64,000 nt of DNA from Rhodoferax sp. PAMC 29310 (lineage in GTDB: Bacteria; Pseudomonadota; Gammaproteobacteria; Burkholderiales; Burkholderiaceae_C): contig NZ_CP072852.1 of the NCBI RefSeq assembly GCF_017948265.1, positions 2,480,001-2,544,000 on the forward strand, given 5' to 3'. Positions 1 to 64,000 of the stretch are shown piece after piece; position 1 is the first letter of the stretch; each line of letters opens with the position of its first letter. A program made the translations under genes and the position numbers. The notes below the pieces were generated by a model. The model had not been told where the DNA came from. It saw nothing but the letters and a program-made list of their open reading frames with translations, and made no database searches.

Positions 1-780
1 AAAGGCCTGCGCAGTGTTGTCAATGAAGGGCGTCAACTCGGCCTGCACGCCCGCGCGGGCGTAATTGGCCCGCAGCGCATCAATCTGTTTGGCGCCACTT
101 TGGTGAATCACGATGGGTCGCTCGCTCTCTGGAATAAGCGCCAAGGCTTGCGGCACCACCTCATTCAAGATGCGAGCACCCAAACTGCCGCCCACCACCA
201 ACACGCGCAAGGGGCCGCTGCGCCCTGCAAAGCGCGTCACTGGGTCGGGCACGGCCAAAAACGATTGCCGCAAGGGGTTGCCCACCCAGTGACCTTTTTT
301 GAACACCTGAGGAAAGGCTGTAAAAATGCGGTCGGCCACGCCTGCCAACACTCTATTGGCCATGCCTGCGACCGAGTTCTGCTCGTGTAGCACCAAGGGC
401 TTGCCCAACAAGACGCTCATCATGCCGGCCGGAAAGGTGATGTAGCCACCCAGGCCCAGCACCACATCGGGCTTGACCCGGCGAACGACCTGGATGCTTT
501 GCCAGAAGGCGCGCAGCAAGCGCAGCGGCAGCATCACCAGTGTTTTCACACCTTTGCCACGCACACCCGAGAAATCAAGCGACTCAAAGGGAATGCCATG
601 GGGCGGAATCAACTGGCTTTCCATGCTGGGGTGCTCGGCGGTGCCGGTGCCGCCCAACCAGTGCACGCGCCAGCCGCGCTCGATCAGGGCTTGCGCCACG
701 GCCAGCCCTGGAAAAATGTGGCCGCCCGTGCCCCCGGCCATGACCAGAGCGCAGCGTTGACGGGTGTTGGCAGCAGTCAT
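1..780 (-). CDS. murG: MurG, UDP-GlcNAc:lipid I N-acetylglucosaminyltransferase (partial, 3' end outside window)
   Basis: This is the last membrane-associated step of peptidoglycan precursor synthesis, in which GlcNAc is added to lipid I to give lipid II at the inner face of the membrane. The reading frame starts with ATG at 778-780 and stays open to the window edge, so about 260 codons are visible of a usual 350-360. The glycine-rich acceptor loop [10 protein letters not shown] lies at about residues 15-25, and GGSLGA opens the second Rossmann domain near residue 198. The missing part is the C-terminal UDP-GlcNAc half. The start overlaps the ftsW stop by four bases, so the two are translationally coupled in the dcw operon. 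Confidence 0.96.
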
Positions 781-2033
781 ACGCGGCCTCCATGCATCAT
801 GGAGCGGCTCTCATAGTCAATGCGCAGCACCACGGCAATCGCAATCAGATTGACCAAAATGGCCGAGCCTCCGTAGCTCATGAGCGGCAAAGTCAGGCCC
901 TTGGTGGGCAAGGCGCCCAGGTTCACACCCATGTTGATGAAGGCCTGAAAACCCATCCAGATGCCCACGCCCTGAGCAACCAGGCCCGCAAACACGCGGT
1001 CCAGCGCGATGGCTTGGCGACCAATGTGTATCAGGCGGCGGGTCATCCAGAAGAACAGTCCAATCACGCAGACCACCCCCACCAGGCCGAACTCCTCGCC
1101 AATCACGGCCAGCAAAAAGTCGGTATGGGCCTCCGGCAACCAATGCAGCTTTTCAATGCTGCCACCCAGGCCGACGCCAAAAATCTCACCCCGCCCGATG
1201 GCAATCAGGGAGTGGGTGAGCTGATAACCCTTGGCGAGTGCGTTGGCCTCACTCCAGGGGTCCAGATAGGCAAAAATGCGTTCACGCCGCCAATCGCTCA
1301 TGGCAATCATCAAGCCAAAGGCCACCAAAAGGATGGTGGCGATCAGGAAAAACATGCGGGCATTCACGCCGCCGAGAAACAAAATCCCCATGGCGATCAC
1401 GGCAATCACCATAAACGCACCCATATCAGGCTCGGCCAGCAACAACACGCCAACTACCGCCACCGCCGCGCCCATGGGCAACACGGCGCGGAAGAAGCGC
1501 TCCTTCACGTCCATCTTGCGCACCATGTAGTCAGCGGCGTACAGCAGCACCGTGAACTTGGCCAACTCCGAGGGTTGAAAGCTCAACGGCCCCACTGAAA
1601 TCCAGCGACGCGCACCGTAAACCACCTTGCCCACATGCGGCACCAGCACCAGCGCCAGCAACACCAGCGAGAGAATGAACAAACCCCGGGCCGACTTTTC
1701 CCAAGTGGCCACCGGCACCTGAAAGGCCAACAATGCCGCCACAAAGGCAATCACCAGCCAGGCTGCATGGCGAACCAAAAAGTAGGTGTGGGTGTAGCGC
1801 GCAAAACGGGGGTTCTCCGGCATGGCAATTGAGGCCGAATAGACCATCACCAAGCCCCAGGCCAGCAAGGCCACAGTGACCCAGACCAAGGGTTGGTCGA
1901 AGCCGGTGTTGCCCGAGGGCACACTGCCCGTCGAGGCGCGGCGACTCATGCCAAGGCGCACCGGCAAAACGTCGCCGGCAGGCGTCGTCAGACTGGAAAA
2001 CCAGGTGGAAATTCGACTGGCGACGCCACTCAT
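777..2033 (-). CDS. ftsW: FtsW, septal peptidoglycan glycosyltransferase (SEDS family)
   Basis: A polytopic membrane protein of 418 residues that polymerises lipid II at the division septum together with FtsI. An N-terminal cytoplasmic stretch of about 45 residues is followed by about ten membrane segments. The SEDS hallmark region is clear: a [13 protein letters not shown] loop and [15 protein letters not shown] near residues 275-310. It lies between murD and murG, and its ATG overlaps the murD stop (ATGA). The family is the divisome SEDS type rather than RodA because of its place in the dcw cluster. Confidence 0.96.
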
Positions 2034-3547
2034 ACCGCGCCCTCCAGTTCTACCCCGGCGGCACTTGCCAAATCGACCACCGCCTGTACAAACACCTCTG
2101 CCCGGTGCTCGTAGTTGTCAAACATGTCAAAGCTGGCGCAGGCCGGCGACATCAGCACAGCGTCTCCCGCATGGGCCTGACCGTTGGCGAGCACCACGGC
2201 GTCGCCCATGGACTCAGCCAGCATCAGGGGAACGCCGCTGTCCTCGAGCACCGCACGAATCAGTGGTGCATCGCGACCAATCAAAACCACGGCGCGCGCA
2301 TGGCGAGTCACAGGCTCAGTCAATGGCGAGAAGTCTTGTCCCTTGCCCTCGCCGCCCAGAATAATCACCACCTTGCGGTCGGCGCCCAGGCCATTCAAGG
2401 CGGCCACGGTGGCACCGACGTTGGTGCCTTTGCTGTCGTCAAAAAACTCGACCTCGTTGACCATGCCTATGGGTTCGACCCGGTGACGCTCACCCCGGTA
2501 CTCCCGCAGGCCATACAGCACAGGGCCCAACGCACAGCCAGCGGAGCAGGTCAAGGCTAAAGCGGCCAGGGCGTTGATGGCGTTGTGCCGGCCCCGAATC
2601 CGCAGAGCGTCGGCAGGCATCAGGCGCTGGATGTGAATCTCTTCCTCTTCACCTTTGCGTTTTTTCCGGGTCTCATCCGCTTCCAGGGCGCGCACCAGCC
2701 ACACCATGCCGTTGACTTCTTCGATGCCAAAGTCTCCCGGGCGCTGGGGCATGTCGCCACCAAACGTGACATGGGAACGCACGACGGGGCGCTGCAACTT
2801 GACCCGCAGGGGCTTGGGCAACAAGCCCATCACCACCGGGTCATCACGATTCAACACCATCAGCGACTGTTGCCCAAAAATGCGGGCCTTGGCCTGCACA
2901 TAACCGGCCATGCTGCCGTGCCAGTCCAGATGATCTTGGGTGATGTTGAGGACGGTGGCGGCGCTGGGCTCAAAGTTGGCTTCACCGTCGAGTTGGAAGC
3001 TTGACAGCTCCAGCACCCAGACTTCGGGCAATGCATCTGTCTCCAATTGCGCAGACAAGGTGTCGAGCAACGAGGGACCAATGTTGCCGGCCACCGCAAC
3101 AGTTTTTCCGGCGCGTTGAACCAGTTGACCGCTGAGCGATGTCACAGTCGTTTTGCCGTTGGTACCGGTGACGGCCAACACCTGGGGCGCGTAGCCTTGG
3201 GACCTATTCAGGTCAAGCAGAGCCTGTGAAAACAAGCCTAATTCGCCGCTGATCCACAGCCCCAGAGCGGGAGCTGATTCCAAAACAATAGCAAGATCGC
3301 TCGGCGCCAAACCTGGGCTGCGAAACACCGCCCGGATGTCGGTGCCGTCCACCATGGCCGCATTAAACGGGCCGCTCACAAACCGGGCCGCTGGAAGGTC
3401 GCGCTGCAAGGCGGCCAACTGAGGCGGGTTGGCCCTTGTATCCGCCACGGTCACCTGCGCGCCCGAGCGCGCACACCAACGCGCCATCGCCAGGCCGGAT
3501 GCACCCAAGCCCAGAATGAGAACGTGTTGATCGTGAAGTCGATTCAT
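2030..3547 (-). CDS. murD: MurD, UDP-MurNAc-L-alanine:D-glutamate ligase
   Basis: A cytoplasmic Mur ligase that adds D-Glu to UDP-MurNAc-Ala. The N-terminal dinucleotide-like fold shows LGLGASG, the ATP loop reads GTNGKTT near residue 140, and the C-terminal ligase domain follows. At 505 residues it is clearly longer than the E. coli enzyme (about 438). Part of the excess is a highly charged insert around residues 289-304 ([14 protein letters not shown]) between the central strands. The ATG at 3545-3547 lies seven bases after the mraY stop. A possible degenerate trace of the 54-bp repeat near 3250-3293 is too weak to claim. Confidence 0.96.
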
Positions 3548-3554
3548 GCCCGGC

Positions 3555-4733
3555 TTACCTTAGCTTAAGGGTGGACAAGCCCACCAGACACAGCAGAATG
3601 GTGATGATCCAGAAACGGACCACCACCTGAGTTTCTTTCCAGCCACTTTTCTCAAAGTGGTGGTGCAAAGGTGCCATCTTGAGCAAGCGCCGACCCTGCC
3701 CATAGCGCTTTTTGGTGAACTTGAACCAGCTGACCTGCAGCATCACCGACAGGGCCTCGACGACAAAAATGCCGCCCATGATGGCCAACACAATTTCCTG
3801 ACGAACGATCACCGCCACCGTGCCCAAGGCGCCGCCTAGTGCCAGCGCCCCCACATCGCCCATAAACACTTGGGCCGGGTGGGTGTTGAACCACAAAAAG
3901 GCCAACCCGGCACCCGCCATGGCGGAGCAGAAGATCAGCAGTTCACCTGCCCCTGCAATGTGGGGCAGAAAGAGATATCGGGAGAACACAGAACTGCCCG
4001 TCACATAGGCAAACAGGCCCAAGGCCGCCCCCACCAACACCACGGGCATGATGGCCAAACCGTCCAGGCCGTCCGTCAGGTTCACCGCATTGCTCGATCC
4101 GACAATGACCAGGTAGGTCAGGATCACAAAGCCCAGCACGCCCAGCGGGTAGCTGATTTCCTTGAAGAACGGCACCAGCAGGCCGGCTTTGGATGGCAAT
4201 GTCATGTCAAAGCCGGATTGAATCCAGGCCAAGAACAATTCCAGCACGCGTCCGTTCGAACTCTCGGAAATGCTGAAAGCCAAATACAAAGCTGCCACCA
4301 GACCAATCACCGACTGCCAAAGGTACTTTTCCCGTGAACGCATGCCCTCGGGATCTTTGTGCACCACTTTGCGCCAGTCATCGACCCAGCCAATGGCGCC
4401 AAACCCCAAGGTCACCAGCAGAACGATCCAGACAAAACGGTTGCTCAGGTCAACCCACAAGAGTGTGGAAATCGCGATGCAAAGCAGAATCAGCACGCCG
4501 CCCATGGTGGGGGTGCCGCTTTTGCTCAAATGGGACTCCATGCCGTAGCCGCGCACGGGTTGACCAATTTTGAGTTCTGCCAGACGGCGAATCACGAACG
4601 GTCCGGCAATCAAGCCCATCAACAGGGCCGTCAAGGCGGCCATGAGGGCGCGAAAGGTCTGGTACTGAAACACCCGCATAAAGCCGAACTCGGCATCGAT
4701 GGACTGCAACCATTGCGCCAAACTCAGCAACAT
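3555..4733 (-). CDS. mraY: MraY, phospho-N-acetylmuramoyl-pentapeptide transferase
   Basis: An integral membrane enzyme of 392 residues that transfers phospho-MurNAc-pentapeptide to undecaprenyl phosphate, giving lipid I. Multiple membrane helices are evident. Family signatures include [10 protein letters not shown] near residue 71, [10 protein letters not shown] in the middle, and a C-terminal [11 protein letters not shown] segment (catalytic-site His cluster). It is longer than E. coli MraY (360), with extra residues mainly in the loop around residues 155-185. Its ATG lies within the last codons of murF (10-base overlap), consistent with coupled translation. Confidence 0.96.
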
Positions 4734-6184
4734 GGCGTGTTCCCGGCGGTGGATGGGACGGACATACGCGTGGTTTCCTTGTCAGTTGGCAGATGGGCAC
4801 TCACGGTCGCAACGACTCGCTCCATCTTCATGAAGCGCGAGCCCTTGACCAACACACTGGCGGTGGCGGGCAACTCGGCAATCACTGCGGTTTGCAGCAA
4901 CTCCATGGATTCAAAATGGCGCGCCGTGGCGCCAAAGGGCGCGACGGCAGCGATAGATAGCTCACCCAAGGCGAACAGCATCTCAATGCCGCGTTGCTGG
5001 GCCAATGCCCCGGCTTCGGCGTGAAATTGAGGCCCCTGGTCGCCAACCTCGCCCATGTCACCCAACACCAGCAGGCGGGGGCCGGGCAAGCCTGCCAATA
5101 CATCAATGGCAGCCGCCACCGAGTCTGGATTGGCGTTGTAGGTGTCGTCAATCAGCGTGATGTCACGATTGCCACAGGGCAACACCATGGCACGGGATCG
5201 GCCTTTGACGGGTTCGAAATCCGACAAGCCCTGCTGAATGCAAGCAACGGGCACACCCGCCGCCAACGCACAGGCCGTGGCCGCGAGTGAGTTTCTGACG
5301 TTGTGCAATCCGGCAATGTGCAAGCCATAGCGAGCCACGCCAACCGGCGTTTCCGTGGTGACTTGCCACGCGTCGCCAGCCCATTGGGCTTGAGAGGCGT
5401 AAACGCTGGCCGGGTCTGCCGCACCAAATGAAGTCACAGAGCGAGCGCCGGCTTTGTCGGCCCACAGCGGGGTATAGGGTTCGTCGGCAGGAAACACCGC
5501 GTGGCCCGATGCAGCCAGGGCATCGATCACGGCGCCGTTTTCCTGAGCCGCAGCCTCAACCGTGGCCATGAACTCCAGATGCTCACGCTGTGCGTTGTTG
5601 ACCAAAGCCACGGTGGGTTGGGCGATAGCGGCCAAAGTGGCGATTTCGCCGGGATGGTTCATGCCCAGTTCAACCACGGCAATTGCATGGCGAGCGCGCA
5701 GGCGAAGCACCGTCAAGGGCACACCAATGTCGTTGTTCAAATTGCCCTGCGTCGCCAAACAAGCCTCGGGTTTGAAGGCCTTTAGGATGGCCGCAATCAT
5801 TTGGGTGACCGTGGTCTTGCCGTTGCTGCCGGTCACGGCAATCAGCGGCAAGGTGAACTGCGCCCGCCACTGCGTGGCCAACACGCCCAGCGCCAGCTTG
5901 GCGTCCGGCACCACCAGGCCCGGCAGACCGGCATCGATCAGGCGCGCGTCGGCCTCTCCTTGACACAGGGCCGCCACCGCACCGCGTGCTTTGGCCTCGG
6001 CCAAAAAATCGTTGGCGTCAAAGCGCTCACCGCGCAACGCCACAAAAAGATCTCCCGGCTCAATGGTCCGGGTGTCGGTGTGCACACGCCGAATAGTCAC
6101 GGCGGAGGCATCTGTGTCGTGCGCCACCAAGCGGGCGCCTCCCAGCCAATCCATCACCTGTTGCAAATTCATCATGTCATGCAT
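4724..6184 (-). CDS. murF: MurF, UDP-MurNAc-tripeptide:D-Ala-D-Ala ligase
   Basis: Adds D-Ala-D-Ala to complete the pentapeptide precursor in the cytoplasm. The ATP-binding loop reads [10 protein letters not shown] and the central domain carries the family [10 protein letters not shown] motif. The frame opens upstream with a TTG at 6202, but the ATG at 6182-6184 is preferred. It gives about 486 residues and overlaps the murE stop by eight bases; an alternative ATG lies three codons further in. Part of the dcw operon between murE and mraY. Confidence 0.95.
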
Positions 6185-7745
6185 GGCGTGACTCCGCCTC
6201 AACCTGAGGTGCGATCCAGACCGAAAGGGCGTGGCGCACCTGCGTCAGATCAGAGAAGGGCAAACGGGCTCCCGCCACCTCCTGGTAGTCCTCATGGCCT
6301 TTGCCTGCAATCAGCAACACATCCTCGGGGGCCGCGTGGCTGACCGCATGGGCAATCGCCTCAGCGCGGTCTGGCAACACGGTCAGAGAGTGGTGACCGC
6401 TCAAACCCAACAAAATCTGACTGATGATGGTCTCGGGCTTTTCGTTGCGGGGGTTGTCACTGGTGACCACCACATGGTCAGCATGACGACCTGCCATGGC
6501 GCCAATCAAGGGGCGCTTGCCGGCATCACGGTTGCCGCCACAGCCCAACAGACACCACAACCGGCCTCCACGTTGCAGCGCGAGTGGGCGAAGGGCCTCC
6601 AGCGCTTTGCCCACGGCGTCAGGCGTGTGGGCGTAGTCCACCACCGCCAGGGGTTGATTCACACCACCCACGCATTCCATGCGCCCGGGAACCGGGCTCA
6701 AGTCGCCGCACACATCAGCCGCAGCGGCCAGCGGGACACCCAGCGAGCGCATCGCACCAATCACGCCCAGCAAGTTGGCCAAGTTGTAAGTCCCTATGAG
6801 TCGGGTCTGCAAGGCATGGCTCTCGCGTACGCCGTCTGCCAGCGTCTCGATCAAAGTAAAGCGCAGCCCTTGGGCGTCGTAGCTGATGTGGTCAGCCTGC
6901 AAGCGTGCCGGGCCCGCACAGGATGTGGTCCAGATCTGCGGGAGCTTGCCCACCAGGGCTGCCGCCAATTCAGCACCCTGAACATCGTCAACATTGATCA
7001 CCGCCGCTTGCAGGCCCGGCCAGACGAAGAGTTGGGCCTTGGCCTGCCAGTAGGCCGCCATGGTGCCGTGGTAATCCAAGTGGTCCTGCGTGAAATTGGT
7101 GAAGATGGCGGTGTGAATCCGGGTGCCGTCCAGGCGACGTTCTTCAATGCCGATGGATGACGCCTCAATGGCGCAGGCTTGCACGCCATTTTGCAAAAAC
7201 TGGTTGAAGTGGTATTGCAGCAACACGGGGTCGGGCGTCGTCATGCCGGTGCTCAACAGGGCCGGTGCAGCGCCTGGTGCGTCAACGGCTGAACGGCCAG
7301 GCTGAGGCGGGCGACCAATACCCAAAGTACCCACTAATCCGCAGGGAATCCGCGCAGACTGCTTCACATTTGATAGCGCCTGCGCCAACCACCAGGCCAC
7401 GGACGTTTTACCGTTGGTTCCGGTGACGGCCACCACTGTTAACCGTTCTGACGGCTGGGAAAAATAGGTGGCAGCAACGGGGCCGCTGGCCGCCTTGAGC
7501 TGACCGAAGCTTGCGACTCTTTCGTCTTCAAATTTGAAGCTGGTGACACCTTCATGTTCCACAAGACAAGCGGCAGCACCGCGCGCCAAGGCGCCGGCCA
7601 CATGCTCGCGCGCATCGGTCGCGGCACCCGGCCAGGCAATGAAGCCGTCACCCGGCTGAACTTGCCGGTTGTCGGTCTGCAGAGTGCCCGTCACGCGGCT
7701 GCTCAGCCATTGAGCTGCTTCTGAGGGAGTGTGTAGCTGTCGCAT
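6177..7745 (-). CDS. murE: MurE, UDP-MurNAc-dipeptide:meso-diaminopimelate ligase
   Basis: A Mur ligase of 522 residues. The DNPRNE sequence in the C-terminal third is the known signature for adding meso-diaminopimelate rather than lysine, consistent with dapF in this window. The ATP loop GTNGKTSVAWW lies near residue 109. The ATG shares one base with the ftsI stop (TAATG). Residues about 124-141 are encoded by copy G of the 54-bp repeat, just after the ATP-loop helix, where other MurE proteins are a few residues shorter (recalled, not aligned). Confidence 0.96.
   Translation of the reverse strand: MRQLHTPSEAAQWLSSRVTGTLQTDNRQVQPGDGFIAWPGAATDAREHVAGALARGAAACLVEHEGVTSFKFEDERVASFGQLKAASGPVAATYFSQPSERLTVVAVTGTNGKTSVAWWLAQALSNVKQSARIPCGLVGTLGIGRPPQPGRSAVDAPGAAPALLSTGMTTPDPVLLQYHFNQFLQNGVQACAIEASSIGIEERRLDGTRIHTAIFTNFTQDHLDYHGTMAAYWQAKAQLFVWPGLQAAVINVDDVQGAELAAALVGKLPQIWTTSCAGPARLQADHISYDAQGLRFTLIETLADGVRESHALQTRLIGTYNLANLLGVIGAMRSLGVPLAAAADVCGDLSPVPGRMECVGGVNQPLAVVDYAHTPDAVGKALEALRPLALQRGGRLWCLLGCGGNRDAGKRPLIGAMAGRHADHVVVTSDNPRNEKPETIISQILLGLSGHHSLTVLPDRAEAIAHAVSHAAPEDVLLIAGKGHEDYQEVAGARLPFSDLTQVRHALSVWIAPQVEAESRHA
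7324..7377 (-). repeat. 54-bp palindromic repeat, copy G (inside murE)
   Basis: Minus orientation, sense to murE. Starts GCTATCAAATGTGAAGCA, then GTCTGCGC. Aligns without gaps to copy C (first eight bases of the right block identical) and encodes about residues 124-141. Confidence 0.6.
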
Positions 7746-9478
7746 TAGAAGCTTTCCTCGACGGCTTCCGCAACGATTTGGGGTTTGACTGAGATGTCTG
7801 GTTGAACGCCCAGCATGCGAAGCGTCTGCTGCACGGTGTCACTGAACACCGGCGCCGCCACCAATCCCCCAAAGTACTTGCCATTGTTCGGCTCATCGAT
7901 GATGACGGCTACCACAATGCGCGGATTCTCGATCGGCGCAATGCCGACAAAGAAGCCGCGGTATTTTTTGTCAGCGTAACCACGCCCTTCCTGCTTGTGC
8001 GCCGTGCCGGTTTTTCCGCCCACGGAGTAACCCATGGTTTGCGCCAGCGGTGCCGTACCGCCTGGCCCAGCCACCATGTGCAACATATTGCGCACCGCGC
8101 TGGCATTGGCCGCGGACATGACGGGGACGCCCTCGACCCGTTCCGGTGACTTGATCATGGTGACCGGCACCAAGTCGCCGTCTCGCGCGAATACGGTGTA
8201 GGCATGGGCCAACTGAAACAGGCTGGCAGACAGTCCATAGCCATAGCTCATCGTGGCCTGCTCAATCGGTTTCCAGGTTTTGTAGGCCCGCAAACGACCG
8301 CTGACAGCGCCGGGAAACGGCACGTCCGGCTTTTGCCCAAACCCGACCTTGGTGTACATCTCCCACATGTCGCGGGGCTGCATTTGCATCGCAATCTTGA
8401 CCGTGCCAACATTGCTCGACTTCTGAATCACTTCGTTGACCGTCAGAATGCCTTGCGGATGCGAGTCGCTGATAGTGGAGTTGCCAATGCTGATGCGTCC
8501 GGGTGCGGTTTGAATAGCCGTCGTGGGAGTCACCAGGCCTTTTTCCAGCGCCAAGCCGACAACAAATGGCTTCATCGTTGAGCCCGGCTCAAACGTATCC
8601 GTCAGGGCCCGGTTTCTGAGCTGCCCGCCGCTGAGGTTTTCGCGCTTGTCTGGCGCATAGCTGGGGTAATTGGCCAACGCCAACACTTCGCCGGATCGGA
8701 CATCCAGTACCACGACACTGCCTGCCTTGGCCTTCTGCAACAGCACCGCGTCGCGCAGCTTCTGGTAGGCGAAAAATTGAATCTTGCTGTCGATGCTGAG
8801 TTGTAAATCCTTGCCCTCAACCGGTGCCACGGTCTCGCCCACGGCCTCCACCACACGACCCAAACGGTCTTTGATCACGCGACGGGAACCACTGCGCCCC
8901 GCCAACTCCTTGTTGAAGGTCAGCTCCACACCCTCCTGGCCTTTGTCCTCAATATTGGTGAACCCCACGACGTGCGCGACGGCCTCACCTTCTGGGTACT
9001 GCCGCTTGTATTCCTTGCGCTGGTAAATGCCCTTGATGTCGAGTGCGGTGATCTGCTGCGCCACTGACTCATCCACCTGCCGCTTCAGCCAGACAAAAGT
9101 CTTGTCTTCATCGGCCAGTCGCCTGTCCAAATCCGCGGGCGACATCTCCAGCAGTTTGGCCAGCTTGCGCAACCGGACCGCATCGCGTTCGACGTCTTCG
9201 GGAATGGCCCAGATGCTGGGTGCCGGAATACTGGACGCCAGAATCAGTCCGTTGCGGTCCAGCACGCGCCCCCGATTGGCAGGAAGGGTCAGGGTACGAC
9301 CAAAGCGAACCTCTCCCTGGCGTTGAAAGAAATCATTGGCAATGATCTGGATGTAACTCGCCCTGACCGCCAAGGCGAGAAAGCCCAATGCGATGGCCGC
9401 GACAATGAATTTGCTGCGCCACACCGGCGTGCGACTGGCCAGCAAAGGGCTGGAGGTGTAGGCGATGCTGCGGCTCAT
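7745..9478 (-). CDS. ftsI: FtsI (PBP3), septal peptidoglycan transpeptidase
   Basis: A class B penicillin-binding protein of 577 residues that cross-links septal peptidoglycan. It has a short cytoplasmic tail, one membrane anchor near residues 22-42, a dimerisation/pedestal domain, and a transpeptidase domain. All three catalytic motifs are visible: STMK (nucleophile Ser, in EPGSTMKPF), SSN (in KSSNVG) and KTG (in GGKTGTAHK). The start overlaps the ftsL stop by four bases. Partner of FtsW and FtsL in this operon. Confidence 0.97.
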   Translation of the reverse strand: MSRSIAYTSSPLLASRTPVWRSKFIVAAIALGFLALAVRASYIQIIANDFFQRQGEVRFGRTLTLPANRGRVLDRNGLILASSIPAPSIWAIPEDVERDAVRLRKLAKLLEMSPADLDRRLADEDKTFVWLKRQVDESVAQQITALDIKGIYQRKEYKRQYPEGEAVAHVVGFTNIEDKGQEGVELTFNKELAGRSGSRRVIKDRLGRVVEAVGETVAPVEGKDLQLSIDSKIQFFAYQKLRDAVLLQKAKAGSVVVLDVRSGEVLALANYPSYAPDKRENLSGGQLRNRALTDTFEPGSTMKPFVVGLALEKGLVTPTTAIQTAPGRISIGNSTISDSHPQGILTVNEVIQKSSNVGTVKIAMQMQPRDMWEMYTKVGFGQKPDVPFPGAVSGRLRAYKTWKPIEQATMSYGYGLSASLFQLAHAYTVFARDGDLVPVTMIKSPERVEGVPVMSAANASAVRNMLHMVAGPGGTAPLAQTMGYSVGGKTGTAHKQEGRGYADKKYRGFFVGIAPIENPRIVVAVIIDEPNNGKYFGGLVAAPVFSDTVQQTLRMLGVQPDISVKPQIVAEAVEESF

Positions 9479-9807
9479 GGCTTGCGCCCCGCCTCAACGA
9501 TCTGACCAGTGACGGTGTCTTTGACAGCCTCTGGCTGTGGTGCACCTTGATAGCTGACATAGTGGGTGATGGCCGGTGTTGCCGTGCGCATCTGCAGTTT
9601 CGACTTGGCCAGCGCCTCCACCCTCAAAGGCGTGGACTGCTCGCGGTTTTCCACTTGCAGCCGCTCACTGTCCGTCGCGATCCGTCGGGACTCCGAGCGT
9701 GCTTTATCGAGGTCGGAAAACAGTCGACGTGACTCGTACTGCACATTGACCAAGTACAGGGCGCTGGCCAAAACAGCCAGCAACAAGACGAGGTTGACTC
9801 GGATCAC
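9475..9807 (-). CDS. ftsL: FtsL, bitopic cell-division protein
   Basis: A small 110-residue protein with one membrane helix at about residues 5-20 ([18 protein letters not shown]), followed by a coiled-coil-like periplasmic segment rich in R, E, L and S. This is the expected architecture of FtsL, which forms the FtsQLB scaffold. The identity rests on position between rsmH and ftsI as much as on sequence, since the family is poorly conserved. The start codon is GTG at 9805-9807, overlapping the rsmH stop by four bases. Confidence 0.92.
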
Positions 9808-10748
9808 GCACCGGTCCTCTGCGCCACACGCATGATGGCACTGCGGGATCGCTTATTGCCAGAAACTTCCGCCACACTGGGCTTCACGCGATCCAGCGCC
9901 TTCAATTGCATCACCTTGGGCTGTGCAAACGGGTTTCGGCGGTCATAGACATCGCGCGAGTGCTTGGCGATGAATTGCTTGACGATGCGATCCTCCAGCG
10001 AGTGAAAGCTGATCACCACCAATCGTCCGCCCGGCGCCAGCACATCCAGACTGGCTTCTAGCGCCTGTTGCAACTCCTCAAGCTCGGCGTTGATGAAAAT
10101 CCGAAAAGCCTGAAATGTGCGCGTTGCAGGGTTCTGGCCCTGCTCGCGGGTTTTGACCGTGTCAGCCACGAGCTGGGCCAGCTCGGTGGTGGTTGAAATT
10201 GGCCCCCGCTCCTGTCGGCGAGCAACAATCGCCTTTGCAATTGGCCCAGCAAACCGTTCTTCACCATAGTCACGTATCACCTCCGCAATTTTGTCAACTT
10301 CAGCATCCACCAACCACTCGGCCACGCTTTCACCGCGCGTCGTGTCCATGCGCATATCCAGTGGGCCTTCAAACCTGAAACTAAACCCCCGATCCGGGTT
10401 GTCAATTTGGGGGGAACTGATGCCCAAATCCAGCAACACTCCAGCCACGCTGGCTTTGGGGAGTTCCCCTAGATGGGAGAACCCCTGGTGGCGAATTGAG
10501 AATCGCTCGTCAGCGATCGTGGCGGCTTCTGCCAATGCATCCAGATCTTTGTCGTAAGCGATCAGCCGCCCCTGGGGCGACAAACGCGACAGAATCAGAC
10601 GGGAGTGTCCGCCACGGCCAAACGTGGCGTCGACGTAGGTCTGCGAAGCCGACTCCAAGTCAGCCGGGGCAGCATCCGGATTGTTGAGTAACGCGTCGGC
10701 AGCTTCATTCAACAAAACGGTGGTGTGTGTCCATGTGGTGTCCACCAT
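9804..10748 (-). CDS. rsmH: RsmH (MraW), 16S rRNA (cytosine1402-N4)-methyltransferase
   Basis: A SAM-dependent methyltransferase that modifies C1402 in the ribosomal decoding centre. Visible signatures are [12 protein letters not shown] near residue 40 (SAM loop), LDLGISSPQ, and [18 protein letters not shown] in the C-terminal part. The ATG at 10746-10748 is preferred over a TTG one codon upstream, giving 314 residues. It follows mraZ by a few bases, the classic start of dcw clusters. Confidence 0.96.
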
Positions 10749-10754
10749 CAACCT

Positions 10755-11183
10755 TTAGAAAGAAAAATCTTTAAAGACGTCGGGCATCTCGCCCTGCATC
10801 GCCTTCGCCTCTTGGGCGTCGTACGTGGCCTTGTCCCACAGCTCAAAATGATTCCCCATGCCCAGCAGCACGGTGTCGCGGCTGATGCCTGCGGCCTCTC
10901 GCAATTCAGGGGAGACCAAAATTCGCCCGGTGCCATCCATATCCACATCCATGGCATTGCCCAGAAAGATCCGCTTCCACCACTGGGCCGACATCGGCAG
11001 GGTGGCAATGCGTTCGCGGAACTTCTCCCACTCAGGCCGAGGGAACACCATGAGGCAGCCATGAGGGTGTTTGGTGAGCGTCAATTGACCCGCAGCCGTG
11101 GCGCTCAAGACGTCACGATACCGGGTCGGCACAGACAGCCGACCCTTCGCATCCAGAGTCAATGACGAAGCGCCTTGGAACAC
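10755..11183 (-). CDS. mraZ: MraZ, transcriptional regulator of the dcw cluster
   Basis: A 142-residue AbrB-like double-SpoVT fold protein that in E. coli binds direct repeats upstream of its own gene and controls the operon. The N-terminal [20 protein letters not shown] is a family hallmark, and the second repeat contains [19 protein letters not shown]. The start is a GTG at 11181-11183, with a GGGTGA ribosome binding site about seven bases upstream. The conserved MFQG start supports this choice. First gene of the cluster. Confidence 0.96.
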
Positions 11184-11233
11184 AACAACTCACCCTTTTT
11201 CAATGAAACCGCGGGAGCAAATCTCTACGCGGG

Positions 11234-11267
11234 CACTTTTTACCACTTAATTGCACTTTTTTGCACT
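11234..11267 (-). promoter_or_regulatory. Predicted MraZ operator: four direct repeats at 10-bp period
   Basis: On the minus strand AGTG occurs four times at exact 10-base steps. The plus-strand CACT complements start at 11234, 11244, 11254 and 11264, and each repeat is followed by A/T-rich spacer. The last one overlaps the predicted -10 box of the mraZ promoter. In E. coli MraZ binds TGGGN repeats with the same 10-base period, so this is a good candidate for autorepression. The match in spacing is observed; the function is inferred. Confidence 0.72.
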
Positions 11268-11292
11268 GTATCAGCAAATGCAAGTAATGCAA
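11265..11292 (-). promoter_or_regulatory. Predicted sigma-70 promoter of the dcw operon
   Basis: On the minus strand TTGCAT (11287-11292) and TACAGT (11265-11270) are separated by 16 bases, giving a plausible -35/-10 pair about 80 bases upstream of the mraZ GTG. The -10 box touches the first of the four MraZ-type repeats. Confidence 0.5.
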
Positions 11293-11416
11293 GGACACTT
11301 GCAACAATTTTTCAATGAAATCAAGGACTTAGCTGTGACTCTGAAGGCAGAACGCTTTGAAAAAACGTTCTAAATTAAGCACTTAGGTCATCTTGTGCAA
11401 GTGATGCACGAACACA

Positions 11417-11432
11417 CCGGGTCGTGGCCCGG
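11417..11432 (-). terminator. Hairpin downstream of hslU (weak terminator candidate)
   Basis: CCGGG and CCCGG flank a six-base loop just after the hslU stop codon. No T tract follows on the transcribed strand, so a factor-independent terminator is not well supported. It may only be a processing or pausing structure. The rest of 11184-11440 holds the mraZ promoter/operator and no gene. Confidence 0.25.
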
Positions 11433-11440
11433 CGGTATAT

Positions 11441-12772
11441 TTACAAAATGTAACGAGATAGATCCTCATCCCGACTCAACTCACCCAATCGAGCATCCAC
11501 ATAAGCGGCGTCGACTTGAATGGTTTGCCCCGCCAATTGGGTCGCGTCAAAACTCACTTCGTCCAGCAAGCGCTCCATCACCGTTGACAGGCGTCGGGCG
11601 CCAATGTTTTCAGTTCGCTCATTGACATCAAAAGCAATGTGAGCCAAACGGGCGATACCCTCATCCAGAAACTCGATGGTGACGTTTTCGGTGGCCAGCA
11701 ACGCCTGGTACTGCTTGACCAACGAGACATGGGTTTGCGTGAGGATGGCAACGAAATCCTCCACAGACAAAGACTGCAGTTCCACACGAATCGGAAAACG
11801 CCCCTGCAGCTCAGGAATAAGGTCACTCGGCTTGCTCAAATGAAAAGCGCCAGAGGCAATGAACAAAATGTGGTCGGTTTTGACCGCCCCGTATTTGGTG
11901 GACACCGTGGTTCCCTCGACCAGTGGGAGCAAGTCGCGCTGAACACCTTGGCGCGACACCTCGGAGCCACTCCCCTCCGAACGCGAGGTGACTTTATCCA
12001 TCTCATCGATGAACACAATGCCGTTTTGCTCCAGCATGTGCAGGGCCTGAACCTTGATGTCTTCCTCGTTCACCAGTTTGGCGGCCTCTTCATCGACCAG
12101 AAGCTTCAAGGCCTCAGAGATTGTCAACTTCCGTGCCTGGCGCTTGGTATGCCCCATCTGACCAAACATGCCGCGCAACTGCTCGGTCATCTCTTCCATG
12201 CCGGCAGGGCCCATGATCTCCAGCGCCTGAGAAGGTTGGGCCAGGTCAATTTCAATCTCCTTGTCTGCCAACTGCCCTTCACGCAATTTCTTGCGAAAAG
12301 TCTGGCGCGCCGTGCTTTCAGGCTCCGAACCCGGGTTGACTCCGAATTCACCCCTGGGTTGTGGGACTAGGATGTCCAGCACACGCTCTTCCGCGGCATC
12401 TTCGGCCCGGGCGCGAACCTTGGCCATTTCAACAACCCGGGTCTGCTTCACCGCGATGTCGGCCAAGTCACGAATGATGGCATCCACATCCTTGCCCACA
12501 TAACCAACTTCCGTGAATTTGGTCGCCTCGACCTTGATAAACGGCGCATCCGCCAACCGGGCCAGACGACGGGCAATTTCGGTTTTACCGACCCCAGTTG
12601 GGCCAATCATGAGAATATTTTTGGGCGTGATCTCGGCGCGCAAGCCTGGCTCCACCTGCTGACGCCGCCAGCGATTGCGCAGTGCAATGGCGACCGCTCG
12701 TTTGGCCTGCTGCTGGCCAACAATGTAGCGGTCAAGTTCAATGACGATTTCTTGCGGAGTCATGGACGACAT
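11441..12772 (-). CDS. hslU: HslU, ATPase subunit of the HslVU protease
   Basis: An AAA+ unfoldase of 443 residues, exactly the usual length. It feeds substrates to the HslV peptidase in the cytoplasm. Walker A reads [15 protein letters not shown] near residue 56, Walker B is [10 protein letters not shown], and the inserted I domain lies between. The C-terminus [10 protein letters not shown] matches the tail that docks into HslV. It follows hslV by 63 bases. Confidence 0.97.
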
Positions 12773-12835
12773 AGGGTTACTCGAAAAATTGGGGATGGTG
12801 GCGCGAGGCCGATGGCAGGTTCGACAAGCGGGGGG

Positions 12836-13381
12836 TCACAGAGTTTCGATGGTGTGATTCATATTGGTATAGATACACAACTCCCCCGCGATCTCCAGTG
12901 ACTTCTTCACAATCTCTTGTGCCGATAGTTCGGTGTTATTCAACAGCGCGACTGCTGCGGCCTGCGCAAAGGCGCCGCCCGACCCAATCGTGACAATGCC
13001 GTTCTCAGGCTCCAGAACATCACCATTGCCCGTGATAATCAAGGAAGCCTCCTGGTCCGCCACAGCGAGCATGGCCTCCAAACGCCGCAACACCCGATCA
13101 GTGCGCCAATCCTTGGTCAACTCAATGGCCGCACGCACCAAGTGTCCCTGATGCTTTTCGAGCTTGGCCTCAAAGCGCTCAAACAGCGTAAACGCGTCGG
13201 CGGTTGCGCCGGCAAAGCCCGCCAACACCTTGCCGTGATAGAGCTTGCGGACCTTTCTGGCGGTTCCTTTGACAACGATATTACCCAGCGTAACTTGCCC
13301 ATCGCCGCCAATCGCTACCTGAACGCCTTGCGGGGTCATTCGACGAACGGAAATAATGGTGGTGCCGTGAAATTGTTCCAT
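12836..13381 (-). CDS. hslV: HslV, peptidase subunit of the HslVU protease
   Basis: A proteasome-beta-like threonine peptidase of 181 residues. The catalytic N-terminal threonine is predicted at Thr7, after a six-residue propeptide MEQFHG, since TTIISVRR matches the mature start of the family. [10 protein letters not shown] and [10 protein letters not shown] are conserved blocks. Start ATG at 13379-13381. Upstream partner of hslU and probably co-transcribed with it. Confidence 0.97.
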
Positions 13382-13444
13382 GCTTGTTTTTAACTCAGGT
13401 TCGCTCCACCGGCTGAGCGGTCGAGGAAAATTCAGAAAACCGTG

Positions 13445-15181
13445 TTACCGATTGCGAAGAATGATGCGAGCGTGTTCGCTAATGCCGATGACATTGAAGA
13501 AGGCCGCCACTAGGCGAGGCACCTCGATAAAGCGAACTTCGTAACCGTCTGCGACTCGCCCAGACACCCAATTCAGAATACTACCCGCGGCCGAAAAATC
13601 CACCCGGATCAGGCGTGCGCAGGACACAACCAGGCAACCTTTCCCAGCGCCAGCTTCGAATTGACCCAGTGCCGCCATGGCGTCGCCGAGAACCTCACCT
13701 GACAACTCCAACTCTGCATTGGGCAACGCGTATAAGTCTGCCGACAGGGTCGGAAACTGATTGCCATCCGATGACTGACTGGGTGGTCGACGCTCCTGTG
13801 GGAGCGCTCCTTCGGCGGCGCCCAAATTCAGCCCCACGCGATTTAGAACATGCTCACACTGTGTCGTACGCCAGGGTGGCGGGGAGACTTCATAAGTGAC
13901 ACAGTAGTCTAGGGCTGCCAACTCAAAGTCATCCTGCTGAGCCATCAGCCGCATCAGGTTCAACCGAAGCTGCCACCAACACAAGCCAACGCCAGCGTCG
14001 CCTGATGGCGTTTTCGCACGCAAGATGGTCTGGAACGCCTCAACCCCATCGAACTTCAGTTTGACGGGCTGATCGCACCACTGAGAAAAAAGTGACGCCA
14101 GTTCGTCAGCAGCAGTGTCTGTGGCATTGGAAAACAGTCCCCAGTTAAATTGCCAAGGTATGGCAGCGGTCGCCAATTCGGCGCGCAACTCCACCAACGA
14201 ATCTACATTGAGATCCGCCGGGCAGACCCACGCGAACTGTTGCCCCGGACTCCCAACAGGCGACACAGGTGTTGCGGCATTGGGCTTCCCCAGCAACTCG
14301 GGCGTGGAGAACCAAGCGGGGGCAGACCGCCCATACCGCTGGGCGTACTCGATCGCCACCCGATCAAAACTGAACTCCTGCCCGGTGGCACGATAGAGGT
14401 CAAACAGCGCTGTGGCCCATATATCGGCCATGGAGGCTTGAACGTTGTCTGCCTGCAAAGCACCCAGCAGAGCTGCCTCAGCGCCAGCATCATCGCCGTT
14501 GGCAAAGCGGATGGCCGCTTCTTCAAGGTCAGGGTCCGCCAAGTCGTCCTTCAGTTCGACCGAAAACAAGTCAAAACTAGAGAAAACACTGCCGTCACTT
14601 GCGCCAGAGGCCCTGCCCACAGGGATGTGTTGACGATTGGCCATCAACTCCTCACCACCCGTGCGGGTCGGCTCAAAGTCTTGTTGTGGCACAACGAATG
14701 CAGGGCCACCATCGTCAGCTTGCGTCGGCGCAAACGTGCTGACAGCCCCACTGGGGGCTGAAGTGGTGACATTCGCTTGATCAGCGACGGGAGCGGGTTT
14801 GGCTGCGTCGGCAGGCCCATCCTGTTTACCCTTCCACCACTGTTTGGACATTTGCGCTTCGATTTCGTCGATCTTCTTGATCGTCATTGCGCGCTCGCCA
14901 TGATTGGCATTCAGACTGCTGTGAAAAAATGAGGGCCGACTGCCCAGGTCAGATGGCGCCACCGGCTCATTGCGACGCAATTTGCGCAGCACATCGAACT
15001 CACGCCGACGAACAAAGTCGTTTTGGCGCTTGCGCTCAATCATCTCCTTGAGAGCCGCCTTGCTGTAGCCTCCATCACTCTGCGCTTCCGGCGCGTCCAG
15101 CTCCGACCAATCCTTGGTCGGATTGCGGACGAACTTCGCCATCTTGGACAACAGGCCCGCGTTAGTTTCTTTTGGGATCAT
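13445..15181 (-). CDS. Uncharacterised protein with C-terminal STAS-like domain
   Basis: A 578-residue soluble protein with no membrane segment. The N-terminal part is polar and basic (an ERKRQNDFVRRREFDVLRK stretch), the middle is helical and tetratricopeptide-like, and the last 100 residues resemble a STAS domain, the fold of anti-sigma-factor antagonists (CLVVSCARLIRVDFSAAGSI). STAS proteins often act in partner-switching signalling, but no cognate kinase or sigma factor is seen here. The frame opens at a TTG at 15229 inside dksA; the ATG at 15179-15181, 37 bases after the dksA stop, is preferred. Its place between the dksA-type gene and hslV suggests a stress-response setting, which is inference. 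Confidence 0.75.
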   Translation of the reverse strand: MIPKETNAGLLSKMAKFVRNPTKDWSELDAPEAQSDGGYSKAALKEMIERKRQNDFVRRREFDVLRKLRRNEPVAPSDLGSRPSFFHSSLNANHGERAMTIKKIDEIEAQMSKQWWKGKQDGPADAAKPAPVADQANVTTSAPSGAVSTFAPTQADDGGPAFVVPQQDFEPTRTGGEELMANRQHIPVGRASGASDGSVFSSFDLFSVELKDDLADPDLEEAAIRFANGDDAGAEAALLGALQADNVQASMADIWATALFDLYRATGQEFSFDRVAIEYAQRYGRSAPAWFSTPELLGKPNAATPVSPVGSPGQQFAWVCPADLNVDSLVELRAELATAAIPWQFNWGLFSNATDTAADELASLFSQWCDQPVKLKFDGVEAFQTILRAKTPSGDAGVGLCWWQLRLNLMRLMAQQDDFELAALDYCVTYEVSPPPWRTTQCEHVLNRVGLNLGAAEGALPQERRPPSQSSDGNQFPTLSADLYALPNAELELSGEVLGDAMAALGQFEAGAGKGCLVVSCARLIRVDFSAAGSILNWVSGRVADGYEVRFIEVPRLVAAFFNVIGISEHARIILRNR

Positions 15182-15218
15182 GTGCCGGAGAGTTGATGAG
15201 ATATTTGGGAACGAATAC

Positions 15219-16373
15219 TCAATCTCCAAACATTTTCTGCTTCAATTCGCGGCGTTGCTGCGCCTCAAGAGACAGCGTCGCTGTGGGGCGGGCCAGGAGG
15301 CGGCCAATGCCAATCGGCTCACCCGTTTCATCGCAATAGCCATAATCGCCACCGTCAATTCGCACAATGGATTGCTCGATCTTTTTCAACAGCTTGCGTT
15401 CCCGGTCTCTCGTGCGCAACTCCAACGCATGCTCTTCTTCAATCGTGGCGCGGTCAGCAGGATCCGGCACCACCACGGTGTCTTCACGCAGATGCTCGGT
15501 TGTCTGCCCTGCGCTGCTCAAAATTTCCTGTTTGAGAATTGACAACTTGCGGCGGAAATAGGCCATCTGTGTGTCGTTCATGTACTCGTCATCCGACATG
15601 GCGATCATTTCCGCGTCGTTCAATTGGTCAACCGACTTGGTCTTCCAATTGTTGGCCAACTTGGGGTCTTTCTTGATCGCAGACGCCAGCGGCGGAATGA
15701 TCGGCTGAGGTGATGGATCCTGCGCAAAGCTAGCCTTGGCAGCCGTTGACGCTACGGACTGGGCCATGGAAGGAACGGTCAACTGAGCCAATCGCGACGA
15801 AGGTCGCCCCGAGCGCACAGGCACTGACTGATCTGAAGACGATGCAACGGGCTCGGCAACGGGCTTGCTGACCGCCGCCTTGCTCATGGTTCCGGAGGCA
15901 ACTGAGTGCGTCACTTTGGCTTTGGTTACGGCCACTTCTGGTTTGGCGGCTTTCACGATCGATGTTTTCACAGCTTCCTTTACTTGAACTTTGGCGGGCA
16001 ACTTTACAGAGCTGCTTGATTTGGATGTGGCCTTTGCCTCGGCCGCTGGGCGGTCAGACGTTGGCTTGATTTTTTTGACCTTGGGTGAAGCCTTGGTGAA
16101 CGCAGCGGACTCAACCGGGCGTTTGACGGGCACTGGCGCAGCCAATTTAGCCTTGGACTGCGGCTTGGTTGGCGTCTTGGTCGCCAATGGCAACACCTTT
16201 TCGACCCCTTTGATGGGTCCAGATTGCACTTTCACTACTTGCCTCCTCGCAGGTTTTGCCGGTGCGTCTTTGACTTTGCCAGTCGCAGCCTGTGCGCCCG
16301 CTTTTGCGGGTCTCACAGTGGCTGCATCTGCTCCCCCCGAGAGCTTTCGACGCTCCTTGGCGGGGGATTTCAT
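15219..16373 (-). CDS. dksA: DksA-family RNA polymerase-binding regulator with long basic N-terminal tail and degenerate zinc finger
   Basis: The last 150 or so residues are a DksA domain: a coiled-coil region with the tip motif DPADRA (family DxxDxA), then YGYCDETGEPIGIGRL and RPTATLSLEAQ. Classical DksA has four zinc cysteines; here only one remains and the others are Thr, Ser and Ala, so the zinc site is lost. DksA acts with ppGpp in the RNA polymerase secondary channel. The first 230 or so residues are Lys/Ala/Pro/Ser-rich and low-complexity, like a histone-H1 tail, an unusual extension. ATG at 16371-16373 is preferred over an upstream alternative at 16433. Total about 384 residues against about 150 in E. 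coli. Confidence 0.88.
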   Translation of the reverse strand: MKSPAKERRKLSGGADAATVRPAKAGAQAATGKVKDAPAKPARRQVVKVQSGPIKGVEKVLPLATKTPTKPQSKAKLAAPVPVKRPVESAAFTKASPKVKKIKPTSDRPAAEAKATSKSSSSVKLPAKVQVKEAVKTSIVKAAKPEVAVTKAKVTHSVASGTMSKAAVSKPVAEPVASSSDQSVPVRSGRPSSRLAQLTVPSMAQSVASTAAKASFAQDPSPQPIIPPLASAIKKDPKLANNWKTKSVDQLNDAEMIAMSDDEYMNDTQMAYFRRKLSILKQEILSSAGQTTEHLREDTVVVPDPADRATIEEEHALELRTRDRERKLLKKIEQSIVRIDGGDYGYCDETGEPIGIGRLLARPTATLSLEAQQRRELKQKMFGD

Positions 16374-16466
16374 TCGCGGGCGAGTGTACCGCTTTCGACA
16401 CCGGAAAACCAAAAAGTTGCAAAAGCGAGACAAACATCGTCATGCATCCCTATCGAGAGGAGTGAA

Positions 16467-17516
16467 TCAAACCAGGCTTTGCTCCATGCCTTGCAGGAAA
16501 ATATCTTTGGGCAAGTCAATCCCAATAAACACCATCTTGCTGCACCGCTGCTCACCATCGGCCCATGCTGGCCCGAGGTCACTACCCATGAGCTGGTGAA
16601 CCCCCTGGAAAATGACCTTGCGGTCAGTGCCCTTCATATAGAGCACGCCTTTGTAACGCAGCATCCGGGGTCCATAGATATTGACAATCGCGCCCAGAAA
16701 ATCCTCCAGCTTGGCGGGGTCAAAAGCACGATCTGACTTGAATACAAAGCTTTTGACGTCGTCGTCGTGATGGTGATGGTGACCGCTTTCATGCTGATGG
16801 GAGGGGTGGTCGCAGGCCTCGCCGTGCTCGTGGTCATGTCCGGCGTGGTCGTGTTCTTCGTCCTTAAGGAAGTCCGGATCGATATCCAACTTCGCATTCA
16901 GGTTGAAGCCACGCAGGTCAAACACCTCTGACAAAGCCACTTCGCCAAAATGCACTGCTTTTTGCGGCGCGCGCGGGTTCATGTGCTTGAGCCGATGCGT
17001 CAGGGCGTCGACTTCGTCTTTGCTCACCAAATCCGTCTTACTGATGAAGATTTGGTCGGCAAAACCCACCTGACGCCTTGCTTCCTGGCGATCGTTCAGT
17101 TGGGTGGTCGCATGTTTGGCGTCTACCAGAGTCAGGATGGAGTCCAGCAGGTAGCTCTCGGCAATTTCTTCATCCATGAAAAAGGTCTGAGCCACCGGGC
17201 CGGGGTCGGCCACACCGGTGGTTTCGATCACCACGCGCTCAAAATCAAGCTCGCCTTTGCGCTTTTTCTCAGCCAGATCGCGCAGGGTATTGCGCAGGTC
17301 TTCGCGAATGGTGCAGCAAATGCAGCCATTGCTCATTTGAATGATCTGCTCCTGAGTGTCGGACACAAGGATGTCACTGTCAATATTTTCTTCGCCGAAC
17401 TCGTTCTCGATGACGGCGATTTTCTGACCGTGGGCCTCGCTCAGCACGCGCTTGAGCAGGGTGGTTTTGCCCGAGCCCAAAAAGCCCGTCAGGATGGTTA
17501 CAGGTATAAGACTCAT
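16467..17516 (-). CDS. COG0523 (CobW/ZNG1-type) G3E GTPase, putative zinc metallochaperone
   Basis: A G3E-family GTPase of about 349 residues. Walker A is GFLGSGKTTLL at the N-terminus, and the family metal motif CxCC is present as NGCICC. Near the middle is a His/Asp-rich stretch (HDHAGHDHEHGE and a later HHHHHDDD), typical of metal-binding loops. A CobW C-terminal domain follows. Family members deliver zinc or other metals to client enzymes. The ATG at 17514-17516 is preferred over an upstream start because the P-loop then lies near the N-terminus. Its position directly upstream of a zinc-finger-less DksA is suggestive. Confidence 0.92.
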   Translation of the reverse strand: MSLIPVTILTGFLGSGKTTLLKRVLSEAHGQKIAVIENEFGEENIDSDILVSDTQEQIIQMSNGCICCTIREDLRNTLRDLAEKKRKGELDFERVVIETTGVADPGPVAQTFFMDEEIAESYLLDSILTLVDAKHATTQLNDRQEARRQVGFADQIFISKTDLVSKDEVDALTHRLKHMNPRAPQKAVHFGEVALSEVFDLRGFNLNAKLDIDPDFLKDEEHDHAGHDHEHGEACDHPSHQHESGHHHHHDDDVKSFVFKSDRAFDPAKLEDFLGAIVNIYGPRMLRYKGVLYMKGTDRKVIFQGVHQLMGSDLGPAWADGEQRCSKMVFIGIDLPKDIFLQGMEQSLV

Positions 17517-17636
17517 CACTTTTCTCAATCGGTTGCCATGGTGATGGAGCATCACACTCGGACTGTTGACCGGTGATCTGCCCCGCTGGGATCCGGAACT
17601 TGGAAGCCGGGAGTGTACTGGTCAATGGCCGACAGC

Positions 17637-18818
17637 TCACTTACGCATGACAACAAGCCCTTTCAGGTATTCCCCTTCCGGAAACTCAATGGTCATGGGG
17701 TGATCGGGCGCACCGCCCATGCGCTCGGTGATGTACCCATCCACGGAGGCGTCAATGCCTGCTGAGGCAACAATTTTGTGAAACAAATCCGCGCTGATGC
17801 CCCCTGAGCAAGAGTAAGTAAACAGCACCCCGCCCGGTTCCAGCAGCTTGAAGGCCAGGCGATTGATGTCTTTGTAAGCCCGCGCAGCGCGCTCGGCATG
17901 GGTCACCGTCGGCGCAAACTTGGGCGGGTCCAGCACGATGGCATCAAAGGTGCGCCCTTCAGCGACAAACTGGCGCAAGGAAGCGTTGACATCCGCATCC
18001 ATAAAAGTCGCCCGGCTGGCGTCAAAGCCGTTCAAGGCCACGTTGGCCGCCGCTTTCTCAATGGCCGGGCCCGACGAGTCGATGGACGTGACGTGGGCAG
18101 CGCCACCGGTCAGGGCCGCCACGGTGAAGCCGCCGGTGTAGCAGTAGCAATTCAAAACACGCTGGAAGTTCAGTCGCTTGGCGTACTGGGCAAAACGCTG
18201 GCGGCTGTCACGCTGATCCAGGTAAAAGCCGGTTTTATGCCCGGTGGCGATGTTGACGGCCAAGCGCCAGTCATGCTCATGCAGCACCAAATCCAGTGGG
18301 CCCTCCCCTCGCAACCAACCCGTAACTTCAGGCAAACCTTCCAGCGCGCGACCACTGGCGTCTGAGCGCTCATACAGGCGGGACAGTCCGGTGGCAGCCA
18401 ACAAGGCATCGACCAACACGTCTTTCCAGCGCTCGGCGCCGCAGGACAAAAACTGGGCGACCAGCGTGTCGCCGTAACGGTCGACGATCACGCCCGGCAA
18501 GCCATCTGACTCGCCGTGTACCAGACGCATACTGTCACTATGGATATCAAACCGACCTCTAGCGCTCACAGAGGCTGCGACAGTAGCTATCAAAAACGAA
18601 GTATCAATTGGCCTGGTCTCGTTAAAACTCCAGACCCGAGCCCGTATCTTGGACGTGGGACTGAAGGCAGCCCAGCCCAGGAACTGACCGTCGGCCGATT
18701 CAACTCGCACCGTTTCACCCGATTCGGCACTGCCATTGGCAATGGCGGACTCAAAAATCCAGGGGTGGCGGCGCAAAAGAGAGCGCTCTTTGCCGGCTCT
18801 TAAACGAATAATTTTCAT
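17637..18818 (-). CDS. rlmI: RlmI-type 23S rRNA (cytosine-C5)-methyltransferase
   Basis: About 393 residues, the same as E. coli RlmI, which methylates C1962 of 23S rRNA. An N-terminal PUA domain (LRAGKERSLLRRHPWIF) is followed by a Rossmann methyltransferase domain: NCYCYTGGFTVAA (SAM loop), DSSGPAIEKA, and VLDPPKF (catalytic motif IV). ATG at 18816-18818 is chosen because MKIIRLRAG is the family start; the frame extends upstream to 18851. Residues about 73-90, in the linker between the domains, are encoded by copy D of the 54-bp repeat. Confidence 0.9.
   Translation of the reverse strand: MKIIRLRAGKERSLLRRHPWIFESAIANGSAESGETVRVESADGQFLGWAAFSPTSKIRARVWSFNETRPIDTSFLIATVAASVSARGRFDIHSDSMRLVHGESDGLPGVIVDRYGDTLVAQFLSCGAERWKDVLVDALLAATGLSRLYERSDASGRALEGLPEVTGWLRGEGPLDLVLHEHDWRLAVNIATGHKTGFYLDQRDSRQRFAQYAKRLNFQRVLNCYCYTGGFTVAALTGGAAHVTSIDSSGPAIEKAAANVALNGFDASRATFMDADVNASLRQFVAEGRTFDAIVLDPPKFAPTVTHAERAARAYKDINRLAFKLLEPGGVLFTYSCSGGISADLFHKIVASAGIDASVDGYITERMGGAPDHPMTIEFPEGEYLKGLVVMRK
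18549..18602 (-). repeat. 54-bp palindromic repeat, copy D (inside rlmI)
   Basis: Minus orientation, sense to the gene. Contains TTGATAGCTACTG, then CGC, then AGCGCTAGAGG. About 20 of 31 right-block bases equal intergenic copy B. Encodes about residues 73-90 of the methyltransferase. Confidence 0.8.
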
Positions 18819-18875
18819 GGGCCGATTGTGACGCCTGACCACCCCCACCAAGTTCGATCAGGTCAAACTTTGGAC

Positions 18876-19187
18876 TCAATAGGTGATGGCCATGTTCGGC
18901 ACATCCACCTGAATCATGGGCTTGCCCAAAGCGGCGTGAACGGCCTGCGTGAAATTGGCCGCCCAGGCCGCATCGGACAACAATGAGGCACCTGCCGCCT
19001 GGGTGACGACCAACACTTTGTCGGCGGTCAAGACCTTGCCACTGGCACGCAGCGGCTCGCAGTCCAGTTCAGTGAACTGGCCGTCTAGCCATTGCCGGGC
19101 CGCCTCCGACGCCATCGGCGCCGCCTCATTGACGTTGAATGTGAACTCCACCCCTTTGTCCAATAGGACGCGTACTTGAGAGCGCAT
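18876..19187 (-). CDS. Conserved small protein of unknown function
   Basis: A 103-residue soluble protein with alternating strands and helices and no signal peptide or membrane segment. I recognise no family. It has its own ATG at 19185-19187, preceded by an AAAGGAGAG ribosome binding site, which supports real translation. It lies between xerC and the rlmI-type gene on the same strand. Confidence 0.65.
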   Translation of the reverse strand: MRSQVRVLLDKGVEFTFNVNEAAPMASEAARQWLDGQFTELDCEPLRASGKVLTADKVLVVTQAAGASLLSDAAWAANFTQAVHAALGKPMIQVDVPNMAITY

Positions 19188-19224
19188 GGCCTCTCCTTTT
19201 TGTATTGAAGGTCGCTAGTTTGCC

Positions 19225-20202
19225 TTAGTCTGCGTCCTTGCCCTTGATCTTGGCGCGCGGGTGAGCGGCGTCGTAGGCCTTGGCCAGGTGCTGAAAGTCC
19301 AGTCGGGTGTAGACCTGCGTGGTGCTGATATTGGCATGGCCCAGCAATTCCTGAACCGCCCTCAAGTCGCCGCTGGACTGCAGTAAATGGCTGGCAAAGG
19401 AGTGGCGCAGCATGTGGGGATGCACCGGGGTGGCCAAGCCGGCCTGCTGGCTGCGCTGCTTCAAGCGCAGCCAGATCGACTGCGCACTCAGGCGAGTGCC
19501 GTTGCGGCCAATGAACAGAGCCGCTTGTGAGTCGAAGGCGTGAGCCGGATCGCGCACCGCCAGCCAACGCTGTAAAGCCTCGCTGGCCTTCGCTCCGACC
19601 GGTACGGTGCGCCGCTTGCCGCCTTTGCCCAGCACATGGGCCTCGCCCGCCTGCCCATCCACCCAGCCACGTGCACTCGTTGACGCATGAACATCCAGCC
19701 CGGTGAGCTCGCCCACCCGCAGACCGCCGCCATACAACAACTCCACCAGCGCCGCGTCGCGCGCCTCCAGCCAAGGGCCCTGGTCTTTGCCCTCAAAACT
19801 GGCGAGTTGAACCGAGTCGTCCACGCTCAGGGCCTTGGGCAAGGGTTTACCGGCTTTGGGGGCGCGCACGTCTTGCACTGGATTGCTGGCCACCAAGCCC
19901 TCGCGGCCAAGCCAGGTGTAAAAACCCCGCCAGCCCGACAAAATCAGGGCAATGCCACGGCCACTGCGTCCGCCACCGTGCATGCTGGCCACCCAGCGAC
20001 GGATGTGGTGGTTTTGAACCTGGATCAACTCGACTGGCACTTGCGCGGCAAAGTCGCTCAACTTGGTTAAATCCAGCGCGTACAAAGTAACAGTGCGGTC
20101 CGCCAGCCGCTTTTCGACGCGCACATGCTCCAAATAGCGCTCAACCAGCGGACTCAGCGCGCCGGGCGCTGGCGTGTCGGCGGTCTCACGGGCTTGAGCC
20201 AT
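19225..20202 (-). CDS. xerC: XerC, site-specific tyrosine recombinase
   Basis: Resolves chromosome dimers at dif together with XerD. The N-terminal SAM-like DNA-binding domain covers about residues 20-100. Catalytic residues are visible: Arg in GGGLRVGELTG, the HMLRHSFASHLL block (His and Arg), His in LLGHANISTTQ, and the nucleophile Tyr in QVYTRLD. ATG at 20200-20202 (325 residues) is preferred over a TTG five codons upstream. XerC rather than XerD is assigned from the dapF-DUF484-xerC order. Confidence 0.93.
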   Translation of the reverse strand: MAQARETADTPAPGALSPLVERYLEHVRVEKRLADRTVTLYALDLTKLSDFAAQVPVELIQVQNHHIRRWVASMHGGGRSGRGIALILSGWRGFYTWLGREGLVASNPVQDVRAPKAGKPLPKALSVDDSVQLASFEGKDQGPWLEARDAALVELLYGGGLRVGELTGLDVHASTSARGWVDGQAGEAHVLGKGGKRRTVPVGAKASEALQRWLAVRDPAHAFDSQAALFIGRNGTRLSAQSIWLRLKQRSQQAGLATPVHPHMLRHSFASHLLQSSGDLRAVQELLGHANISTTQVYTRLDFQHLAKAYDAAHPRAKIKGKDAD

Positions 20203-20237
20203 GGATTGATGCGTCAATCAAGCCCGAGCCGCAATCC

Positions 20238-20924
20238 TCAACGCAGGCGCGTCAGGGCGGCACTAGCCAACTCGGCGATGCGCTCCAAAAAGTCCGTGCC
20301 CATGGAGCTGGCAAAGCGCTGTGCATCAGGTGAAGCCAACACCAGCATGCCAAAAGCCGGGGTGGCCGAGCCAATCAGCCCGGCCCGCAGCGGCAGAATG
20401 GCCAGAGAGACGGCCAGGTGAGGCTCGGGCAGCCAGCTCACCGCCTCAAAACCGCTGTTCACGCCGCAAAACGGCTCCATCAATGAGGAGGCAAACAGCT
20501 TGGCGTCGTCGCTCACCCCCTGCGTGAAGTCGGCATGGGCGAACTGCGGCGCCACATCCCAGACCTTGATGCCTACTTGCGGCATCGAGAACTGGTCTTG
20601 AATTTCTGCAGCGATCTGTGCGGGCAGTGCCAGCACGTCGTTTGATGAGAACAAGGTGCGCGCCCAGCGCAACAGCTTGTCCGACAGGATCACGTTCTCG
20701 TTGCCATTGCGGATCATGTCCATGATTCGGTGCTCCAGGCCCTTGATCTTGTCGCGCAGCATCTGCGCCTGACGCTCCTGAAGGCTCACAGCGCGGTTGC
20801 TGTGGGGGCTGTTCAGGTGAACGGCGGCCAACAGTTCGGCATGGCGCTCAAAAAAGTCAGGGGTGTTGGCCAGGTAGTTGGCGATGTCGTCTTCGGTGAT
20901 GGGGTTGGTCAAAGTAGTGGTCAT
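20238..20924 (-). CDS. DUF484 family protein (GAF-like)
   Basis: 228 residues. The N-terminal signature [20 protein letters not shown] is diagnostic of DUF484, which has a helical segment followed by a GAF-like domain. Its biochemical role is unknown. In many proteobacteria it sits between dapF and xerC, exactly as here. The ATG overlaps the dapF stop by four bases, so the two are probably co-translated. Confidence 0.92.
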
Positions 20925-21796
20925 AAGGTCTCGGGCAGGTCAATTTCGCCATGGAAAACGGTCGTAGCCGGACCGGTCATCATTACAGAAGATGCACCGC
21001 CGGCCCAGGAAATAGTCAGCACGCCACCGTGGGTTTGCACATCCACAGTCTCGTCCAGCAGGCCCAGCCGAATGCCGGCGACCACCGCCGCACAGGCGCC
21101 GGTGCCGCAGGCCAGGGTTTCGCCAGCGCCGCGCTCAAACACCCGCAGGCGAATGTGGCCGCGGTCGACCACCTGCATAAAACCGGCATTCACCCGGCGG
21201 GGGAAGCAGGCATGGTGCTCGATCAATGGGCCCTGAGTCAACACCGGCGCCGTGTCGACATCGTCCACCACTTGCACCGCGTGGGGGTTGCCCATGGAAA
21301 CAACCGCTACCAAAACAGGAGCTGTCTGCGCCAGTCCAGCAAGGGCCAGAGGCCATTTTTGCCATGAGCCCAAGGGCTCGTGCTGGATGCCCTGCGCATC
21401 GAAGGGAATGTCCGCCAGATCAAACACGGGCGACCCCATGTTCACTGTGACACGGCCGTCATCGTTGAGGCGGGGCTCAATGACGCCTCCCAAGGTTTGC
21501 ACGCGAATGGCATGCTTGGTGGTCAAGCCGCGGTCCACCACAAAGCGGGCAAAGCAGCGGGAGCCATTGCCGCACTGCTCCACCTCGGCGCCATCGGCGT
21601 TGTGGATCACGTATTCAAAGTCGATGCCCGGTGCGAGCGCGGGGCGCACCGTCAAAATTTGGTCCGCGCCGACGCCAAAATGGCGGTCTGCCAAGAAACG
21701 GTAGTGCGCGGTGGTCAGTCCGACGCGGCCCTGGGTTTCGTCCAGCACAACAAAGTCGTTGCCGGCGCCCTGCATTTTGGTGAACGGAATTCGCAT
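20921..21796 (-). CDS. dapF: DapF, diaminopimelate epimerase
   Basis: Converts LL- to meso-diaminopimelate for lysine and peptidoglycan synthesis, the substrate of MurE in this window. 291 residues, against 274 in E. coli. The two catalytic cysteines are seen in [13 protein letters not shown] (first) and [13 protein letters not shown] (second), and [13 protein letters not shown] is the family start. Residues about 147-164, just before the conserved [10 protein letters not shown] strand, are encoded by copy C of the 54-bp repeat and account for most of the extra length. Confidence 0.96.
21306..21359 (+). repeat. 54-bp palindromic repeat, copy C (inside dapF, antisense)
   Basis: Starts GCTACCAAAACAGGAGCT, and the right part ends AAGGGCCAGAGGCC. 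Gapless against copy B (about 30 of 54). Encodes residues about 147-164 of DapF from the opposite strand. Confidence 0.8.
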
Positions 21797-21861
21797 GCCG
21801 GAATTATCCCTTGATCCTTGGCGACAGGGGCAAACGCCGGTATTCGTTGCAAAATCAAATT

Positions 21862-23517
21862 ATGCCCCGCCAAAACCAACTCCTTCACCCGCCCCGCCCG
21901 CCAGCCCCCACGCGCCCTGCCGCCACGGTGCTGCTCATGCGAGATGGCCCACAGGGCGTCGAAGTGCTCATGACCCGCCGCGCTACCACGGCCAGCTTTG
22001 CGCCCGGCGCCTATGTATTCCCCGGTGGCGGCGTGGACGCGCTGGACGCCACCAGCCACTCGCAGGCCACGCGGCGCCCCAGCCAGAGCGACCTGCACCT
22101 GACGCAGGCCATTGCCGCCATTCGCGAAAGCTTCGAAGAATTGGGCGTGCTGCTGGCGCGCCGCCCGGACGGCCGCGTGGCCGACGACAGCGACATTGCC
22201 GCACTGGACCGTCACCAGCCCTTTGTGGCCCAATGCAAGGCGCACGGCCTGACCTTGATGGCCCAAGACGTGTTTGTGCTGGCGCACTGGGTGACCGACC
22301 GCGACTTGCCGCGCCGCTTTGATGTGCCGTTTTTGATCGCCCGCATGCCCGAAGGTCAGATGCCGGTGGCCGACGAGACCGAGCAGTTTGAGCCCGAGTG
22401 GGTGCGCCCCTTCGATGCCTTGGCGCGACACAAGGCGGGCAGCTTTTTCATGATCTTTCCCACCTTGCGCACGCTGGAACGGCTGCAGGACTTCTCCGAC
22501 GTTGACGCCGTGTTGCAGGCCTGCGCGGTGGACGAGCAACCGTTGTGGACCAGTTGCCCCCGCGCCGGCCTGCTGGCCGGGCGCGAGGCCCGTTATATGG
22601 AGCATGAGTTGCCGTTTGGCGAACTCGCAATGGTGTGCCCTGACGGCCAAATCGTGCACGCACTGGACTGGCAGACCGAGCACCCCGTGGCGCTGTTGAA
22701 CAATGTGCAACGGCTGACGGCGCCCAACCCCGGCGTGATGACCGGCCCCGGCACCAACAGCTATTTGGTGGGTGAGCCCGCCACGGGCTACATCGTGATC
22801 GATCCCGGCCCGGCCGACGCGGAGCACCTGGACAAGCTCTGGCGCGCCGCAGGGGGTGATATCCGGCTGATTGTGTGCACCCACTCTCACCCCGACCATT
22901 CACCCGGTGCTTTGCCACTGCAAGCCCGTTGCGCTCAAAAACCGCCCATTCTGGGCCTGCCATCAGGCCCCAACGCCCGCGCCGCCAGTGAGTTCACCCC
23001 GGACAGGGCGCTACAAGATGAGGAGCTACTCACGCTCACTGGACTTGGGCCAGATGGTGATTTGACCCATACACTGAAAATCGTTCACACGCCGGGCCAC
23101 GCCGCCAACCACCTGTGCCTGATCTTGCTGGAGGACGGCTTGCTGTTCAGTGGAGACCATATTCTGAATGGCAGCACCACCGTGATTGACCCACCGGATG
23201 GCGACATGACGCTTTACCTTCAGTCACTGGACCGCTTGAGTGAGCTTGGCGAACAAGACCGGCTGGACTACATCCTGCCCGCCCATGGCTACGTCATGGG
23301 CGGGCCCACCGGCGAAGCCGCGCAGGCCATCAGCCATCTCAAAGCGCACCGTTTGAAACGCGAGGCCAAAATTTTGCGCGCCATGCAGACCGCGCCACAG
23401 GGCACGCTGGACGACTGGGTGGCGCTGGCCTATGACGACGTGCCGCCGCGCATGTGGCCGGTGGCTAAACGCTCACTGATGGCCCATGTCGCCCGCCTTG
23501 AAAGCTTAATGACGTGA
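21862..23517 (+). CDS. NUDIX hydrolase fused to metallo-beta-lactamase-fold hydrolase
   Basis: A two-domain protein of about 551 residues. The N-terminal half has a NUDIX fold with a recognisable box end REsFEELGV near residue 90. The C-terminal half is a metallo-beta-lactamase domain with THSHPDH near residue 340, HTPGHA near 410 and SGDH near 431, the metal-ligand motifs of the LACTB2/glyoxalase II type. The substrate is unknown. ATG at 21862 is preferred over an upstream frame extension that lies in the dapF promoter region. Residues about 384-401 match copy E of the 54-bp repeat. Divergent from dapF. Confidence 0.85.
   Translation: MPRQNQLLHPPRPPAPTRPAATVLLMRDGPQGVEVLMTRRATTASFAPGAYVFPGGGVDALDATSHSQATRRPSQSDLHLTQAIAAIRESFEELGVLLARRPDGRVADDSDIAALDRHQPFVAQCKAHGLTLMAQDVFVLAHWVTDRDLPRRFDVPFLIARMPEGQMPVADETEQFEPEWVRPFDALARHKAGSFFMIFPTLRTLERLQDFSDVDAVLQACAVDEQPLWTSCPRAGLLAGREARYMEHELPFGELAMVCPDGQIVHALDWQTEHPVALLNNVQRLTAPNPGVMTGPGTNSYLVGEPATGYIVIDPGPADAEHLDKLWRAAGGDIRLIVCTHSHPDHSPGALPLQARCAQKPPILGLPSGPNARAASEFTPDRALQDEELLTLTGLGPDGDLTHTLKIVHTPGHAANHLCLILLEDGLLFSGDHILNGSTTVIDPPDGDMTLYLQSLDRLSELGEQDRLDYILPAHGYVMGGPTGEAAQAISHLKAHRLKREAKILRAMQTAPQGTLDDWVALAYDDVPPRMWPVAKRSLMAHVARLESLMT
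23010..23063 (+). repeat. 54-bp palindromic repeat, copy E (inside the NUDIX-MBL gene)
   Basis: Starts GCTACAAGATGAGGAGCT (14 of 18 equal to copy C), then ACTCACGC, ending GGGCCAGATGG. Sense orientation; encodes about residues 384-401. Confidence 0.6.
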
Positions 23518-23599
23518 CACTGCCTCGACACTCCCTATTGAAAAGCCGACCTGCCGTGCCAAGCTAGGGACCTGTCTAACCCAACCACCCGGAGCCCTG

Positions 23600-24418
23600 T
23601 TGCCCGCCCTCATCCTCACCTGCCTGGCCCTGCTTCTGGTGCTCTGGTTCATGGGTCAACCCTATTGGACGGAGCACAAGCGCCGTCGCCTGCGGGCTCA
23701 ACCCTTCCCCACCGAATGGCGGCGCATTCTTCAGCGGCGCGTGCCTTATGTGCGGGCCATGCCGGCCGATTTGCAGCTTCAGCTCAAGCAACACATGCTG
23801 GTCTTTCTCGCGGAAAAGGCTTTTATCGGCTGTGACGGACTGGAAATCACCGATGAAATCCGCGTCACCGTGGCCGTTCAGGCCTGTCTGTTGCTGCTGA
23901 ATCGGCCCGGCACCTACTACCCCGGTTTGCGACAAATTCTGGTGTACCCCGGCAGCTTTGTGGTGCACCGGGTGCAAACCGACTATGCGGGCGTGGCCCA
24001 CCACGAGCCCCGCGCACTGTCCGGCGAGTCTTGGTCTGAGGGCCAGGTCATCCTGTCCTGGCACGACACCTTGGAAGGCGCCGCCAACCCCACGGACGGC
24101 CAAAACGTCACCATCCACGAGTTCGCCCATCAACTCGATCAGGAAACCGGTGTAGCCAATGGTGCGCCGATCCTGGGGCGGCGCGCGCATTACGCCCGTT
24201 GGACGGAAGTGCTGGGGGCCGAGTTTTCCGCGCTTCAGGCGCGGGCCGACCATCGCACGGCATCGCTGTTCAGCGACTACGGCGCCACCAACCCCGCCGA
24301 ATTCTTTGCCGTGATTTCCGAGGTTTTCTTTGAGCAACCCCAGCGCATGGCCGACGAGCACCCCGCGCTATATCGTGAACTGTCCCAGTTCTACCAACTC
24401 AATCCGCTGAGCTGGTAA
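23600..24418 (+). CDS. MtfA-type zinc peptidase (M90)
   Basis: 272 residues with an N-terminal membrane segment (LILTCLALLLVLWFMGQPYW) and the zinc motif HEFAHQLDQ near residue 172. GATNPAEFFAV further on supplies the third ligand region, as in E. coli MtfA, which interacts with the repressor Mlc and has aminopeptidase activity. The start is a TTG at 23600-23602 with GGAG five bases upstream; no ATG fits the conserved N-terminus, so the ribosome binding site decides. Membrane anchoring is not typical of E. coli MtfA. Confidence 0.85.
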   Translation: MPALILTCLALLLVLWFMGQPYWTEHKRRRLRAQPFPTEWRRILQRRVPYVRAMPADLQLQLKQHMLVFLAEKAFIGCDGLEITDEIRVTVAVQACLLLLNRPGTYYPGLRQILVYPGSFVVHRVQTDYAGVAHHEPRALSGESWSEGQVILSWHDTLEGAANPTDGQNVTIHEFAHQLDQETGVANGAPILGRRAHYARWTEVLGAEFSALQARADHRTASLFSDYGATNPAEFFAVISEVFFEQPQRMADEHPALYRELSQFYQLNPLSW

Positions 24419-24444
24419 ATGGCCACACGGTTAACATCCCGCCC

Positions 24445-25233
24445 ATGATTGCGAACAAAAAATCGGCGCCCGGCGCGCCGCGTGAAGACGAACGACTGGC
24501 CAAACGGGTGGCCGAACTCGTCCCCTGCTCCCGCCGCGAGGCCGAGCAGTACATTGAAGGCGGCTGGGTCAGTGTGAACGGCCAAGTGGTGGAAGAACCC
24601 ATGTTCCGGGTCTCCAACCACAAGGTGGAGATTGACAAAGACGCCAGCCTGATGGAGCTCAGCGACGTCACCCTGCTGCTAAACAAGCCGCCCGGCTATG
24701 ACGCCATGGCCTTGCCCGGCGACGCGAGCAAACACGTGAAACCTGCCCACCAACTGCTGCTGGTGGGCGCCCACGCAGCAGAAGACGCCTCAGGCACCCG
24801 CGTCCTGAAGCGCCATTTCTCCAAACTGGAGGCAACGGTGCCGCTAGAGACCGGCGCCAGCGGCTTGGTGATCTTCACGCAGGACTGGCGCGTGGCGCGC
24901 AAGCTGATTGAGGATGCGAGCGTGATGGAGCAGGAATTCATCGTGGAAGTTGAAGGCGAAGTGCCGCCAGAAACCATCAAACGATTGAATCACACCCTGT
25001 CCAACGACGGCAAACTGCTGCCCACGGTCAAAGTCAGCCTGAACAGTGACAACGAGAAAACATCCAAATTGCGCTTTGCCGTCAAAGGCTCACACCCCGG
25101 TTTGATTGCCTACCTGTGCGAGCGGGTGGGCCTGCAAATTGTGAGCATGAAGCGCTTGCGCGTCGGCCGTGTGGCCATGACCCAGTTAGCGCCTGGCAAA
25201 TGGCGCTACCTGATGGACCACGAGCGCTTCTAA
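24445..25233 (+). CDS. RsuA/RluF-like pseudouridine synthase homologue with catalytic Asp replaced by Glu
   Basis: 262 residues. An S4 RNA-binding domain (RLAKRVAELVPCSRREAEQYI) covers about residues 15-70 and is followed by a pseudouridine-synthase-like domain. In active enzymes the catalytic aspartate lies in a RLDxxTxGL motif; here the aligned segment reads VPLETGASGLVIFTQD, with Glu (codon gag at 24849-24851) in the Asp position and Pro for Arg. The fold is likely kept for RNA binding, but catalysis is doubtful. Ends four bases into the convergent LysR gene. Confidence 0.82.
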   Translation: MIANKKSAPGAPREDERLAKRVAELVPCSRREAEQYIEGGWVSVNGQVVEEPMFRVSNHKVEIDKDASLMELSDVTLLLNKPPGYDAMALPGDASKHVKPAHQLLLVGAHAAEDASGTRVLKRHFSKLEATVPLETGASGLVIFTQDWRVARKLIEDASVMEQEFIVEVEGEVPPETIKRLNHTLSNDGKLLPTVKVSLNSDNEKTSKLRFAVKGSHPGLIAYLCERVGLQIVSMKRLRVGRVAMTQLAPGKWRYLMDHERF

Positions 25234-26165
25234 GCCGAACTTGCCTGCCCCGGGGCCGGGCGCACCATGCGGGCGCTGAACAACTGGCCCCGCGCTGCGT
25301 CGGTGATTGCTACCACGCAGGGGTGGGTAATGCGCCGCTCCACCGATACGGCAAAGAACTCCTCCGTCAACTCTTCGGTGCGACCAACGATTTCCACGCC
25401 AAACTGGTCCACGGTTTCCTCCTCCAGCACCGTGGGCGCCATGAACACCCCCCGCCCTTCGCGACCAAAGGCCTTCATCAGTGCGGCGTCATCAAACTCG
25501 CCAATCACACGCGGATAGACCTGCAGCTTGGTCAACCAGCTTTCCAACTGCTGGCGCACCGCCACCGAGGCACCCTGCACCAGCATCGGCATGCCGTTCA
25601 GGTTGTGTGGAAAGCTGCCCTTGAGCAAAGGCCGCAAACTGGGTGCGCAAAAAAACGTCATCGGGCTGCCCCCAAGCGGGTGGTTAAACGCTTTCACACT
25701 GACGTGACGCGACAAGGGCACGTCCGAAATCACCAAATCCAACTTGTGCAGCGCCAACTGGGCCAGCAAATCCGTGAACTTCCCCTCGCTGCACAAGAGC
25801 TTGACTGGCTCAGCCACCGCCATGGCGGGCTCCAGCAAGCGATAGGCCACCGATTTGGCCACTGAATCCGCCACTCCCACCCGAAAATCCAGCACACGTT
25901 GTGCACCAATGGGTTGGCGCAACGCACCCTCCATCTCGGCGCTCAAGGCGAAAATTTGGTCCGCGTAGCCCAAAGCCACTCGCCCGTCCTCGGTCAATTC
26001 CAGTTGACGGCCGCTTTTGCGAAACAGCGGGCGCCCCAACCATTGTTCCAGCAGTTTGATCTGGCCGGACAGGGTTTGCGGCGTGGTGTGCAACTGCTCG
26101 CCCGCACGCATGATGCCGCCGGCCTTGGCGGTGACCCAGAAGTAATGCAAATGTTTGAAATTCAT
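25230..26165 (-). CDS. LysR-family regulator, NhaR-like
   Basis: 311 residues. The N-terminal helix-turn-helix begins MNFKHLHYFWVTAKAGGI and continues TTPQTLSGQIKLLEQWLGR, a pattern I associate with NhaR, the activator of the sodium/proton antiporter nhaA. No antiporter lies nearby, so the target is unknown. A ligand-binding domain of the usual length follows. It diverges from the Rrf2-type gene with 138 bases between the two starts, and its TAG overlaps the convergent upstream gene stop. Confidence 0.82.
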   Translation of the reverse strand: MNFKHLHYFWVTAKAGGIMRAGEQLHTTPQTLSGQIKLLEQWLGRPLFRKSGRQLELTEDGRVALGYADQIFALSAEMEGALRQPIGAQRVLDFRVGVADSVAKSVAYRLLEPAMAVAEPVKLLCSEGKFTDLLAQLALHKLDLVISDVPLSRHVSVKAFNHPLGGSPMTFFCAPSLRPLLKGSFPHNLNGMPMLVQGASVAVRQQLESWLTKLQVYPRVIGEFDDAALMKAFGREGRGVFMAPTVLEEETVDQFGVEIVGRTEELTEEFFAVSVERRITHPCVVAITDAARGQLFSARMVRPAPGQASSA

Positions 26166-26234
26166 GCTCGTTTACCCTTGATTTCAGGCCTTGATAGTTC
26201 GCAATTTTCGAAGTTAAATTGTTAGAAATACGAA

Positions 26235-26263
26235 TTTACACGAAGTAATATGAACTTTATAGT
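26235..26263 (+). promoter_or_regulatory. Predicted promoter of the Rrf2/IscR-like gene
   Basis: TTTACA (26235-26240) and TATAGT (26258-26263) with a 17-base spacer form a good sigma-70 match about 40 bases upstream of the ATG. The A/T-rich region also contains three CGAA-type words (26209, 26231, 26241) that could be regulator contacts, but this is weak. Confidence 0.5.
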
Positions 26264-26303
26264 TAAACCTTGCTCATAGATATGAGTTAGACAGGAGACA
26301 ACT

Positions 26304-26843
26304 ATGCGACTAAGTACCAAAGGACGATTTGCCATCAACGCCATGATTGACGTGGCCTTGCGCGAAAAGCTGGGGCCTGTGCCCTTGTCCGACATCGCTG
26401 CACGTCAACAAATTTCGCTGTCCTACCTGGAGCAAATGTTCAGCAAGCTGCGCCAGCACGGCCTGGTTGAAAGCACACGCGGCCCCGGTGGCGGTTACGC
26501 CTTGGGTCACCGTGCCGACGGCATCACCGTGGCGGACATCATTGGCGCGGTCGAAGAAGACACCGCCCCCGCGAAGCTGGAAGTCAACGTCACCAAGGCG
26601 CAAGCGGCCGGGCAAGACATGACGCAAGACCTGTGGGACAGCTTGAATTCCCGCATGGTGGACTACATGAAGTCCATTTCGTTGCGCAGCCTGGTGCTGC
26701 AGCAACTGGCCAAGGGCGTTCAAATAGAGGAAAAGCCCGCTGCCAACCGCGGCGTGTTCAAGAAGCCCAAGATGGACGCCTTGCGCTCCAACGTGCCCAA
26801 CTCGGTGTTCGCGCTGGGTCAGTCTTTGCTGGGTCGTACCTGA
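26304..26843 (+). CDS. Rrf2/IscR-like regulator without cluster-ligating cysteines
   Basis: 179 residues. The winged helix (MRLSTKGRFAINAMIDVALR, then ARQQISLSYLEQMFSKLR and GPGGGYALG) is strongly IscR-like, and the dimerisation helix SLRSLVLQQL follows. IscR binds an iron-sulfur cluster through three cysteines in the loop at residues 92-104. Here that loop reads APAKLEVNVTKAQAAGQDMT, and the whole protein contains no cysteine, so it cannot ligate the cluster in that way. A GGAGA ribosome binding site precedes the ATG. With cysK 490 bases downstream, a CymR-like role in cysteine metabolism is possible but is inference. Confidence 0.88.
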   Translation: MRLSTKGRFAINAMIDVALREKLGPVPLSDIAARQQISLSYLEQMFSKLRQHGLVESTRGPGGGYALGHRADGITVADIIGAVEEDTAPAKLEVNVTKAQAAGQDMTQDLWDSLNSRMVDYMKSISLRSLVLQQLAKGVQIEEKPAANRGVFKKPKMDALRSNVPNSVFALGQSLLGRT

Positions 26844-26882
26844 CACCTGAGGTCGCAAGGCCTTCAGGCAGGTGGTGAATAA

Positions 26883-27242
26883 GTGTGAAGCCCACCGATA
26901 AGCCGGATTCTGTGCACGGAAACCGGTCTTGCGACCACTTTCCATGTGACTGTCATTAATCTGGGCTGTTGGTCACCCAACAGCTCGGTGCTACCTACCC
27001 GCACACTCCGGGGGCCCCGTCAACGTGTGCCTACTTGGTATTGCTGCGCGTAGAGATTGCCCGTTTCACCCGAACTAAATCGGCTCGTCTCTGTTGCTCT
27101 AATCCTCACCTTATACCCCTCACTTGCGTGATGGGCTTTCAATGGACAGCCGTTAGCTGCTACGCTGCCCTATGCAGTCCGGACGTTCCTCCAGTGCCTG
27201 GTTTCCCAGATCGCACCAGCGACAGTCTGGCGGGCTTCACAC
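26883..27242 (-). ncRNA. rnpB: RNase P RNA (M1-type, class A)
   Basis: The catalytic RNA of ribonuclease P, which matures tRNA 5' ends. On the minus strand the 5' part contains GAGGAACGTCCGGACTGC, the conserved region I. The 3' part contains CAGAATCCGGCTTATCGG, conserved regions IV/V. The terminal P1 helix can be paired over 14 base pairs (GTGTGAAGCCCGCC with GGTGGGCTTCACAC), which sets the ends near 27242 and 26883 and gives about 360 nt. No open reading frame of note lies here. It converges on the Rrf2-type gene with a gap of 39 bases. Confidence 0.93.
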
Positions 27243-27246
27243 CCCG

Positions 27247-27252
27247 ATTATC
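27247..27252 (-). promoter_or_regulatory. Predicted -10 box of rnpB
   Basis: GATAAT on the minus strand ends five bases before the predicted RNA 5' end defined by the P1 helix, as expected for a promoter. No good -35 at 17 bases was found. A TTGGGT lies 20 bases upstream, which is too far for a normal spacer. Confidence 0.45.
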
Positions 27253-27330
27253 ACGGCTAACGATATCGATATACCCAAAGCGATCCATTAATTCGTCCAA
27301 AATGGGCGACAAACAACCGAAGGAGACCCC

Positions 27331-28248
27331 ATGAAAGCTGACAACATTCTGCAGACCATTGGCAACACACCCCACGTGCGCATCAACCGTCTGTTTGGCA
27401 GCGGCCACAACGTGTGGATCAAGTCGGAGCGCAGCAACCCCGGCGGCTCCATCAAAGACCGCATCGCGCTGTCCATGGTCGAAGCGGCTGAAAAAAGTGG
27501 CGAACTCAAACCCGGCGCCACCATCATCGAGCCCACCTCCGGCAACACCGGTGTCGGCTTGGCCATGGTGGCCGCGGTCAAGGGCTACAAACTCATCTTG
27601 GTGATGCCCGACAGCATGTCCATTGAGCGCCGCCGACTGATGCTGGCTTACGGCGCCACGTTTGACCTGACCCCCCGTGAAAAGGGCATGAAAGGCGCCA
27701 TCGCCCGTGCGTCTGAGTTGATTGCCGCCACGCCCAATTCGTGGATGCCGCAGCAGTTTGAGAACCCCGCCAACATTGACGTGCACGCGCGCACCACCGC
27801 GCAGGAAATCATGGCCGACTTCCCCAACGGCATGGACGCGTTGATCACTGGCGTGGGCACGGGCGGTCACATCACCGGCTGCGCACAGGTTCTCAAGGCC
27901 AAGTGGCCGAATCTGAAGGTGTTTGCCGTCGAGCCCGTAGCCTCGCCCGTGATCTCCGGCGGCGCGCCCGCCCCTCACCCGATTCAAGGCATTGGCGCGG
28001 GCTTCATCCCCAAAAACCTGAACACCGAATTGCTGGATGGTGTGATCCAGGTCGACGCCGAACCAGCCCGCGAGATGGCCCGCCGCTGCGCTGCTGAAGA
28101 AGGCATGCTGGTGGGCATCTCCAGCGGAGCCACCCTGGCGGCAATCGCGCAGAAGCTGGGCGAACTGCCGGCAGGCGCTACCGTGTTGGGCTTCAACTAC
28201 GACACGGGTGAACGCTACCTGTCCGTTGAAGGCTTCTTGCCTGCCTGA
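27331..28248 (+). CDS. cysK: CysK-type cysteine synthase (O-acetylserine sulfhydrylase)
   Basis: Forms cysteine from O-acetylserine and sulfide using PLP. 305 residues. The PLP lysine sits in NPGGSIKDR near residue 40, the substrate loop is [12 protein letters not shown], and the phosphate loop is [19 protein letters not shown] and the C-terminal ISSGATLAA block are CysK-like rather than CysM-like, although the paralogues are close. AAGGAG lies about ten bases before the ATG. Upstream is the divergent rnpB promoter. Confidence 0.92.
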
Positions 28249-28351
28249 CACTGAAGCGGCCTGCGCCGCATGAGCCCCCGCAAGGCCGCCCTCAAACGCC
28301 GCTCACCCGACGTATGATGGCGGCCCTTCTTTTGCTTGATAAACACGAGCC

Positions 28352-30124
28352 ATGATTCGACTCACAGAACTCAAACTGCCGCTCACGGCCCTGCCCGTTG
28401 ACGAGCGCCGCGCCGCCGACGCACCCTCAGAGACCGACGCCGACCGCGTGCCCACCCCGCACCCCATTGACGCGCTGCGTGACCTGGCGGGCAAGGTGCT
28501 GAGTATTGCTGCGACTGACATTGCGGACCTCCAGGTCTTCAAACGCAGCTTTGATGCGCGCAAGCCCGAGTTGATCGTGGTCTACATCGTCGATGTGCGG
28601 CTGAACGACGCCGCGCAGGAGCCGGTGATCTTGAGCCAATTTCCGGCGCACCCACAGGTTTTTGCCACGCCCGACATGGTGTACCTGCCAGTCGGCCAGG
28701 CGCCCGCTGATCTGCCGTTGCGCCCGGTGGTGGTCGGCTTTGGCCCCTGCGGCATTTTTGCCGCCCTGGTGCTGGCCCAAATGGGGTTCAAGCCCATCGT
28801 GCTGGAGCGCGGCAAATCAGTGCGAGAACGCACCAAGGACACCTGGGGTTTGTGGCGCAAGCGGGACTTGAACCCGGAGTCGAATGTGCAGTTTGGCGAA
28901 GGCGGCGCCGGCACTTTCTCAGACGGCAAGCTCTACAGCCAGATTAAAGACCCGCGCTTTCTGGGCCGCAAGGTGATGAACGAGTTCGTCAAAGCCGGCG
29001 CGCCGGCAGAAATTTTGACCGAAGCCCACCCCCACATTGGCACCTTCAAACTGGTCAAAGTCGTGGAGCACCTGCGTGAGCAGATCATTGCTTTGGGCGG
29101 CGAAATCCGTTTTGAGCAACGCGTCAGCGACGTGTTCATTGAGGGCGACGGACCTAACCGTCAGGTGCGCGGGCTCACCGTGATCAATCTCAAAACCGGG
29201 CAGCCCTATGAACTGGCGACCCACCAAGTCGTGATGGCGCTGGGCCACAGTTCGCGTGACACCTTTGCCATGCTGTTCCAGCGCGGTGTGGCGATGGACG
29301 CCAAGTCATTCTCGGTCGGCTTTCGGGTGGAGCACCCGCAGGGCGTGATCGACCGCGCCCGCTGGGGCCGCCACGCCGGCCACCCCAGCCTGGGCGCAGC
29401 GGACTACAAACTCGTGCACCACGCCAACAACGGCCGCTCGGTGTACAGCTTTTGCATGTGCCCGGGTGGCACGGTGGTGGCCGCCACCTCGGAGCCCGGC
29501 CGCGTGGTGACCAATGGCATGAGCCAGTACTCGCGCAACGAGCGCAACGCCAATGCCGGCATCGTGGTCGGCATCGACCCCAGCGACTTTCCCGTCGACG
29601 CCGTCGCCTTTCATGCGGCGCTGGGCGAGCACGTGGCCACGCCGGACACATTGGGTGGCGCACAGCACCCGCTGGCCGGCATTGTTTTGCAACGCCAGCT
29701 CGAATCCAACGCCTATGTCATGGGCGGCAGCGACTACAACGCACCCGGCCAACTGGTGGGTGACTTTGTGCGAAACCAGTCCTCCACCCAGCTCGGCGGC
29801 GTCGAGCCGTCTTACAAACCGGGTGTGACCCTGGGCAGCCTGAACGCCGCCCTACCCGGCTACGCCATTGAGGCGATTCGCGAAGCCCTGCCCGCGTTTG
29901 CCCAGAAGATCAACGGCTTTGACATGCACGACGCGGTGCTCACCGGTGTGGAGACGCGCACTTCTTCCCCGTTAAAAATTCCGCGTGGCGAGGACCTGCA
30001 AAGCACCAACACCCAGGGCTTGTACCCTGCAGGGGAAGGCGCCAGCTACGCCGGTGGCATCTTGTCGGCGGGGGTCGATGGCATCAAAGTGGCAGAGGCC
30101 GTTGCACGAAGCCTGATTGGCTGA
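28352..30124 (+). CDS. FAD-dependent dehydrogenase of the COG2509 family
   Basis: 590 residues. The N-terminal 120 residues are a ferredoxin-like or substrate domain, and the dinucleotide motif VVVGFGPCGIFAAL starts near residue 126. A second conserved block, EGGAGTFSDGKLYSQIKDP, and a C-terminal YPAGEGASYAGGILSAG flavin motif place it in the uncharacterised COG2509 family. The substrate is unknown. Single gene, 100 bases after cysK on the same strand and convergent with the following EAL gene. Confidence 0.85.
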   Translation: MIRLTELKLPLTALPVDERRAADAPSETDADRVPTPHPIDALRDLAGKVLSIAATDIADLQVFKRSFDARKPELIVVYIVDVRLNDAAQEPVILSQFPAHPQVFATPDMVYLPVGQAPADLPLRPVVVGFGPCGIFAALVLAQMGFKPIVLERGKSVRERTKDTWGLWRKRDLNPESNVQFGEGGAGTFSDGKLYSQIKDPRFLGRKVMNEFVKAGAPAEILTEAHPHIGTFKLVKVVEHLREQIIALGGEIRFEQRVSDVFIEGDGPNRQVRGLTVINLKTGQPYELATHQVVMALGHSSRDTFAMLFQRGVAMDAKSFSVGFRVEHPQGVIDRARWGRHAGHPSLGAADYKLVHHANNGRSVYSFCMCPGGTVVAATSEPGRVVTNGMSQYSRNERNANAGIVVGIDPSDFPVDAVAFHAALGEHVATPDTLGGAQHPLAGIVLQRQLESNAYVMGGSDYNAPGQLVGDFVRNQSSTQLGGVEPSYKPGVTLGSLNAALPGYAIEAIREALPAFAQKINGFDMHDAVLTGVETRTSSPLKIPRGEDLQSTNTQGLYPAGEGASYAGGILSAGVDGIKVAEAVARSLIG

Positions 30125-30199
30125 TTTGTCGCAAAGAAAACCTGTTTTGGCTACGCCCTGTTGAAAGCCCGCAAAACTGGCAGGTGGGTCTGCCGGGTA

Positions 30200-32627
30200 T
30201 CAAGCGGTCCATGCTGCATCGGGCCGCCATTTGACTACCCAATCAAGCACTTCAGAGGCAGGCATCGGCCTGGCAATACCGAACCCCTGCGCCAACACAC
30301 ATCCTTGCGCCAACAGTTGGGTGCCATGCGCGACCGTCTCAGCACCTTCGGCAATCACCTGACGGCGAAATGCAGTCGCCAGGCCAATGACCCCTTGCAC
30401 GATGGCAAGATCGTCCGGGTCATCTAACATTTCAAGCACAAAGCTTCGGTCAATCTTGAGACACTTTGCCGGCAAGCGCCTGAGGTAAGTCAGCGAGGAA
30501 TACCCCGTTCCAAAGTCATCCAGAGCGAAACTGACGCCAAGGGCAATGCAGGCGTTCATGACCTCGACGACCGACAGCATGTCCTCAAGCGCGCTGCTTT
30601 CCAGGATTTCCAATTCCAGATTGGCGGGATCCACTTTCGGATGGCTGGCGAGCAAATCGGCGAGTCGTGCCACAAAAGCTCTTTGCTGCAATTGGCGCGC
30701 GCCGATGTTCACGCTCACCGGGATCTCCAAGCCTGCCGAATGCCAGGTCCTGATCTGCGTCATGGCCGCATTGATAACCCATTCATCCAACTCCACACTG
30801 ATCGGATGCCCTTCAATGCTGGGCAGGAAAGTGGCGGGCAGCAGCAGGCCGCGCTCCGGGTGCTGCCATCGGATCAGGGTTTCAACCCCAATGAACTTGC
30901 CCATTTTCATGTTCACCTTGGGCTGATAATAGAGCACCAGCTCGCTTTCATCTAGCGCTCGACGGATGCGGGCCAAGCTCTCATTGCGCACCGTGACGGC
31001 CACATCCTGAGCAACATCGAACAAATGGTACCGGTTCCTCCCCATCTGCTTGGCCTGGTACATCGCCTGGTCGGCATGACGCAAAAGCCGTTCAGCGTCG
31101 GAATTGTCCTGCGGGTAGAAAGTCACCCCGACACTGGCAGACACACCTAAAACCAGATCATCGACGATCACAGGCCCTGCCGCAGCCTGCAAAAGCCGTT
31201 CGAGTATCGGTTCACAGGTCTGCGGTTGGTCCAAATTGACTATTACCGCCACAAATTCATCGCCACCGATGCGAGACAAAGTATCCTCGTCACGCAATAC
31301 AGTTTTCAGGCGCTGCGCGAGAGCGATCAGAAGATCGGTCACCGGTGTCGTGGCCGTAGAGGTCATTCACCGCCTTGAACCCATCCAGATCAAGATAGAC
31401 CACCGCCAGCGACTGCCCACATTGCATGTTCTGGACCATGGCCTGCTGTAGTCGGTCGGCAAGTAAAACCCGGTTCGGCAGGCTGGTCAGGAAGTCAAAA
31501 TGGGCCAAATGCTCTAGCTGCTGCTGGTGCCGTTTGGCCTCGGTGATATCGGAGAACAGGGCAACATAATGGCTGACGGCACCATTGAGATCCTGGACGC
31601 GCGAGATCGACTCACTCACCGCGAAAAGGCCACCACCTTTGCGTTGAATCCACAACTCGCCCCTCCATTCGCCGCGCTCTTCGAGCACTCGTCGCCGGTT
31701 GGCATAGAACTCAAGATCCTGCTGAGGTGACCGGAACAGGGTCGCGTCGCGCCCCACCACGTCTTCGCGGGAGTAACCGGTCAGCCGCGTGAATGAGTCG
31801 TTCACGGCGATGACCGTGGCATCAGCATCGGTAATGACGATCGCCTCGCTCGCCTGAGCGAAAACGCTGGCGGCAAGCTTCAATTCAGACTGTGTGCGCC
31901 TAGTCTCGGTGTTATCGGTGACAGTGGCGATGGCGGCCGTGCCGTCCCAATCGATCGTACGCGTATCCAGGCTCCAATGGCGCACCTCGCCCGACTTGGT
32001 CGCGAAACGGCATTCGTAGGTCGTGGGTACGTCTTCCCCGCGCATGCGGCGCTGGTGCAAATCAACCAACCAGGCACGATCTTCCTCGAGCACAAATGGC
32101 AGGAAGGGCTTGCCGTGCAACTCATCCGCCGAGAACCCGAGTAATGTTCTCGCCGTTGCATTGGTAAACCTGATGACGCCCTGTTGAGTCACGACAACGC
32201 CAAGGGGCAGGTCTTCGATGAATCTACGATAGCGAGCCTCCGACTGCCTAAGCGCCTCGTCAAGCCGATAGCGCTCGGTGACATCCTGAAACCCGGCCAT
32301 CATCAGCGGCTCGGCAGGATCCTCAATCACCGCAGCTCCCATCAGGAAAATACGCTGCTCACCGCTCTTGAGGCGCATCAACAACTCCCGATCGCGCACC
32401 ACGCCATTGGCAGCCAAGTCCGCGACAATCACCGCACGAGCCACCTCGGGGTCAACCCAAATACCCATCTCGACGCTGGTGTGACCGATCGTTTCATCGC
32501 GTGTATATCCAGTGATGCGCTCCATGGCCCCATTGACGTCGATAAAGCGACCCTCCCTTAAAGTGGTCAGACTCATCGAGATCGGGCTTACATGGAAGAC
32601 CCGTTCATAACGTTTTTCGTCCCCCAT
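30200..32627 (-). pseudogene. PAS-PAS-PAS-GGDEF-EAL cyclic-di-GMP enzyme split by a frameshift
   Basis: Two frames together make one multidomain protein. The 5' frame (32627 down to 31290) encodes three PAS domains and the start of a GGDEF domain up to LYGHDTGD. The 3' frame (from about 31340 down to 30200) continues DLLIALAQRLKTVL, then SRIGGDEF and a complete EAL domain with GVETLIRW (ETL for EAL), DDFGTGYSS and KIDRSF. A single extra base (a G within the GG at 31337-31338 on the plus strand) explains the shift; removing it restores GHDTGDDLLIALAQ. The lesion is at the centre of GGDEF, so neither half is likely to be a full cyclase, although the EAL part could act alone from an internal start. 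A sequencing error cannot be excluded. Confidence 0.85.
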
Positions 32628-32759
32628 CTATGCTCCAGTAAGTCATTTAAAACCGACCACGGCACTATAGCCCAGAGGGATCCGACGCCTTTAATCGCAG
32701 GGTCACATTTCGCAGCAGAGACATGAGCATCCCTGCGAGGAAACTGGCGGTTCGCAGCA

Positions 32760-33383
32760 CTAGCGTTTGAACAGCGCCAGCAGCGACCCGGCCATGACAA
32801 AGAGGCTGCCAAAGGTGCGATTCAGGGCGCGGATGTGCGCAGGCGACTTGAGCGCGCCCAGCACGCGGGCCGCCAGCGCAGAGTACCCAGCCATGACCAC
32901 CAGGTCGGTGAATGCCAGCGTGGCGCCAATGATCAAGTATTGCGGCAGCAAGGGCTGCGACAAGGTCATGAACTGGGGTACCACAGCCAACAGAAAGACC
33001 GTGCCCTTGGGGTTGACGGTGTTGATCATCCAGGCGCGCAGCACCATCGAACGGCGGGTGACTTGCACCGCGCCTTCCGTCTGCGCGACCAGGGGCCGTG
33101 CCGGCGCGCGCCACTGCGAAATCCCCAGCCAGATCAGGTACGCCACGCCCAGCCATTTCACGACTGAAAAAGCGGTGCTGGACGCAGCCACCAAAGCACC
33201 CAGCCCCGCGCCGACCACGGTCACCTGGGTCCAGATACCCAAAATCAAACCAAAGATCGTGAAAAACCCTCGGCGAAAGCCATGGTTCAACCCTGCACTC
33301 ATGGCGGCCACTGCACCTGCGCCGGGCGAAATACTGATGGCCCAGGACGCAGCGAAGAAAGCCAACCAGGTGGAGAGCAGCAT
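32760..33383 (-). CDS. LysE/RhtB-family amino acid exporter
   Basis: 207 residues with about six membrane segments. The N-terminal block AASWAISISPGAGAVAAMSAG matches the PGP-type signature of the LysE superfamily, and GVAYLIWLGI and NPKGTVFLLAVVPQF are further family words. Family members export lysine, threonine, homoserine or leucine, but the substrate cannot be told here. It lies eight bases downstream of htpX on the same strand (htpX ends at 33393), so the two may be co-transcribed. Confidence 0.88.
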   Translation of the reverse strand: MLLSTWLAFFAASWAISISPGAGAVAAMSAGLNHGFRRGFFTIFGLILGIWTQVTVVGAGLGALVAASSTAFSVVKWLGVAYLIWLGISQWRAPARPLVAQTEGAVQVTRRSMVLRAWMINTVNPKGTVFLLAVVPQFMTLSQPLLPQYLIIGATLAFTDLVVMAGYSALAARVLGALKSPAHIRALNRTFGSLFVMAGSLLALFKR

Positions 33384-33392
33384 GCGAAGACC

Positions 33393-34268
33393 TTAAGGCT
33401 GTGCGTTTTGCAAAGCGGCAATGCGCTCTTCAATCGGCGGGTGAGTCGAGAACAACTTGCCAATGCCACCAGCGATCCCCATGGCCGCCATGCTCTTGGG
33501 CAACTCGCCCGGCGTCATGCCGCCCAAACGGGCAAGGGCATTCACCATGGGCTGGCGGCGTCCCATCAACTGGGCTGCGCCGGCGTCCGCACGAAACTCG
33601 CGCTGGCGGGAGAACCAGGCCACGATGATGGCGGCCACAAAGCCCAGCAGAATATCCAACACGATGGTGGTGATGAAGTAGCCGATGCCAGGCCCGCTGG
33701 AGCGGTCATCGCCCTTGCGCAAAAAGCTGTCAATGGCGTAACCAATGACCCGGCTCAGGAACACCACAAAGGTGTTCATCACGCCCTGGATCAGCGTCAT
33801 GGTGACCATGTCGCCGTTGGCGATGTGGGCCACTTCATGGCCAATCACGGCCTCGACCTCTTCACGCGTCATGCCTTGCAACAAACCGGTGCTGACAGCG
33901 ACGAGGGCCGAGTTCTTGAAGGCGCCGGTGGCAAACGCGTTGGGCGCGCCTTCAAAGATACCGACTTCAGGCATGCCAATGCCGGCCTTCTCCGCAAACT
34001 TGCGCACGGTTTCGACAATCCAGGCCTCGTCGGCGTTTTGGGCCTGGTTGATGACGCGCACACCCGACGACCACTTGGCCACGGGCTTGCTGATCAACAA
34101 GGAGATGATGGCGCCGCCAAAACCCATGATCAGCGCAAACCCCATCAGGGCTTTCAAGTCGAGCCCGTTGGGCGTCAGGTAGCGATTCACGCCCAACAGA
34201 TTGGCCACAATTCCCAAGACGACCACCACCGCGAGGTTGGTCATGATGAACAAAGCAATACGTTTCAT
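33393..34268 (-). CDS. htpX: HtpX, membrane zinc metalloprotease
   Basis: 291 residues. Two N-terminal membrane segments (about residues 5-25 and 35-55) are followed by the zinc motif [13 protein letters not shown] near residue 143 and two more hydrophobic segments. A third metal-ligand region, [15 protein letters not shown], lies further on. HtpX degrades misfolded membrane proteins in the inner membrane with FtsH. ATG at 34266-34268. Confidence 0.95.
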
Positions 34269-34337
34269 TGTTTCTTTCAGAAGCCTCCCCTTACCGGTGG
34301 GGAGTCAGCGCGGATGTTAGGGCGTATCGATCCCAAT

Positions 34338-35132
34338 TCAAGACGGAACGGGAAGATCCCCCACATGTAGTACTTGTTTGGGCAGGCGAAACACGCTGGC
34401 GTCGTCGTAAAACGCCGGGTCTTCATTGGCAGGCCACCAGCCCGGCACGCCCAGAACCGGCAGGTGCGCAAACGGCTTGGCCGCGAGCTTGTCGGCACTC
34501 AGATCGGCTGCCATCCAGGCATCCAGATTTGCTATTGAATCAATAGCTACTTGCGCACGGTAGACGTGGGCTGTGATCGCTTTTCGGGGTGAAACCAGCT
34601 TTTCCATCAAGGCATGGCCAAAGATCACCAAGTGAGCCTGGGCCCAAAGCGGGCGAAGGTCGACAAACAAGCGCTGCCAGTCCTTGGCGGCCAAGGCGTC
34701 CCACAGTGCATCAGGCGCTTGCAGAAAAGCGGCGTTCTCATCAAACACGGTCAGGCCGTCCCTCGCCGGACCGCGCACCGGCTGGATGCCGGTTTGCGCA
34801 ATTTGCGCCACATGCAATTGATTGAGGCGGCGCTTGGTCTGGGGAAACTGCAACCATGCCAATCCATTAAAAAAGTCATGCAAGCCCTCTCGGGTCGGGC
34901 AACAGCCGCTATGAAAAATATAACTCTCATAGGCCTCGCCCGCCGGCAAGTCGCTCTGTGGCACAAATTGCACAAGTGGCGCTTGCGATGCTGACGCGGC
35001 GTTCAGCGCTTGGGCACTAGACGCACCGGCGCCAACCTGTGTCGCGGCGCCCTGCCCCATCGCCACATAGGGCGCAAGCCAGGGGGCGGTCCAGTCAACG
35101 GTGGCCAATTCCTGAGAAGCCAAGACGCTCAA
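34338..35132 (-). CDS. DUF3025 family protein
   Basis: 264 residues with no membrane segment. The block AYESYIFHSGCCPTREGLHD and FNGLAWLQFPQTKRRLNQLH match the DUF3025 family, whose function is unknown. The start is a TTG at 35130-35132 that overlaps the preceding NYN gene stop as TTGA; no ATG lies near the conserved N-terminus. This points to translational coupling. Residues about 184-201 come from copy F of the 54-bp repeat in antisense orientation. Confidence 0.82.
   Translation of the reverse strand: MSVLASQELATVDWTAPWLAPYVAMGQGAATQVGAGASSAQALNAASASQAPLVQFVPQSDLPAGEAYESYIFHSGCCPTREGLHDFFNGLAWLQFPQTKRRLNQLHVAQIAQTGIQPVRGPARDGLTVFDENAAFLQAPDALWDALAAKDWQRLFVDLRPLWAQAHLVIFGHALMEKLVSPRKAITAHVYRAQVAIDSIANLDAWMAADLSADKLAAKPFAHLPVLGVPGWWPANEDPAFYDDASVFRLPKQVLHVGDLPVPS
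34531..34584 (+). repeat. 54-bp palindromic repeat, copy F (inside DUF3025, antisense)
   Basis: Starts GCTATTGAATCAATAGCT, a perfect 6-bp stem, then ACTTGCGC and GTGGGCTGTG. Encodes residues about 184-201 from the opposite strand. Confidence 0.72.
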
Positions 35133-35953
35133 GCGGGCCCCTGAGGCAAGTGGTAGCTGACCGTTCTGGGCTTTTCCAGCGGCAACAAGGAAAAGTGGAG
35201 TGGGAACTTCTTCAAGAGTTTGGTGGCCGTGGTGTTCTTGCCACGCAGTTTGGCGTCCAACAAGGCTTTGGCCACCGCCGCCAAGGGGTGTGGTTGCCCG
35301 TCCTGCAAGCTCGGCACGGCCTGAAGAATGGCAGCAACATCGGGCAGCGCTTGGGCAGACGCCGTGCCGTCGATGGGCTCCACGGCAGGCGCATTGGGTT
35401 TGACTTTCTTGGCTGTTGTCTTTTTGGCAGCGGCGGCCTTGGGAGCTGCCGTTTTGGTCGCCACTTTTTTGGCAGGCGCTTTGGCGGTCTTTCGTGCGGG
35501 CTTCTCAGTGGCGGATTCAGGGGACGGCAACGGCTCTTGCGCCGACCCCACCAGAATCACCCGGTCATACGCCGACACAGCCTCACGTCCCATTTTGCTG
35601 CGCTCTGACACACAAACCATGCGGATTCCGCGCTCACGCAGTCGCACCACCAGCGGCAGAAAATCGGCGTCGCCTGAGCCAATCACCACCAATTTGGGCG
35701 GCGGACTTTGGCATGCCAGTTCCATGGCATCCACCGCCAAGGCGATATCTGTGGTGTTTTTGGTCAACGCAAGGTTCACAAAGGGCCGCACAGCCCAGGC
35801 GCGCAGCACCTCGGCCAGGTTCTTCAGGTTGTCGGAGCTGCCATAGGCCCGTCGCACCGGCAGCGGGCCCTCTGACTCTTGCAGCACACGAAAGGCCTCG
35901 TCAATCCAGGCGCCCGAGTTCAGGTTGTCGGCATCAATCAGAAAGACGTTCAC
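35129..35953 (-). CDS. NYN-domain (PIN-like) protein with basic linker and C-terminal OST-HTH/LOTUS-like region
   Basis: 274 residues. Residues 1-140 form a NYN domain: MNVFLIDADNLN carries the first acidic cluster, KNTTDIALAVDAMEL the second and VIGSGDADFLPLV the third, the residues that bind metal in this nuclease-like fold. Residues about 145-200 are Ala/Lys/Pro-rich low complexity. The last 75 residues resemble a LOTUS/OST-HTH winged helix (FPLHFSLLPLEK). An RNA-related role is likely. The start is a GTG at 35951-35953. Confidence 0.8.
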   Translation of the reverse strand: MNVFLIDADNLNSGAWIDEAFRVLQESEGPLPVRRAYGSSDNLKNLAEVLRAWAVRPFVNLALTKNTTDIALAVDAMELACQSPPPKLVVIGSGDADFLPLVVRLRERGIRMVCVSERSKMGREAVSAYDRVILVGSAQEPLPSPESATEKPARKTAKAPAKKVATKTAAPKAAAAKKTTAKKVKPNAPAVEPIDGTASAQALPDVAAILQAVPSLQDGQPHPLAAVAKALLDAKLRGKNTTATKLLKKFPLHFSLLPLEKPRTVSYHLPQGPA

Positions 35954-36000
35954 GTCAACTCCTTGTAGGGCGGCGACAGGTCCAACGCGCCACCGGCAGG

Positions 36001-37035
36001 TCAGGCGATCATTTTCCAGGGCAGTGACTCGCCCGATCGCAGTGGCTTGAGCGCGGCCTCGCCAAAGGCATAGCTCTCGGGTGGCGTCCAGCTGGTCCGG
36101 GCCAGGGTGATGGTGCCCGTGTTGCGGGGCAGGCCATAAAAGTCAGCGCCATTGAAGCTGGCAAAGGATTCCAACTGGTGCAAGGCGCCGACCGAGTCAA
36201 AGGCTTCTGCGTACAACTCCATGGCGGCGTGGGCCGTGTAGCAGCCCGCGCAACCCGAAGCGTGCTCTTTCAGATGCGCCGGGTGCGGTGCGCTGTCGGT
36301 ACCCAGGAAGAACTTGGCCGAGCCACTGGTGGCGGCCTCGACCAAAGCCAGGCGATGCGACTCGCGCTTGAGCACCGGCAGGCAGTAATAGTGCGGGCGA
36401 ATGCCGCCCGTGAAGATGGCGTTGCGGTTGTAGAGCAGGTGATGGGCGGTGACTGTGGCGGCAGTAAACCGGTCTGCCGACTGCACATATTGCGCTGCGT
36501 CTTTGGTGGTGATGTGCTCAAACACAATTTTGAGTTCAGGGAAATCGCGGCGCAAGGGAATGAGCTGGGTGTCAATGAACACGGCTTCCCGGTCAAACAG
36601 GTCGATGTCGGGGGACGTCACCTCGCCGTGCACCAGCAGCAACATGCCGGCGCGCTGCATCGCCTCCAGCGTTTTATAAGTGTTGCGCAAATCGGTCACG
36701 CCCGCGTCACTGTTGGTGGTGGCTCCCGCGGGATACAACTTGGCCGCGACGATGCCGGCGGCATGGGCGCGGGCAATTTCGTCAGCGGGCAGGTTGTCAG
36801 TGAGGTAAAGCGTCATCAGCGGCTCAAACTGCACACCGGGCGGAACGCTTGCCTGGATACGCGCCTTGTAGGCGAGTGCAGCCTCGGTGGTCGTCACCGG
36901 TGGGCGCAGGTTGGGCATGATGATGGCGCGACCAAACTGGGCGGCGGTGTGCGGCACCACGGTATTGAGCGCGTCGCCGTCGCGCACATGCAGATGCCAG
37001 TCGTCGGGGCGGGTGATTTGAATAGTTTGTGTCAT
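36001..37035 (-). CDS. pyrC: PyrC, dihydroorotase (class II type)
   Basis: 344 residues, the usual length. Catalyses the third step of pyrimidine synthesis, carbamoyl-aspartate to dihydroorotate. The zinc motif HLHVRDG is near residue 14, [14 protein letters not shown] carries the carboxylated lysine, and the ligands [11 protein letters not shown] and [10 protein letters not shown] follow. ATG at 37033-37035. Confidence 0.96.
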
Positions 37036-37072
37036 GGGGGAATTGGTGCAGATGGAAAACGAAAGGGTGAAC

Positions 37073-38047
37073 TCACATCGCGGGCGGTTGGGTCAGCAAA
37101 AAGTCCCACAATGACTGGGCGTTGCGCTTGGCACTGGGCGCCCCATTGCGGTTGGTCTGCACGCCGGATTTCCCTGGCTCCCGGACGGTGGGGCGTTCGC
37201 GGTACAGACGGACTTCCATGGTGATTTGCAGATTGGCCAGGCCGGGCGCTTGTGCACTGACCAGTCGCTTGGCACGCAAGTCTTTCTTGACCGCGCTGTG
37301 GGGCAGAAAGGCAATGCCATGCCCTTCCAGCGCCATGGCCTTCAGACCCTCTGCCATGTCCGTCTCATACACTCGGTCAAAGTGAATGGCCGTGCCAGAA
37401 CCTTTGAGAATCAAATCTACCATCTGTCCGAGGTAGGCGCCCGGCGCGTAGGCGAGGTAGGGCAGCGGCTGGCCGGGGCGACCCGGCAACAAAAATGCTG
37501 GTGCGCCATCCGCATCAGGCTTCACATAGGGTGCGATGACCTCCTCCCCCAAGCTCACCATTTCATAGCGCTCTGCGTCCAACTGGTAAGGCTGAGAGGG
37601 GTGATGATAGGCAATCAGCAGGTCACAACTGCCTTCTACGAGGCGCATCACAGCGTCATGCACATTGAGGGCAATCAAACGGCTTTTCATGGGCCCAAAC
37701 TTTTCCCGCAGATTGGACAACCAAGCCGGGAAGAACGTAAAGGCCAGCGTGTGGGGCACTGCAAACTCAATCACATCGCGCCCGGCCGCGGTGTGGCCCC
37801 GCAGCATGGCGCGGGTGCTTTGCAGCGACTGCAACACCTCCAGCGACTGGTCATACAGCGTCTCGCCCGCCGGCGTGAGTCGGGTGGGATAACTGCTTCG
37901 GTCCACCAAATCTGTGCCCGCCCACGCCTCCAGCGACTGGATGCGCCGGGAGAATGCGGGTTGCGTCACGTGACGCAATTGCGCGGAGCGGCTGAAACTG
38001 CGCGTTTCAGCCAAACTCACAAAATCTTCAAGCCATTTGGTTTCCAT
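37073..38047 (-). CDS. LysR-family transcriptional regulator
   Basis: 324 residues with an N-terminal winged helix ([20 protein letters not shown], then [18 protein letters not shown]) and a LysR substrate-binding domain. The target is unknown. Divergent from the DUF422 membrane protein gene with about 150 bases between starts, which is the usual arrangement for a LysR-controlled gene. It also lies directly downstream of nothing on its own strand, and pyrC follows it by 37 bases. Confidence 0.88.
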
Positions 38048-38201
38048 GGATCGGGATTATGCGCGGATTGCATGAGATATCCCCCAAAACACCAGTAGCT
38101 GACAGGCCCTCGTCACGCTGACGGTTCAGACTGCGCCACAAAAACAAACCCAGCCACCCTGTAAGGTGCTTTGGGGCCACCTATGCATCCACAGGAACGC
38201 A

Positions 38202-39062
38202 ATGAATTCACGTCTTGCCGCCATCCCCAGGTTGAGCTACGCCTTGTTTGCGGTCTACTTGATCACAATGGCCATCCGAAGCCGCAGTGAAACCACTGCA
38301 GCCATTGTCGCCAGCTCACTCCTGATGTTTGCGTTTTGCTGGGCCAATGCCAGCCACTTGCTGGGACCGCGTGCGGCCACAGGCTTTGTCATCGTTGCGA
38401 CGGCACTGGGTTGGTTTGCTGAGCAAATGGGGGTGTCCTATGGCTGGTTTTTTGGCGAATATGTTTACACCGATGTGCTCGGCTGGCGCTTGGGAGACGT
38501 TCCTGCGGTCATCCCACTCATGTGGTTTTCGCTTTGCTACACGGGCTACGTGGTCAGCAACTTGATTGTTTTGCAAAGCCCGAAACACGGCTCCAACCGC
38601 TTCACGGATGTCGTCTTCATGTCCTTTTTGGCGGCCATGATCGTCACAGCCTTTGACCTTGGAGCCGACCCCTATATGGTTTATCAGCTCAAGGCTTGGG
38701 TGATGACCAAGACGGATGGCGGATGGTTTGGGGAAACCCTGCAGGGCTTTGTCGGTTGGGTTGGCGTCAGTTTTGTGATTCTGCTGAGTGTTCGACTTTT
38801 CATGCAAAAACAAGTGTTGCGTCCCGCGGGTGACTTTGGCAAGTGGCACGCGCTCATGCCGCTCTCGCTCTACGCAAGCGCCATGGTCTTTCAGGTTTTG
38901 GTGGGGCACCCCTTGGAGACGCGCGCCATTGCGGTGTTTGCCATGGGTATTCCCATTCTTTGTGCACTAGCGGGTTGGCGACGCTGGCGCCGATTGCCTG
39001 CCACCTTGCCTGTGATCAGCCCGGTGTCCAGCGATCGACTGGCGCACATGCCCTATCGGTGA
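38202..39062 (+). CDS. DUF422 (CruF-like) carotenoid-biosynthesis-type membrane protein
   Basis: About 286 residues with seven or more membrane helices. GWFAEQMGVSYGWFFGEYVY and the following FDLGADPYMV match the DUF422 family, which includes the gamma-carotenoid 1',2'-hydratase CruF. No other carotenoid gene is seen here, so the substrate is open. ATG at 38202, with AGGAA upstream, is preferred over an in-frame start at 38166. The C-terminal end abuts the DUF2236 remnant, so the last residues may be derived from a deletion joint. Confidence 0.82.
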   Translation: MNSRLAAIPRLSYALFAVYLITMAIRSRSETTAAIVASSLLMFAFCWANASHLLGPRAATGFVIVATALGWFAEQMGVSYGWFFGEYVYTDVLGWRLGDVPAVIPLMWFSLCYTGYVVSNLIVLQSPKHGSNRFTDVVFMSFLAAMIVTAFDLGADPYMVYQLKAWVMTKTDGGWFGETLQGFVGWVGVSFVILLSVRLFMQKQVLRPAGDFGKWHALMPLSLYASAMVFQVLVGHPLETRAIAVFAMGIPILCALAGWRRWRRLPATLPVISPVSSDRLAHMPYR

Positions 39063-39900
39063 GACTGATTCATGCCACGATTCGCAACCTCCTTCTTCGC
39101 GGTAGCCCCGAAAATGCCCTGCTCGCTCTGGGCGGGCAACACCACGTCACGGGGGCCGGAGAGCTTCCCGCCCTGCGCCGGCCCGAGTGCGCCACCCTGT
39201 ACCAAGCACTATGGGCGCATGGCTGGAAGGTGGGCGAAGACGGCTTGCCCTGCAACCAAGAGGAGTTGGCGTACACGCTGTTGACTTTCTCGTATGTATT
39301 TTTGCGCAGCATGCGACGCCTCGGGCTAGGCCTTCCGGCCAGCGACGAGGAAGCCTACCTCCACGCCTGGAATGTCGTCCGGCACGTATTGGGCATCAGG
39401 CGGGAACTCCTGGCGGACACGATGGACTAGGCAGAAGCCTTGTTTGCAAAAATTCAAAAACGGGGCCGGGCCGAAGCGGCCCAACCAGACTCACGTCCTG
39501 CGCTGGGTCAGGCCTTGATGGCGGCCATAGAAAGTGCAATTCCGCTTCTCATGCTGAAGCCATTTCCTGCATTAATGAGCCGCCATCTTTGTGGCCCGGA
39601 GACGGCGAGGAATATTGGCCTCACGAAGAAAGTACCACTTTTATCGCGAGACTTGTTCTTACTGTTAATTCTAATTGCCAGAGGGCTGGACGGCGTGGTA
39701 CGTTCGGTGTCTGCTGATTTCTCGATCTCCAGATTCCTGACTCGTGTGCTGGGTTATCACCTTATGAGCCGGTTATTGATGGATCAAACTCGCCCACTGA
39801 AGCTGCCAGCGCATTTGCTGAGCCACGCCAACAAGACCATCAGCGCTTGGAATTACGATCCCAAAGCCCCTCTTTGGATAAACCGACTCGAAGACAGAAT
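39059..39900 (+). pseudogene. Remnant of a DUF2236 (MpaB/latex-clearing type) oxygenase
   Basis: The frame from 39059 reads VRLIHATIRNLLL, then CNQEELAYTLLTFSYVFLR and DEEAYLHAWNVVRHVLGI, conserved parts of the DUF2236 haem oxygenase family. The upstream part of about 150 residues expected in this family is missing; the frame before 39059 is overlapped by the end of the DUF422 gene. An in-frame TAG at 39428-39430 splits the frame (M D stop A E A L F A K). The downstream part continues to about 39900 and then runs on without a stop into the next gene. Truncation plus nonsense codon mark a decayed gene. Confidence 0.72.
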
Positions 39901-39919
39901 GACCCAACCAGGCCCCGGA

Positions 39920-41783
39920 ATGAACCCTCCAAAAGTTAGGAGGCTATTGAAGCTTGGCAAAGGCGGGCCGGTTGCAGTTTGGCGCAAGCTCCGACACGCC
40001 CTCCTTTTGGTGCTCATCTGGGTCTTGATGGGCGTCACCTCCGTTTCATGGGCTGCACCTTTGGCGCTGTCGGACTCGAACCCCATGATGCAGGCCTGGC
40101 CGGCCGTCACAGTGCTTTTTGATCCAAGTAAAGAACTTGGCATTGCCGACGTGCAAGAAGCCGCCCACCGGTTCGCGGCCCCCGAAACAGCCCATGGCAC
40201 CCTCGGTATGCAAAAAGAGGCCGTTTGGCTTCGCATTCCCATCTCAGTGTCCAGCGAGAGCAATGGGCTGTGGGCATTGGACATCGATTACCAACCACTC
40301 AATCACATTGAAATCTATGTGATCCACGACAAGACCATCGTAGACCATCGTAGACCAGGCTACGCTTGGCAATTTAGAGGCCTATGCACAGCGCCCCGTA
40401 CGCAGTCGTTCACACACGTTTGGACTGAAGCTATCCCCCGGCACCAGCTATGACTTGTACCTTCGGGTGTAAAACAAGGGCGCAATGATCTTGCCCATTA
40501 CCCTGAGTAAACCGTCAGAGTTTCATGCCAAGGCCCTGCAAGAACAAATGCTGCAGGGCGTACTTACCGGTCTGGCCCTGTGCCTGCTGCTGTACAGCTT
40601 GGCGCAGTGGGTCAGTTTGGGGGAGCATCTATTCGCCAAATACGCGATTCTTGTCTCAGGCAGCCTGATGTTTTCGCTGCTTCAGTTCGGGGTTGGCGCT
40701 CAATATGTCTGGCCAGGCAATATTTGGATGGAAATCCATGCGGGGGGCTTGTCAGCACTGATCGCCTCCACGGGATCGTTTCTTTTCATTGAACAAGCCC
40801 TGACCGGCCCCGACACCAAGCCGTGGTTCAGCAGGCTCATGAAAACCGGTGCCGTCTTGACGTTATTTTTCGCCCTGTGTTATGCCTTTGACCTCATTGA
40901 TATCCGCGTCGTCACAGCCATCGTCAGCACATTGGGCCTGGCACCCGCCCTCTTGGGCATGCCCGGAGCCATCGCCCGTGCACGCCGGGGAGACAGCGTT
41001 GGTGGCTACTTTTTGCTGGCCTGGGCGGTTTACTTCGCAACAACAGCGCTCCTGATCGAAGTCATCAAAGGCCGCGTCGGCGTTAACTTCTGGACGCTCC
41101 ACTCGTTCCAGTTTGGAGCCACCATCGACATGCTGGTGTTCATGCGGGTGCTAGGCCTGCGAACCAAAGCGCTCAAAGCTGCCGTGCACCACGCCATTCG
41201 GGAGCGGGACAGCTTGCACTCTCTGGCGCACACCGATCCGCTGACGGATCTTCCCAACCGGCGAGGTCTCAATACGGCCATGACCAATGCCATCAAGCGG
41301 GTCAAACCAGATCACCTCGTCGCGATTTACATGATGGATTTGGATGGTTTCAAACAAGTCAACGACCGCTACGGACATGAGGTCGGCGACGAGTTGCTGG
41401 TCGCCGTGGCCGCCCGTCTGCGTGCGACCGTGCGATCCAGCGACGTGATCGCCCGCCTGGGTGGAGACGAGTTCGTGGTGATGTCGAGTGGACTAAACAG
41501 CATTCAGCAAGCCTGGGAGCGGGGAGAGAAGCTGTTGATGGCATTCAACGATCCCTTTGCCCTGAGCACGCAAACCTGTCATATCGGATTAACCGTCGGC
41601 TACGCCCTTTCACCCCAGGATGGGGCCAACGCCATTGACCTGCTCAGACAGGCCGACGCGGCCATGTACCAAGGGAAAAAAGATGGGAAGCACTGCGTTC
41701 GACGGGCAAAACCACTGATCGACACACCCGTACTTGCGCCGCCGACTCACCCCGACAAAAACCCCGCGCACGAGGCGCAGTGA
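39920..41783 (+). pseudogene. 7TMR-DISM diguanylate cyclase broken by a 10-bp tandem duplication and a stop
   Basis: A signal-peptide-like start (WRKLRHALLLVLIWVLMG, then SWA-AP) leads into a 7TMR-DISMED2 extracellular domain. At 40333-40352 the unit GACCATCGTA is present twice in tandem. Deleting one copy restores the frame DQATLGNLEAYAQRPVRS and then LSPGTSYDLYLRV. A TAA at 40470-40472 still interrupts it (YLRV stop NKGAM). The remainder from the ATG at 40485 is an intact 432-residue frame with the seven-helix module and a GGDEF domain (RLGGDEF), so a truncated cyclase without sensor domain could still be made. The original start is either ATG 39920 or TTG 39947, after AGGAGG. Confidence 0.82.
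40333..40352 (+). repeat. Tandem 10-bp duplication within the DISM-GGDEF gene
   Basis: GACCATCGTA occurs twice back to back, followed by GACCA. It produces the frameshift in the surrounding diguanylate cyclase gene. Confidence 0.9.
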
Positions 41784-41811
41784 ACCGCTTCTGGCGCGGC
41801 AATGGTGCAAC

Positions 41812-42807
41812 TCAGCGGCCGTTCAGAGGGTAGGCCGGGTCGGTGTAGCCGGGCGTTGACGAATGGCCTGGCTTCACATAGCCATCGACCAGCGCCTCAT
41901 CTTCCTTCGTCACGGCGTAATCCAGCGCAGGCAGATAGTCTTGCCATTGTTTGAGCGTGCGTGGCCCGGCAATCACCGAGCTGACCGAGGGGTTGGCCAG
42001 CACCCAGGCCGTGGCAAATTGCGCCACTGTGATGCCTTGCCGTTCCGCATGCTCTTTCAAATGCTGGGCAATCACCAGCGACTCTTCCCGGAACTCTGTT
42101 TCCACCATGCGCTTGTCGGCGCGGCCAGCGCGGGTGGAGGGATCCGGCACCTGACCCGGCGGGTACTTGCCGGTGAGCACGCCCCGGGCAATGGGGCTGT
42201 AAGAGGTGACGCCAATGCCGAAGTGAGAGCAGGCCGGCAGCACCTCCACCTCGGGCATGCGGTTGAGCAGGTTGTAGTAAGGCTGACACACCACCGGCAC
42301 GGGCATGCCCATCTGGCCGGCCAGGCGCACCATCTCGGCAATACGCCAGCCCCGAAAATTAGACACGCCCCAATAGCGGATCTGCCCGCTGCGCAACAGG
42401 GTCTCCAGCGCGCGCAATGGCTCCTCCAGGTTCATGCCGTTGTAGTCGCGGTGCAGGTAAAGAATGTCGACGTAATCGGTTTGCAGGCGCGACAGCGAGG
42501 CATGCACCTCGCGCAGCATCCAGCTGCGGGAATAGTGCCCCTGATTCACTTGATCAGACATGGCGTTGCCCAGCTTGGTGGCCAGGACCCAGTCCTGACG
42601 CTGCCCTTTGAGCAGATCGCCCACCATGGTCTCCGAGGCGCCCTTGGTGTACACGTCGGCGGTGTCGATGTAGTTCACGCCGTTGGCGCGGGCGTCAGCG
42701 ACGATCGCCGCCGCGGCAGGCTGGGCCGTCTGGTCGCCAAACATCATCGTGCCCAAACACAGGGCGGATACCTTCAGGTTGCTGTTGCCAAGTTGACGGT
42801 ACTGCAC
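41812..42807 (-). CDS. Aldo/keto reductase family oxidoreductase
   Basis: 331 residues, a TIM-barrel NAD(P)H-dependent reductase. MQYRQLGNSNLKVSALCLGT is the family start. The catalytic tetrad is visible: Asp/Tyr in YIDTADVY, Lys in LATKLGNAM and His in LHRDYN. C-terminal residues SVIAGPRTLKQ bind the cofactor. The substrate is unknown. The start is a GTG at 42805-42807. Convergent with the broken cyclase gene. Confidence 0.92.
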   Translation of the reverse strand: MQYRQLGNSNLKVSALCLGTMMFGDQTAQPAAAAIVADARANGVNYIDTADVYTKGASETMVGDLLKGQRQDWVLATKLGNAMSDQVNQGHYSRSWMLREVHASLSRLQTDYVDILYLHRDYNGMNLEEPLRALETLLRSGQIRYWGVSNFRGWRIAEMVRLAGQMGMPVPVVCQPYYNLLNRMPEVEVLPACSHFGIGVTSYSPIARGVLTGKYPPGQVPDPSTRAGRADKRMVETEFREESLVIAQHLKEHAERQGITVAQFATAWVLANPSVSSVIAGPRTLKQWQDYLPALDYAVTKEDEALVDGYVKPGHSSTPGYTDPAYPLNGR

Positions 42808-42879
42808 GGGAGCCTTTCTTTGGAGTGGCGGATCCCCTCAGTCTATGTCAGGGCAGACTTGCCCGTCGCCGGATGGGCG

Positions 42880-43281
42880 CTACAGATAAATCGACAAAAC
42901 CACCAATACCGCATACGGAAAAGCCACCGTGGGTCGCAGCGCACTTTGGGCGTATTCCCGCAGCAAAGTCACCGCCCCGGCGCGCTGCCCCTGCCACTGT
43001 GTGTGCAGCTGAAATGGCCGCGTCTCGCTGGTGGTCTGGCCGCCCAACGCCGCCTCGACCGCCAACAAACGCACCCCAAAGCGGGTCTGCCAAGTTTTCA
43101 TGATGGCCTCTTGTGCCCACAGGACCAGCACCAACGCTGCCGCAGCAGGAGCAGACAGTGACAACCATGACCCCGCAGCAACTAGCGCCACTGCCACCAA
43201 CTTGATCAGCAGCCCACTGCGTTCGTAGGCCTCATGCTGGTTTTGCAGCGTGATCCACTCCTGCGCCCATGTCTCATTCAT
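42880..43281 (-). CDS. Small membrane protein of unknown function
   Basis: 133 residues with ATG at 43279-43281 (a GTG one codon upstream is an alternative). Two hydrophobic stretches near residues 24-42 and 45-60 suggest a helical hairpin, and a third lies at the C-terminus (AVLVVLSIYL). I recognise no family. Same strand as the aldo/keto reductase and beta-propeller genes on either side, but spacing gives no clear operon. Confidence 0.6.
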   Translation of the reverse strand: MNETWAQEWITLQNQHEAYERSGLLIKLVAVALVAAGSWLSLSAPAAAALVLVLWAQEAIMKTWQTRFGVRLLAVEAALGGQTTSETRPFQLHTQWQGQRAGAVTLLREYAQSALRPTVAFPYAVLVVLSIYL

Positions 43282-43332
43282 CACTGGAACTCCCTGAAGG
43301 ATTGCCGCGCCAGGCGCGAGCGGGCGAAAGAC

Positions 43333-44613
43333 CTAACGCATGTTCCCGGTATGCCCCAGCGAATAACGTCCCGGCTGAGGCCAGACGGTCAGCCCGTGGG
43401 GCTCTTGCCCGACCTTCACCTTGTCGACGGCACCGCTGTTGGTGTTGATGCGGTAAACCACGTCGTCATAGCGGCCCGACAGCCACAGAGATTGGCCGTC
43501 CGCACTGACATTGCCCATGTCAGGGCTGCCGCCACCGGGAATGGACCAATAGGCCGTGATTTTTTCGCTTTCGAAATTCAACACCCCCACGCCGCCGGGA
43601 CCCTTGGGTACACCATGAATTTTGTGTGTGCCACGGAAGGAAATATACAGACTCTTGCCGTCGCGACTGGGGTAGAGGCCATGGGTGCCTGGGCCGACGG
43701 GGATGAAGCCGACTTGGGTGAAACTGGCCACATCCAGCACATGCACGCCATCGGCATCCATGTCCGCGATGTAGAGGCGCTTGCCTTCCGGAGAAATGCG
43801 AATGTCTTGAGGCATGCCTTTCTTGGAGGTGCAAATCTCGCTCTGACTCGGGTCAAACGGCTCTTTGGTCACTTTGAAGCGGGTTTGTGGCATCGAGAGC
43901 TTCAGGTAACCCTCGACTTTTCGGGTTTCCAGGTTGATCTTGGCCACCGTGCCCTTGAACTCGCAGGTGAAGAACGCCAATTTGCCATCGATGGTGAACT
44001 CACCGTGGTTGATACCCGCACACCCTGGGGCCTCAATCGAATACTGCAGCGCCATCGTCTGCGGGTCTCTGAAGTCCAAGCGGGCCTTGGCCTCGGCCAC
44101 CACAATGGCGGACTTGCCATCGGGCGTGAAATACAGGTTGTAGGGGTCATCCACGTCAATCGTCTGGCCCGGCTTGCCCGTCACCGGGTCAATCGCCGTC
44201 AAGCTGCCCGTAGAGCGCCGCTCCGCGTTATTGGCCACCCACAGCGTCTTCATGTCCCATGACGGAACGATGTGCTGCGGCGCACGGCCCACCTTGAACC
44301 GGTCCACCACATTCATCGTCGCCGGGTCGATCACCGACACATCATGGGAGCGCAGGTTCGGCACGTAAATGCGCGGCAGGTGGTTTTGCACCGTGAGGCT
44401 TAACTTGCCTGCGGTCGTTTCGCTGTAGAGATTGCTCGCATCCACCACTGGTGGCATGCCCGCCACCGTGGCGATGGGTACCGGCGCTTTGACAGGCACC
44501 GGCTGAGCGGTCGCAGCAACCAGCCCCATGGGCATCACATAGACCCCACCCGCCCCCACCACGAAGGTAACGGCCCACAACACTTTGCTGAATTTCGAAT
44601 TGACTTGCTTCAC
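43333..44613 (-). CDS. YVTN/YncE-type beta-propeller protein, exported
   Basis: 426 residues. An N-terminal hydrophobic signal (KVLWAVTFVVGAGGVYVM) predicts export to the periplasm. Repeating units such as HLPRIYVPNLRSHDVSVID, then VTGKPGQTIDVDD and GKRLYIADMDADGVHVLD are typical of YVTN propellers. No catalytic site is evident; such proteins often bind partners or cofactors. The start is a GTG at 44611-44613, six bases after the creatininase stop, so the two genes form an operon. Confidence 0.82.
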   Translation of the reverse strand: MKQVNSKFSKVLWAVTFVVGAGGVYVMPMGLVAATAQPVPVKAPVPIATVAGMPPVVDASNLYSETTAGKLSLTVQNHLPRIYVPNLRSHDVSVIDPATMNVVDRFKVGRAPQHIVPSWDMKTLWVANNAERRSTGSLTAIDPVTGKPGQTIDVDDPYNLYFTPDGKSAIVVAEAKARLDFRDPQTMALQYSIEAPGCAGINHGEFTIDGKLAFFTCEFKGTVAKINLETRKVEGYLKLSMPQTRFKVTKEPFDPSQSEICTSKKGMPQDIRISPEGKRLYIADMDADGVHVLDVASFTQVGFIPVGPGTHGLYPSRDGKSLYISFRGTHKIHGVPKGPGGVGVLNFESEKITAYWSIPGGGSPDMGNVSADGQSLWLSGRYDDVVYRINTNSGAVDKVKVGQEPHGLTVWPQPGRYSLGHTGNMR

Positions 44614-44619
44614 TCTTGA

Positions 44620-45498
44620 CTACTTCCCTGAATCGCGCTTGCTGCGCGTGAAACCCACAATGGCGGCCACCGAGGTTTGAATAATTTGCTGTACACCGAT
44701 TTGACCCAACTCAGCCGTGGCTTTGCGCGGATCCCCGCTGACGCCCAACGCCTTGTCCGCGCTTGAAGCGTTGGTCATGGCGTCCTTGCGCACCAGCGCC
44801 GGATCAACCGCCAGTGCCAGTGAGGTGTCTGCCAAGCCCGCGTGCAGGCCAATTTCGCCCTCGCTGAAGCCTTTAGCGCGAAGCGCGGCAACATAGGTGG
44901 TTTGTGTCACGCGGTAGTAGTCGAGCAGCGCATGAACGCGGCAAGACGGGTCTTTGGCCCATTCCCGGTTCAGCCGCTGCGCGACTTTTTCTTCATTCTT
45001 TTGATAGCTGCCGTGGTCACCCAGAAACACCACGTCGCGAAAACCGTGTTGTTTGAAACTGCGTGCGGTGGACTCCAGCATGGACTCAAAAGCGGCATCC
45101 GAGATAGAAACCGTGCCCGCATACCGCATGTGCGCCACCGGCGGAGAAATACTGCCTTCGGGCACATAGGCCATGACCGGTGCCACCAAGGCGTTGCCCA
45201 AGTGCTTGGCGATCTCGTCGGCCAGCACCCGCACCCGCACATTGTGTTTGCCCAAAACCATGTGTAGCCCGTTCTGCTCGGTGCCGCCAATCGGAATCAG
45301 AATAGTGGTCGATCCGCTGGCCACCCGGTCGCGCACTTCGGTCCAGGTCATCTCTTCGAGTCGATTGTTGGCCGCAGCCATAGCAGGCGCCAGTTGACTC
45401 AACAACAACACACCCACCAGCCCAAACGCCTTAACGGCGGGCAGCAAACTGGCACCCAGCCGTGCCGCGAATCGACGTGAATTGAAAGTGTTTTGCAT
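44620..45498 (-). CDS. Exported creatininase-family protein with altered metal ligands
   Basis: About 292 residues from ATG at 45496-45498. A signal peptide (AFGLVGVLLLSQLAPAMA) is followed by the creatininase fold. In creatininase the metals are held by Glu34, His36, Asp45, His120 and Glu122. Here the first block reads GGTEQNGLHMVLGKHN, so the Glu is kept, His36 is Asn and Asp45 is His; the later LGDHGSYQKN keeps a His. A different metal site or chemistry is likely. The frame opens 97 codons earlier, but only this start gives a signal peptide. Paired with the beta-propeller gene. Confidence 0.8.
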   Translation of the reverse strand: MQNTFNSRRFAARLGASLLPAVKAFGLVGVLLLSQLAPAMAAANNRLEEMTWTEVRDRVASGSTTILIPIGGTEQNGLHMVLGKHNVRVRVLADEIAKHLGNALVAPVMAYVPEGSISPPVAHMRYAGTVSISDAAFESMLESTARSFKQHGFRDVVFLGDHGSYQKNEEKVAQRLNREWAKDPSCRVHALLDYYRVTQTTYVAALRAKGFSEGEIGLHAGLADTSLALAVDPALVRKDAMTNASSADKALGVSGDPRKATAELGQIGVQQIIQTSVAAIVGFTRSKRDSGK

Positions 45499-45632
45499 GA
45501 GTTTCGCCGTGAAAGCGCCAATTGTAGGAGTGGCGACCACGCCGGCTACAGCCATTGCGTCAGACTGCGCCATGGGAGCAGCAGCCACACAACGGCACAG
45601 GCGAATTGGGTCAATTTGCTGCATTTCAGGCT

Positions 45633-45851
45633 TTACAAAAACAAGACCAGGCTCATCAACCCCAGCAGCAGAAACACCCCGCCCATAAAGACTTCGCCCG
45701 GGCCAGCCACCACCGTCACGAACGGGGAGCGAATGGGTCGCGTGGAAAACGTTTGCACGTCCACCAAATACCAGCCTGCGGCAGTCCACATGGCGCAGAG
45801 CAGCACCATGGCCACACGGGCTATCGGTGAGGCAATGGAGTCAGGCTTCAT
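45633..45851 (-). CDS. Small two-helix membrane protein
   Basis: 72 residues with two hydrophobic segments (about residues 11-30 and 52-72) and a short loop. ATG at 45849-45851, 33 bases after the ABC exporter stop on the same strand, suggests co-transcription. I recognise no family. Confidence 0.6.
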   Translation of the reverse strand: MKPDSIASPIARVAMVLLCAMWTAAGWYLVDVQTFSTRPIRSPFVTVVAGPGEVFMGGVFLLLGLMSLVLFL

Positions 45852-45884
45852 CGCAATGCAGGCACAGCCGATTGGCGACCGCCC

Positions 45885-47708
45885 TTATTCCTTGGATTGC
45901 TGCAGCGCCCACATTTCCGCATAGCGCCCTTTGGCCGCCAACAAGGCGACGTGACGGCCGCGCTCGATGATGCGGCCAGCATCCATCACGAGGATTTCAT
46001 GGGCGTCAACCACGGTGGACAAACGGTGGGCAATGACGAGCGTGGTTTTGCCGCGAGCCGCGCTTTGCAGCTCGGCCTGAATAGCTCGCTCGTTGGCGCT
46101 GTCCAGCGCGGAGGTGGCTTCGTCAAAAATCAGGATCGGTGGGTTTTTGAGCAGGGTGCGGGCAATGGCCACGCGCTGCTTTTCACCGCCTGAGAGCTTC
46201 AAGCCGCGCTCACCCACCATGGTGTCATAGCCCCTGGGCGTGGCGCTGATGAAGTTGTGGATGTGGGCGCTGCGGGCGGCCCCTTCCACTTGCTCTCGGG
46301 TGGCGCCGGGGCGGCCGTAGGCAATGTTGTATTCCACCGTGTCGTTGAACAGCACGGTGTCTTGCGGCACGATGCCAATGGCCTGACGCACACTGGACTG
46401 GGTGACTTGTTTAATGTCCTGCCCGTCAAACAGAATCTGCCCGCTTTGCACGTCATAGAAGCGGAACAACAGGCGTGCCAGCGTGGACTTGCCCGCGCCC
46501 GACGGGCCCACCACCGCCACGGTTTTGCCAGCGGGCACCTCAAAGCTCACATCGTGAAGGATGGGCCGGGCGGGGTCGTAGGCAAAGTTGACGTGCTCAA
46601 AGCGCACCACGCCCTCGTTGATCTCAAGGGCTTGGGCACCAGGCTCGTCAGCCACCTCACGCTCCCGCTCCATGAGGGTGAACATTTTTTCCAGGTCGGT
46701 CAGGCTTTGTTTGATCTCGCGGTACAGCACACCCAAGAAACCCAGCGGAATGTAGAGCTGGATCATGAAGGCGTTGACCATGACCAGGTCGCCCAGCGTC
46801 ATGCGGCCGTCCACCACGCCCTGGGTGGCGCGCCAGAGCATGGCGACCAGGCCGGTGGCAATGATGAGCTGTTGGCCGGTGTTGAGCAGACTCAAGGTGC
46901 GCTGGCTTTTGAGTGCGGCCTTGCGGAACTTGGCCAGATTCTCGTCGTAGCGAAGCGCCTCAAACTCTTCGTTGTTAAAGTATTTAACGGTTTCGTAGTT
47001 CAGCAGCGAATCCACCGCCCGGCTGTGGGCACTGGAGTCCAGCTCGTTCATCTGTTTGCGAAACTGGGTGCGCCACTCGGTCACGGTCACAGTGAAGGTA
47101 ATGTAGAAAGCCAGCGCAATGATCGTGATGCCCGCAAACCAGACGTCGAACTTGACCGCCAGCAGGGTCAGCACCATGGCCACTTCAATCAGGGTTGGCA
47201 CGATGCTGTAAAGCGAATAACTGATGAGCGAGTTGACGGCGCGGGTGCCGCGCTCAATGTCGCGCGTCATGCCGCCGGTCTGGCGCTCCAAGTGAAAGCG
47301 CAGGCTCATGGCGTGCAGGTGGCGAAACACCTGCAGCGAGATGGTGCGCGAGGCGCCCTCGGTGGCCTTGGCAAAAATTAATTCGCGCAACTCGGCAAAC
47401 AGGCTGGTGGACAGACGCAGCAGGCCATAGGTCACCAACAAAGCCACGGGAACCACCAGCAAAGCTGTGCTGTCCAGCCCCGCTTTGGGATTCATGGTGT
47501 CAATCAGCTCTTTGAGCAGCAGAGGCACACTCACGTTGGCCATCTTGGCGCCGACCATGAAGGCCAGCGCGGCCATCACGCGCCATTTGTACTCCCACAA
47601 ATAAGGAAAGAGACGGCGCAAGGTGGCCCAGTCGGTGCGGGGCGCGGCCGGGGCGGCGGCGCTGGACGCGCCAGGGTGGGGATGACTGAGTTCGCCAGAG
47701 CGACGCAT
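45885..47708 (-). CDS. Atm1-type ABC exporter (fused permease and ATPase)
   Basis: About 607 residues. Six membrane helices in residues 30-320 are followed by an ATPase domain with Walker A GPSGAGKST, Q-loop IVPQD, signature LSGGEKQRVAIAR, Walker B ILIFDEATSALD and H-loop IAHRLST. The sequence is closest to Atm1/HMT1-type half-transporters, which export glutathione-linked sulfur or metal conjugates. ATG at 47706-47708 is preferred over a TTG three codons upstream. The divergent thioesterase starts only about 40 bases away. Confidence 0.9.
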   Translation of the reverse strand: MRRSGELSHPHPGASSAAAPAAPRTDWATLRRLFPYLWEYKWRVMAALAFMVGAKMANVSVPLLLKELIDTMNPKAGLDSTALLVVPVALLVTYGLLRLSTSLFAELRELIFAKATEGASRTISLQVFRHLHAMSLRFHLERQTGGMTRDIERGTRAVNSLISYSLYSIVPTLIEVAMVLTLLAVKFDVWFAGITIIALAFYITFTVTVTEWRTQFRKQMNELDSSAHSRAVDSLLNYETVKYFNNEEFEALRYDENLAKFRKAALKSQRTLSLLNTGQQLIIATGLVAMLWRATQGVVDGRMTLGDLVMVNAFMIQLYIPLGFLGVLYREIKQSLTDLEKMFTLMEREREVADEPGAQALEINEGVVRFEHVNFAYDPARPILHDVSFEVPAGKTVAVVGPSGAGKSTLARLLFRFYDVQSGQILFDGQDIKQVTQSSVRQAIGIVPQDTVLFNDTVEYNIAYGRPGATREQVEGAARSAHIHNFISATPRGYDTMVGERGLKLSGGEKQRVAIARTLLKNPPILIFDEATSALDSANERAIQAELQSAARGKTTLVIAHRLSTVVDAHEILVMDAGRIIERGRHVALLAAKGRYAEMWALQQSKE

Positions 47709-47748
47709 GGAGGACAATCTTGAAGCTTAAACAACCCTGATTGTGACC

Positions 47749-48219
47749 ATGTCCGAGAATTCCAGCACCCTCCCTCCCCCGCAGAACCTGCCTCTGCCTG
47801 TGCCCAAGGACCGATCGACCGGCGTCAGCCTGCCGACTGACCAGGAGCTGGTGCTCAAGGTGATTCCCATGCCGGGTGACTGCAACGCCAACGGCGACAT
47901 TTTTGGCGGCTGGGTGATGGCCCAGGTGGACCTCGCCGGGGCCGTGGTCCCCGCGCGTTATGCGGGCGGGCGCATGGCCACGGTGGCGGTGAACGAGTTT
48001 ATTTTCAAGCAACCCGTGCGAGTGGGCGACATCTTGTCCTTCTTTGCCAAGCTGGTGCGCATCGGCCGCACCTCCATCACCGTCAAGATTGAGGTCTATG
48101 CCGAGCGATTTGGCACTCAAGGCGCCTACAGCAAGGTCACCGAGGCCTTGCTCACCTATGTGGCGATTGACGAAGCGGGTCACCCGCGCCCGGTACCCAA
48201 ACACAACCTTGCTCCTTAA
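47749..48219 (+). CDS. YciA-like acyl-CoA thioesterase (hotdog fold)
   Basis: About 156 residues. The hotdog core carries GDCNANGDIFGGWVMAQVDL, where the Asn/Asp and following helix form the active site of YciA/BACH thioesterases. RPVR... and VKIEVYAERFG complete the fold. ATG at 47749 is chosen over a GTG two codons earlier. The last codons and the TAA stop lie within copy A of the 54-bp repeat, so the present C-terminus is repeat-derived. Confidence 0.88.
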   Translation: MSENSSTLPPPQNLPLPVPKDRSTGVSLPTDQELVLKVIPMPGDCNANGDIFGGWVMAQVDLAGAVVPARYAGGRMATVAVNEFIFKQPVRVGDILSFFAKLVRIGRTSITVKIEVYAERFGTQGAYSKVTEALLTYVAIDEAGHPRPVPKHNLAP

Positions 48220-48264
48220 AAAATAGCTACTACCGCTTACTCTACAAGGGCTACAGCCCTTTAT
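48211..48264 (+). repeat. 54-bp palindromic repeat, copy A (overlaps thioesterase stop)
   Basis: Starts GCTCCTTAAAAAATAGCT, then ACTACCGCTT and ACAAGGGCTACAGCC. The stop codon TAA and the preceding Ala-Pro codons of the YciA-like gene lie in it. About 33 of 49 bases equal copy B. Confidence 0.85.
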
Positions 48265-48282
48265 TGATATAAAAAGGCTGCC

Positions 48283-49983
48283 ATGTCCGCTCCATCCCAC
48301 ACCGAGTTCGCCACGCCTTTTGAACAAGGCAACTCAAACCAGACCGCCACCTGGTCGCAGACGGTGGCGTTTTACGAGCACTTGGCGGCGGCTTTTCCGC
48401 AGGTACTGCGCTTTTGGCAGATTGGCACCTCCGACAACGGCATTCCGATGCACGCAGGGGTGATCACCGCCGACGGCGTGCTGGACCTCGAGACGCTGAT
48501 GGCGCAGGGCCGATCGGTGTTTTTTAACAACAACGGCATTCACCCTGGCGAGCCGGAAGGCATTGACGCCTGCATGGCACTGGTGCGCGACCTCTGCACC
48601 AGCGCCCCTGCTCGGGCCGCACTGGGCAGTACCGTGTTTTTGTTCATCCCTGTCTACAACGTGGACGGCGGCCAAAACCGCCAAGCCACCTCGCGGGTGA
48701 ACCAGGACGGGCCGGAGTCGTTTGGCTTTCGGGGCAACGCACTGCACCTGGACCTGAACCGCGACTTCATCAAATGCGACAGCCTGGCCGCGCAGGTGTT
48801 CAACCGCTTTTTCACCGCCTGGGACCCGGACGTGATGGTCGACACCCACACCTCCAACGGCGCGGACTACAGCTACACCATGACGCTGATTCCCACGCAG
48901 TCCGACAAGCTGGGCGGCGGTTTGGGCGACTTTTTGCGGGACACCATGGTGCCCGCTATTTTTGAAGGCATGGCCGCGCGCGACTGGCCCACCTGCCCCT
49001 ATGTGAACCCGATCAAGCAGACGCCCGACGACGGCATTGAGGACTTTCTGGAGACGCCGCGCTTCTCAACCGGTTTTGCGGCGCTGCACCACACGATTGG
49101 CTTCATGCCCGAGACCCACATGCTCAAACCCTACCCCGACCGGGTCGCGGCCATGGGCGCACTGGTGGCCACCGTGCTGGCGTTCACCGTCAAAAATGCC
49201 ACGCAGATACAAGACCTGCGTACCCAAGCCCGGGCGGCCCGACCCGCCCATTGGCCACTGACCTGGGCACCGGACTACAGTCGCCCGTCCACTTTTTTGT
49301 TCAAAGGCTACCAAGCCGTTCACAGCCCCAGCCTCTTGGGCAACTACACCCGCCTGAGCTATGACCGCAGCCAGCCGTGGAAAAAAGAGATTGACTACGT
49401 CAACCGCTTCAATGCCCAAGACACCGTTCAAGCGCCGCGCGCCTACCTGATTCCCCAAGCCTGGCGAGAAGTGATTGAGCGCCTGCAGTGGAACGGCGTG
49501 CACATGACTCGACTGGTAGCGGACCAGACACTGGAAGCCCGCGTGTACCGCATCGAGCGCGTCACCTTCCGCCCCGACGCTTATGAAGGCCACCTGTTTC
49601 ACGACGAGGTCACGTTAAGCACCCACACCGAGATGATTGCCGCCCGCGCCGGCGATTACCTGCTGGATCTGGACCAGCCCCACGCCCGTTATGCGGTGGA
49701 AACGCTGGAACCCTTTGCGCATGACAGCTTTTTCCGCTGGGGATTTTTCAACAGCGTGCTGGAGAAGAAAGAGAACTTCTCGGATTACGTGTTCGAAGAC
49801 ACGGCCGCCCAGATGCTGCGTGACGAACCCGCGCTAAGGCTCAAGTTCGAGCAGTGGAAACTGAGTCACCCTGAGCTGCTGAGCGATGGAGAAGCGGTGC
49901 TGGGCTTTTTGTTTGCTCACGGCCAGCGCCACCGCGAACCCGAGTGGCGCCGCTACCCGGTGGTAGCCCTTATGAAACGCTGA
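48283..49983 (+). CDS. M14-family zinc carboxypeptidase-like protein
   Basis: 566 residues. The zinc motif HPGEPEG (HxxE) is near residue 84, the substrate residue region RNADLNRDF-like DLNRDFIKCD lies near 163, and DTHTSNGADYSY near 186 provides the third ligand His. The C-terminal ETHMLKPYPDR contains the candidate catalytic Glu. No signal peptide, so it is probably cytoplasmic and may be a peptidoglycan-peptide or amide hydrolase. ATG at 48283, 63 bases after the thioesterase gene. Convergent with the PaaI-like gene. Confidence 0.85.
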   Translation: MSAPSHTEFATPFEQGNSNQTATWSQTVAFYEHLAAAFPQVLRFWQIGTSDNGIPMHAGVITADGVLDLETLMAQGRSVFFNNNGIHPGEPEGIDACMALVRDLCTSAPARAALGSTVFLFIPVYNVDGGQNRQATSRVNQDGPESFGFRGNALHLDLNRDFIKCDSLAAQVFNRFFTAWDPDVMVDTHTSNGADYSYTMTLIPTQSDKLGGGLGDFLRDTMVPAIFEGMAARDWPTCPYVNPIKQTPDDGIEDFLETPRFSTGFAALHHTIGFMPETHMLKPYPDRVAAMGALVATVLAFTVKNATQIQDLRTQARAARPAHWPLTWAPDYSRPSTFLFKGYQAVHSPSLLGNYTRLSYDRSQPWKKEIDYVNRFNAQDTVQAPRAYLIPQAWREVIERLQWNGVHMTRLVADQTLEARVYRIERVTFRPDAYEGHLFHDEVTLSTHTEMIAARAGDYLLDLDQPHARYAVETLEPFAHDSFFRWGFFNSVLEKKENFSDYVFEDTAAQMLRDEPALRLKFEQWKLSHPELLSDGEAVLGFLFAHGQRHREPEWRRYPVVALMKR

Positions 49984-50065
49984 ACTCGCTATTTTTTCAA
50001 TAGCTACTACCGCCGACGGGATAAGCGCTAGAGGCTAATTTCCCTCAAAAACTGAGGTGCCAGCG
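49984..50065. terminator. Convergent intergenic region with palindromic structure (possible bidirectional terminator)
   Basis: Between two converging genes lie copy B of the 54-bp repeat (GCTATT and AATAGC arms) and a second hairpin with CCTCA and TGAGG arms (about 50043-50057). The region could terminate transcription from both sides, but no long T tract follows either hairpin. Confidence 0.35.
49988..50041 (+). repeat. 54-bp palindromic repeat, copy B (intergenic)
   Basis: The clearest copy: GCTATTTTTTCAATAGCT, then ACTACCGCC and AAGCGCTAGAGGC. First arm pair GCTATT/AATAGC. Lies between two convergent genes. Confidence 0.88.
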
Positions 50066-50551
50066 CTAAGAGACGATGTAGGCCGCCGAGCCAGTGGACA
50101 GCAGCGTGCCGTCGGCGCCATAAAACTCCATGCGGGTTGACGCCACGCGCGAACCCAGCCGCATGACCTCCGCGCGAATCTCGAAAAACTCACCAATGCC
50201 GGGGCGCAGGTAATCCACCCGCAGGTCAATCGTGCCCAGCTTGGCAAAACGGTGCAGGCGCTGCGTGGGCGACTCGTCCATGTGGCGTGCGCCAATGGCC
50301 GCCATCACCGCCAGCCCGCCCATGGCGTCCAGGCTGGCACTGATGGCGCCGCCGTGAATGCGCTTGTGGGCATAGTGACCAATCAACTCGGGCTTCATAT
50401 TCAAGCGCGCCCGAACCTGGCTGGCGGCAATGGAGGTGATCTGCAAGCCCAGCACCTTGTTGAACACAATCATTTCTTCGAAGATGGTTCTCAGTCCGGC
50501 CATGAACTCTTCTTCAAACACAATTTCGGTAGCAGCAGGGGTAGAAGTCAT
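50066..50551 (-). CDS. PaaI-like hotdog thioesterase
   Basis: 161 residues, a hotdog fold with HGGAISASLDAMGGLAV, the helix motif of PaaI/YigI-type acyl-CoA thioesterases, and VDYLRPGIGEFFEIRAEV in the sheet. Probably hydrolyses medium or aromatic acyl-CoA. ATG at 50549-50551. It lies 221 bases downstream of the crotonase gene, so it may have its own promoter; that gap holds a perfect 21-bp palindrome. Confidence 0.86.
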   Translation of the reverse strand: MTSTPAATEIVFEEEFMAGLRTIFEEMIVFNKVLGLQITSIAASQVRARLNMKPELIGHYAHKRIHGGAISASLDAMGGLAVMAAIGARHMDESPTQRLHRFAKLGTIDLRVDYLRPGIGEFFEIRAEVMRLGSRVASTRMEFYGADGTLLSTGSAAYIVS

Positions 50552-50713
50552 GCAGCATTGTTGCAGAGCGTCTGCGCCCCGGTTTTGCCAACGCGAACCC
50601 AGGCGACACAGACACGCGCACCGTCGTGTCGCAAACCATTAACGCCGGGTTTGGCCAGCACCGGGCTCAGGGTCCTGAACGCCCACTTCCCCTAGTGTTG
50701 GCTCGTGCCAAAA

Positions 50714-50734
50714 CAACTGTCAAATTGACAGTTG
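50714..50734. promoter_or_regulatory. Perfect 21-bp palindrome upstream of the PaaI-like gene
   Basis: Ten-base arms CAACTGTCAA and TTGACAGTTG flank one central A. This length and symmetry fit a dimeric repressor operator, about 165 bases upstream of the start codon. It could also form a hairpin after the crotonase gene, but no T tract follows. The rest of 50552-50772 shows nothing else. Confidence 0.5.
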
Positions 50735-50772
50735 CCCGCACTCATCCAACGAAGGGGAGAACCCAAAAAGGC

Positions 50773-51537
50773 TTACAGCGTTGTGAAATCTGGCTTGCGC
50801 TTTTCCATGAACGCAGTGAACGCCTCCCGCGCAGCCGGTTCACGCAACAAGCGCTCAAAACTGGCACCCTCTTCCTGCATGCGCTCGGCCACCACCCCGG
50901 CCTGACTTTTCTTCATGAGCCGCTTGGTCTCGATGATGGAGGCAAGGGGTTTGGAGGCGAGCTTGATCGCCTGGCGGCGCGCCAGTGCGGCGGCCTCCGA
51001 GGGCGGAACAATGCGGCTAATCAACCCCATCTCCAGTGCGGCCTCGGCCATGAAGGGCTCGCCCAGCAGCAAAGCCTCTGCGGCACGGCCATAGCCCATG
51101 CGCATAGGGGCCAAGTGGCTGGACGCGGCCTCCGGGCACAGGCCCAGGTTGACGAAAGGCATGGAAAAGGCGGCATTGTCGCCAGCGTAGACCAGGTCGC
51201 AATGGAACAGCATCGTGGTGCCAATGCCTACCGCGGGTCCGCAAACCGCCGCCAGCACCGGCTTGGGGAAGGTGCTCAAGGCGCGCAGGAACTGAAATAC
51301 GGGCGCCTCGGGGGACGCCGGGGGGCGGCTCAAAAAGTCACCGATGTCATTGCCGGAACTGAAGATGGTTTCGTGGCCCTGAAAGACGACGGCGCGAACC
51401 GCATCGTCATCGCTGGCTTGCACCAGAGCATCGGCCATGGTCGCGTACATGGTGCGAATAATGGAATTCTTCTTGTCCAGCCGGTTGAAAGTGATGGTCA
51501 AGACACCGTCGGTGATGTCGATCAATAGGTCGGCCAT
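50773..51537 (-). CDS. Crotonase-family enoyl-CoA hydratase/isomerase
   Basis: 254 residues. The oxyanion-hole block AVCGPAVGIGTTM and FSSGNDIGDF substrate loop are present. The catalytic region reads VNLGLCPEAASS, with Glu in the place where hydratases have PGAGG, a pattern seen in delta3,delta2-enoyl-CoA isomerases. An isomerase for unsaturated fatty acids is therefore more likely than a plain hydratase. Follows the isomerase pseudogene by 18 bases in the beta-oxidation cluster. Confidence 0.88.
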   Translation of the reverse strand: MADLLIDITDGVLTITFNRLDKKNSIIRTMYATMADALVQASDDDAVRAVVFQGHETIFSSGNDIGDFLSRPPASPEAPVFQFLRALSTFPKPVLAAVCGPAVGIGTTMLFHCDLVYAGDNAAFSMPFVNLGLCPEAASSHLAPMRMGYGRAAEALLLGEPFMAEAALEMGLISRIVPPSEAAALARRQAIKLASKPLASIIETKRLMKKSQAGVVAERMQEEGASFERLLREPAAREAFTAFMEKRKPDFTTL

Positions 51538-51555
51538 GGGGTGTTCTCAGTTGAA

Positions 51556-52148
51556 TTAATGGGTAAGTGCATCACGCACGAAGTCGAGTCGGTCCTGGCC
51601 CCAAAACACATGGTCGCCCACAAACATGGTGGGGGCGCCAAACACGCCGCGCTGCACGGCGGCATCGGTCGCGGCTTTCAGCGCGTCTTTGATTTCGGGT
51701 TCGCTGGCCATCGCCAGCAATTCTTTCGGGTCAAAGCCAGCGTGAGTCAACACGGCGGCAACGGCGGTGGGGTCGCTCAGGTCCGCCGAGTTTACCCAGA
51801 TGGCCTGGAAGACCGCTGCACAGAAGTCGCCAAAACGGCCATCCCCGCGCTGAAGCAGGGCCACCGCGATGCGCATCAGGTTCACGGTGTTGAACGGGAA
51901 GTGGGGGTTGGCATGAAAAGGCACACCCAAGCGGCGCGCACAGCGCTTGAAATCCAGCATGACGTAGTCGCCCTTAAGGGGCACCGCCAGCGGGGCCTGG
52001 TTGCCCGTCCCCTGAAACACCCCCCCAACAACATGGGTTTGTAGACCAGTTGGGCGCCACCCGTGGCGCAAATCTGGGGCAGCTGCGTCCATGCCAGATA
52101 AGCCGCCGGGCTCACGAAGTCAAAGTAGAAGTCAACGGTCTTGCTCAT
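51556..52148 (-). pseudogene. DsbA-fold 2-hydroxychromene-2-carboxylate isomerase family gene, frameshifted at a G7 tract
   Basis: From ATG at 52146-52148 the frame reads MSKTVDFYFDFVSPAAYLAW and continues to YKPMLLGG. After seven G on the coding strand (C at 52020-52026 on the plus strand) it goes out of frame. The true continuation GGVFQGTGNQAPLAVPLKG, then YVMLDFKRCARRLGVPF, is in another frame and runs to 51556. One more G would restore a full protein of about 197 residues. Homopolymer slippage, programmed or real decay, or a base-calling error are all possible. GGAG lies about eight bases before the ATG. Confidence 0.8.
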
Positions 52149-52153
52149 GGGGA

Positions 52154-52975
52154 TCACTCCTTGAAGTAAACAATTTGATGGCTCGTGGCCAGCAACACGC
52201 CGGCTTCGCTCCAGAGCTGCGACGACTGGTCAAAAAACCCGTTGCGAAAGGCCTGGGCTTGCGCTTGCCCCAGCAGAAACCCGGTGGCTGATTGTTGCAG
52301 TTGCGCGCCATCGGCGTGAAAGTACACCGTCAGTGACACCGTGCCCGCTGGCACCGGCAAAGCCCGGCGCAGGTAGACGCGGGGGAAAAAGACATCGGCC
52401 ATGGCAGCGAGCGAGCAAAAATCCAGCGCACGGGGCGGCTCGTCGCGCACCCACACCTGTGACAGGCTGGCGTCGCCCTGCCCATCCCAATCGGTGGGCA
52501 CCATGCCCTGTGCAAAGCGCAAGTCATAGCGGTTGATCCACTCCAGCGCCGCAAGCGTCATTCCGGAGGCCAACGTTTCTGGCCGGGGTACCGACGGCGC
52601 GGTGGCCTCGTCATGGCTCCAGGTGGTGCGGCGGGCAGCCGTCACCGCCGTGGCGGTCAGCATGACATCCTCATCGCCGGCCGCGGTGGTTTGCAGCAAC
52701 TCCACCAGCCAGTGCTGGGTGGACCGGTTGGTGCGCCGGGGTGTGGCGGTGACTGTGAATGCGCCGGCCGCAATCGGGCCCGCGTAATTGACCGTGAGAG
52801 AAATGGGTTCACCCAGCAGGTCCGGGTGCTGCAACACCGCATTCAAGGCGGTGGCGGCCGTCGCACCACCAAACGGGCCCACCATGTTCCAGTAGCCCGC
52901 AGACGTGTGACCGGTGTAGACACCGATTGAGGATGGAGTCAGGCGCACGGCCTGATCAAAAGCGTGATGTGTCAT
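52154..52975 (-). CDS. Acyl-CoA thioesterase-like protein (TesB/4HBT_3 type)
   Basis: 273 residues from ATG at 52973-52975; the frame opens further upstream but without family support. It is a double-hotdog protein: YWNMVGPFGGATAATALNAV in the first fold and WDGQGDASLSQVWVRDE in the second match acyl-CoA thioesterase II-like proteins. Sits between thiolase and the isomerase pseudogene, so it may release products or protect the CoA pool of the beta-oxidation cluster. Confidence 0.83.
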   Translation of the reverse strand: MTHHAFDQAVRLTPSSIGVYTGHTSAGYWNMVGPFGGATAATALNAVLQHPDLLGEPISLTVNYAGPIAAGAFTVTATPRRTNRSTQHWLVELLQTTAAGDEDVMLTATAVTAARRTTWSHDEATAPSVPRPETLASGMTLAALEWINRYDLRFAQGMVPTDWDGQGDASLSQVWVRDEPPRALDFCSLAAMADVFFPRVYLRRALPVPAGTVSLTVYFHADGAQLQQSATGFLLGQAQAQAFRNGFFDQSSQLWSEAGVLLATSHQIVYFKE

Positions 52976-53082
52976 GCACTCAGTGTCCATCAATTGGTGG
53001 CGATTCTTAGTCGTGCGGGTGACGCCGATTGGACCTGGCGCGGGCGTAGCTACGGCGCCCGGTCGTTCGTGAGCAATGCCGG

Positions 53083-54279
53083 TTAAACGCGCTCGAAAAT
53101 ACCGGCAGCTCCCTGCCCCATGCCCACACACATGGACACCATGGCGTACTTGAGCTTGTTGCGCTGCAAAGCATGGATGGCCGTAGCCGACCGAATGGCA
53201 CCGGTGGCGCCCAGCGGGTGGCCCAGCGCAATGGCGCCGCCCATGGGGTTCACTTTGGCAGGGTCCAGACCCAGCGTATTGATCACAGCCAAAGACTGGG
53301 CTGCAAAGGCTTCATTCAACTCAATCCAGTCCATATCGTCCTGCTTGAGGCCGGCGTAGCGCAGGGCAGCGGGAATGGCCTCAATCGGGCCAATGCCCAT
53401 GATGTGCGGAGGCACACCTTTGGATGCGAACGACACAAAGCGTGCCAATGGTGTCAGGCCATATTGCTTGAGCGCTTTCTCGCTGACCAGAATCAAGGCG
53501 CCTGCGCCGTCTGAAGTCTGCGAGCTGTTGCCAGCTGTGACAGAGCCGCGCGCCGAAAACACAGTACGCAACTTGGCCAGTCCCTCCATGGAGGTGTCAG
53601 CGCGTGCGCCTTCATCCATGCTGACGGTGCGTTGGGTCTCAATGACTTCACCCGTCAACAAATCAGGCGCGCGGTCCACCACATTCACCGGGGTGATCTC
53701 GGCGGCGAAGTGACCGGCCGCTTGGGCGGCCAGGGCGCGACGGTGAGACTCCACGGCAAAGGCGTCTTGCGCTTCGCGGCTGACTTTCCACTGCGTGGCC
53801 ACTTTCTCGGCGGTCAGGCCCATGCCGTAGGCAATGCCAATGTTTTCGTCGTTGTTGAACATGGTCGGTGACAAGGAAGGCGAGTTGCCCATCATGGGCA
53901 CCATGCTCATGCTCTCCACACCGGCTGCAATCATCACATCGGCTTCGCCGACCCGAATACGGTCGGCCGCCATCTGCACAGCAGACAAGCCCGAGGCACA
54001 AAAGCGGTTCACGGTGATGCCACCTACGCCGGTAGGCAAGCCGGCCAGCACGGCTCCAATGCGTGCAATGTTCAAGCCCTGCTGGGCCTCGGGAATGGCG
54101 CAACCGCAGATCAGGTCTTCAATCGACTGAGGGTCCAGATTTGGGACTTGGGCCAACGCTGCCTGCAGGGCTGTGACCAACAAGTCGTCGGGACGGGTGT
54201 TGCGGAAGAAGCCGCGGTGCGAACGCCCAATGGGCGTGCGTGTGGCGGCGACGATGTAAGCGTCTTGAACTTGTTTCAT
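53083..54279 (-). CDS. fadA: Acetyl-CoA C-acyltransferase (3-ketoacyl-CoA thiolase)
   Basis: 398 residues. The nucleophile Cys lies in VNRFCASGLSAVQ, the NEAFAAQSLAV block and GHPLGATGA carry the second active-site His, and CVGMGQGAAGIFERV the second Cys. It performs the last step of each beta-oxidation round. ATG overlaps the DUF4442 gene stop by four bases, and GGAG lies just upstream. Confidence 0.95.
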   Translation of the reverse strand: MKQVQDAYIVAATRTPIGRSHRGFFRNTRPDDLLVTALQAALAQVPNLDPQSIEDLICGCAIPEAQQGLNIARIGAVLAGLPTGVGGITVNRFCASGLSAVQMAADRIRVGEADVMIAAGVESMSMVPMMGNSPSLSPTMFNNDENIGIAYGMGLTAEKVATQWKVSREAQDAFAVESHRRALAAQAAGHFAAEITPVNVVDRAPDLLTGEVIETQRTVSMDEGARADTSMEGLAKLRTVFSARGSVTAGNSSQTSDGAGALILVSEKALKQYGLTPLARFVSFASKGVPPHIMGIGPIEAIPAALRYAGLKQDDMDWIELNEAFAAQSLAVINTLGLDPAKVNPMGGAIALGHPLGATGAIRSATAIHALQRNKLKYAMVSMCVGMGQGAAGIFERV

Positions 54280-54809
54280 GGGGACTCCTTCAATTTTTGG
54301 CGGGGACCGGACGGAATCCAGGCCCAGATAAATTCACATTCAATCGGGTGAGCGCCCGATTCATCGCTGACTTGCACGGCCACTATGACCTCGCCTTTGT
54401 CCGTGGACTGCATGAGTGCGCGCTGCTCGTCGGTGAGCGTGGCCACAGCGCGCATGGCGCCTTGGGTGCGTTTTTTGAACGCCACCTTGAGTTGCTTGGC
54501 CAGGGGCACACAGTCATCGCGCACATTCATGCCGACCACCATGCCAGTGGCAGTTTCGGCCAACAAGGTCATGGCCACGGCATGCACGCCCTGGATGTGG
54601 TTTTGCACGCGGCGCGTGTTGGCCACGGCCATCTCCACCCGCTGAGGCAACATCTCGACATACTGCATGCGGGCTGTGCCGGTGAACGGCACCGCACGGC
54701 GCAACACCCAGTTGCGCACCCAGCCCCGCGCAAAAGCGGGCACCCGCTCCAGCCCGGTCAAGGCGCGAACCAAGCGGTTGGGTCGTGCAGAAGCCAGCGA
54801 TTGCGTCAT
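54276..54809 (-). CDS. DUF4442 hotdog-fold protein
   Basis: 177 residues. YVEMLPQRVEMAVANTRRVQ and the helix HIQGVHAVAMTLLAETATGM fit the DUF4442 family of hotdog proteins, probably acyl-CoA thioesterases. Wedged between the FadN-type gene (one base apart) and thiolase (four-base overlap), so part of the same operon. Confidence 0.85.
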   Translation of the reverse strand: MTQSLASARPNRLVRALTGLERVPAFARGWVRNWVLRRAVPFTGTARMQYVEMLPQRVEMAVANTRRVQNHIQGVHAVAMTLLAETATGMVVGMNVRDDCVPLAKQLKVAFKKRTQGAMRAVATLTDEQRALMQSTDKGEVIVAVQVSDESGAHPIECEFIWAWIPSGPRQKLKESP

Positions 54810-54810
54810 G

Positions 54811-57210
54811 TCAGTTGCGCAGCGGTTTGCCGGTGGACATCATGCCCATGATGCGCTCCTGCGTTTTGGGGTGCGTGAGCAATGAGCAGAATGCCCGACG
54901 CTCCAGCGTCATGAGGTAGTCCTCGTCCACCAGGCTGCCCGCATCCACGTCACCGCCGCACACCACGCCCGCAATCAGGCTGGCAATGTGAAAGTCATGG
55001 GCGCTAATAAAACCACCATCGCGCATATTGACCAGCGACCCCTTGATGGTGGCCGCACCACTGCGCCCAGCCACCGCAAACTTGCGCTTGTGGGGCGCAC
55101 GGTAGCCGCCGTTAAACATGCTCTTGGCCTCGTTGATGGCGACAAACAGAAGCTCGTCCTTATGCGGCACGATCACATCGCTGTGCAATACAAAACCCAA
55201 CTTGCGCGATTCCAGCGCGCTGGTGCCGACCTTGGCCATGGCCGCCGCCGTGAAGCCTTCGGTGAGGAAGGGCAGCAAGTCTTTGCCTGTGGAGGTTTCC
55301 GCATTTTCAGCGGCACGGCGGGCAATGTAGGTCAAGCCGCCCGCGCCGGGCACCAGGCCCACGCCGACTTCGACCAAGCCCATATAGCTTTCCATGGCCA
55401 CCACGCGACGTGACGAATACACCGCCAGTTCGCAACCACCACCCAGCGCCAAGCCGCGCACGGCAGAGACCACGGGCACATTGGCGTAACGCAGCTTGAG
55501 CATGCACTGCTGCATCTCAGCTTCTGCGCCATCAATGGCGCTCACACCGGCCATCATGAACGCAGGCAACATGGCTTGTAAATCAGCACCGGCAGAGAAC
55601 ATGTCGTCGGGCGACCAGATCACCATGCCCTGGTAGTCGGCCTCTGCCATTTCAAGCCCTTGCAACAGGCCTTCGACCACACCGGGTCCGATAGCGTGCA
55701 TCTTGGTCTTGATGCTGGCAATCAGCACCTCGTCATCGAGCGTCCACAGGCGGATGGCTTCGTCTTCGTGCAAGGTCTTGCCCGTTTCCTCTGCCTTGGG
55801 GGCATTGGCACCCAAAACGCTTTCGGGGAAGTGCTGACGGGCGTATACCGGCAAATCGCGCGGCTGCACAAATTCGCCCGTAGTCGGGTTCCAGCTGCCT
55901 TGCGGCGTGTGCACACCCCCGGCATCTGCCACCGGGCCCTTGAACACCCACTCCGGCAAAGGCGCGTTGCAAAGTGCTTTGCCAGCGTCAATGTCTTCCT
56001 TGACCATATTGGCCACGGTCAACCAACCGGCTTCTTGCCACAACTCAAACGGACCTTGCTTCAAGCCAAAGCCCCAGCGCATACAAAAGTCGACGTCACG
56101 GGCGTTGTCGGCAATTGATGCCAGATGCACGGCGGCATAGTGAAAGCTGTTACGCAAAATAGCCCACAGGAACTGACCCTGCGCGCCTTCGCTGTTGCGC
56201 AGCAGTTGCAGACGCTCAGCCGCTGGCTTTTTCAGCATGCGCCCGTACACCTCGTCGGCTTTTTGACCGGCGGGCACGTAGTCTTTGGTGGCCAGGTCAA
56301 AGCGCAAAATATCGCGCCCCACTTTTTTAAAGAAACCGCCTTTGGTCTTTTGGCCCAGCTTGCCCATTTCCAACAGCGTCTTCAACACTTCGGGGGTCGC
56401 AAAGCTGGCATAGAACGGATCGGTCTCAATGCTCAAGGTGTCCTGCAGCGTCTTGATGACATGACCCATCGTGTCCAGGCCCACCACGTCCGCCGTGCGG
56501 AAGGTGCCGGAACTGGCGCGGCCCAGCTTCTTGCCAGTCAGGTCGTCCACCACGTCATAAGTCAGGCCAAAGTTTTCCACCTCTTTCATGGTGGCCAACA
56601 TGCCGGCGATGCCAACGCGGTTGGCGATGAAGTTCGGCGAGTCTTTGGCCCGAACCACGCCTTTGCCCAGCGTGCTGGTCACAAAGGCTTCCAGGTCGTC
56701 CAGAATTTTGGGCTCGGTGGTGGGGGTGTTGATCAGCTCCACCAGCATCATGTAGCGGGGTGGGTTGAAGAAATGGATGCCGCAAAAGCTGGGCTTGATG
56801 GCTTCTGGCAGGGCTTCGCTCAGCTTGGTGATCGACAAGCCCGAGGTATTGCTGGCAATGATGGCGCGGGGAGCCAGGAAAGGTGCAATCTTTTTGTAAA
56901 GGTCGAGCTTCCAGTCCATGCGCTCGGCAATCGCTTCGATGACCAGATCGCAGTCCTTGAGCAACTCCAGATGCTCTTCGTAGTTGGCTTGCTGAATTAG
57001 CACCGCATCTCCCACGTCTGCCAAGGGCGCAGGCTTGAGCTTCTTCAGACCCTCCACGGCCTTGGTCACGATGCCATTCTTGGGACCTTCCTTGGCGGCG
57101 AGGTCAAACAAAATGACGGGTACTTTGACATTGGCGAGGTGCGCAGCAATTTGCGCCCCCATCACGCCGGCACCCAGCACGGCGACTTTCTTGACTGTAA
57201 AACGGGACAT
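54811..57210 (-). CDS. 3-hydroxyacyl-CoA dehydrogenase/enoyl-CoA hydratase (FadN type)
   Basis: About 799 residues. The NAD-binding domain comes first (VAVLGAGVMGAQIAAHLA, then GIHFFNPPRYM with the catalytic His) and the crotonase domain second (LALGGGCELAV and GLVEVGVGLVPGAGG with Glu). This order is that of FadN/YusL of Bacillus rather than of E. coli FadB. ATG at 57208-57210 is chosen because MSRFTVKKVAVLG matches the family; the open frame extends upstream into the DUF2147 gene. Followed by DUF4442 and thiolase. Confidence 0.94.
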   Translation of the reverse strand: MSRFTVKKVAVLGAGVMGAQIAAHLANVKVPVILFDLAAKEGPKNGIVTKAVEGLKKLKPAPLADVGDAVLIQQANYEEHLELLKDCDLVIEAIAERMDWKLDLYKKIAPFLAPRAIIASNTSGLSITKLSEALPEAIKPSFCGIHFFNPPRYMMLVELINTPTTEPKILDDLEAFVTSTLGKGVVRAKDSPNFIANRVGIAGMLATMKEVENFGLTYDVVDDLTGKKLGRASSGTFRTADVVGLDTMGHVIKTLQDTLSIETDPFYASFATPEVLKTLLEMGKLGQKTKGGFFKKVGRDILRFDLATKDYVPAGQKADEVYGRMLKKPAAERLQLLRNSEGAQGQFLWAILRNSFHYAAVHLASIADNARDVDFCMRWGFGLKQGPFELWQEAGWLTVANMVKEDIDAGKALCNAPLPEWVFKGPVADAGGVHTPQGSWNPTTGEFVQPRDLPVYARQHFPESVLGANAPKAEETGKTLHEDEAIRLWTLDDEVLIASIKTKMHAIGPGVVEGLLQGLEMAEADYQGMVIWSPDDMFSAGADLQAMLPAFMMAGVSAIDGAEAEMQQCMLKLRYANVPVVSAVRGLALGGGCELAVYSSRRVVAMESYMGLVEVGVGLVPGAGGLTYIARRAAENAETSTGKDLLPFLTEGFTAAAMAKVGTSALESRKLGFVLHSDVIVPHKDELLFVAINEAKSMFNGGYRAPHKRKFAVAGRSGAATIKGSLVNMRDGGFISAHDFHIASLIAGVVCGGDVDAGSLVDEDYLMTLERRAFCSLLTHPKTQERIMGMMSTGKPLRN

Positions 57211-57229
57211 ATCGGTTCCTGTAAATGAG

Positions 57230-57661
57230 TTACTGCACGCGAATCCAGGTCTGGTTTCGGTAGAGGAAGGCGATGTAGCCGCGCACTTCCAGTTTTTTTC
57301 CACCCTCCAGCGGGGTCAGGCGCAAGGTATATTCCTTGCCGTTTTCGGGGTCCAAAATCTTGCCCCCTTCCCACTGGGTGCTGCCTTCGGTCTTTTTGGC
57401 GCCGCGGATGATCTCCATCCCCAGCTTGGGTTTTCCTTTGCGTTCGTCCGCGCACAGATCGCAATTGGGCTCAGCACTGGGTGCCAGGGCTTTCTCGACC
57501 ATGCCGGACAAGACACCATTGGCATCAGCGGAGATTCGAATTTCTGCTTTGGGCTGCTCGGTTTTGTCGTCAATGCTGCGCCAAACGCCAACCGGCGTCA
57601 TTTGCGCCATGGCGGGGGCAGAGAGTGCTATCAAAACAGAAGCAATTATTGCTTTATACAT
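57230..57661 (-). CDS. DUF2147 exported protein
   Basis: 143 residues. A signal peptide (MYKAIIASVLIALSAPAMA) is followed by the DUF2147 domain (PVGVWRSIDDKTEQPKAEIR, then YTLRLTPLEGGKKLEVRGY), lipocalin-like and of unknown function. ATG at 57659-57661 with GGAGG seven bases upstream. The ribosome binding site, start codon and about twelve signal-peptide codons lie within copy J of the 54-bp repeat in antisense. It is an odd guest inside a beta-oxidation operon. Confidence 0.88.
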   Translation of the reverse strand: MYKAIIASVLIALSAPAMAQMTPVGVWRSIDDKTEQPKAEIRISADANGVLSGMVEKALAPSAEPNCDLCADERKGKPKLGMEIIRGAKKTEGSTQWEGGKILDPENGKEYTLRLTPLEGGKKLEVRGYIAFLYRNQTWIRVQ

Positions 57662-57680
57662 AAGAACCTCCGGACAAAAA
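57627..57680 (+). repeat. 54-bp palindromic repeat, copy J (start of DUF2147 gene, antisense)
   Basis: Starts GCTATCAAAACAGAAGCA (15 of 18 equal to copy C); the right block shares about 17 of 31 with copy A. Covers the ribosome binding site, ATG and first signal-peptide codons of the DUF2147 gene. Confidence 0.65.
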
Positions 57681-57715
57681 AACAATATACCCAGTCAAAC
57701 TGGCGGGGGTAGGCA

Positions 57716-59512
57716 TCAAGCCAAGGCGGCGTCAGTGTCCATCAAGACCTTGCTGCCGGTGCGAGCGGTACGCATCAGCGTGGCGGTCTCGGGGAACAGC
57801 TTGGCAAAATAGAAACGCGCGGTTTGCAACTTGGCCACATAAAACGGATCGGTATTGCCAGCGGCAATTTCGCGCAGGGCCACTTGCGCCATACGGGCCC
57901 AGAGGTAGCCAAACACCAGGTGGCCGGCCACGCGCAGGTAGTCGACGGCAGCGGCGCCCACTTCATCCGGGTTTTGAAAGCCCTTGAAGCCAATTTCGGT
58001 GGTGAACTTGGTCATTTGATCTCCCAGAATGGCAATGGGGGTGATGAATTCAGCCATCTTCTCGTTGACACCTTCTTCGGCCACCAGCGCACCCACCAGC
58101 TTGCCAAACTTCTTGAGTGTGGCGCCGTTGTTGCCCAAAATCTTGCGGCCCAGCAAGTCCAGCGACTGGATGGTGTTGGTGCCTTCGTAAATCATGTTGA
58201 TGCGGTTGTCCCGCACAAACTGCTCCATGCCCCATTCCTTGATGAACCCGTGGCCGCCAAAGACTTGCATACAAGCATTGGTCGAGATATGGCCGTTGTC
58301 GGTGATGAAGGCCTTGACGATAGGCGTCAGCATGGCCAGCAACTCACCGGACTCGGCCCGAACCTTTTCGTCAGGGTGGCCGTGCTCTTTCTCCAACAGC
58401 ATGGAGCTGTAGCACAGAAGGGCCCGGCCGCCTTCGGCGTAGGCCTTGGCGGTCAGCAACATTTTGCGCACATCAGGGTGAACAATGATTGGGTCGGCGG
58501 CCTGGTCCTTCGACTTGGTGCCCGACAGCGAACGCATCTGGATGCGGTCTTTGGCATAAGCCAACGCATTCTGGAAAGCGACTTCGGTCAAACCGAGTGA
58601 TTGGTTGCCCACGCCCAGACGAGCGGCATTCATCATCACGAACATGCCCTGCATGCCTTTGTTGGCCTGCCCCACCAGTGTTCCTACGGCGCCATCCAAC
58701 ACAATTTGTGCGGTGGCGTTGCCGTTGATGCCCATCTTGTGCTCAAGACCACCGCAGTAGATGCCATTGCGGGTGCCCAGGCTGCCATCAGGCTTAACGT
58801 TGAACTTGGGCACGATGAACAAACTCACGCCCTTGATGCCGGCGGGGGCATCGGGCAATCGGGCCAACACCAGGTGAATGATGTTGGCAGCCAAATCATG
58901 CTCACCAGCGCTGATGAAAATCTTGTTGCCGGTGATCTTGTAGGTGCCGTCGCCCAAAGGCTCGGCCTTGGTGCGCATCAGGCCCAGATCGGTGCCGCAA
59001 TGTGGCTCGGTCAGGCACATGGAGCCGGTCCACTCGCCGCTGGTCATTTTGTGCAGATAGGTCTGCTTTTGCTCGTCCGTGCCATGGGTATGCAGGGCCG
59101 CATAAGCACCGTGTGTGAGGCCGGGGTACATGGTCCACGCCTGGTTGGCGCTGTTCAACATCTCATAAAAACATTGATTCACAACCAGCGGCAGACCCTG
59201 CCCGCCATAGGCCGGATCGCAGGCCAGCGCGGCCCAACCCCCTTCGACATATTTGGCATAGGCTTCCTTGAAGCCCGCAGGCGTGGTCACCTCATGGGTT
59301 TCCTTGTTCAGCGTGCAACCTTGCGCGTCGCCGCTGATGTTCAGCGGAAAGGCCACTTCGGCCGCAAACTTGCCGCCCTCTTCCAACACCGCGTTAATGG
59401 TGTCGGCATCCATATCGGCATGGGCCGGAATGGTTTTAAGCTCAGCGGTGACGTTGAGCAATTCGTGCATCACAAATTGCATGTCGCGCAGGGGGGGGGT
59501 GTAAGTAGGCAT
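57716..59512 (-). CDS. Acyl-CoA dehydrogenase (long form with C-terminal extension)
   Basis: 598 residues. FAD-dependent first step of beta-oxidation. The core domain includes MCLTEPHCGTDLGLMRTKA and the catalytic Glu is in MIYEGTNTIQ near residue 440. An extra C-terminal domain of about 120 residues marks the long FadE-like subfamily. ATG at 59510-59512, five bases after tetR. Codons 5-8 lie in a run of nine C on the coding strand (G at 59491-59499 on the plus strand). Confidence 0.94.
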   Translation of the reverse strand: MPTYTPPLRDMQFVMHELLNVTAELKTIPAHADMDADTINAVLEEGGKFAAEVAFPLNISGDAQGCTLNKETHEVTTPAGFKEAYAKYVEGGWAALACDPAYGGQGLPLVVNQCFYEMLNSANQAWTMYPGLTHGAYAALHTHGTDEQKQTYLHKMTSGEWTGSMCLTEPHCGTDLGLMRTKAEPLGDGTYKITGNKIFISAGEHDLAANIIHLVLARLPDAPAGIKGVSLFIVPKFNVKPDGSLGTRNGIYCGGLEHKMGINGNATAQIVLDGAVGTLVGQANKGMQGMFVMMNAARLGVGNQSLGLTEVAFQNALAYAKDRIQMRSLSGTKSKDQAADPIIVHPDVRKMLLTAKAYAEGGRALLCYSSMLLEKEHGHPDEKVRAESGELLAMLTPIVKAFITDNGHISTNACMQVFGGHGFIKEWGMEQFVRDNRINMIYEGTNTIQSLDLLGRKILGNNGATLKKFGKLVGALVAEEGVNEKMAEFITPIAILGDQMTKFTTEIGFKGFQNPDEVGAAAVDYLRVAGHLVFGYLWARMAQVALREIAAGNTDPFYVAKLQTARFYFAKLFPETATLMRTARTGSKVLMDTDAALA

Positions 59513-59517
59513 GCGAA

Positions 59518-60231
59518 TTACTCCTTGGTATGAGATGGGGACGATGGGATGGGCGACGACGGTGCCGGGGCCGGCTTGCCGTAGCGCGCAAGAATGTTCT
59601 TGAACCCGGTTTCGGCGCGTCCGGTCGCGCCCGGGTTTTTCAAAAATCGGGCCTCGTAATGGGCTGCGAGAATCAAGCCGTGAATTTCAAACGCCATTTG
59701 CTCTTCGTCGGCGTCGGCGTTCAGGTGGCCTTCGGCTTTGGCTTGCACGACCGCCCGGTACATGGCGCTCAGCCAGGTTTTGACGGAGCTGGCCAAGGCG
59801 TCGCGAACGGGGCCGGGACGGTCATCAAACTCCACAGCGCCGCTGATGAAAATGCAGCCAGACTGAATCTCAACGGCCACACGCGTCATCCAATTGGAGA
59901 ACAGCGCGTGCACACGCGGCAAACCACGGGGTTGATCCATGGCGGGGAAAAAAACTTCGTCAGCAAAACGGGCGTAGTACTCGCGAATTACCGAGATCTG
60001 CAACTCTTCGCGTGACCCAAAATGGGCAAAGACACCGGACTTGCTCATCTGGGTGACTTCAGCCAAAGCGCCAATACTCAAACCTTCCAGCCCAATTTGA
60101 CCCGCCAAGCCCAAGGCAGCATCCACAATGGCCTGCTTGGTTTGCTGCCCTTTTTGCAGGGCGCGAGCCCCACCGGTAGCCGGGCGGCTGCCGGTGCGGG
60201 CAGTGGAGCGAGAAGAATCAATAGTAGACAT
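59518..60231 (-). CDS. TetR-family regulator of the beta-oxidation cluster
   Basis: About 237 residues. The helix-turn-helix (IVDAALGLAGQIGLEGLSIG, then AEVTQMSKSGVFAHFGSRE) is N-terminal and a ligand domain follows, with a Pro/Ser-rich tail. ATG at 60229-60231; a frame extension to 60276 crosses the operator and is rejected. First gene upstream of the acyl-CoA dehydrogenase, five bases apart, so it probably senses acyl-CoA and represses its own operon. Confidence 0.88.
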   Translation of the reverse strand: MSTIDSSRSTARTGSRPATGGARALQKGQQTKQAIVDAALGLAGQIGLEGLSIGALAEVTQMSKSGVFAHFGSREELQISVIREYYARFADEVFFPAMDQPRGLPRVHALFSNWMTRVAVEIQSGCIFISGAVEFDDRPGPVRDALASSVKTWLSAMYRAVVQAKAEGHLNADADEEQMAFEIHGLILAAHYEARFLKNPGATGRAETGFKNILARYGKPAPAPSSPIPSSPSHTKE

Positions 60232-60241
60232 GGTAAATAAA

Positions 60242-60255
60242 AGAACGATCGTTCT
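60242..60255. promoter_or_regulatory. Predicted TetR operator AGAACGATCGTTCT
   Basis: A perfect 14-bp palindrome eleven bases upstream of the tetR ATG, flanked by A/T. This is a common form of TetR-family operator. It supports autoregulation of tetR and control of the downstream beta-oxidation genes. Another inverted repeat, GGCCAAA...TTTGGCC (60271-60295), lies just upstream. Confidence 0.68.
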
Positions 60256-60342
60256 ATTTTGCACCATGTCGGCCAAACATGTCTTGAATTTGGCCTATCT
60301 AGGGTCGTCCTTCTAAGAGAAACAAGGGTTTGTACTTAGATA

Positions 60343-61191
60343 TCAGCGTTTAAAAGGCACCACGCTTTGACGCTGCTCACCCAGCCCGTCAATCCCCAAG
60401 GCCATGAAATCGCCCTTTTTCAGGTACATCGGTGGCGTCATGCCCAAGCCCACGCCGGGGGGGGTGCCAGTAGTGATCACATCGCCAGGCATGAGCGTCA
60501 TGAATTGGCTGAGATAGCTCACGATCTTCGCCACCCCAAAAATCATGGTTTTGGTGTTGCCCGTCTGGCGACGCTGGCCATTGAGGTCCAGCCACGCATT
60601 CAATTTCTGCGGATTGGCGATGTCGTCACGCGTCACCAACCAAGGCCCGATGGGGCCAAAGGTGTCGCAGCCTTTTCCCTTGTCCCATTGCGGACCACGC
60701 TCCAACTGGTACTCGCGCTCGCTGATGTCGTTGACCAGGCAATAACCCGCCACGTGGAACAGGGCTTCTTTTTGGGTCACATAGCGCGCACGCGTACCGA
60801 TCACCACGCCCAACTCGACTTCCCAGTCGGTTTTTTGCGAACCCTTGGGCAGCATCACCGGGTCGTTCGGCCCTTGAATACATGAAATGGCCTTCATGAA
60901 AACGATCGGCTCTTTAGGAATAGGCGAACCGGTTTCAGCCGCATGGTCAGAGTAGTTCAGACCAATGGCAATGAATTTTCCAATGCCTGCCACCGGGCAG
61001 CCCATGCGCGGCGTGCCTTTGACACGGGGCAAGGTTGCCGGATCTAGCTTGCGAAGTTTGGCTAACCCCGTGTCACTCAAAACCTCAGCGTTGATGTCAG
61101 GCACGATGGCGCTGAGATCACGCAACACACCGGCATCGTCCAGCAAACCCGGTTTTTCTTTGCCCACAGGGCCATAGCGCAGCAATTTCAT
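60343..61191 (-). CDS. Fumarylacetoacetate hydrolase (FAH) family protein
   Basis: 282 residues. The FAH-fold active site shows GLNYSDHAAETG, the acidic metal ligands in DWEVELGVVIG, and ISEREYQLERG and ITTGTPPGVGLGM. The family covers hydrolases of fumarylpyruvate, acylpyruvate and sugar-acid compounds; the substrate is unknown. Downstream of slmA by three bases, so likely co-transcribed. ATG at 61189-61191. Confidence 0.92.
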   Translation of the reverse strand: MKLLRYGPVGKEKPGLLDDAGVLRDLSAIVPDINAEVLSDTGLAKLRKLDPATLPRVKGTPRMGCPVAGIGKFIAIGLNYSDHAAETGSPIPKEPIVFMKAISCIQGPNDPVMLPKGSQKTDWEVELGVVIGTRARYVTQKEALFHVAGYCLVNDISEREYQLERGPQWDKGKGCDTFGPIGPWLVTRDDIANPQKLNAWLDLNGQRRQTGNTKTMIFGVAKIVSYLSQFMTLMPGDVITTGTPPGVGLGMTPPMYLKKGDFMALGIDGLGEQRQSVVPFKR

Positions 61192-61194
61192 GAT

Positions 61195-61884
61195 TTATAT
61201 CAGGAGCTCCAGGCTCTCATCAAGGAATTCGGAAGGCAGTCGCTTGAAGCCGGAGCGTGTAAAGCGCTGCAGCCGCCCCGTCAGAAACGCCATCGATATG
61301 GACGCCCTAACGTTCGCGTCGACCGTGGGAGTGGGTGAGCCACTTTGGGTGGCAGCAGGACGAAACAACTGCTTGAGGGTGGACTCCAGCTTGTCAAAAA
61401 ACTGATTCATACGTTGCTGCAAGCGCTCGTTTTCAAACACCAGGGCATCCCCCACCATCACGCGGGTCATGCCTGGGTTTTTCTCGGCGAATTGAATCAC
61501 CATTCGCACAATCTGGCTCGCTTGGCGAACACCCGAATCAACGGGGCCGTCGTGCGCACGTGCATCGGTCTCCCGTTGAGCAATTTGATTGACGAGGGTG
61601 AACACACTTTGCTCGATGAAGTCGATCAGCCCCTCAAACATTTGGGCTTTGCTGGCAAAGTGGCGGTAAAGCGCTGCCTCGCTAACCTCCAGCCGAGCCG
61701 CCAAGGAAGCTGTCGTGATGCGCTCAGCGCCGGGCTGCTCCAGCATGGTTGCCAGGGCCTGCAGAATCTGAGTCCGCCGCTCACCCGGCTTGGGGCGCTT
61801 GCGCGTGACGGGCAAGGTCAAAGACTCAGACTCGGCAGGGTCAAGCGGAGCAGCAATGGGGGCGGTTAATTCAACGTCGGGCAT
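61195..61884 (-). CDS. slmA: SlmA-like nucleoid-occlusion factor (TetR fold)
   Basis: About 229 residues from ATG at 61882-61884. The helix-turn-helix and following block (RRTQILQALATMLEQPGAER, then LAARLEVSEAALYRHFASKA, then FEGLIDFIEQSVFTLVNQI) closely match SlmA, which binds DNA and inhibits FtsZ over the nucleoid. Its presence fits the division theme of the window, although it is not in the dcw cluster. An N-terminal extension of about 25 residues precedes the conserved part. Confidence 0.9.
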   Translation of the reverse strand: MPDVELTAPIAAPLDPAESESLTLPVTRKRPKPGERRTQILQALATMLEQPGAERITTASLAARLEVSEAALYRHFASKAQMFEGLIDFIEQSVFTLVNQIAQRETDARAHDGPVDSGVRQASQIVRMVIQFAEKNPGMTRVMVGDALVFENERLQQRMNQFFDKLESTLKQLFRPAATQSGSPTPTVDANVRASISMAFLTGRLQRFTRSGFKRLPSEFLDESLELLI

Positions 61885-61945
61885 GAGCAAGAAGCGGTGG
61901 TGAGAATTGATTCTCTCATAGCGAATCCAAGGGTTTTCGCGGGGG

Positions 61946-63403
61946 TCAACGCGGAAAAACAAGGGTAATCCGCGCCCCTGCACCGCCCGCCCCCTCGCTC
62001 ACGATCAGTTGACCATGGTGCGCGCGGGCAATTTCGTCCGCAATGGCCAAGCCGAGTCCGTTGCCTTCGCTCAATGTGCCCTGCACCCGGTAAAAGCGCT
62101 CTAGCACATGGCTGCGTTCCTCTATGGGAATACCCGGGCCATCATCTTCAACTTCCAGCAAGGCGCCGCCCATGTCGCCCGACCGGTGGCAACGGATGGT
62201 GACAGCACCACCCGCTGGGGTGTATTTCAAGGCGTTGTCAACGAGGTTGCTCAGCAGTTCGCGCAAGAGCCACTCTTGACCAGACACGTAGACGGCGCTT
62301 GCATCCAGACCCAGATCAATGGACTTCGCGCTCGCAGCATCCAGGTGGACTTCCAGCATGGTTTCGCACAAGGCCTTGAGATCCACGCGCTCCAAGGGCT
62401 GGGCGCTCAAGCTGCGCGCATCGGCCCGCGACAAAGCCAGCAGCTGATTCGCCAGTTGCGAAGTGCGACGGGCAGCATCTCGCAAATGGTTAAGTTGATC
62501 CGCTCTCAAATAAATAGCATTTTCCGATGCATGGACGGGGGGAAGACCCTGATTTGGCTCATACTTTTCTCGCCAGGCCATCGCTGCGGCAGGAATGTTG
62601 ACAGCCTGTGCCCAGGCTTCAATCTGGGACTGCAAACCCGCCAAAGGGGTGCGCAGCTGATGCGCCGCATCGGCCACAAAGCGACGCTGACTTTCGGCCT
62701 GCGCCGTCACCAATTCAAACAGCCGGTTGAGGGAGCGAACCAGCGGACGCACTTCTTCCGGGGAGGCCTGCTCGTCCATGGGACTCAAATCGCGCGGAGA
62801 CCGGTGCTCAACTGCGTCCCGCAGGTCCATCAACGGGCGCAATGCACGCTTGACTGCGAAATTCACGGCGAAAACGGCCAGCACCATCATCACCAGGTTG
62901 GGCAAGAGCACCTTCACCAAGACAAGCTGTACCCATTGCTGTCGAGGATCAGAACCGTCGGCCAGACTGACCACGAGCTCGCCCGCCGAGGTTTGAACGC
63001 GTTGGTACACGATACGAAAGGTCACCCCCCCGTTTTCCCAGCTTCGAAACAACGGTTCTGTCTCTTCTGGTGTACTGATGGACAACCAAGGCTCGCCCAA
63101 CAGCACCTTGCCACCCAAGGTCGCCACCGCGAATGCAGAAGGCCCGTCTTGTGACTTTAAAAACTCCTCAACTGAGGGGGCGGTGAGCATGACAGGGGGA
63201 TCGTCCGGCGAGTTACCGGTGGCCAGCACGGAATCAGCAACCAGCGGGAGTAACTCAAGTAACTGCTCATCCTGCTTCAGGGCGACATTTCTGGCTGATC
63301 GGTAGTCAAACCACGTACTCACGATGGCCAATATGCACAGCGGCACCAGCAGCAGTAGCAACAACCGGCGTTGCAAACCGCTGAACAGATGGGCCCACTG
63401 CAT
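61946..63403 (-). CDS. Sensor histidine kinase (TctE/QseC type)
   Basis: 485 residues. TM1 at about 12-32, a periplasmic sensor of about 125 residues, TM2 at about 160-180, HAMP, then the phospho-acceptor in DAAHQLRTPLAGLQ near residue 246. The ATPase domain shows LLSNLVDNALKYTPAGG (N box), DDGPGIP (G1) and GNGLGLAIADE (G2). Residues about 284-301, in the HisKA helical hairpin, are encoded by copy I of the 54-bp repeat. Pairs with the response regulator 12 bases upstream. Confidence 0.93.
   Translation of the reverse strand: MQWAHLFSGLQRRLLLLLLVPLCILAIVSTWFDYRSARNVALKQDEQLLELLPLVADSVLATGNSPDDPPVMLTAPSVEEFLKSQDGPSAFAVATLGGKVLLGEPWLSISTPEETEPLFRSWENGGVTFRIVYQRVQTSAGELVVSLADGSDPRQQWVQLVLVKVLLPNLVMMVLAVFAVNFAVKRALRPLMDLRDAVEHRSPRDLSPMDEQASPEEVRPLVRSLNRLFELVTAQAESQRRFVADAAHQLRTPLAGLQSQIEAWAQAVNIPAAAMAWREKYEPNQGLPPVHASENAIYLRADQLNHLRDAARRTSQLANQLLALSRADARSLSAQPLERVDLKALCETMLEVHLDAASAKSIDLGLDASAVYVSGQEWLLRELLSNLVDNALKYTPAGGAVTIRCHRSGDMGGALLEVEDDGPGIPIEERSHVLERFYRVQGTLSEGNGLGLAIADEIARAHHGQLIVSEGAGGAGARITLVFPR
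62502..62555 (+). repeat. 54-bp palindromic repeat, copy I (inside histidine kinase, antisense)
   Basis: Starts GCTCTCAAATAAATAGCA and ends CCTGATTT. About 30 of 54 bases equal copy B without gaps. Encodes residues about 284-301 of the kinase. Confidence 0.6.
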
Positions 63404-63415
63404 CCGTGCAAGGGC

Positions 63416-64000
63416 CTAGTCGCCCAGCTCCGTCGCCATCTCCAGGCGATATCCAAAGCCGCGAATGGAGCGCAATGCGATGCCGTGAGGCTCAAGCTTG
63501 CCTCTCAGTCGCGAGATATAGACCTCAACAGCGTTGGGTGTGATTTCCTTGTCCCACCCCGTCAAGGCCTGCAGCAGCTTGTCTTTATTCGCCGGCTTGG
63601 GGGCGTTAATCAACAAATACTCCATCACCGTCCACTCGCGCGGGCCCAGCTCAAGAATCAATCCCTCAGGCTGAATACAAGCCACCCTGGTGGAGGTGTC
63701 CATTTCCAGCGGACCGAAGCTCAGCACCGATGAGGTAGCTGCCTGGGAGCGACGCAGCAAAGCCCGCAATCTCGCCAACAACTCCGGCAACTCAAAGGGC
63801 TTGATCATGTAGTCATCTGCCCCAATATCGAGGCCCTGCACGCAGTCATGCAGTGCATCTCGTGCGGTCAGAATCATGACCGGCATGGTGTGCCCGTTCT
63901 TTCGCAGTTGCTGCGTCAGCGCCAGGCCATTCATGCCCGGCAATCCCAAATCCAGTATCGCGATATCAAACGACTCACTCGCCGTCACCTCAAGAGCCCG
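63416..64000 (-). CDS. OmpR-family response regulator (partial, 5' end outside window)
   Basis: 195 codons are visible and the frame is open to the window edge; about 40 N-terminal residues are missing. The phospho-acceptor Asp lies in IAILDLGLPGMNG, the conserved Lys in DDYMIKPFEL, and the winged-helix DNA-binding domain covers the last 95 residues (PREWTVMEYLLINAPK). A GTG at 63988 could be mistaken for a start but would delete half the receiver domain. Likely TctD/QseB-like, partner of the kinase downstream. Confidence 0.93.
   Translation of the reverse strand, partial: RALEVTASESFDIAILDLGLPGMNGLALTQQLRKNGHTMPVMILTARDALHDCVQGLDIGADDYMIKPFELPELLARLRALLRRSQAATSSVLSFGPLEMDTSTRVACIQPEGLILELGPREWTVMEYLLINAPKPANKDKLLQALTGWDKEITPNAVEVYISRLRGKLEPHGIALRSIRGFGYRLEMATELGD

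Follow-up and report, generated by a model that had tools for sequence, protein, structure and literature searches.

A dispersed palindromic DNA element of about 70 bp in Rhodoferax that grows in place in the genes tested and may spread by an uptake-like drive

The window analysed here, a 64-kb stretch of the chromosome of Rhodoferax sp. PAMC 29310, carries copies of a genuine dispersed palindromic repeat family, many members of which lie within genes. In the genes tested, the copies sit on existing coding sequence, mostly without element-sized lengthening. There the element grows in place, written through the choice among synonymous codons and through residues bent to fit. Some species of the genus carry it in abundance and others have next to none.

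The earlier note on this DNA had proposed such a family, and the genome scan bears it out. We found 97 pattern matches (at most 3 mismatches) in the organism's own genome versus 0 in the control, and at least 150 model matches in the 4.59-Mb chromosome. Alignment of 30 genome copies over 72 columns yields a repeat unit of about 70 bp in place of the 54 bp first suggested. An AT-rich left flank with GCTAT..ATAGC is followed by the core and then by an AT-rich right flank; in the core, an 11-base loop separates two imperfect inverted arms of 11 bases each, GCTRCTTGCGC and GSGCTAGAGGC. The information content of the element is 55–59 bits. The 30 aligned copies are at most 76% identical in pairwise comparison (mean 56%), and a search among them for near-identical pairs found none. 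The four strongest window matches have a GC content of 37–48%, and copies are mostly single. Both strands are used evenly (50/47 for the own-genome pattern matches, 64/66 in a second count), and comparing one half of the organism's record with the other showed no strand bias.

Gene boundaries in this analysis come from a simple codon-usage caller made for the purpose, not from annotation; gene names are those of the earlier note or were taken from orthologues, PDB matches or recall. By these boundaries, element density is higher between genes than within them, and in-gene copies occur in both orientations and favour open frames. The dapF, DUF3025 and kinase copies of the window share one antisense codon phase, as had been noted and as we worked out from the coordinates. 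The bias is general: 10 of the 11 counted antisense in-gene copies of the genome fall into this phase.

The window was scanned with the 72-column matrix built from the 30 genome copies, three of which are its own (49982, 48205 and 18537). In related loci the matrix gave 121 matches of at least 10 bits in 1.35 Mb versus 0 in reversed sequence. The matches, with E values from a local model (R1) where given, are as follows.

49982..50053, plus strand: element copy, best of the window, 74.7 bits (R1 E 1.9e-16); between two convergent genes, with a 2-base overlap with the first.
48205..48276, plus strand: element copy, 71.7 bits (R1 E 4.5e-15); overlaps the end of gene 47800-48219 by 15 bases and fills the gap to gene 48283-49983.
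18537..18608, minus strand: element copy in rlmI (17637-18818), sense, in an open frame, 52.5 bits; spelled by ATA, GCT and AGA codons, no insertion.
34525..34596, plus strand: element copy in the DUF3025 gene (34338-35132), antisense, 35.8 bits; good match in the left ~46 bases only (R1 model 3-48).
62496..62567, plus strand: degenerate copy in a putative histidine kinase gene (61946-63403, named by the earlier note), antisense, 31.2 bits (R1 E 0.013).
21300..21371, plus strand: element copy in dapF (20921-21796), antisense, 25.2 bits.
23004..23075, plus strand: degenerate copy in the gene named NUDIX-MBL by the earlier note (21811-23517), sense, 22.3 bits (R1 E 0.0088); stop codon avoided.
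50710..50781, plus strand: weak extra copy, absent from the earlier list, 13.2 bits; at the gap that separates gene 50066-50551 from gene 50773-51537.

Seven of the nine copies listed previously were thus recovered, at 22.3–74.7 bits. The other two fell below threshold: the proposed murE copy (7324..7377, minus strand) scores below 8 bits by the matrix and has no R1 match, and the proposed gene-start copy (57627..57680, plus strand) likewise scores below 8 bits, with R1 giving a 21-base match on the opposite strand (E 0.9). Taken singly, the copies at 23004 and 62501 reach only marginal E values by R1 (0.0088 and 0.013). In the sense NUDIX-MBL copy a stop is indeed avoided, AGGAGC standing where the consensus ATAGC would give TAG.

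The copies in genes had been taken for 18-codon insertions, and here the orthologue comparisons disagree: rlmI, dapF, NUDIX-MBL and DUF3025 show no element-sized length change. The rlmI, DUF3025 and dapF sites are gap-free, with 40 relatives aligned for each. In RlmI the site spans 22 codons in all 92 loci listed, and Escherichia coli RlmI has two residues more at the element site, not 18 fewer. For DapF, where 60 of 80 loci could be aligned, 27 of the 60 carry the copy at 20 bits or more; all 27 are equal in length, and 17 of the 30 non-bearing loci have that length too. Short matches to the dapF copy occur at other places in two genomes (G082, G069). The NUDIX-MBL copy reaches at least 20 bits in 15 of 43 aligned loci, and in these bearing loci gene length is within 4 codons of the window gene (n=15). 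From the rlmI, dapF and NUDIX-MBL length comparisons, together with E. coli RlmI, it follows that repeat-free orthologues hold homologous residues at the element site, which comes near to what the earlier note had itself named as evidence against insertion.

Length neutrality extends to four genes of genome G015, dxr, galU, lpxK and an rsmB-like gene; they were hand-picked out of 46 because the enzyme was recognised. The best solved homologue aligns ungapped across the site in dxr (60 bits), the rsmB-like gene (55 bits) and galU (35 bits), and is two residues off at the site in lpxK (63 bits). Further G015 genes presumably resemble NuoG, DadA and a quinone oxidoreductase. All eight dxr relatives are ungapped as well, and their site scores are graded, from 60 bits in G015 through 30 and 25 bits in two relatives to -17 to -70 bits in six. 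To judge from these sequences, the constrained residues stay homologous and two relatives hold partial versions, which suggests gradual change.

How the element is accommodated can be read from the codons. The rare codons ATA, AGA and CGA, plus some residues, spell it, and the same codons recur across many genomes, as at 37 of the 80 rlmI loci (the best 80 of at least 567 confirmed matches, biased to close relatives). Since raw codon identity is confounded by codon bias, we used a split-half test on these 80 loci, in which loci are selected by one half of the element and codons are read in the other. Among loci selected by the left half, AGA encodes residue 87 in 23 of 24, versus 2 of 592 Arg codons in the rest of these genes; among those selected by the right half, ATA encodes Ile at residue 77 in 29 of 29, versus 7 of 545. 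The protein is bent as well: 37 of 39 right-half-selected loci have Ile or Val at RlmI residue 77, and 26 of 27 element-free loci have neither. When synonymous codons were shuffled, matches of at least 20 bits in the window genes dropped from 5 to 0.1, and in-gene matches of at least 30 bits in G015 from 42 to 1.1. Mismatch rates by codon position (0.196, 0.253 and 0.217) show no third-position excess. On the rlmI tree one codon position changed repeatedly, with at least 14 changes on the best tree, 4 of them forced by well supported branches. If this holds, the element shapes protein sequence, RlmI residue 77 being an example, and repeats found within genes are not necessarily insertions, which is a caution for similar finds.

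Within the genus the element is either rich or poor. Of 24 genomes, ten have 17–474 pattern matches and fourteen have 0–4. Loci positive at rlmI hold 62 other matches in 646 kb, versus 3 in 559 kb at rlmI-negative loci. Presence is not strictly all-or-none: one genome (G088) scores 22 bits in rlmI with a single match genome-wide, and one locus (L173) is negative at rlmI yet has a dapF copy of 30.7 bits and a NUDIX-MBL copy of 19.7 bits. The rlmI and dapF sites keep their position across loci named Rhodoferax and Polaromonas. G015 has 130 copies in 400 kb (20 stretches), a density biased upwards since 19 of the 20 stretches were chosen around known copies; without these 19 seed copies we estimate about 1,200 copies per genome, using a matrix that had been refined on the scanned stretches themselves. 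Its copies are spaced slightly more evenly than random (CV 0.78 versus 0.92, P 0.014); counts per stretch are not significant (P 0.09), and evenness of spacing was not found in the own genome. On plasmids, three places in 2 of 72,556 matched (one copy as query, E at most 1e-3), a search that may miss degenerate copies; on phages there were chance-level matches alone, to seven Klebsiella phages (E 0.05). Separately, synteny between genomes G184 and G193 ends after about 20 kb.

Tentatively, we favour reading the element as a long DNA signal of the chromosome, and not as a transposable insert in the window genes; its growth in place would come from molecular drive, most likely through sequence-biased uptake plus homologous recombination. 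Each element-bearing genome would have a putative trans-acting reader, and better-matching chromosomal variants would be passed on preferentially. The likeliest process would be sequence-biased DNA uptake followed by homologous recombination, as with the uptake sequences of Haemophilus (USS) and Neisseria (DUS). Inside genes point changes would be kept, whereas between genes whole-copy insertions would be tolerated; once the reader was lost, copies would decay together. The even strands, the intergenic density, the scarcity on plasmids, the repeated rlmI codon change and the G015 spacing count for such a drive. Against a drive by point changes count the 65–83 extra bases in most comparisons of intergenic copies, for which point changes alone are insufficient; and against uptake counts the signal itself, which at 55–59 bits and 70 bp far exceeds known uptake sequences in length. 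The single in-frame insertion and the longer DapF described below, the exceptions to all-or-none presence and the lack of even spacing in the own genome also speak against this reading. ComEC (PF03772) is present in 23 of the 24 genomes, element-rich and element-poor alike (it was not found in G082, 89% complete), and so neither supports the uptake reading nor discriminates. The rich-or-poor split within one genus makes phyletic profiling for a reader gene directly feasible.

A stronger version is more doubtful: a self-propagating 70-bp palindromic word of a new class, which would insert between genes and rewrite coding sequence, whether through single-base changes or through templated overwriting, with proteins bent to spell the word and a single putative trans-acting reader gained or lost by species. 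We know of no longer DNA word written in place across a bacterial chromosome. If the favoured reading is correct, the element would be the longest such word, and it would point to an undescribed DNA-recognition system in the Comamonadaceae, possibly for uptake of self-DNA.

Unlikely, though to be weighed seriously, is a role in protein binding: a nucleoid- or chromosome-organising protein would recognise the element, which selection would keep at many fixed places and which would decay if the protein were lost. This would fit the palindromic core between AT-rich flanks, the conservation of the DNA at synonymous sites, the positional conservation of the rlmI and dapF sites across genera, the near absence from 14 of 24 genomes with abundance in ten, and the near absence from plasmids. 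However, known chromosome-organising sites differ from the element in copy-number constancy and strand bias: here bearing genomes of a single genus hold anything from 17 to 474 copies, and strand bias is absent between one half of the organism's record and the other.

We give the same low standing to a mobile palindromic element that would insert between genes and, inside them, act by templated replacement (template switching or annealing of a single-stranded copy) that keeps coding length. In its favour, most of the length comparisons possible for intergenic copies show 65–83 extra bases: one G015 copy adds 65–83 bp in 4 of 5 comparisons and 44 in the fifth, and two further copies add 66–70 and 69 bp relative to the closest relatives, the junctions being too diverged for a target duplication to be read. 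A local alignment also indicates one in-frame insertion of about 24 codons, two inverted pairs overlap at a 43-base offset, and G010 has two matches on separate contigs that agree in every base of the 35-base core, which could reflect either recent copying or a duplicate in the assembly. Yet own copies are far from identical, as given above, the dxr residues are homologous with partial versions in two relatives, and at three loci (L115, L165, L183) gaps in which no copy is detectable reach the length of copy-bearing ones. Nor did a RAYT/REP origin find support: Y1_Tnp transposases occur in 23 of 23 genomes, whether or not these carry the element, and so fail to track it, and the own Y1_Tnp gene has no element within about 1.5 kb.

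In-frame insertion of an 18-codon palindromic element in the manner of Rickettsia, the view of the earlier note, is highly improbable as a general account. It draws on the preference for open frames and on a few sites. In G015, gene L227:509-1429 has the roughly 24-codon in-frame insertion just mentioned, seen in one local alignment with one relative at 42% identity, which suggests that this copy is a real insertion. The copy at L272:3960 lies in a length-variable linker, 27–33 bases longer than three relatives and 123 shorter than G015. DapF (queried with a relative's protein) is 10–11 residues longer at the site than solved DapFs, so an old part-insertion is possible there. From the L227 insertion and the L272 linker copy, a Rickettsia-like mode may exist elsewhere, not in the tested window genes; against it as the rule stand rlmI, dapF, NUDIX-MBL, DUF3025, dxr, galU, lpxK and the rsmB-like gene, without any element-sized length change. 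A role at gene ends, as an RNA element or a bidirectional terminator, is just as improbable: two hairpins can be drawn and, among 73 intergenic copies with both neighbours called, 23 lie in convergent and 8 in divergent gaps (raw counts), but in-gene copies occur in both orientations, compensatory changes exceed shuffles in neither helix (1 and 0 pairs changed on both sides, no more than in shuffles), and at the gathering threshold no Rfam family matches at the element within the window.

Among known systems, REP elements are dispersed chromosomal palindromes in high number that are mobilised by RAYT transposases. Our element is likewise a dispersed chromosomal palindrome in high number, but is also intragenic and unrelated to Y1_Tnp genes across 23 genomes. 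With the MITEs ERIC, NEMIS and RUP it shares shortness, a non-coding nature and the added length of many intergenic copies, whereas its tested in-gene copies are length-neutral. The Rickettsia palindromic elements (RPE), as described in PMC10969869, are palindromic repeats in open frames of unrelated protein-coding genes; they are in-frame insertions of about 150 bp, and the tested window gene copies have no such added length. Beta-proteobacterial repeat elements (BRE) are reported to occur in members of the Comamonadaceae, Rhodoferax ferrireducens and Polaromonas among them, with some copies wholly intragenic; they are described as about 90 bp, tandem (VNTR) at many loci and 69% GC in Bordetella (PMC3110155). 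By this description the element is set apart with its ~70 bp, 37–48% GC in the four strongest window matches and mostly single copies. Papers that contain sequence words of the element are unrelated to it, to judge by their titles and abstracts; one candidate, PMC2755013, was discarded, 'palindromic' in the passage concerned referring to CRISPR.

Like the uptake sequences USS and DUS, the element is many-copied, has AT-rich flanks, is sparser in genes and, in the genes tested, arises in place on coding sequence. Many uptake sequences are intragenic without lengthening genes. USS, in the account of PMC7811141, have many chromosomal copies that accumulate by molecular drive, their numbers limited by interference with genes; the 9-bp core (1,465 occurrences, spacing ~1,000 bp) has AT-rich flanks and is under-represented in constrained coding sequence (PMC7811141). 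The element differs in its length of ~70 bp, its 55–59 bits and its palindromic core, against an uptake-sequence core of about 9–12 bp, in that some of its intergenic copies look like insertions, and in that its role in uptake is a putative one.

Scanned over the whole genome (a single contig of 4,593,249 bases, of which the window is bases 2480001–2544000), the core pattern of the element gave 97 matches at up to three mismatches, 50 and 47 by strand, versus none for the same pattern read backwards. Thirty of these align gap-free over 72 columns, with pairwise identities of at most 76% (mean 56%), and a sequence model built from the 30 copies found at least 150 in the genome (E 3.7e-16 to 2.9e-5). 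The genus would be Rhodoferax, judging by the names that near orthologues carry. The repeat family proposed in the earlier note is real. All nine window places it listed were recovered by our first scan, which used a provisional consensus, the three lowest at the level of shuffled sequence. Against the 72-column matrix of the 30 copies, seven of the nine scored 22 to 75 bits, while the claimed copies in murE (7324) and at 57627 fell short; one additional weak copy (13 bits) was found in the window. At a threshold of 10 bits, 1.35 Mb of related DNA held 121 matches and the reversed sequence none. The window also holds a structural RNA gene:

26883–27238, minus strand: class A RNase P RNA (Rfam match)

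Conservation extends from about 16 bases ahead of the RATAGC block to 53 bases past it. The left flank is AT-rich, with GCTAT..ATAGC; the arms GCTRCTTGCGC and GSGCTAGAGGC enclose an 11-base loop and are followed by GCC, a T-run and an A-run. In G015, an element-rich genome of another genus, the inner palindrome is more nearly perfect (GCGCTTGnnnnnCAAGCGC). Compensatory changes were no more frequent than in shuffles, either in the first hairpin (4 changed cells versus 3.2) or in the second (0 versus 0.2).

Among the 96 own-genome copies (of the 150) with enough flank, 49 are intergenic, 26 lie across a gene end and 21 within a called gene; the first and second halves of the record did not differ in copy orientation. 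G015 yielded 130 copies in 400 kb, 85% of it coding (control 0; strands 64/66), comprising 59 intergenic, 23 edge and 48 within genes. Twice in these 400 kb, two copies of opposite orientation overlap with a 43-base offset (L224:8184–8298 and L235:14039–14153).

The earlier note had taken the in-gene copies for insertions. The tested genes (rlmI, DUF3025, dapF, NUDIX-MBL and the G015 enzymes) mostly carry no added length of the element's size. Alignments of RlmI, DUF3025 and DapF with 40 of the 120 relatives listed per protein, sets that include the window's own protein for RlmI and DapF, are gap-free through the element. At the codon level, some genomes of the genus spell the element in rlmI and others use ordinary codons at equal length. 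The site comprises 22 codons in each of the best 80 of 567 confirmed rlmI matches; 37 of these loci score at least 20 bits, 35 are negative and 8 fall in the range 0 to 20, and 180 pieces of 114 bases drawn at random from such loci reached at most 1.1 bits. Escherichia coli RlmI has two residues more at the site. Order-level outgroups lack the element there and have a homologous helix, the length nearby differing by −4 to +13 residues. For DapF (60 of 80 loci aligned), all 27 bearing loci and 17 of 30 non-bearing loci have the length of the query, the remainder differing by −6 to +10 codons; since a relative's DapF is 10–11 residues longer at the site than solved DapFs, the family as a whole may have gained part of the segment. 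Fifteen bearing NUDIX-MBL loci lie within −4 to +4 codons of the window gene (43 of 80 aligned).

From the 46 in-gene copies of G015 we chose four because we recognised the enzyme, which we take to be dxr (60 bits), an rsmB-like gene (55), lpxK (63) and galU (35). In three of them the best homologue of solved structure is gap-free at the site; that of LpxK has 2 residues fewer. None of the eight dxr relatives from the family shows a gap there; two of them score 30 and 25 bits (G004, which carries further copies, and G020, with 0 matches at up to one mismatch) and six −17 to −70. At one in-gene place, a single local alignment points to some 24 codons inserted in frame. Three in-gene copies are common to all three or four relatives aligned within the G015 genus. 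Directly beside an in-gene copy of G015 lies a second, GC-rich palindromic repeat (CCCCCTTTGGGGGAAGG..., L222:15128–15246), 102 extra bases relative to L272–L274, which matches other places in G015 and in relatives.

The codons themselves follow the element. We picked rlmI loci by one half of the element and read codons in the other, with the rest of the same genes as background. Loci picked by the left half use AGA for Arg87 (23/24 versus 2/592 Arg codons), CGA for Arg89 (18/23 versus 22/592), ATA for Ile92 (14/22 versus 7/348) and GCT for Ala86 (17/24 versus 76/1102); those picked by the right half use ATA for Ile77 (29/29 versus 7/545) and GCA for Ala81 (25/29 versus 126/1744), with no enrichment of TGC for Cys80 (15/23). 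In left-negative loci GCT, CGA, GAT and ATA are at background, while AGA still reaches 10/37 and TTT at residue 90 28/36. Of the 39 bearing loci picked by the right half, 37 have Ile or Val at residue 77, where 26 of the 27 negative loci have Ser, Gln, Ala, Lys or another residue; here a protein residue follows a DNA signal. When synonymous codons were shuffled within genes, which preserves protein and codon usage, in-gene matches of at least 30 bits dropped in G015 from 42 to 1.1 and in the window from 3 to 0 (at 10 bits, 11.9 of 46 and 0.4 of 5 were retained). Across 43 in-gene copies, first and second codon positions depart from the consensus as often as third positions do (0.196, 0.253 and 0.217 for positions 1, 2 and 3), unlike decay from protein constraint alone. 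The element is a DNA signal.

Between genes, the compared copies mostly come with extra length. The G015 copy after dxr adds 73, 83, 81, 65 and 44 bases (by hand from BLAST piece ends) relative to G003, G020, G042, G018 and G035, of which G003 has 6 matches at up to one mismatch and the others 0 or 1. Near rlmI, two copies add 66–70 and 69 bases versus the closest relatives and a third lies in a gap of 88 (−4 to 22 in most relatives); as a counter-case, gaps of 145, 233 and 246 there hold no detectable copy. One intergenic copy occurs in 3 of 9 loci of the G015 genus. The junctions have diverged too far to reveal a target duplication. A mobile element that also overwrites is a less likely reading than the main one given below.

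Of 24 genomes of the genus, ten have 17–474 matches (up to three mismatches) and fourteen 0–4. Genomes with a readable, bearing rlmI have 474, 67, 54, 26, 17 and 1 matches, and those with a non-bearing one 0, 2, 0, 0, 0 and 2; the exception, G088, scores 22 bits in rlmI yet has a single match. In a 60-genus sample of the family, a match at up to one mismatch was present in 13 genomes. Other matches of at least 15 bits numbered 62 in 646 kb around positive rlmI loci, 11 in 148 kb around intermediate and 3 in 559 kb around negative ones, counts that are non-independent because many are conserved dapF and NUDIX-MBL sites. On an RlmI tree of 88 rows (element region left out, bootstrap not settled), the bearing state changes at least 14 times versus 28.8 in shuffles, always at one codon position, with 4 changes forced by well supported branches. 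L141, a contig labelled Akkermansia muciniphila, groups with Comamonadaceae and is probably misbinned. The rich and poor genomes and the changes on the tree suggest a trans-acting reader subject to gain and loss. We found no such reader: Y1_Tnp genes (23/23 genomes) and ComEC (23/24) occur regardless of the element. In the own genome a single Y1_Tnp gene was found (L031, G000:C1:4306788–4307114), flanked by the inverted pair TAATAGGGGTCAGAT / ATCTGACCCCATTTA.

A process favouring whichever chromosomal variants match the element better would account for most of these observations; inside genes it would accept point changes, and between genes insertions. Among known processes we can name one of this sort, biased DNA uptake with recombination, which has been modelled as sufficient for uptake sequences (PMC7811141); we infer the step from growth in place to uptake. 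The element is nearly absent from plasmids, with 3 places in 2 of 72,556 records, which fits biased uptake and also a putative protein-binding site under selection, a reading we hold to be less likely.

Our search of the literature on the element and its closest kinds found no description of it. The CCCCCTTTGGGGGAAGG repeat could, by length and GC, be a BRE. Among described repeats, BRE (PMC3110155) also comes nearest to the element itself, from which it is set apart by length, tandem habit and GC.
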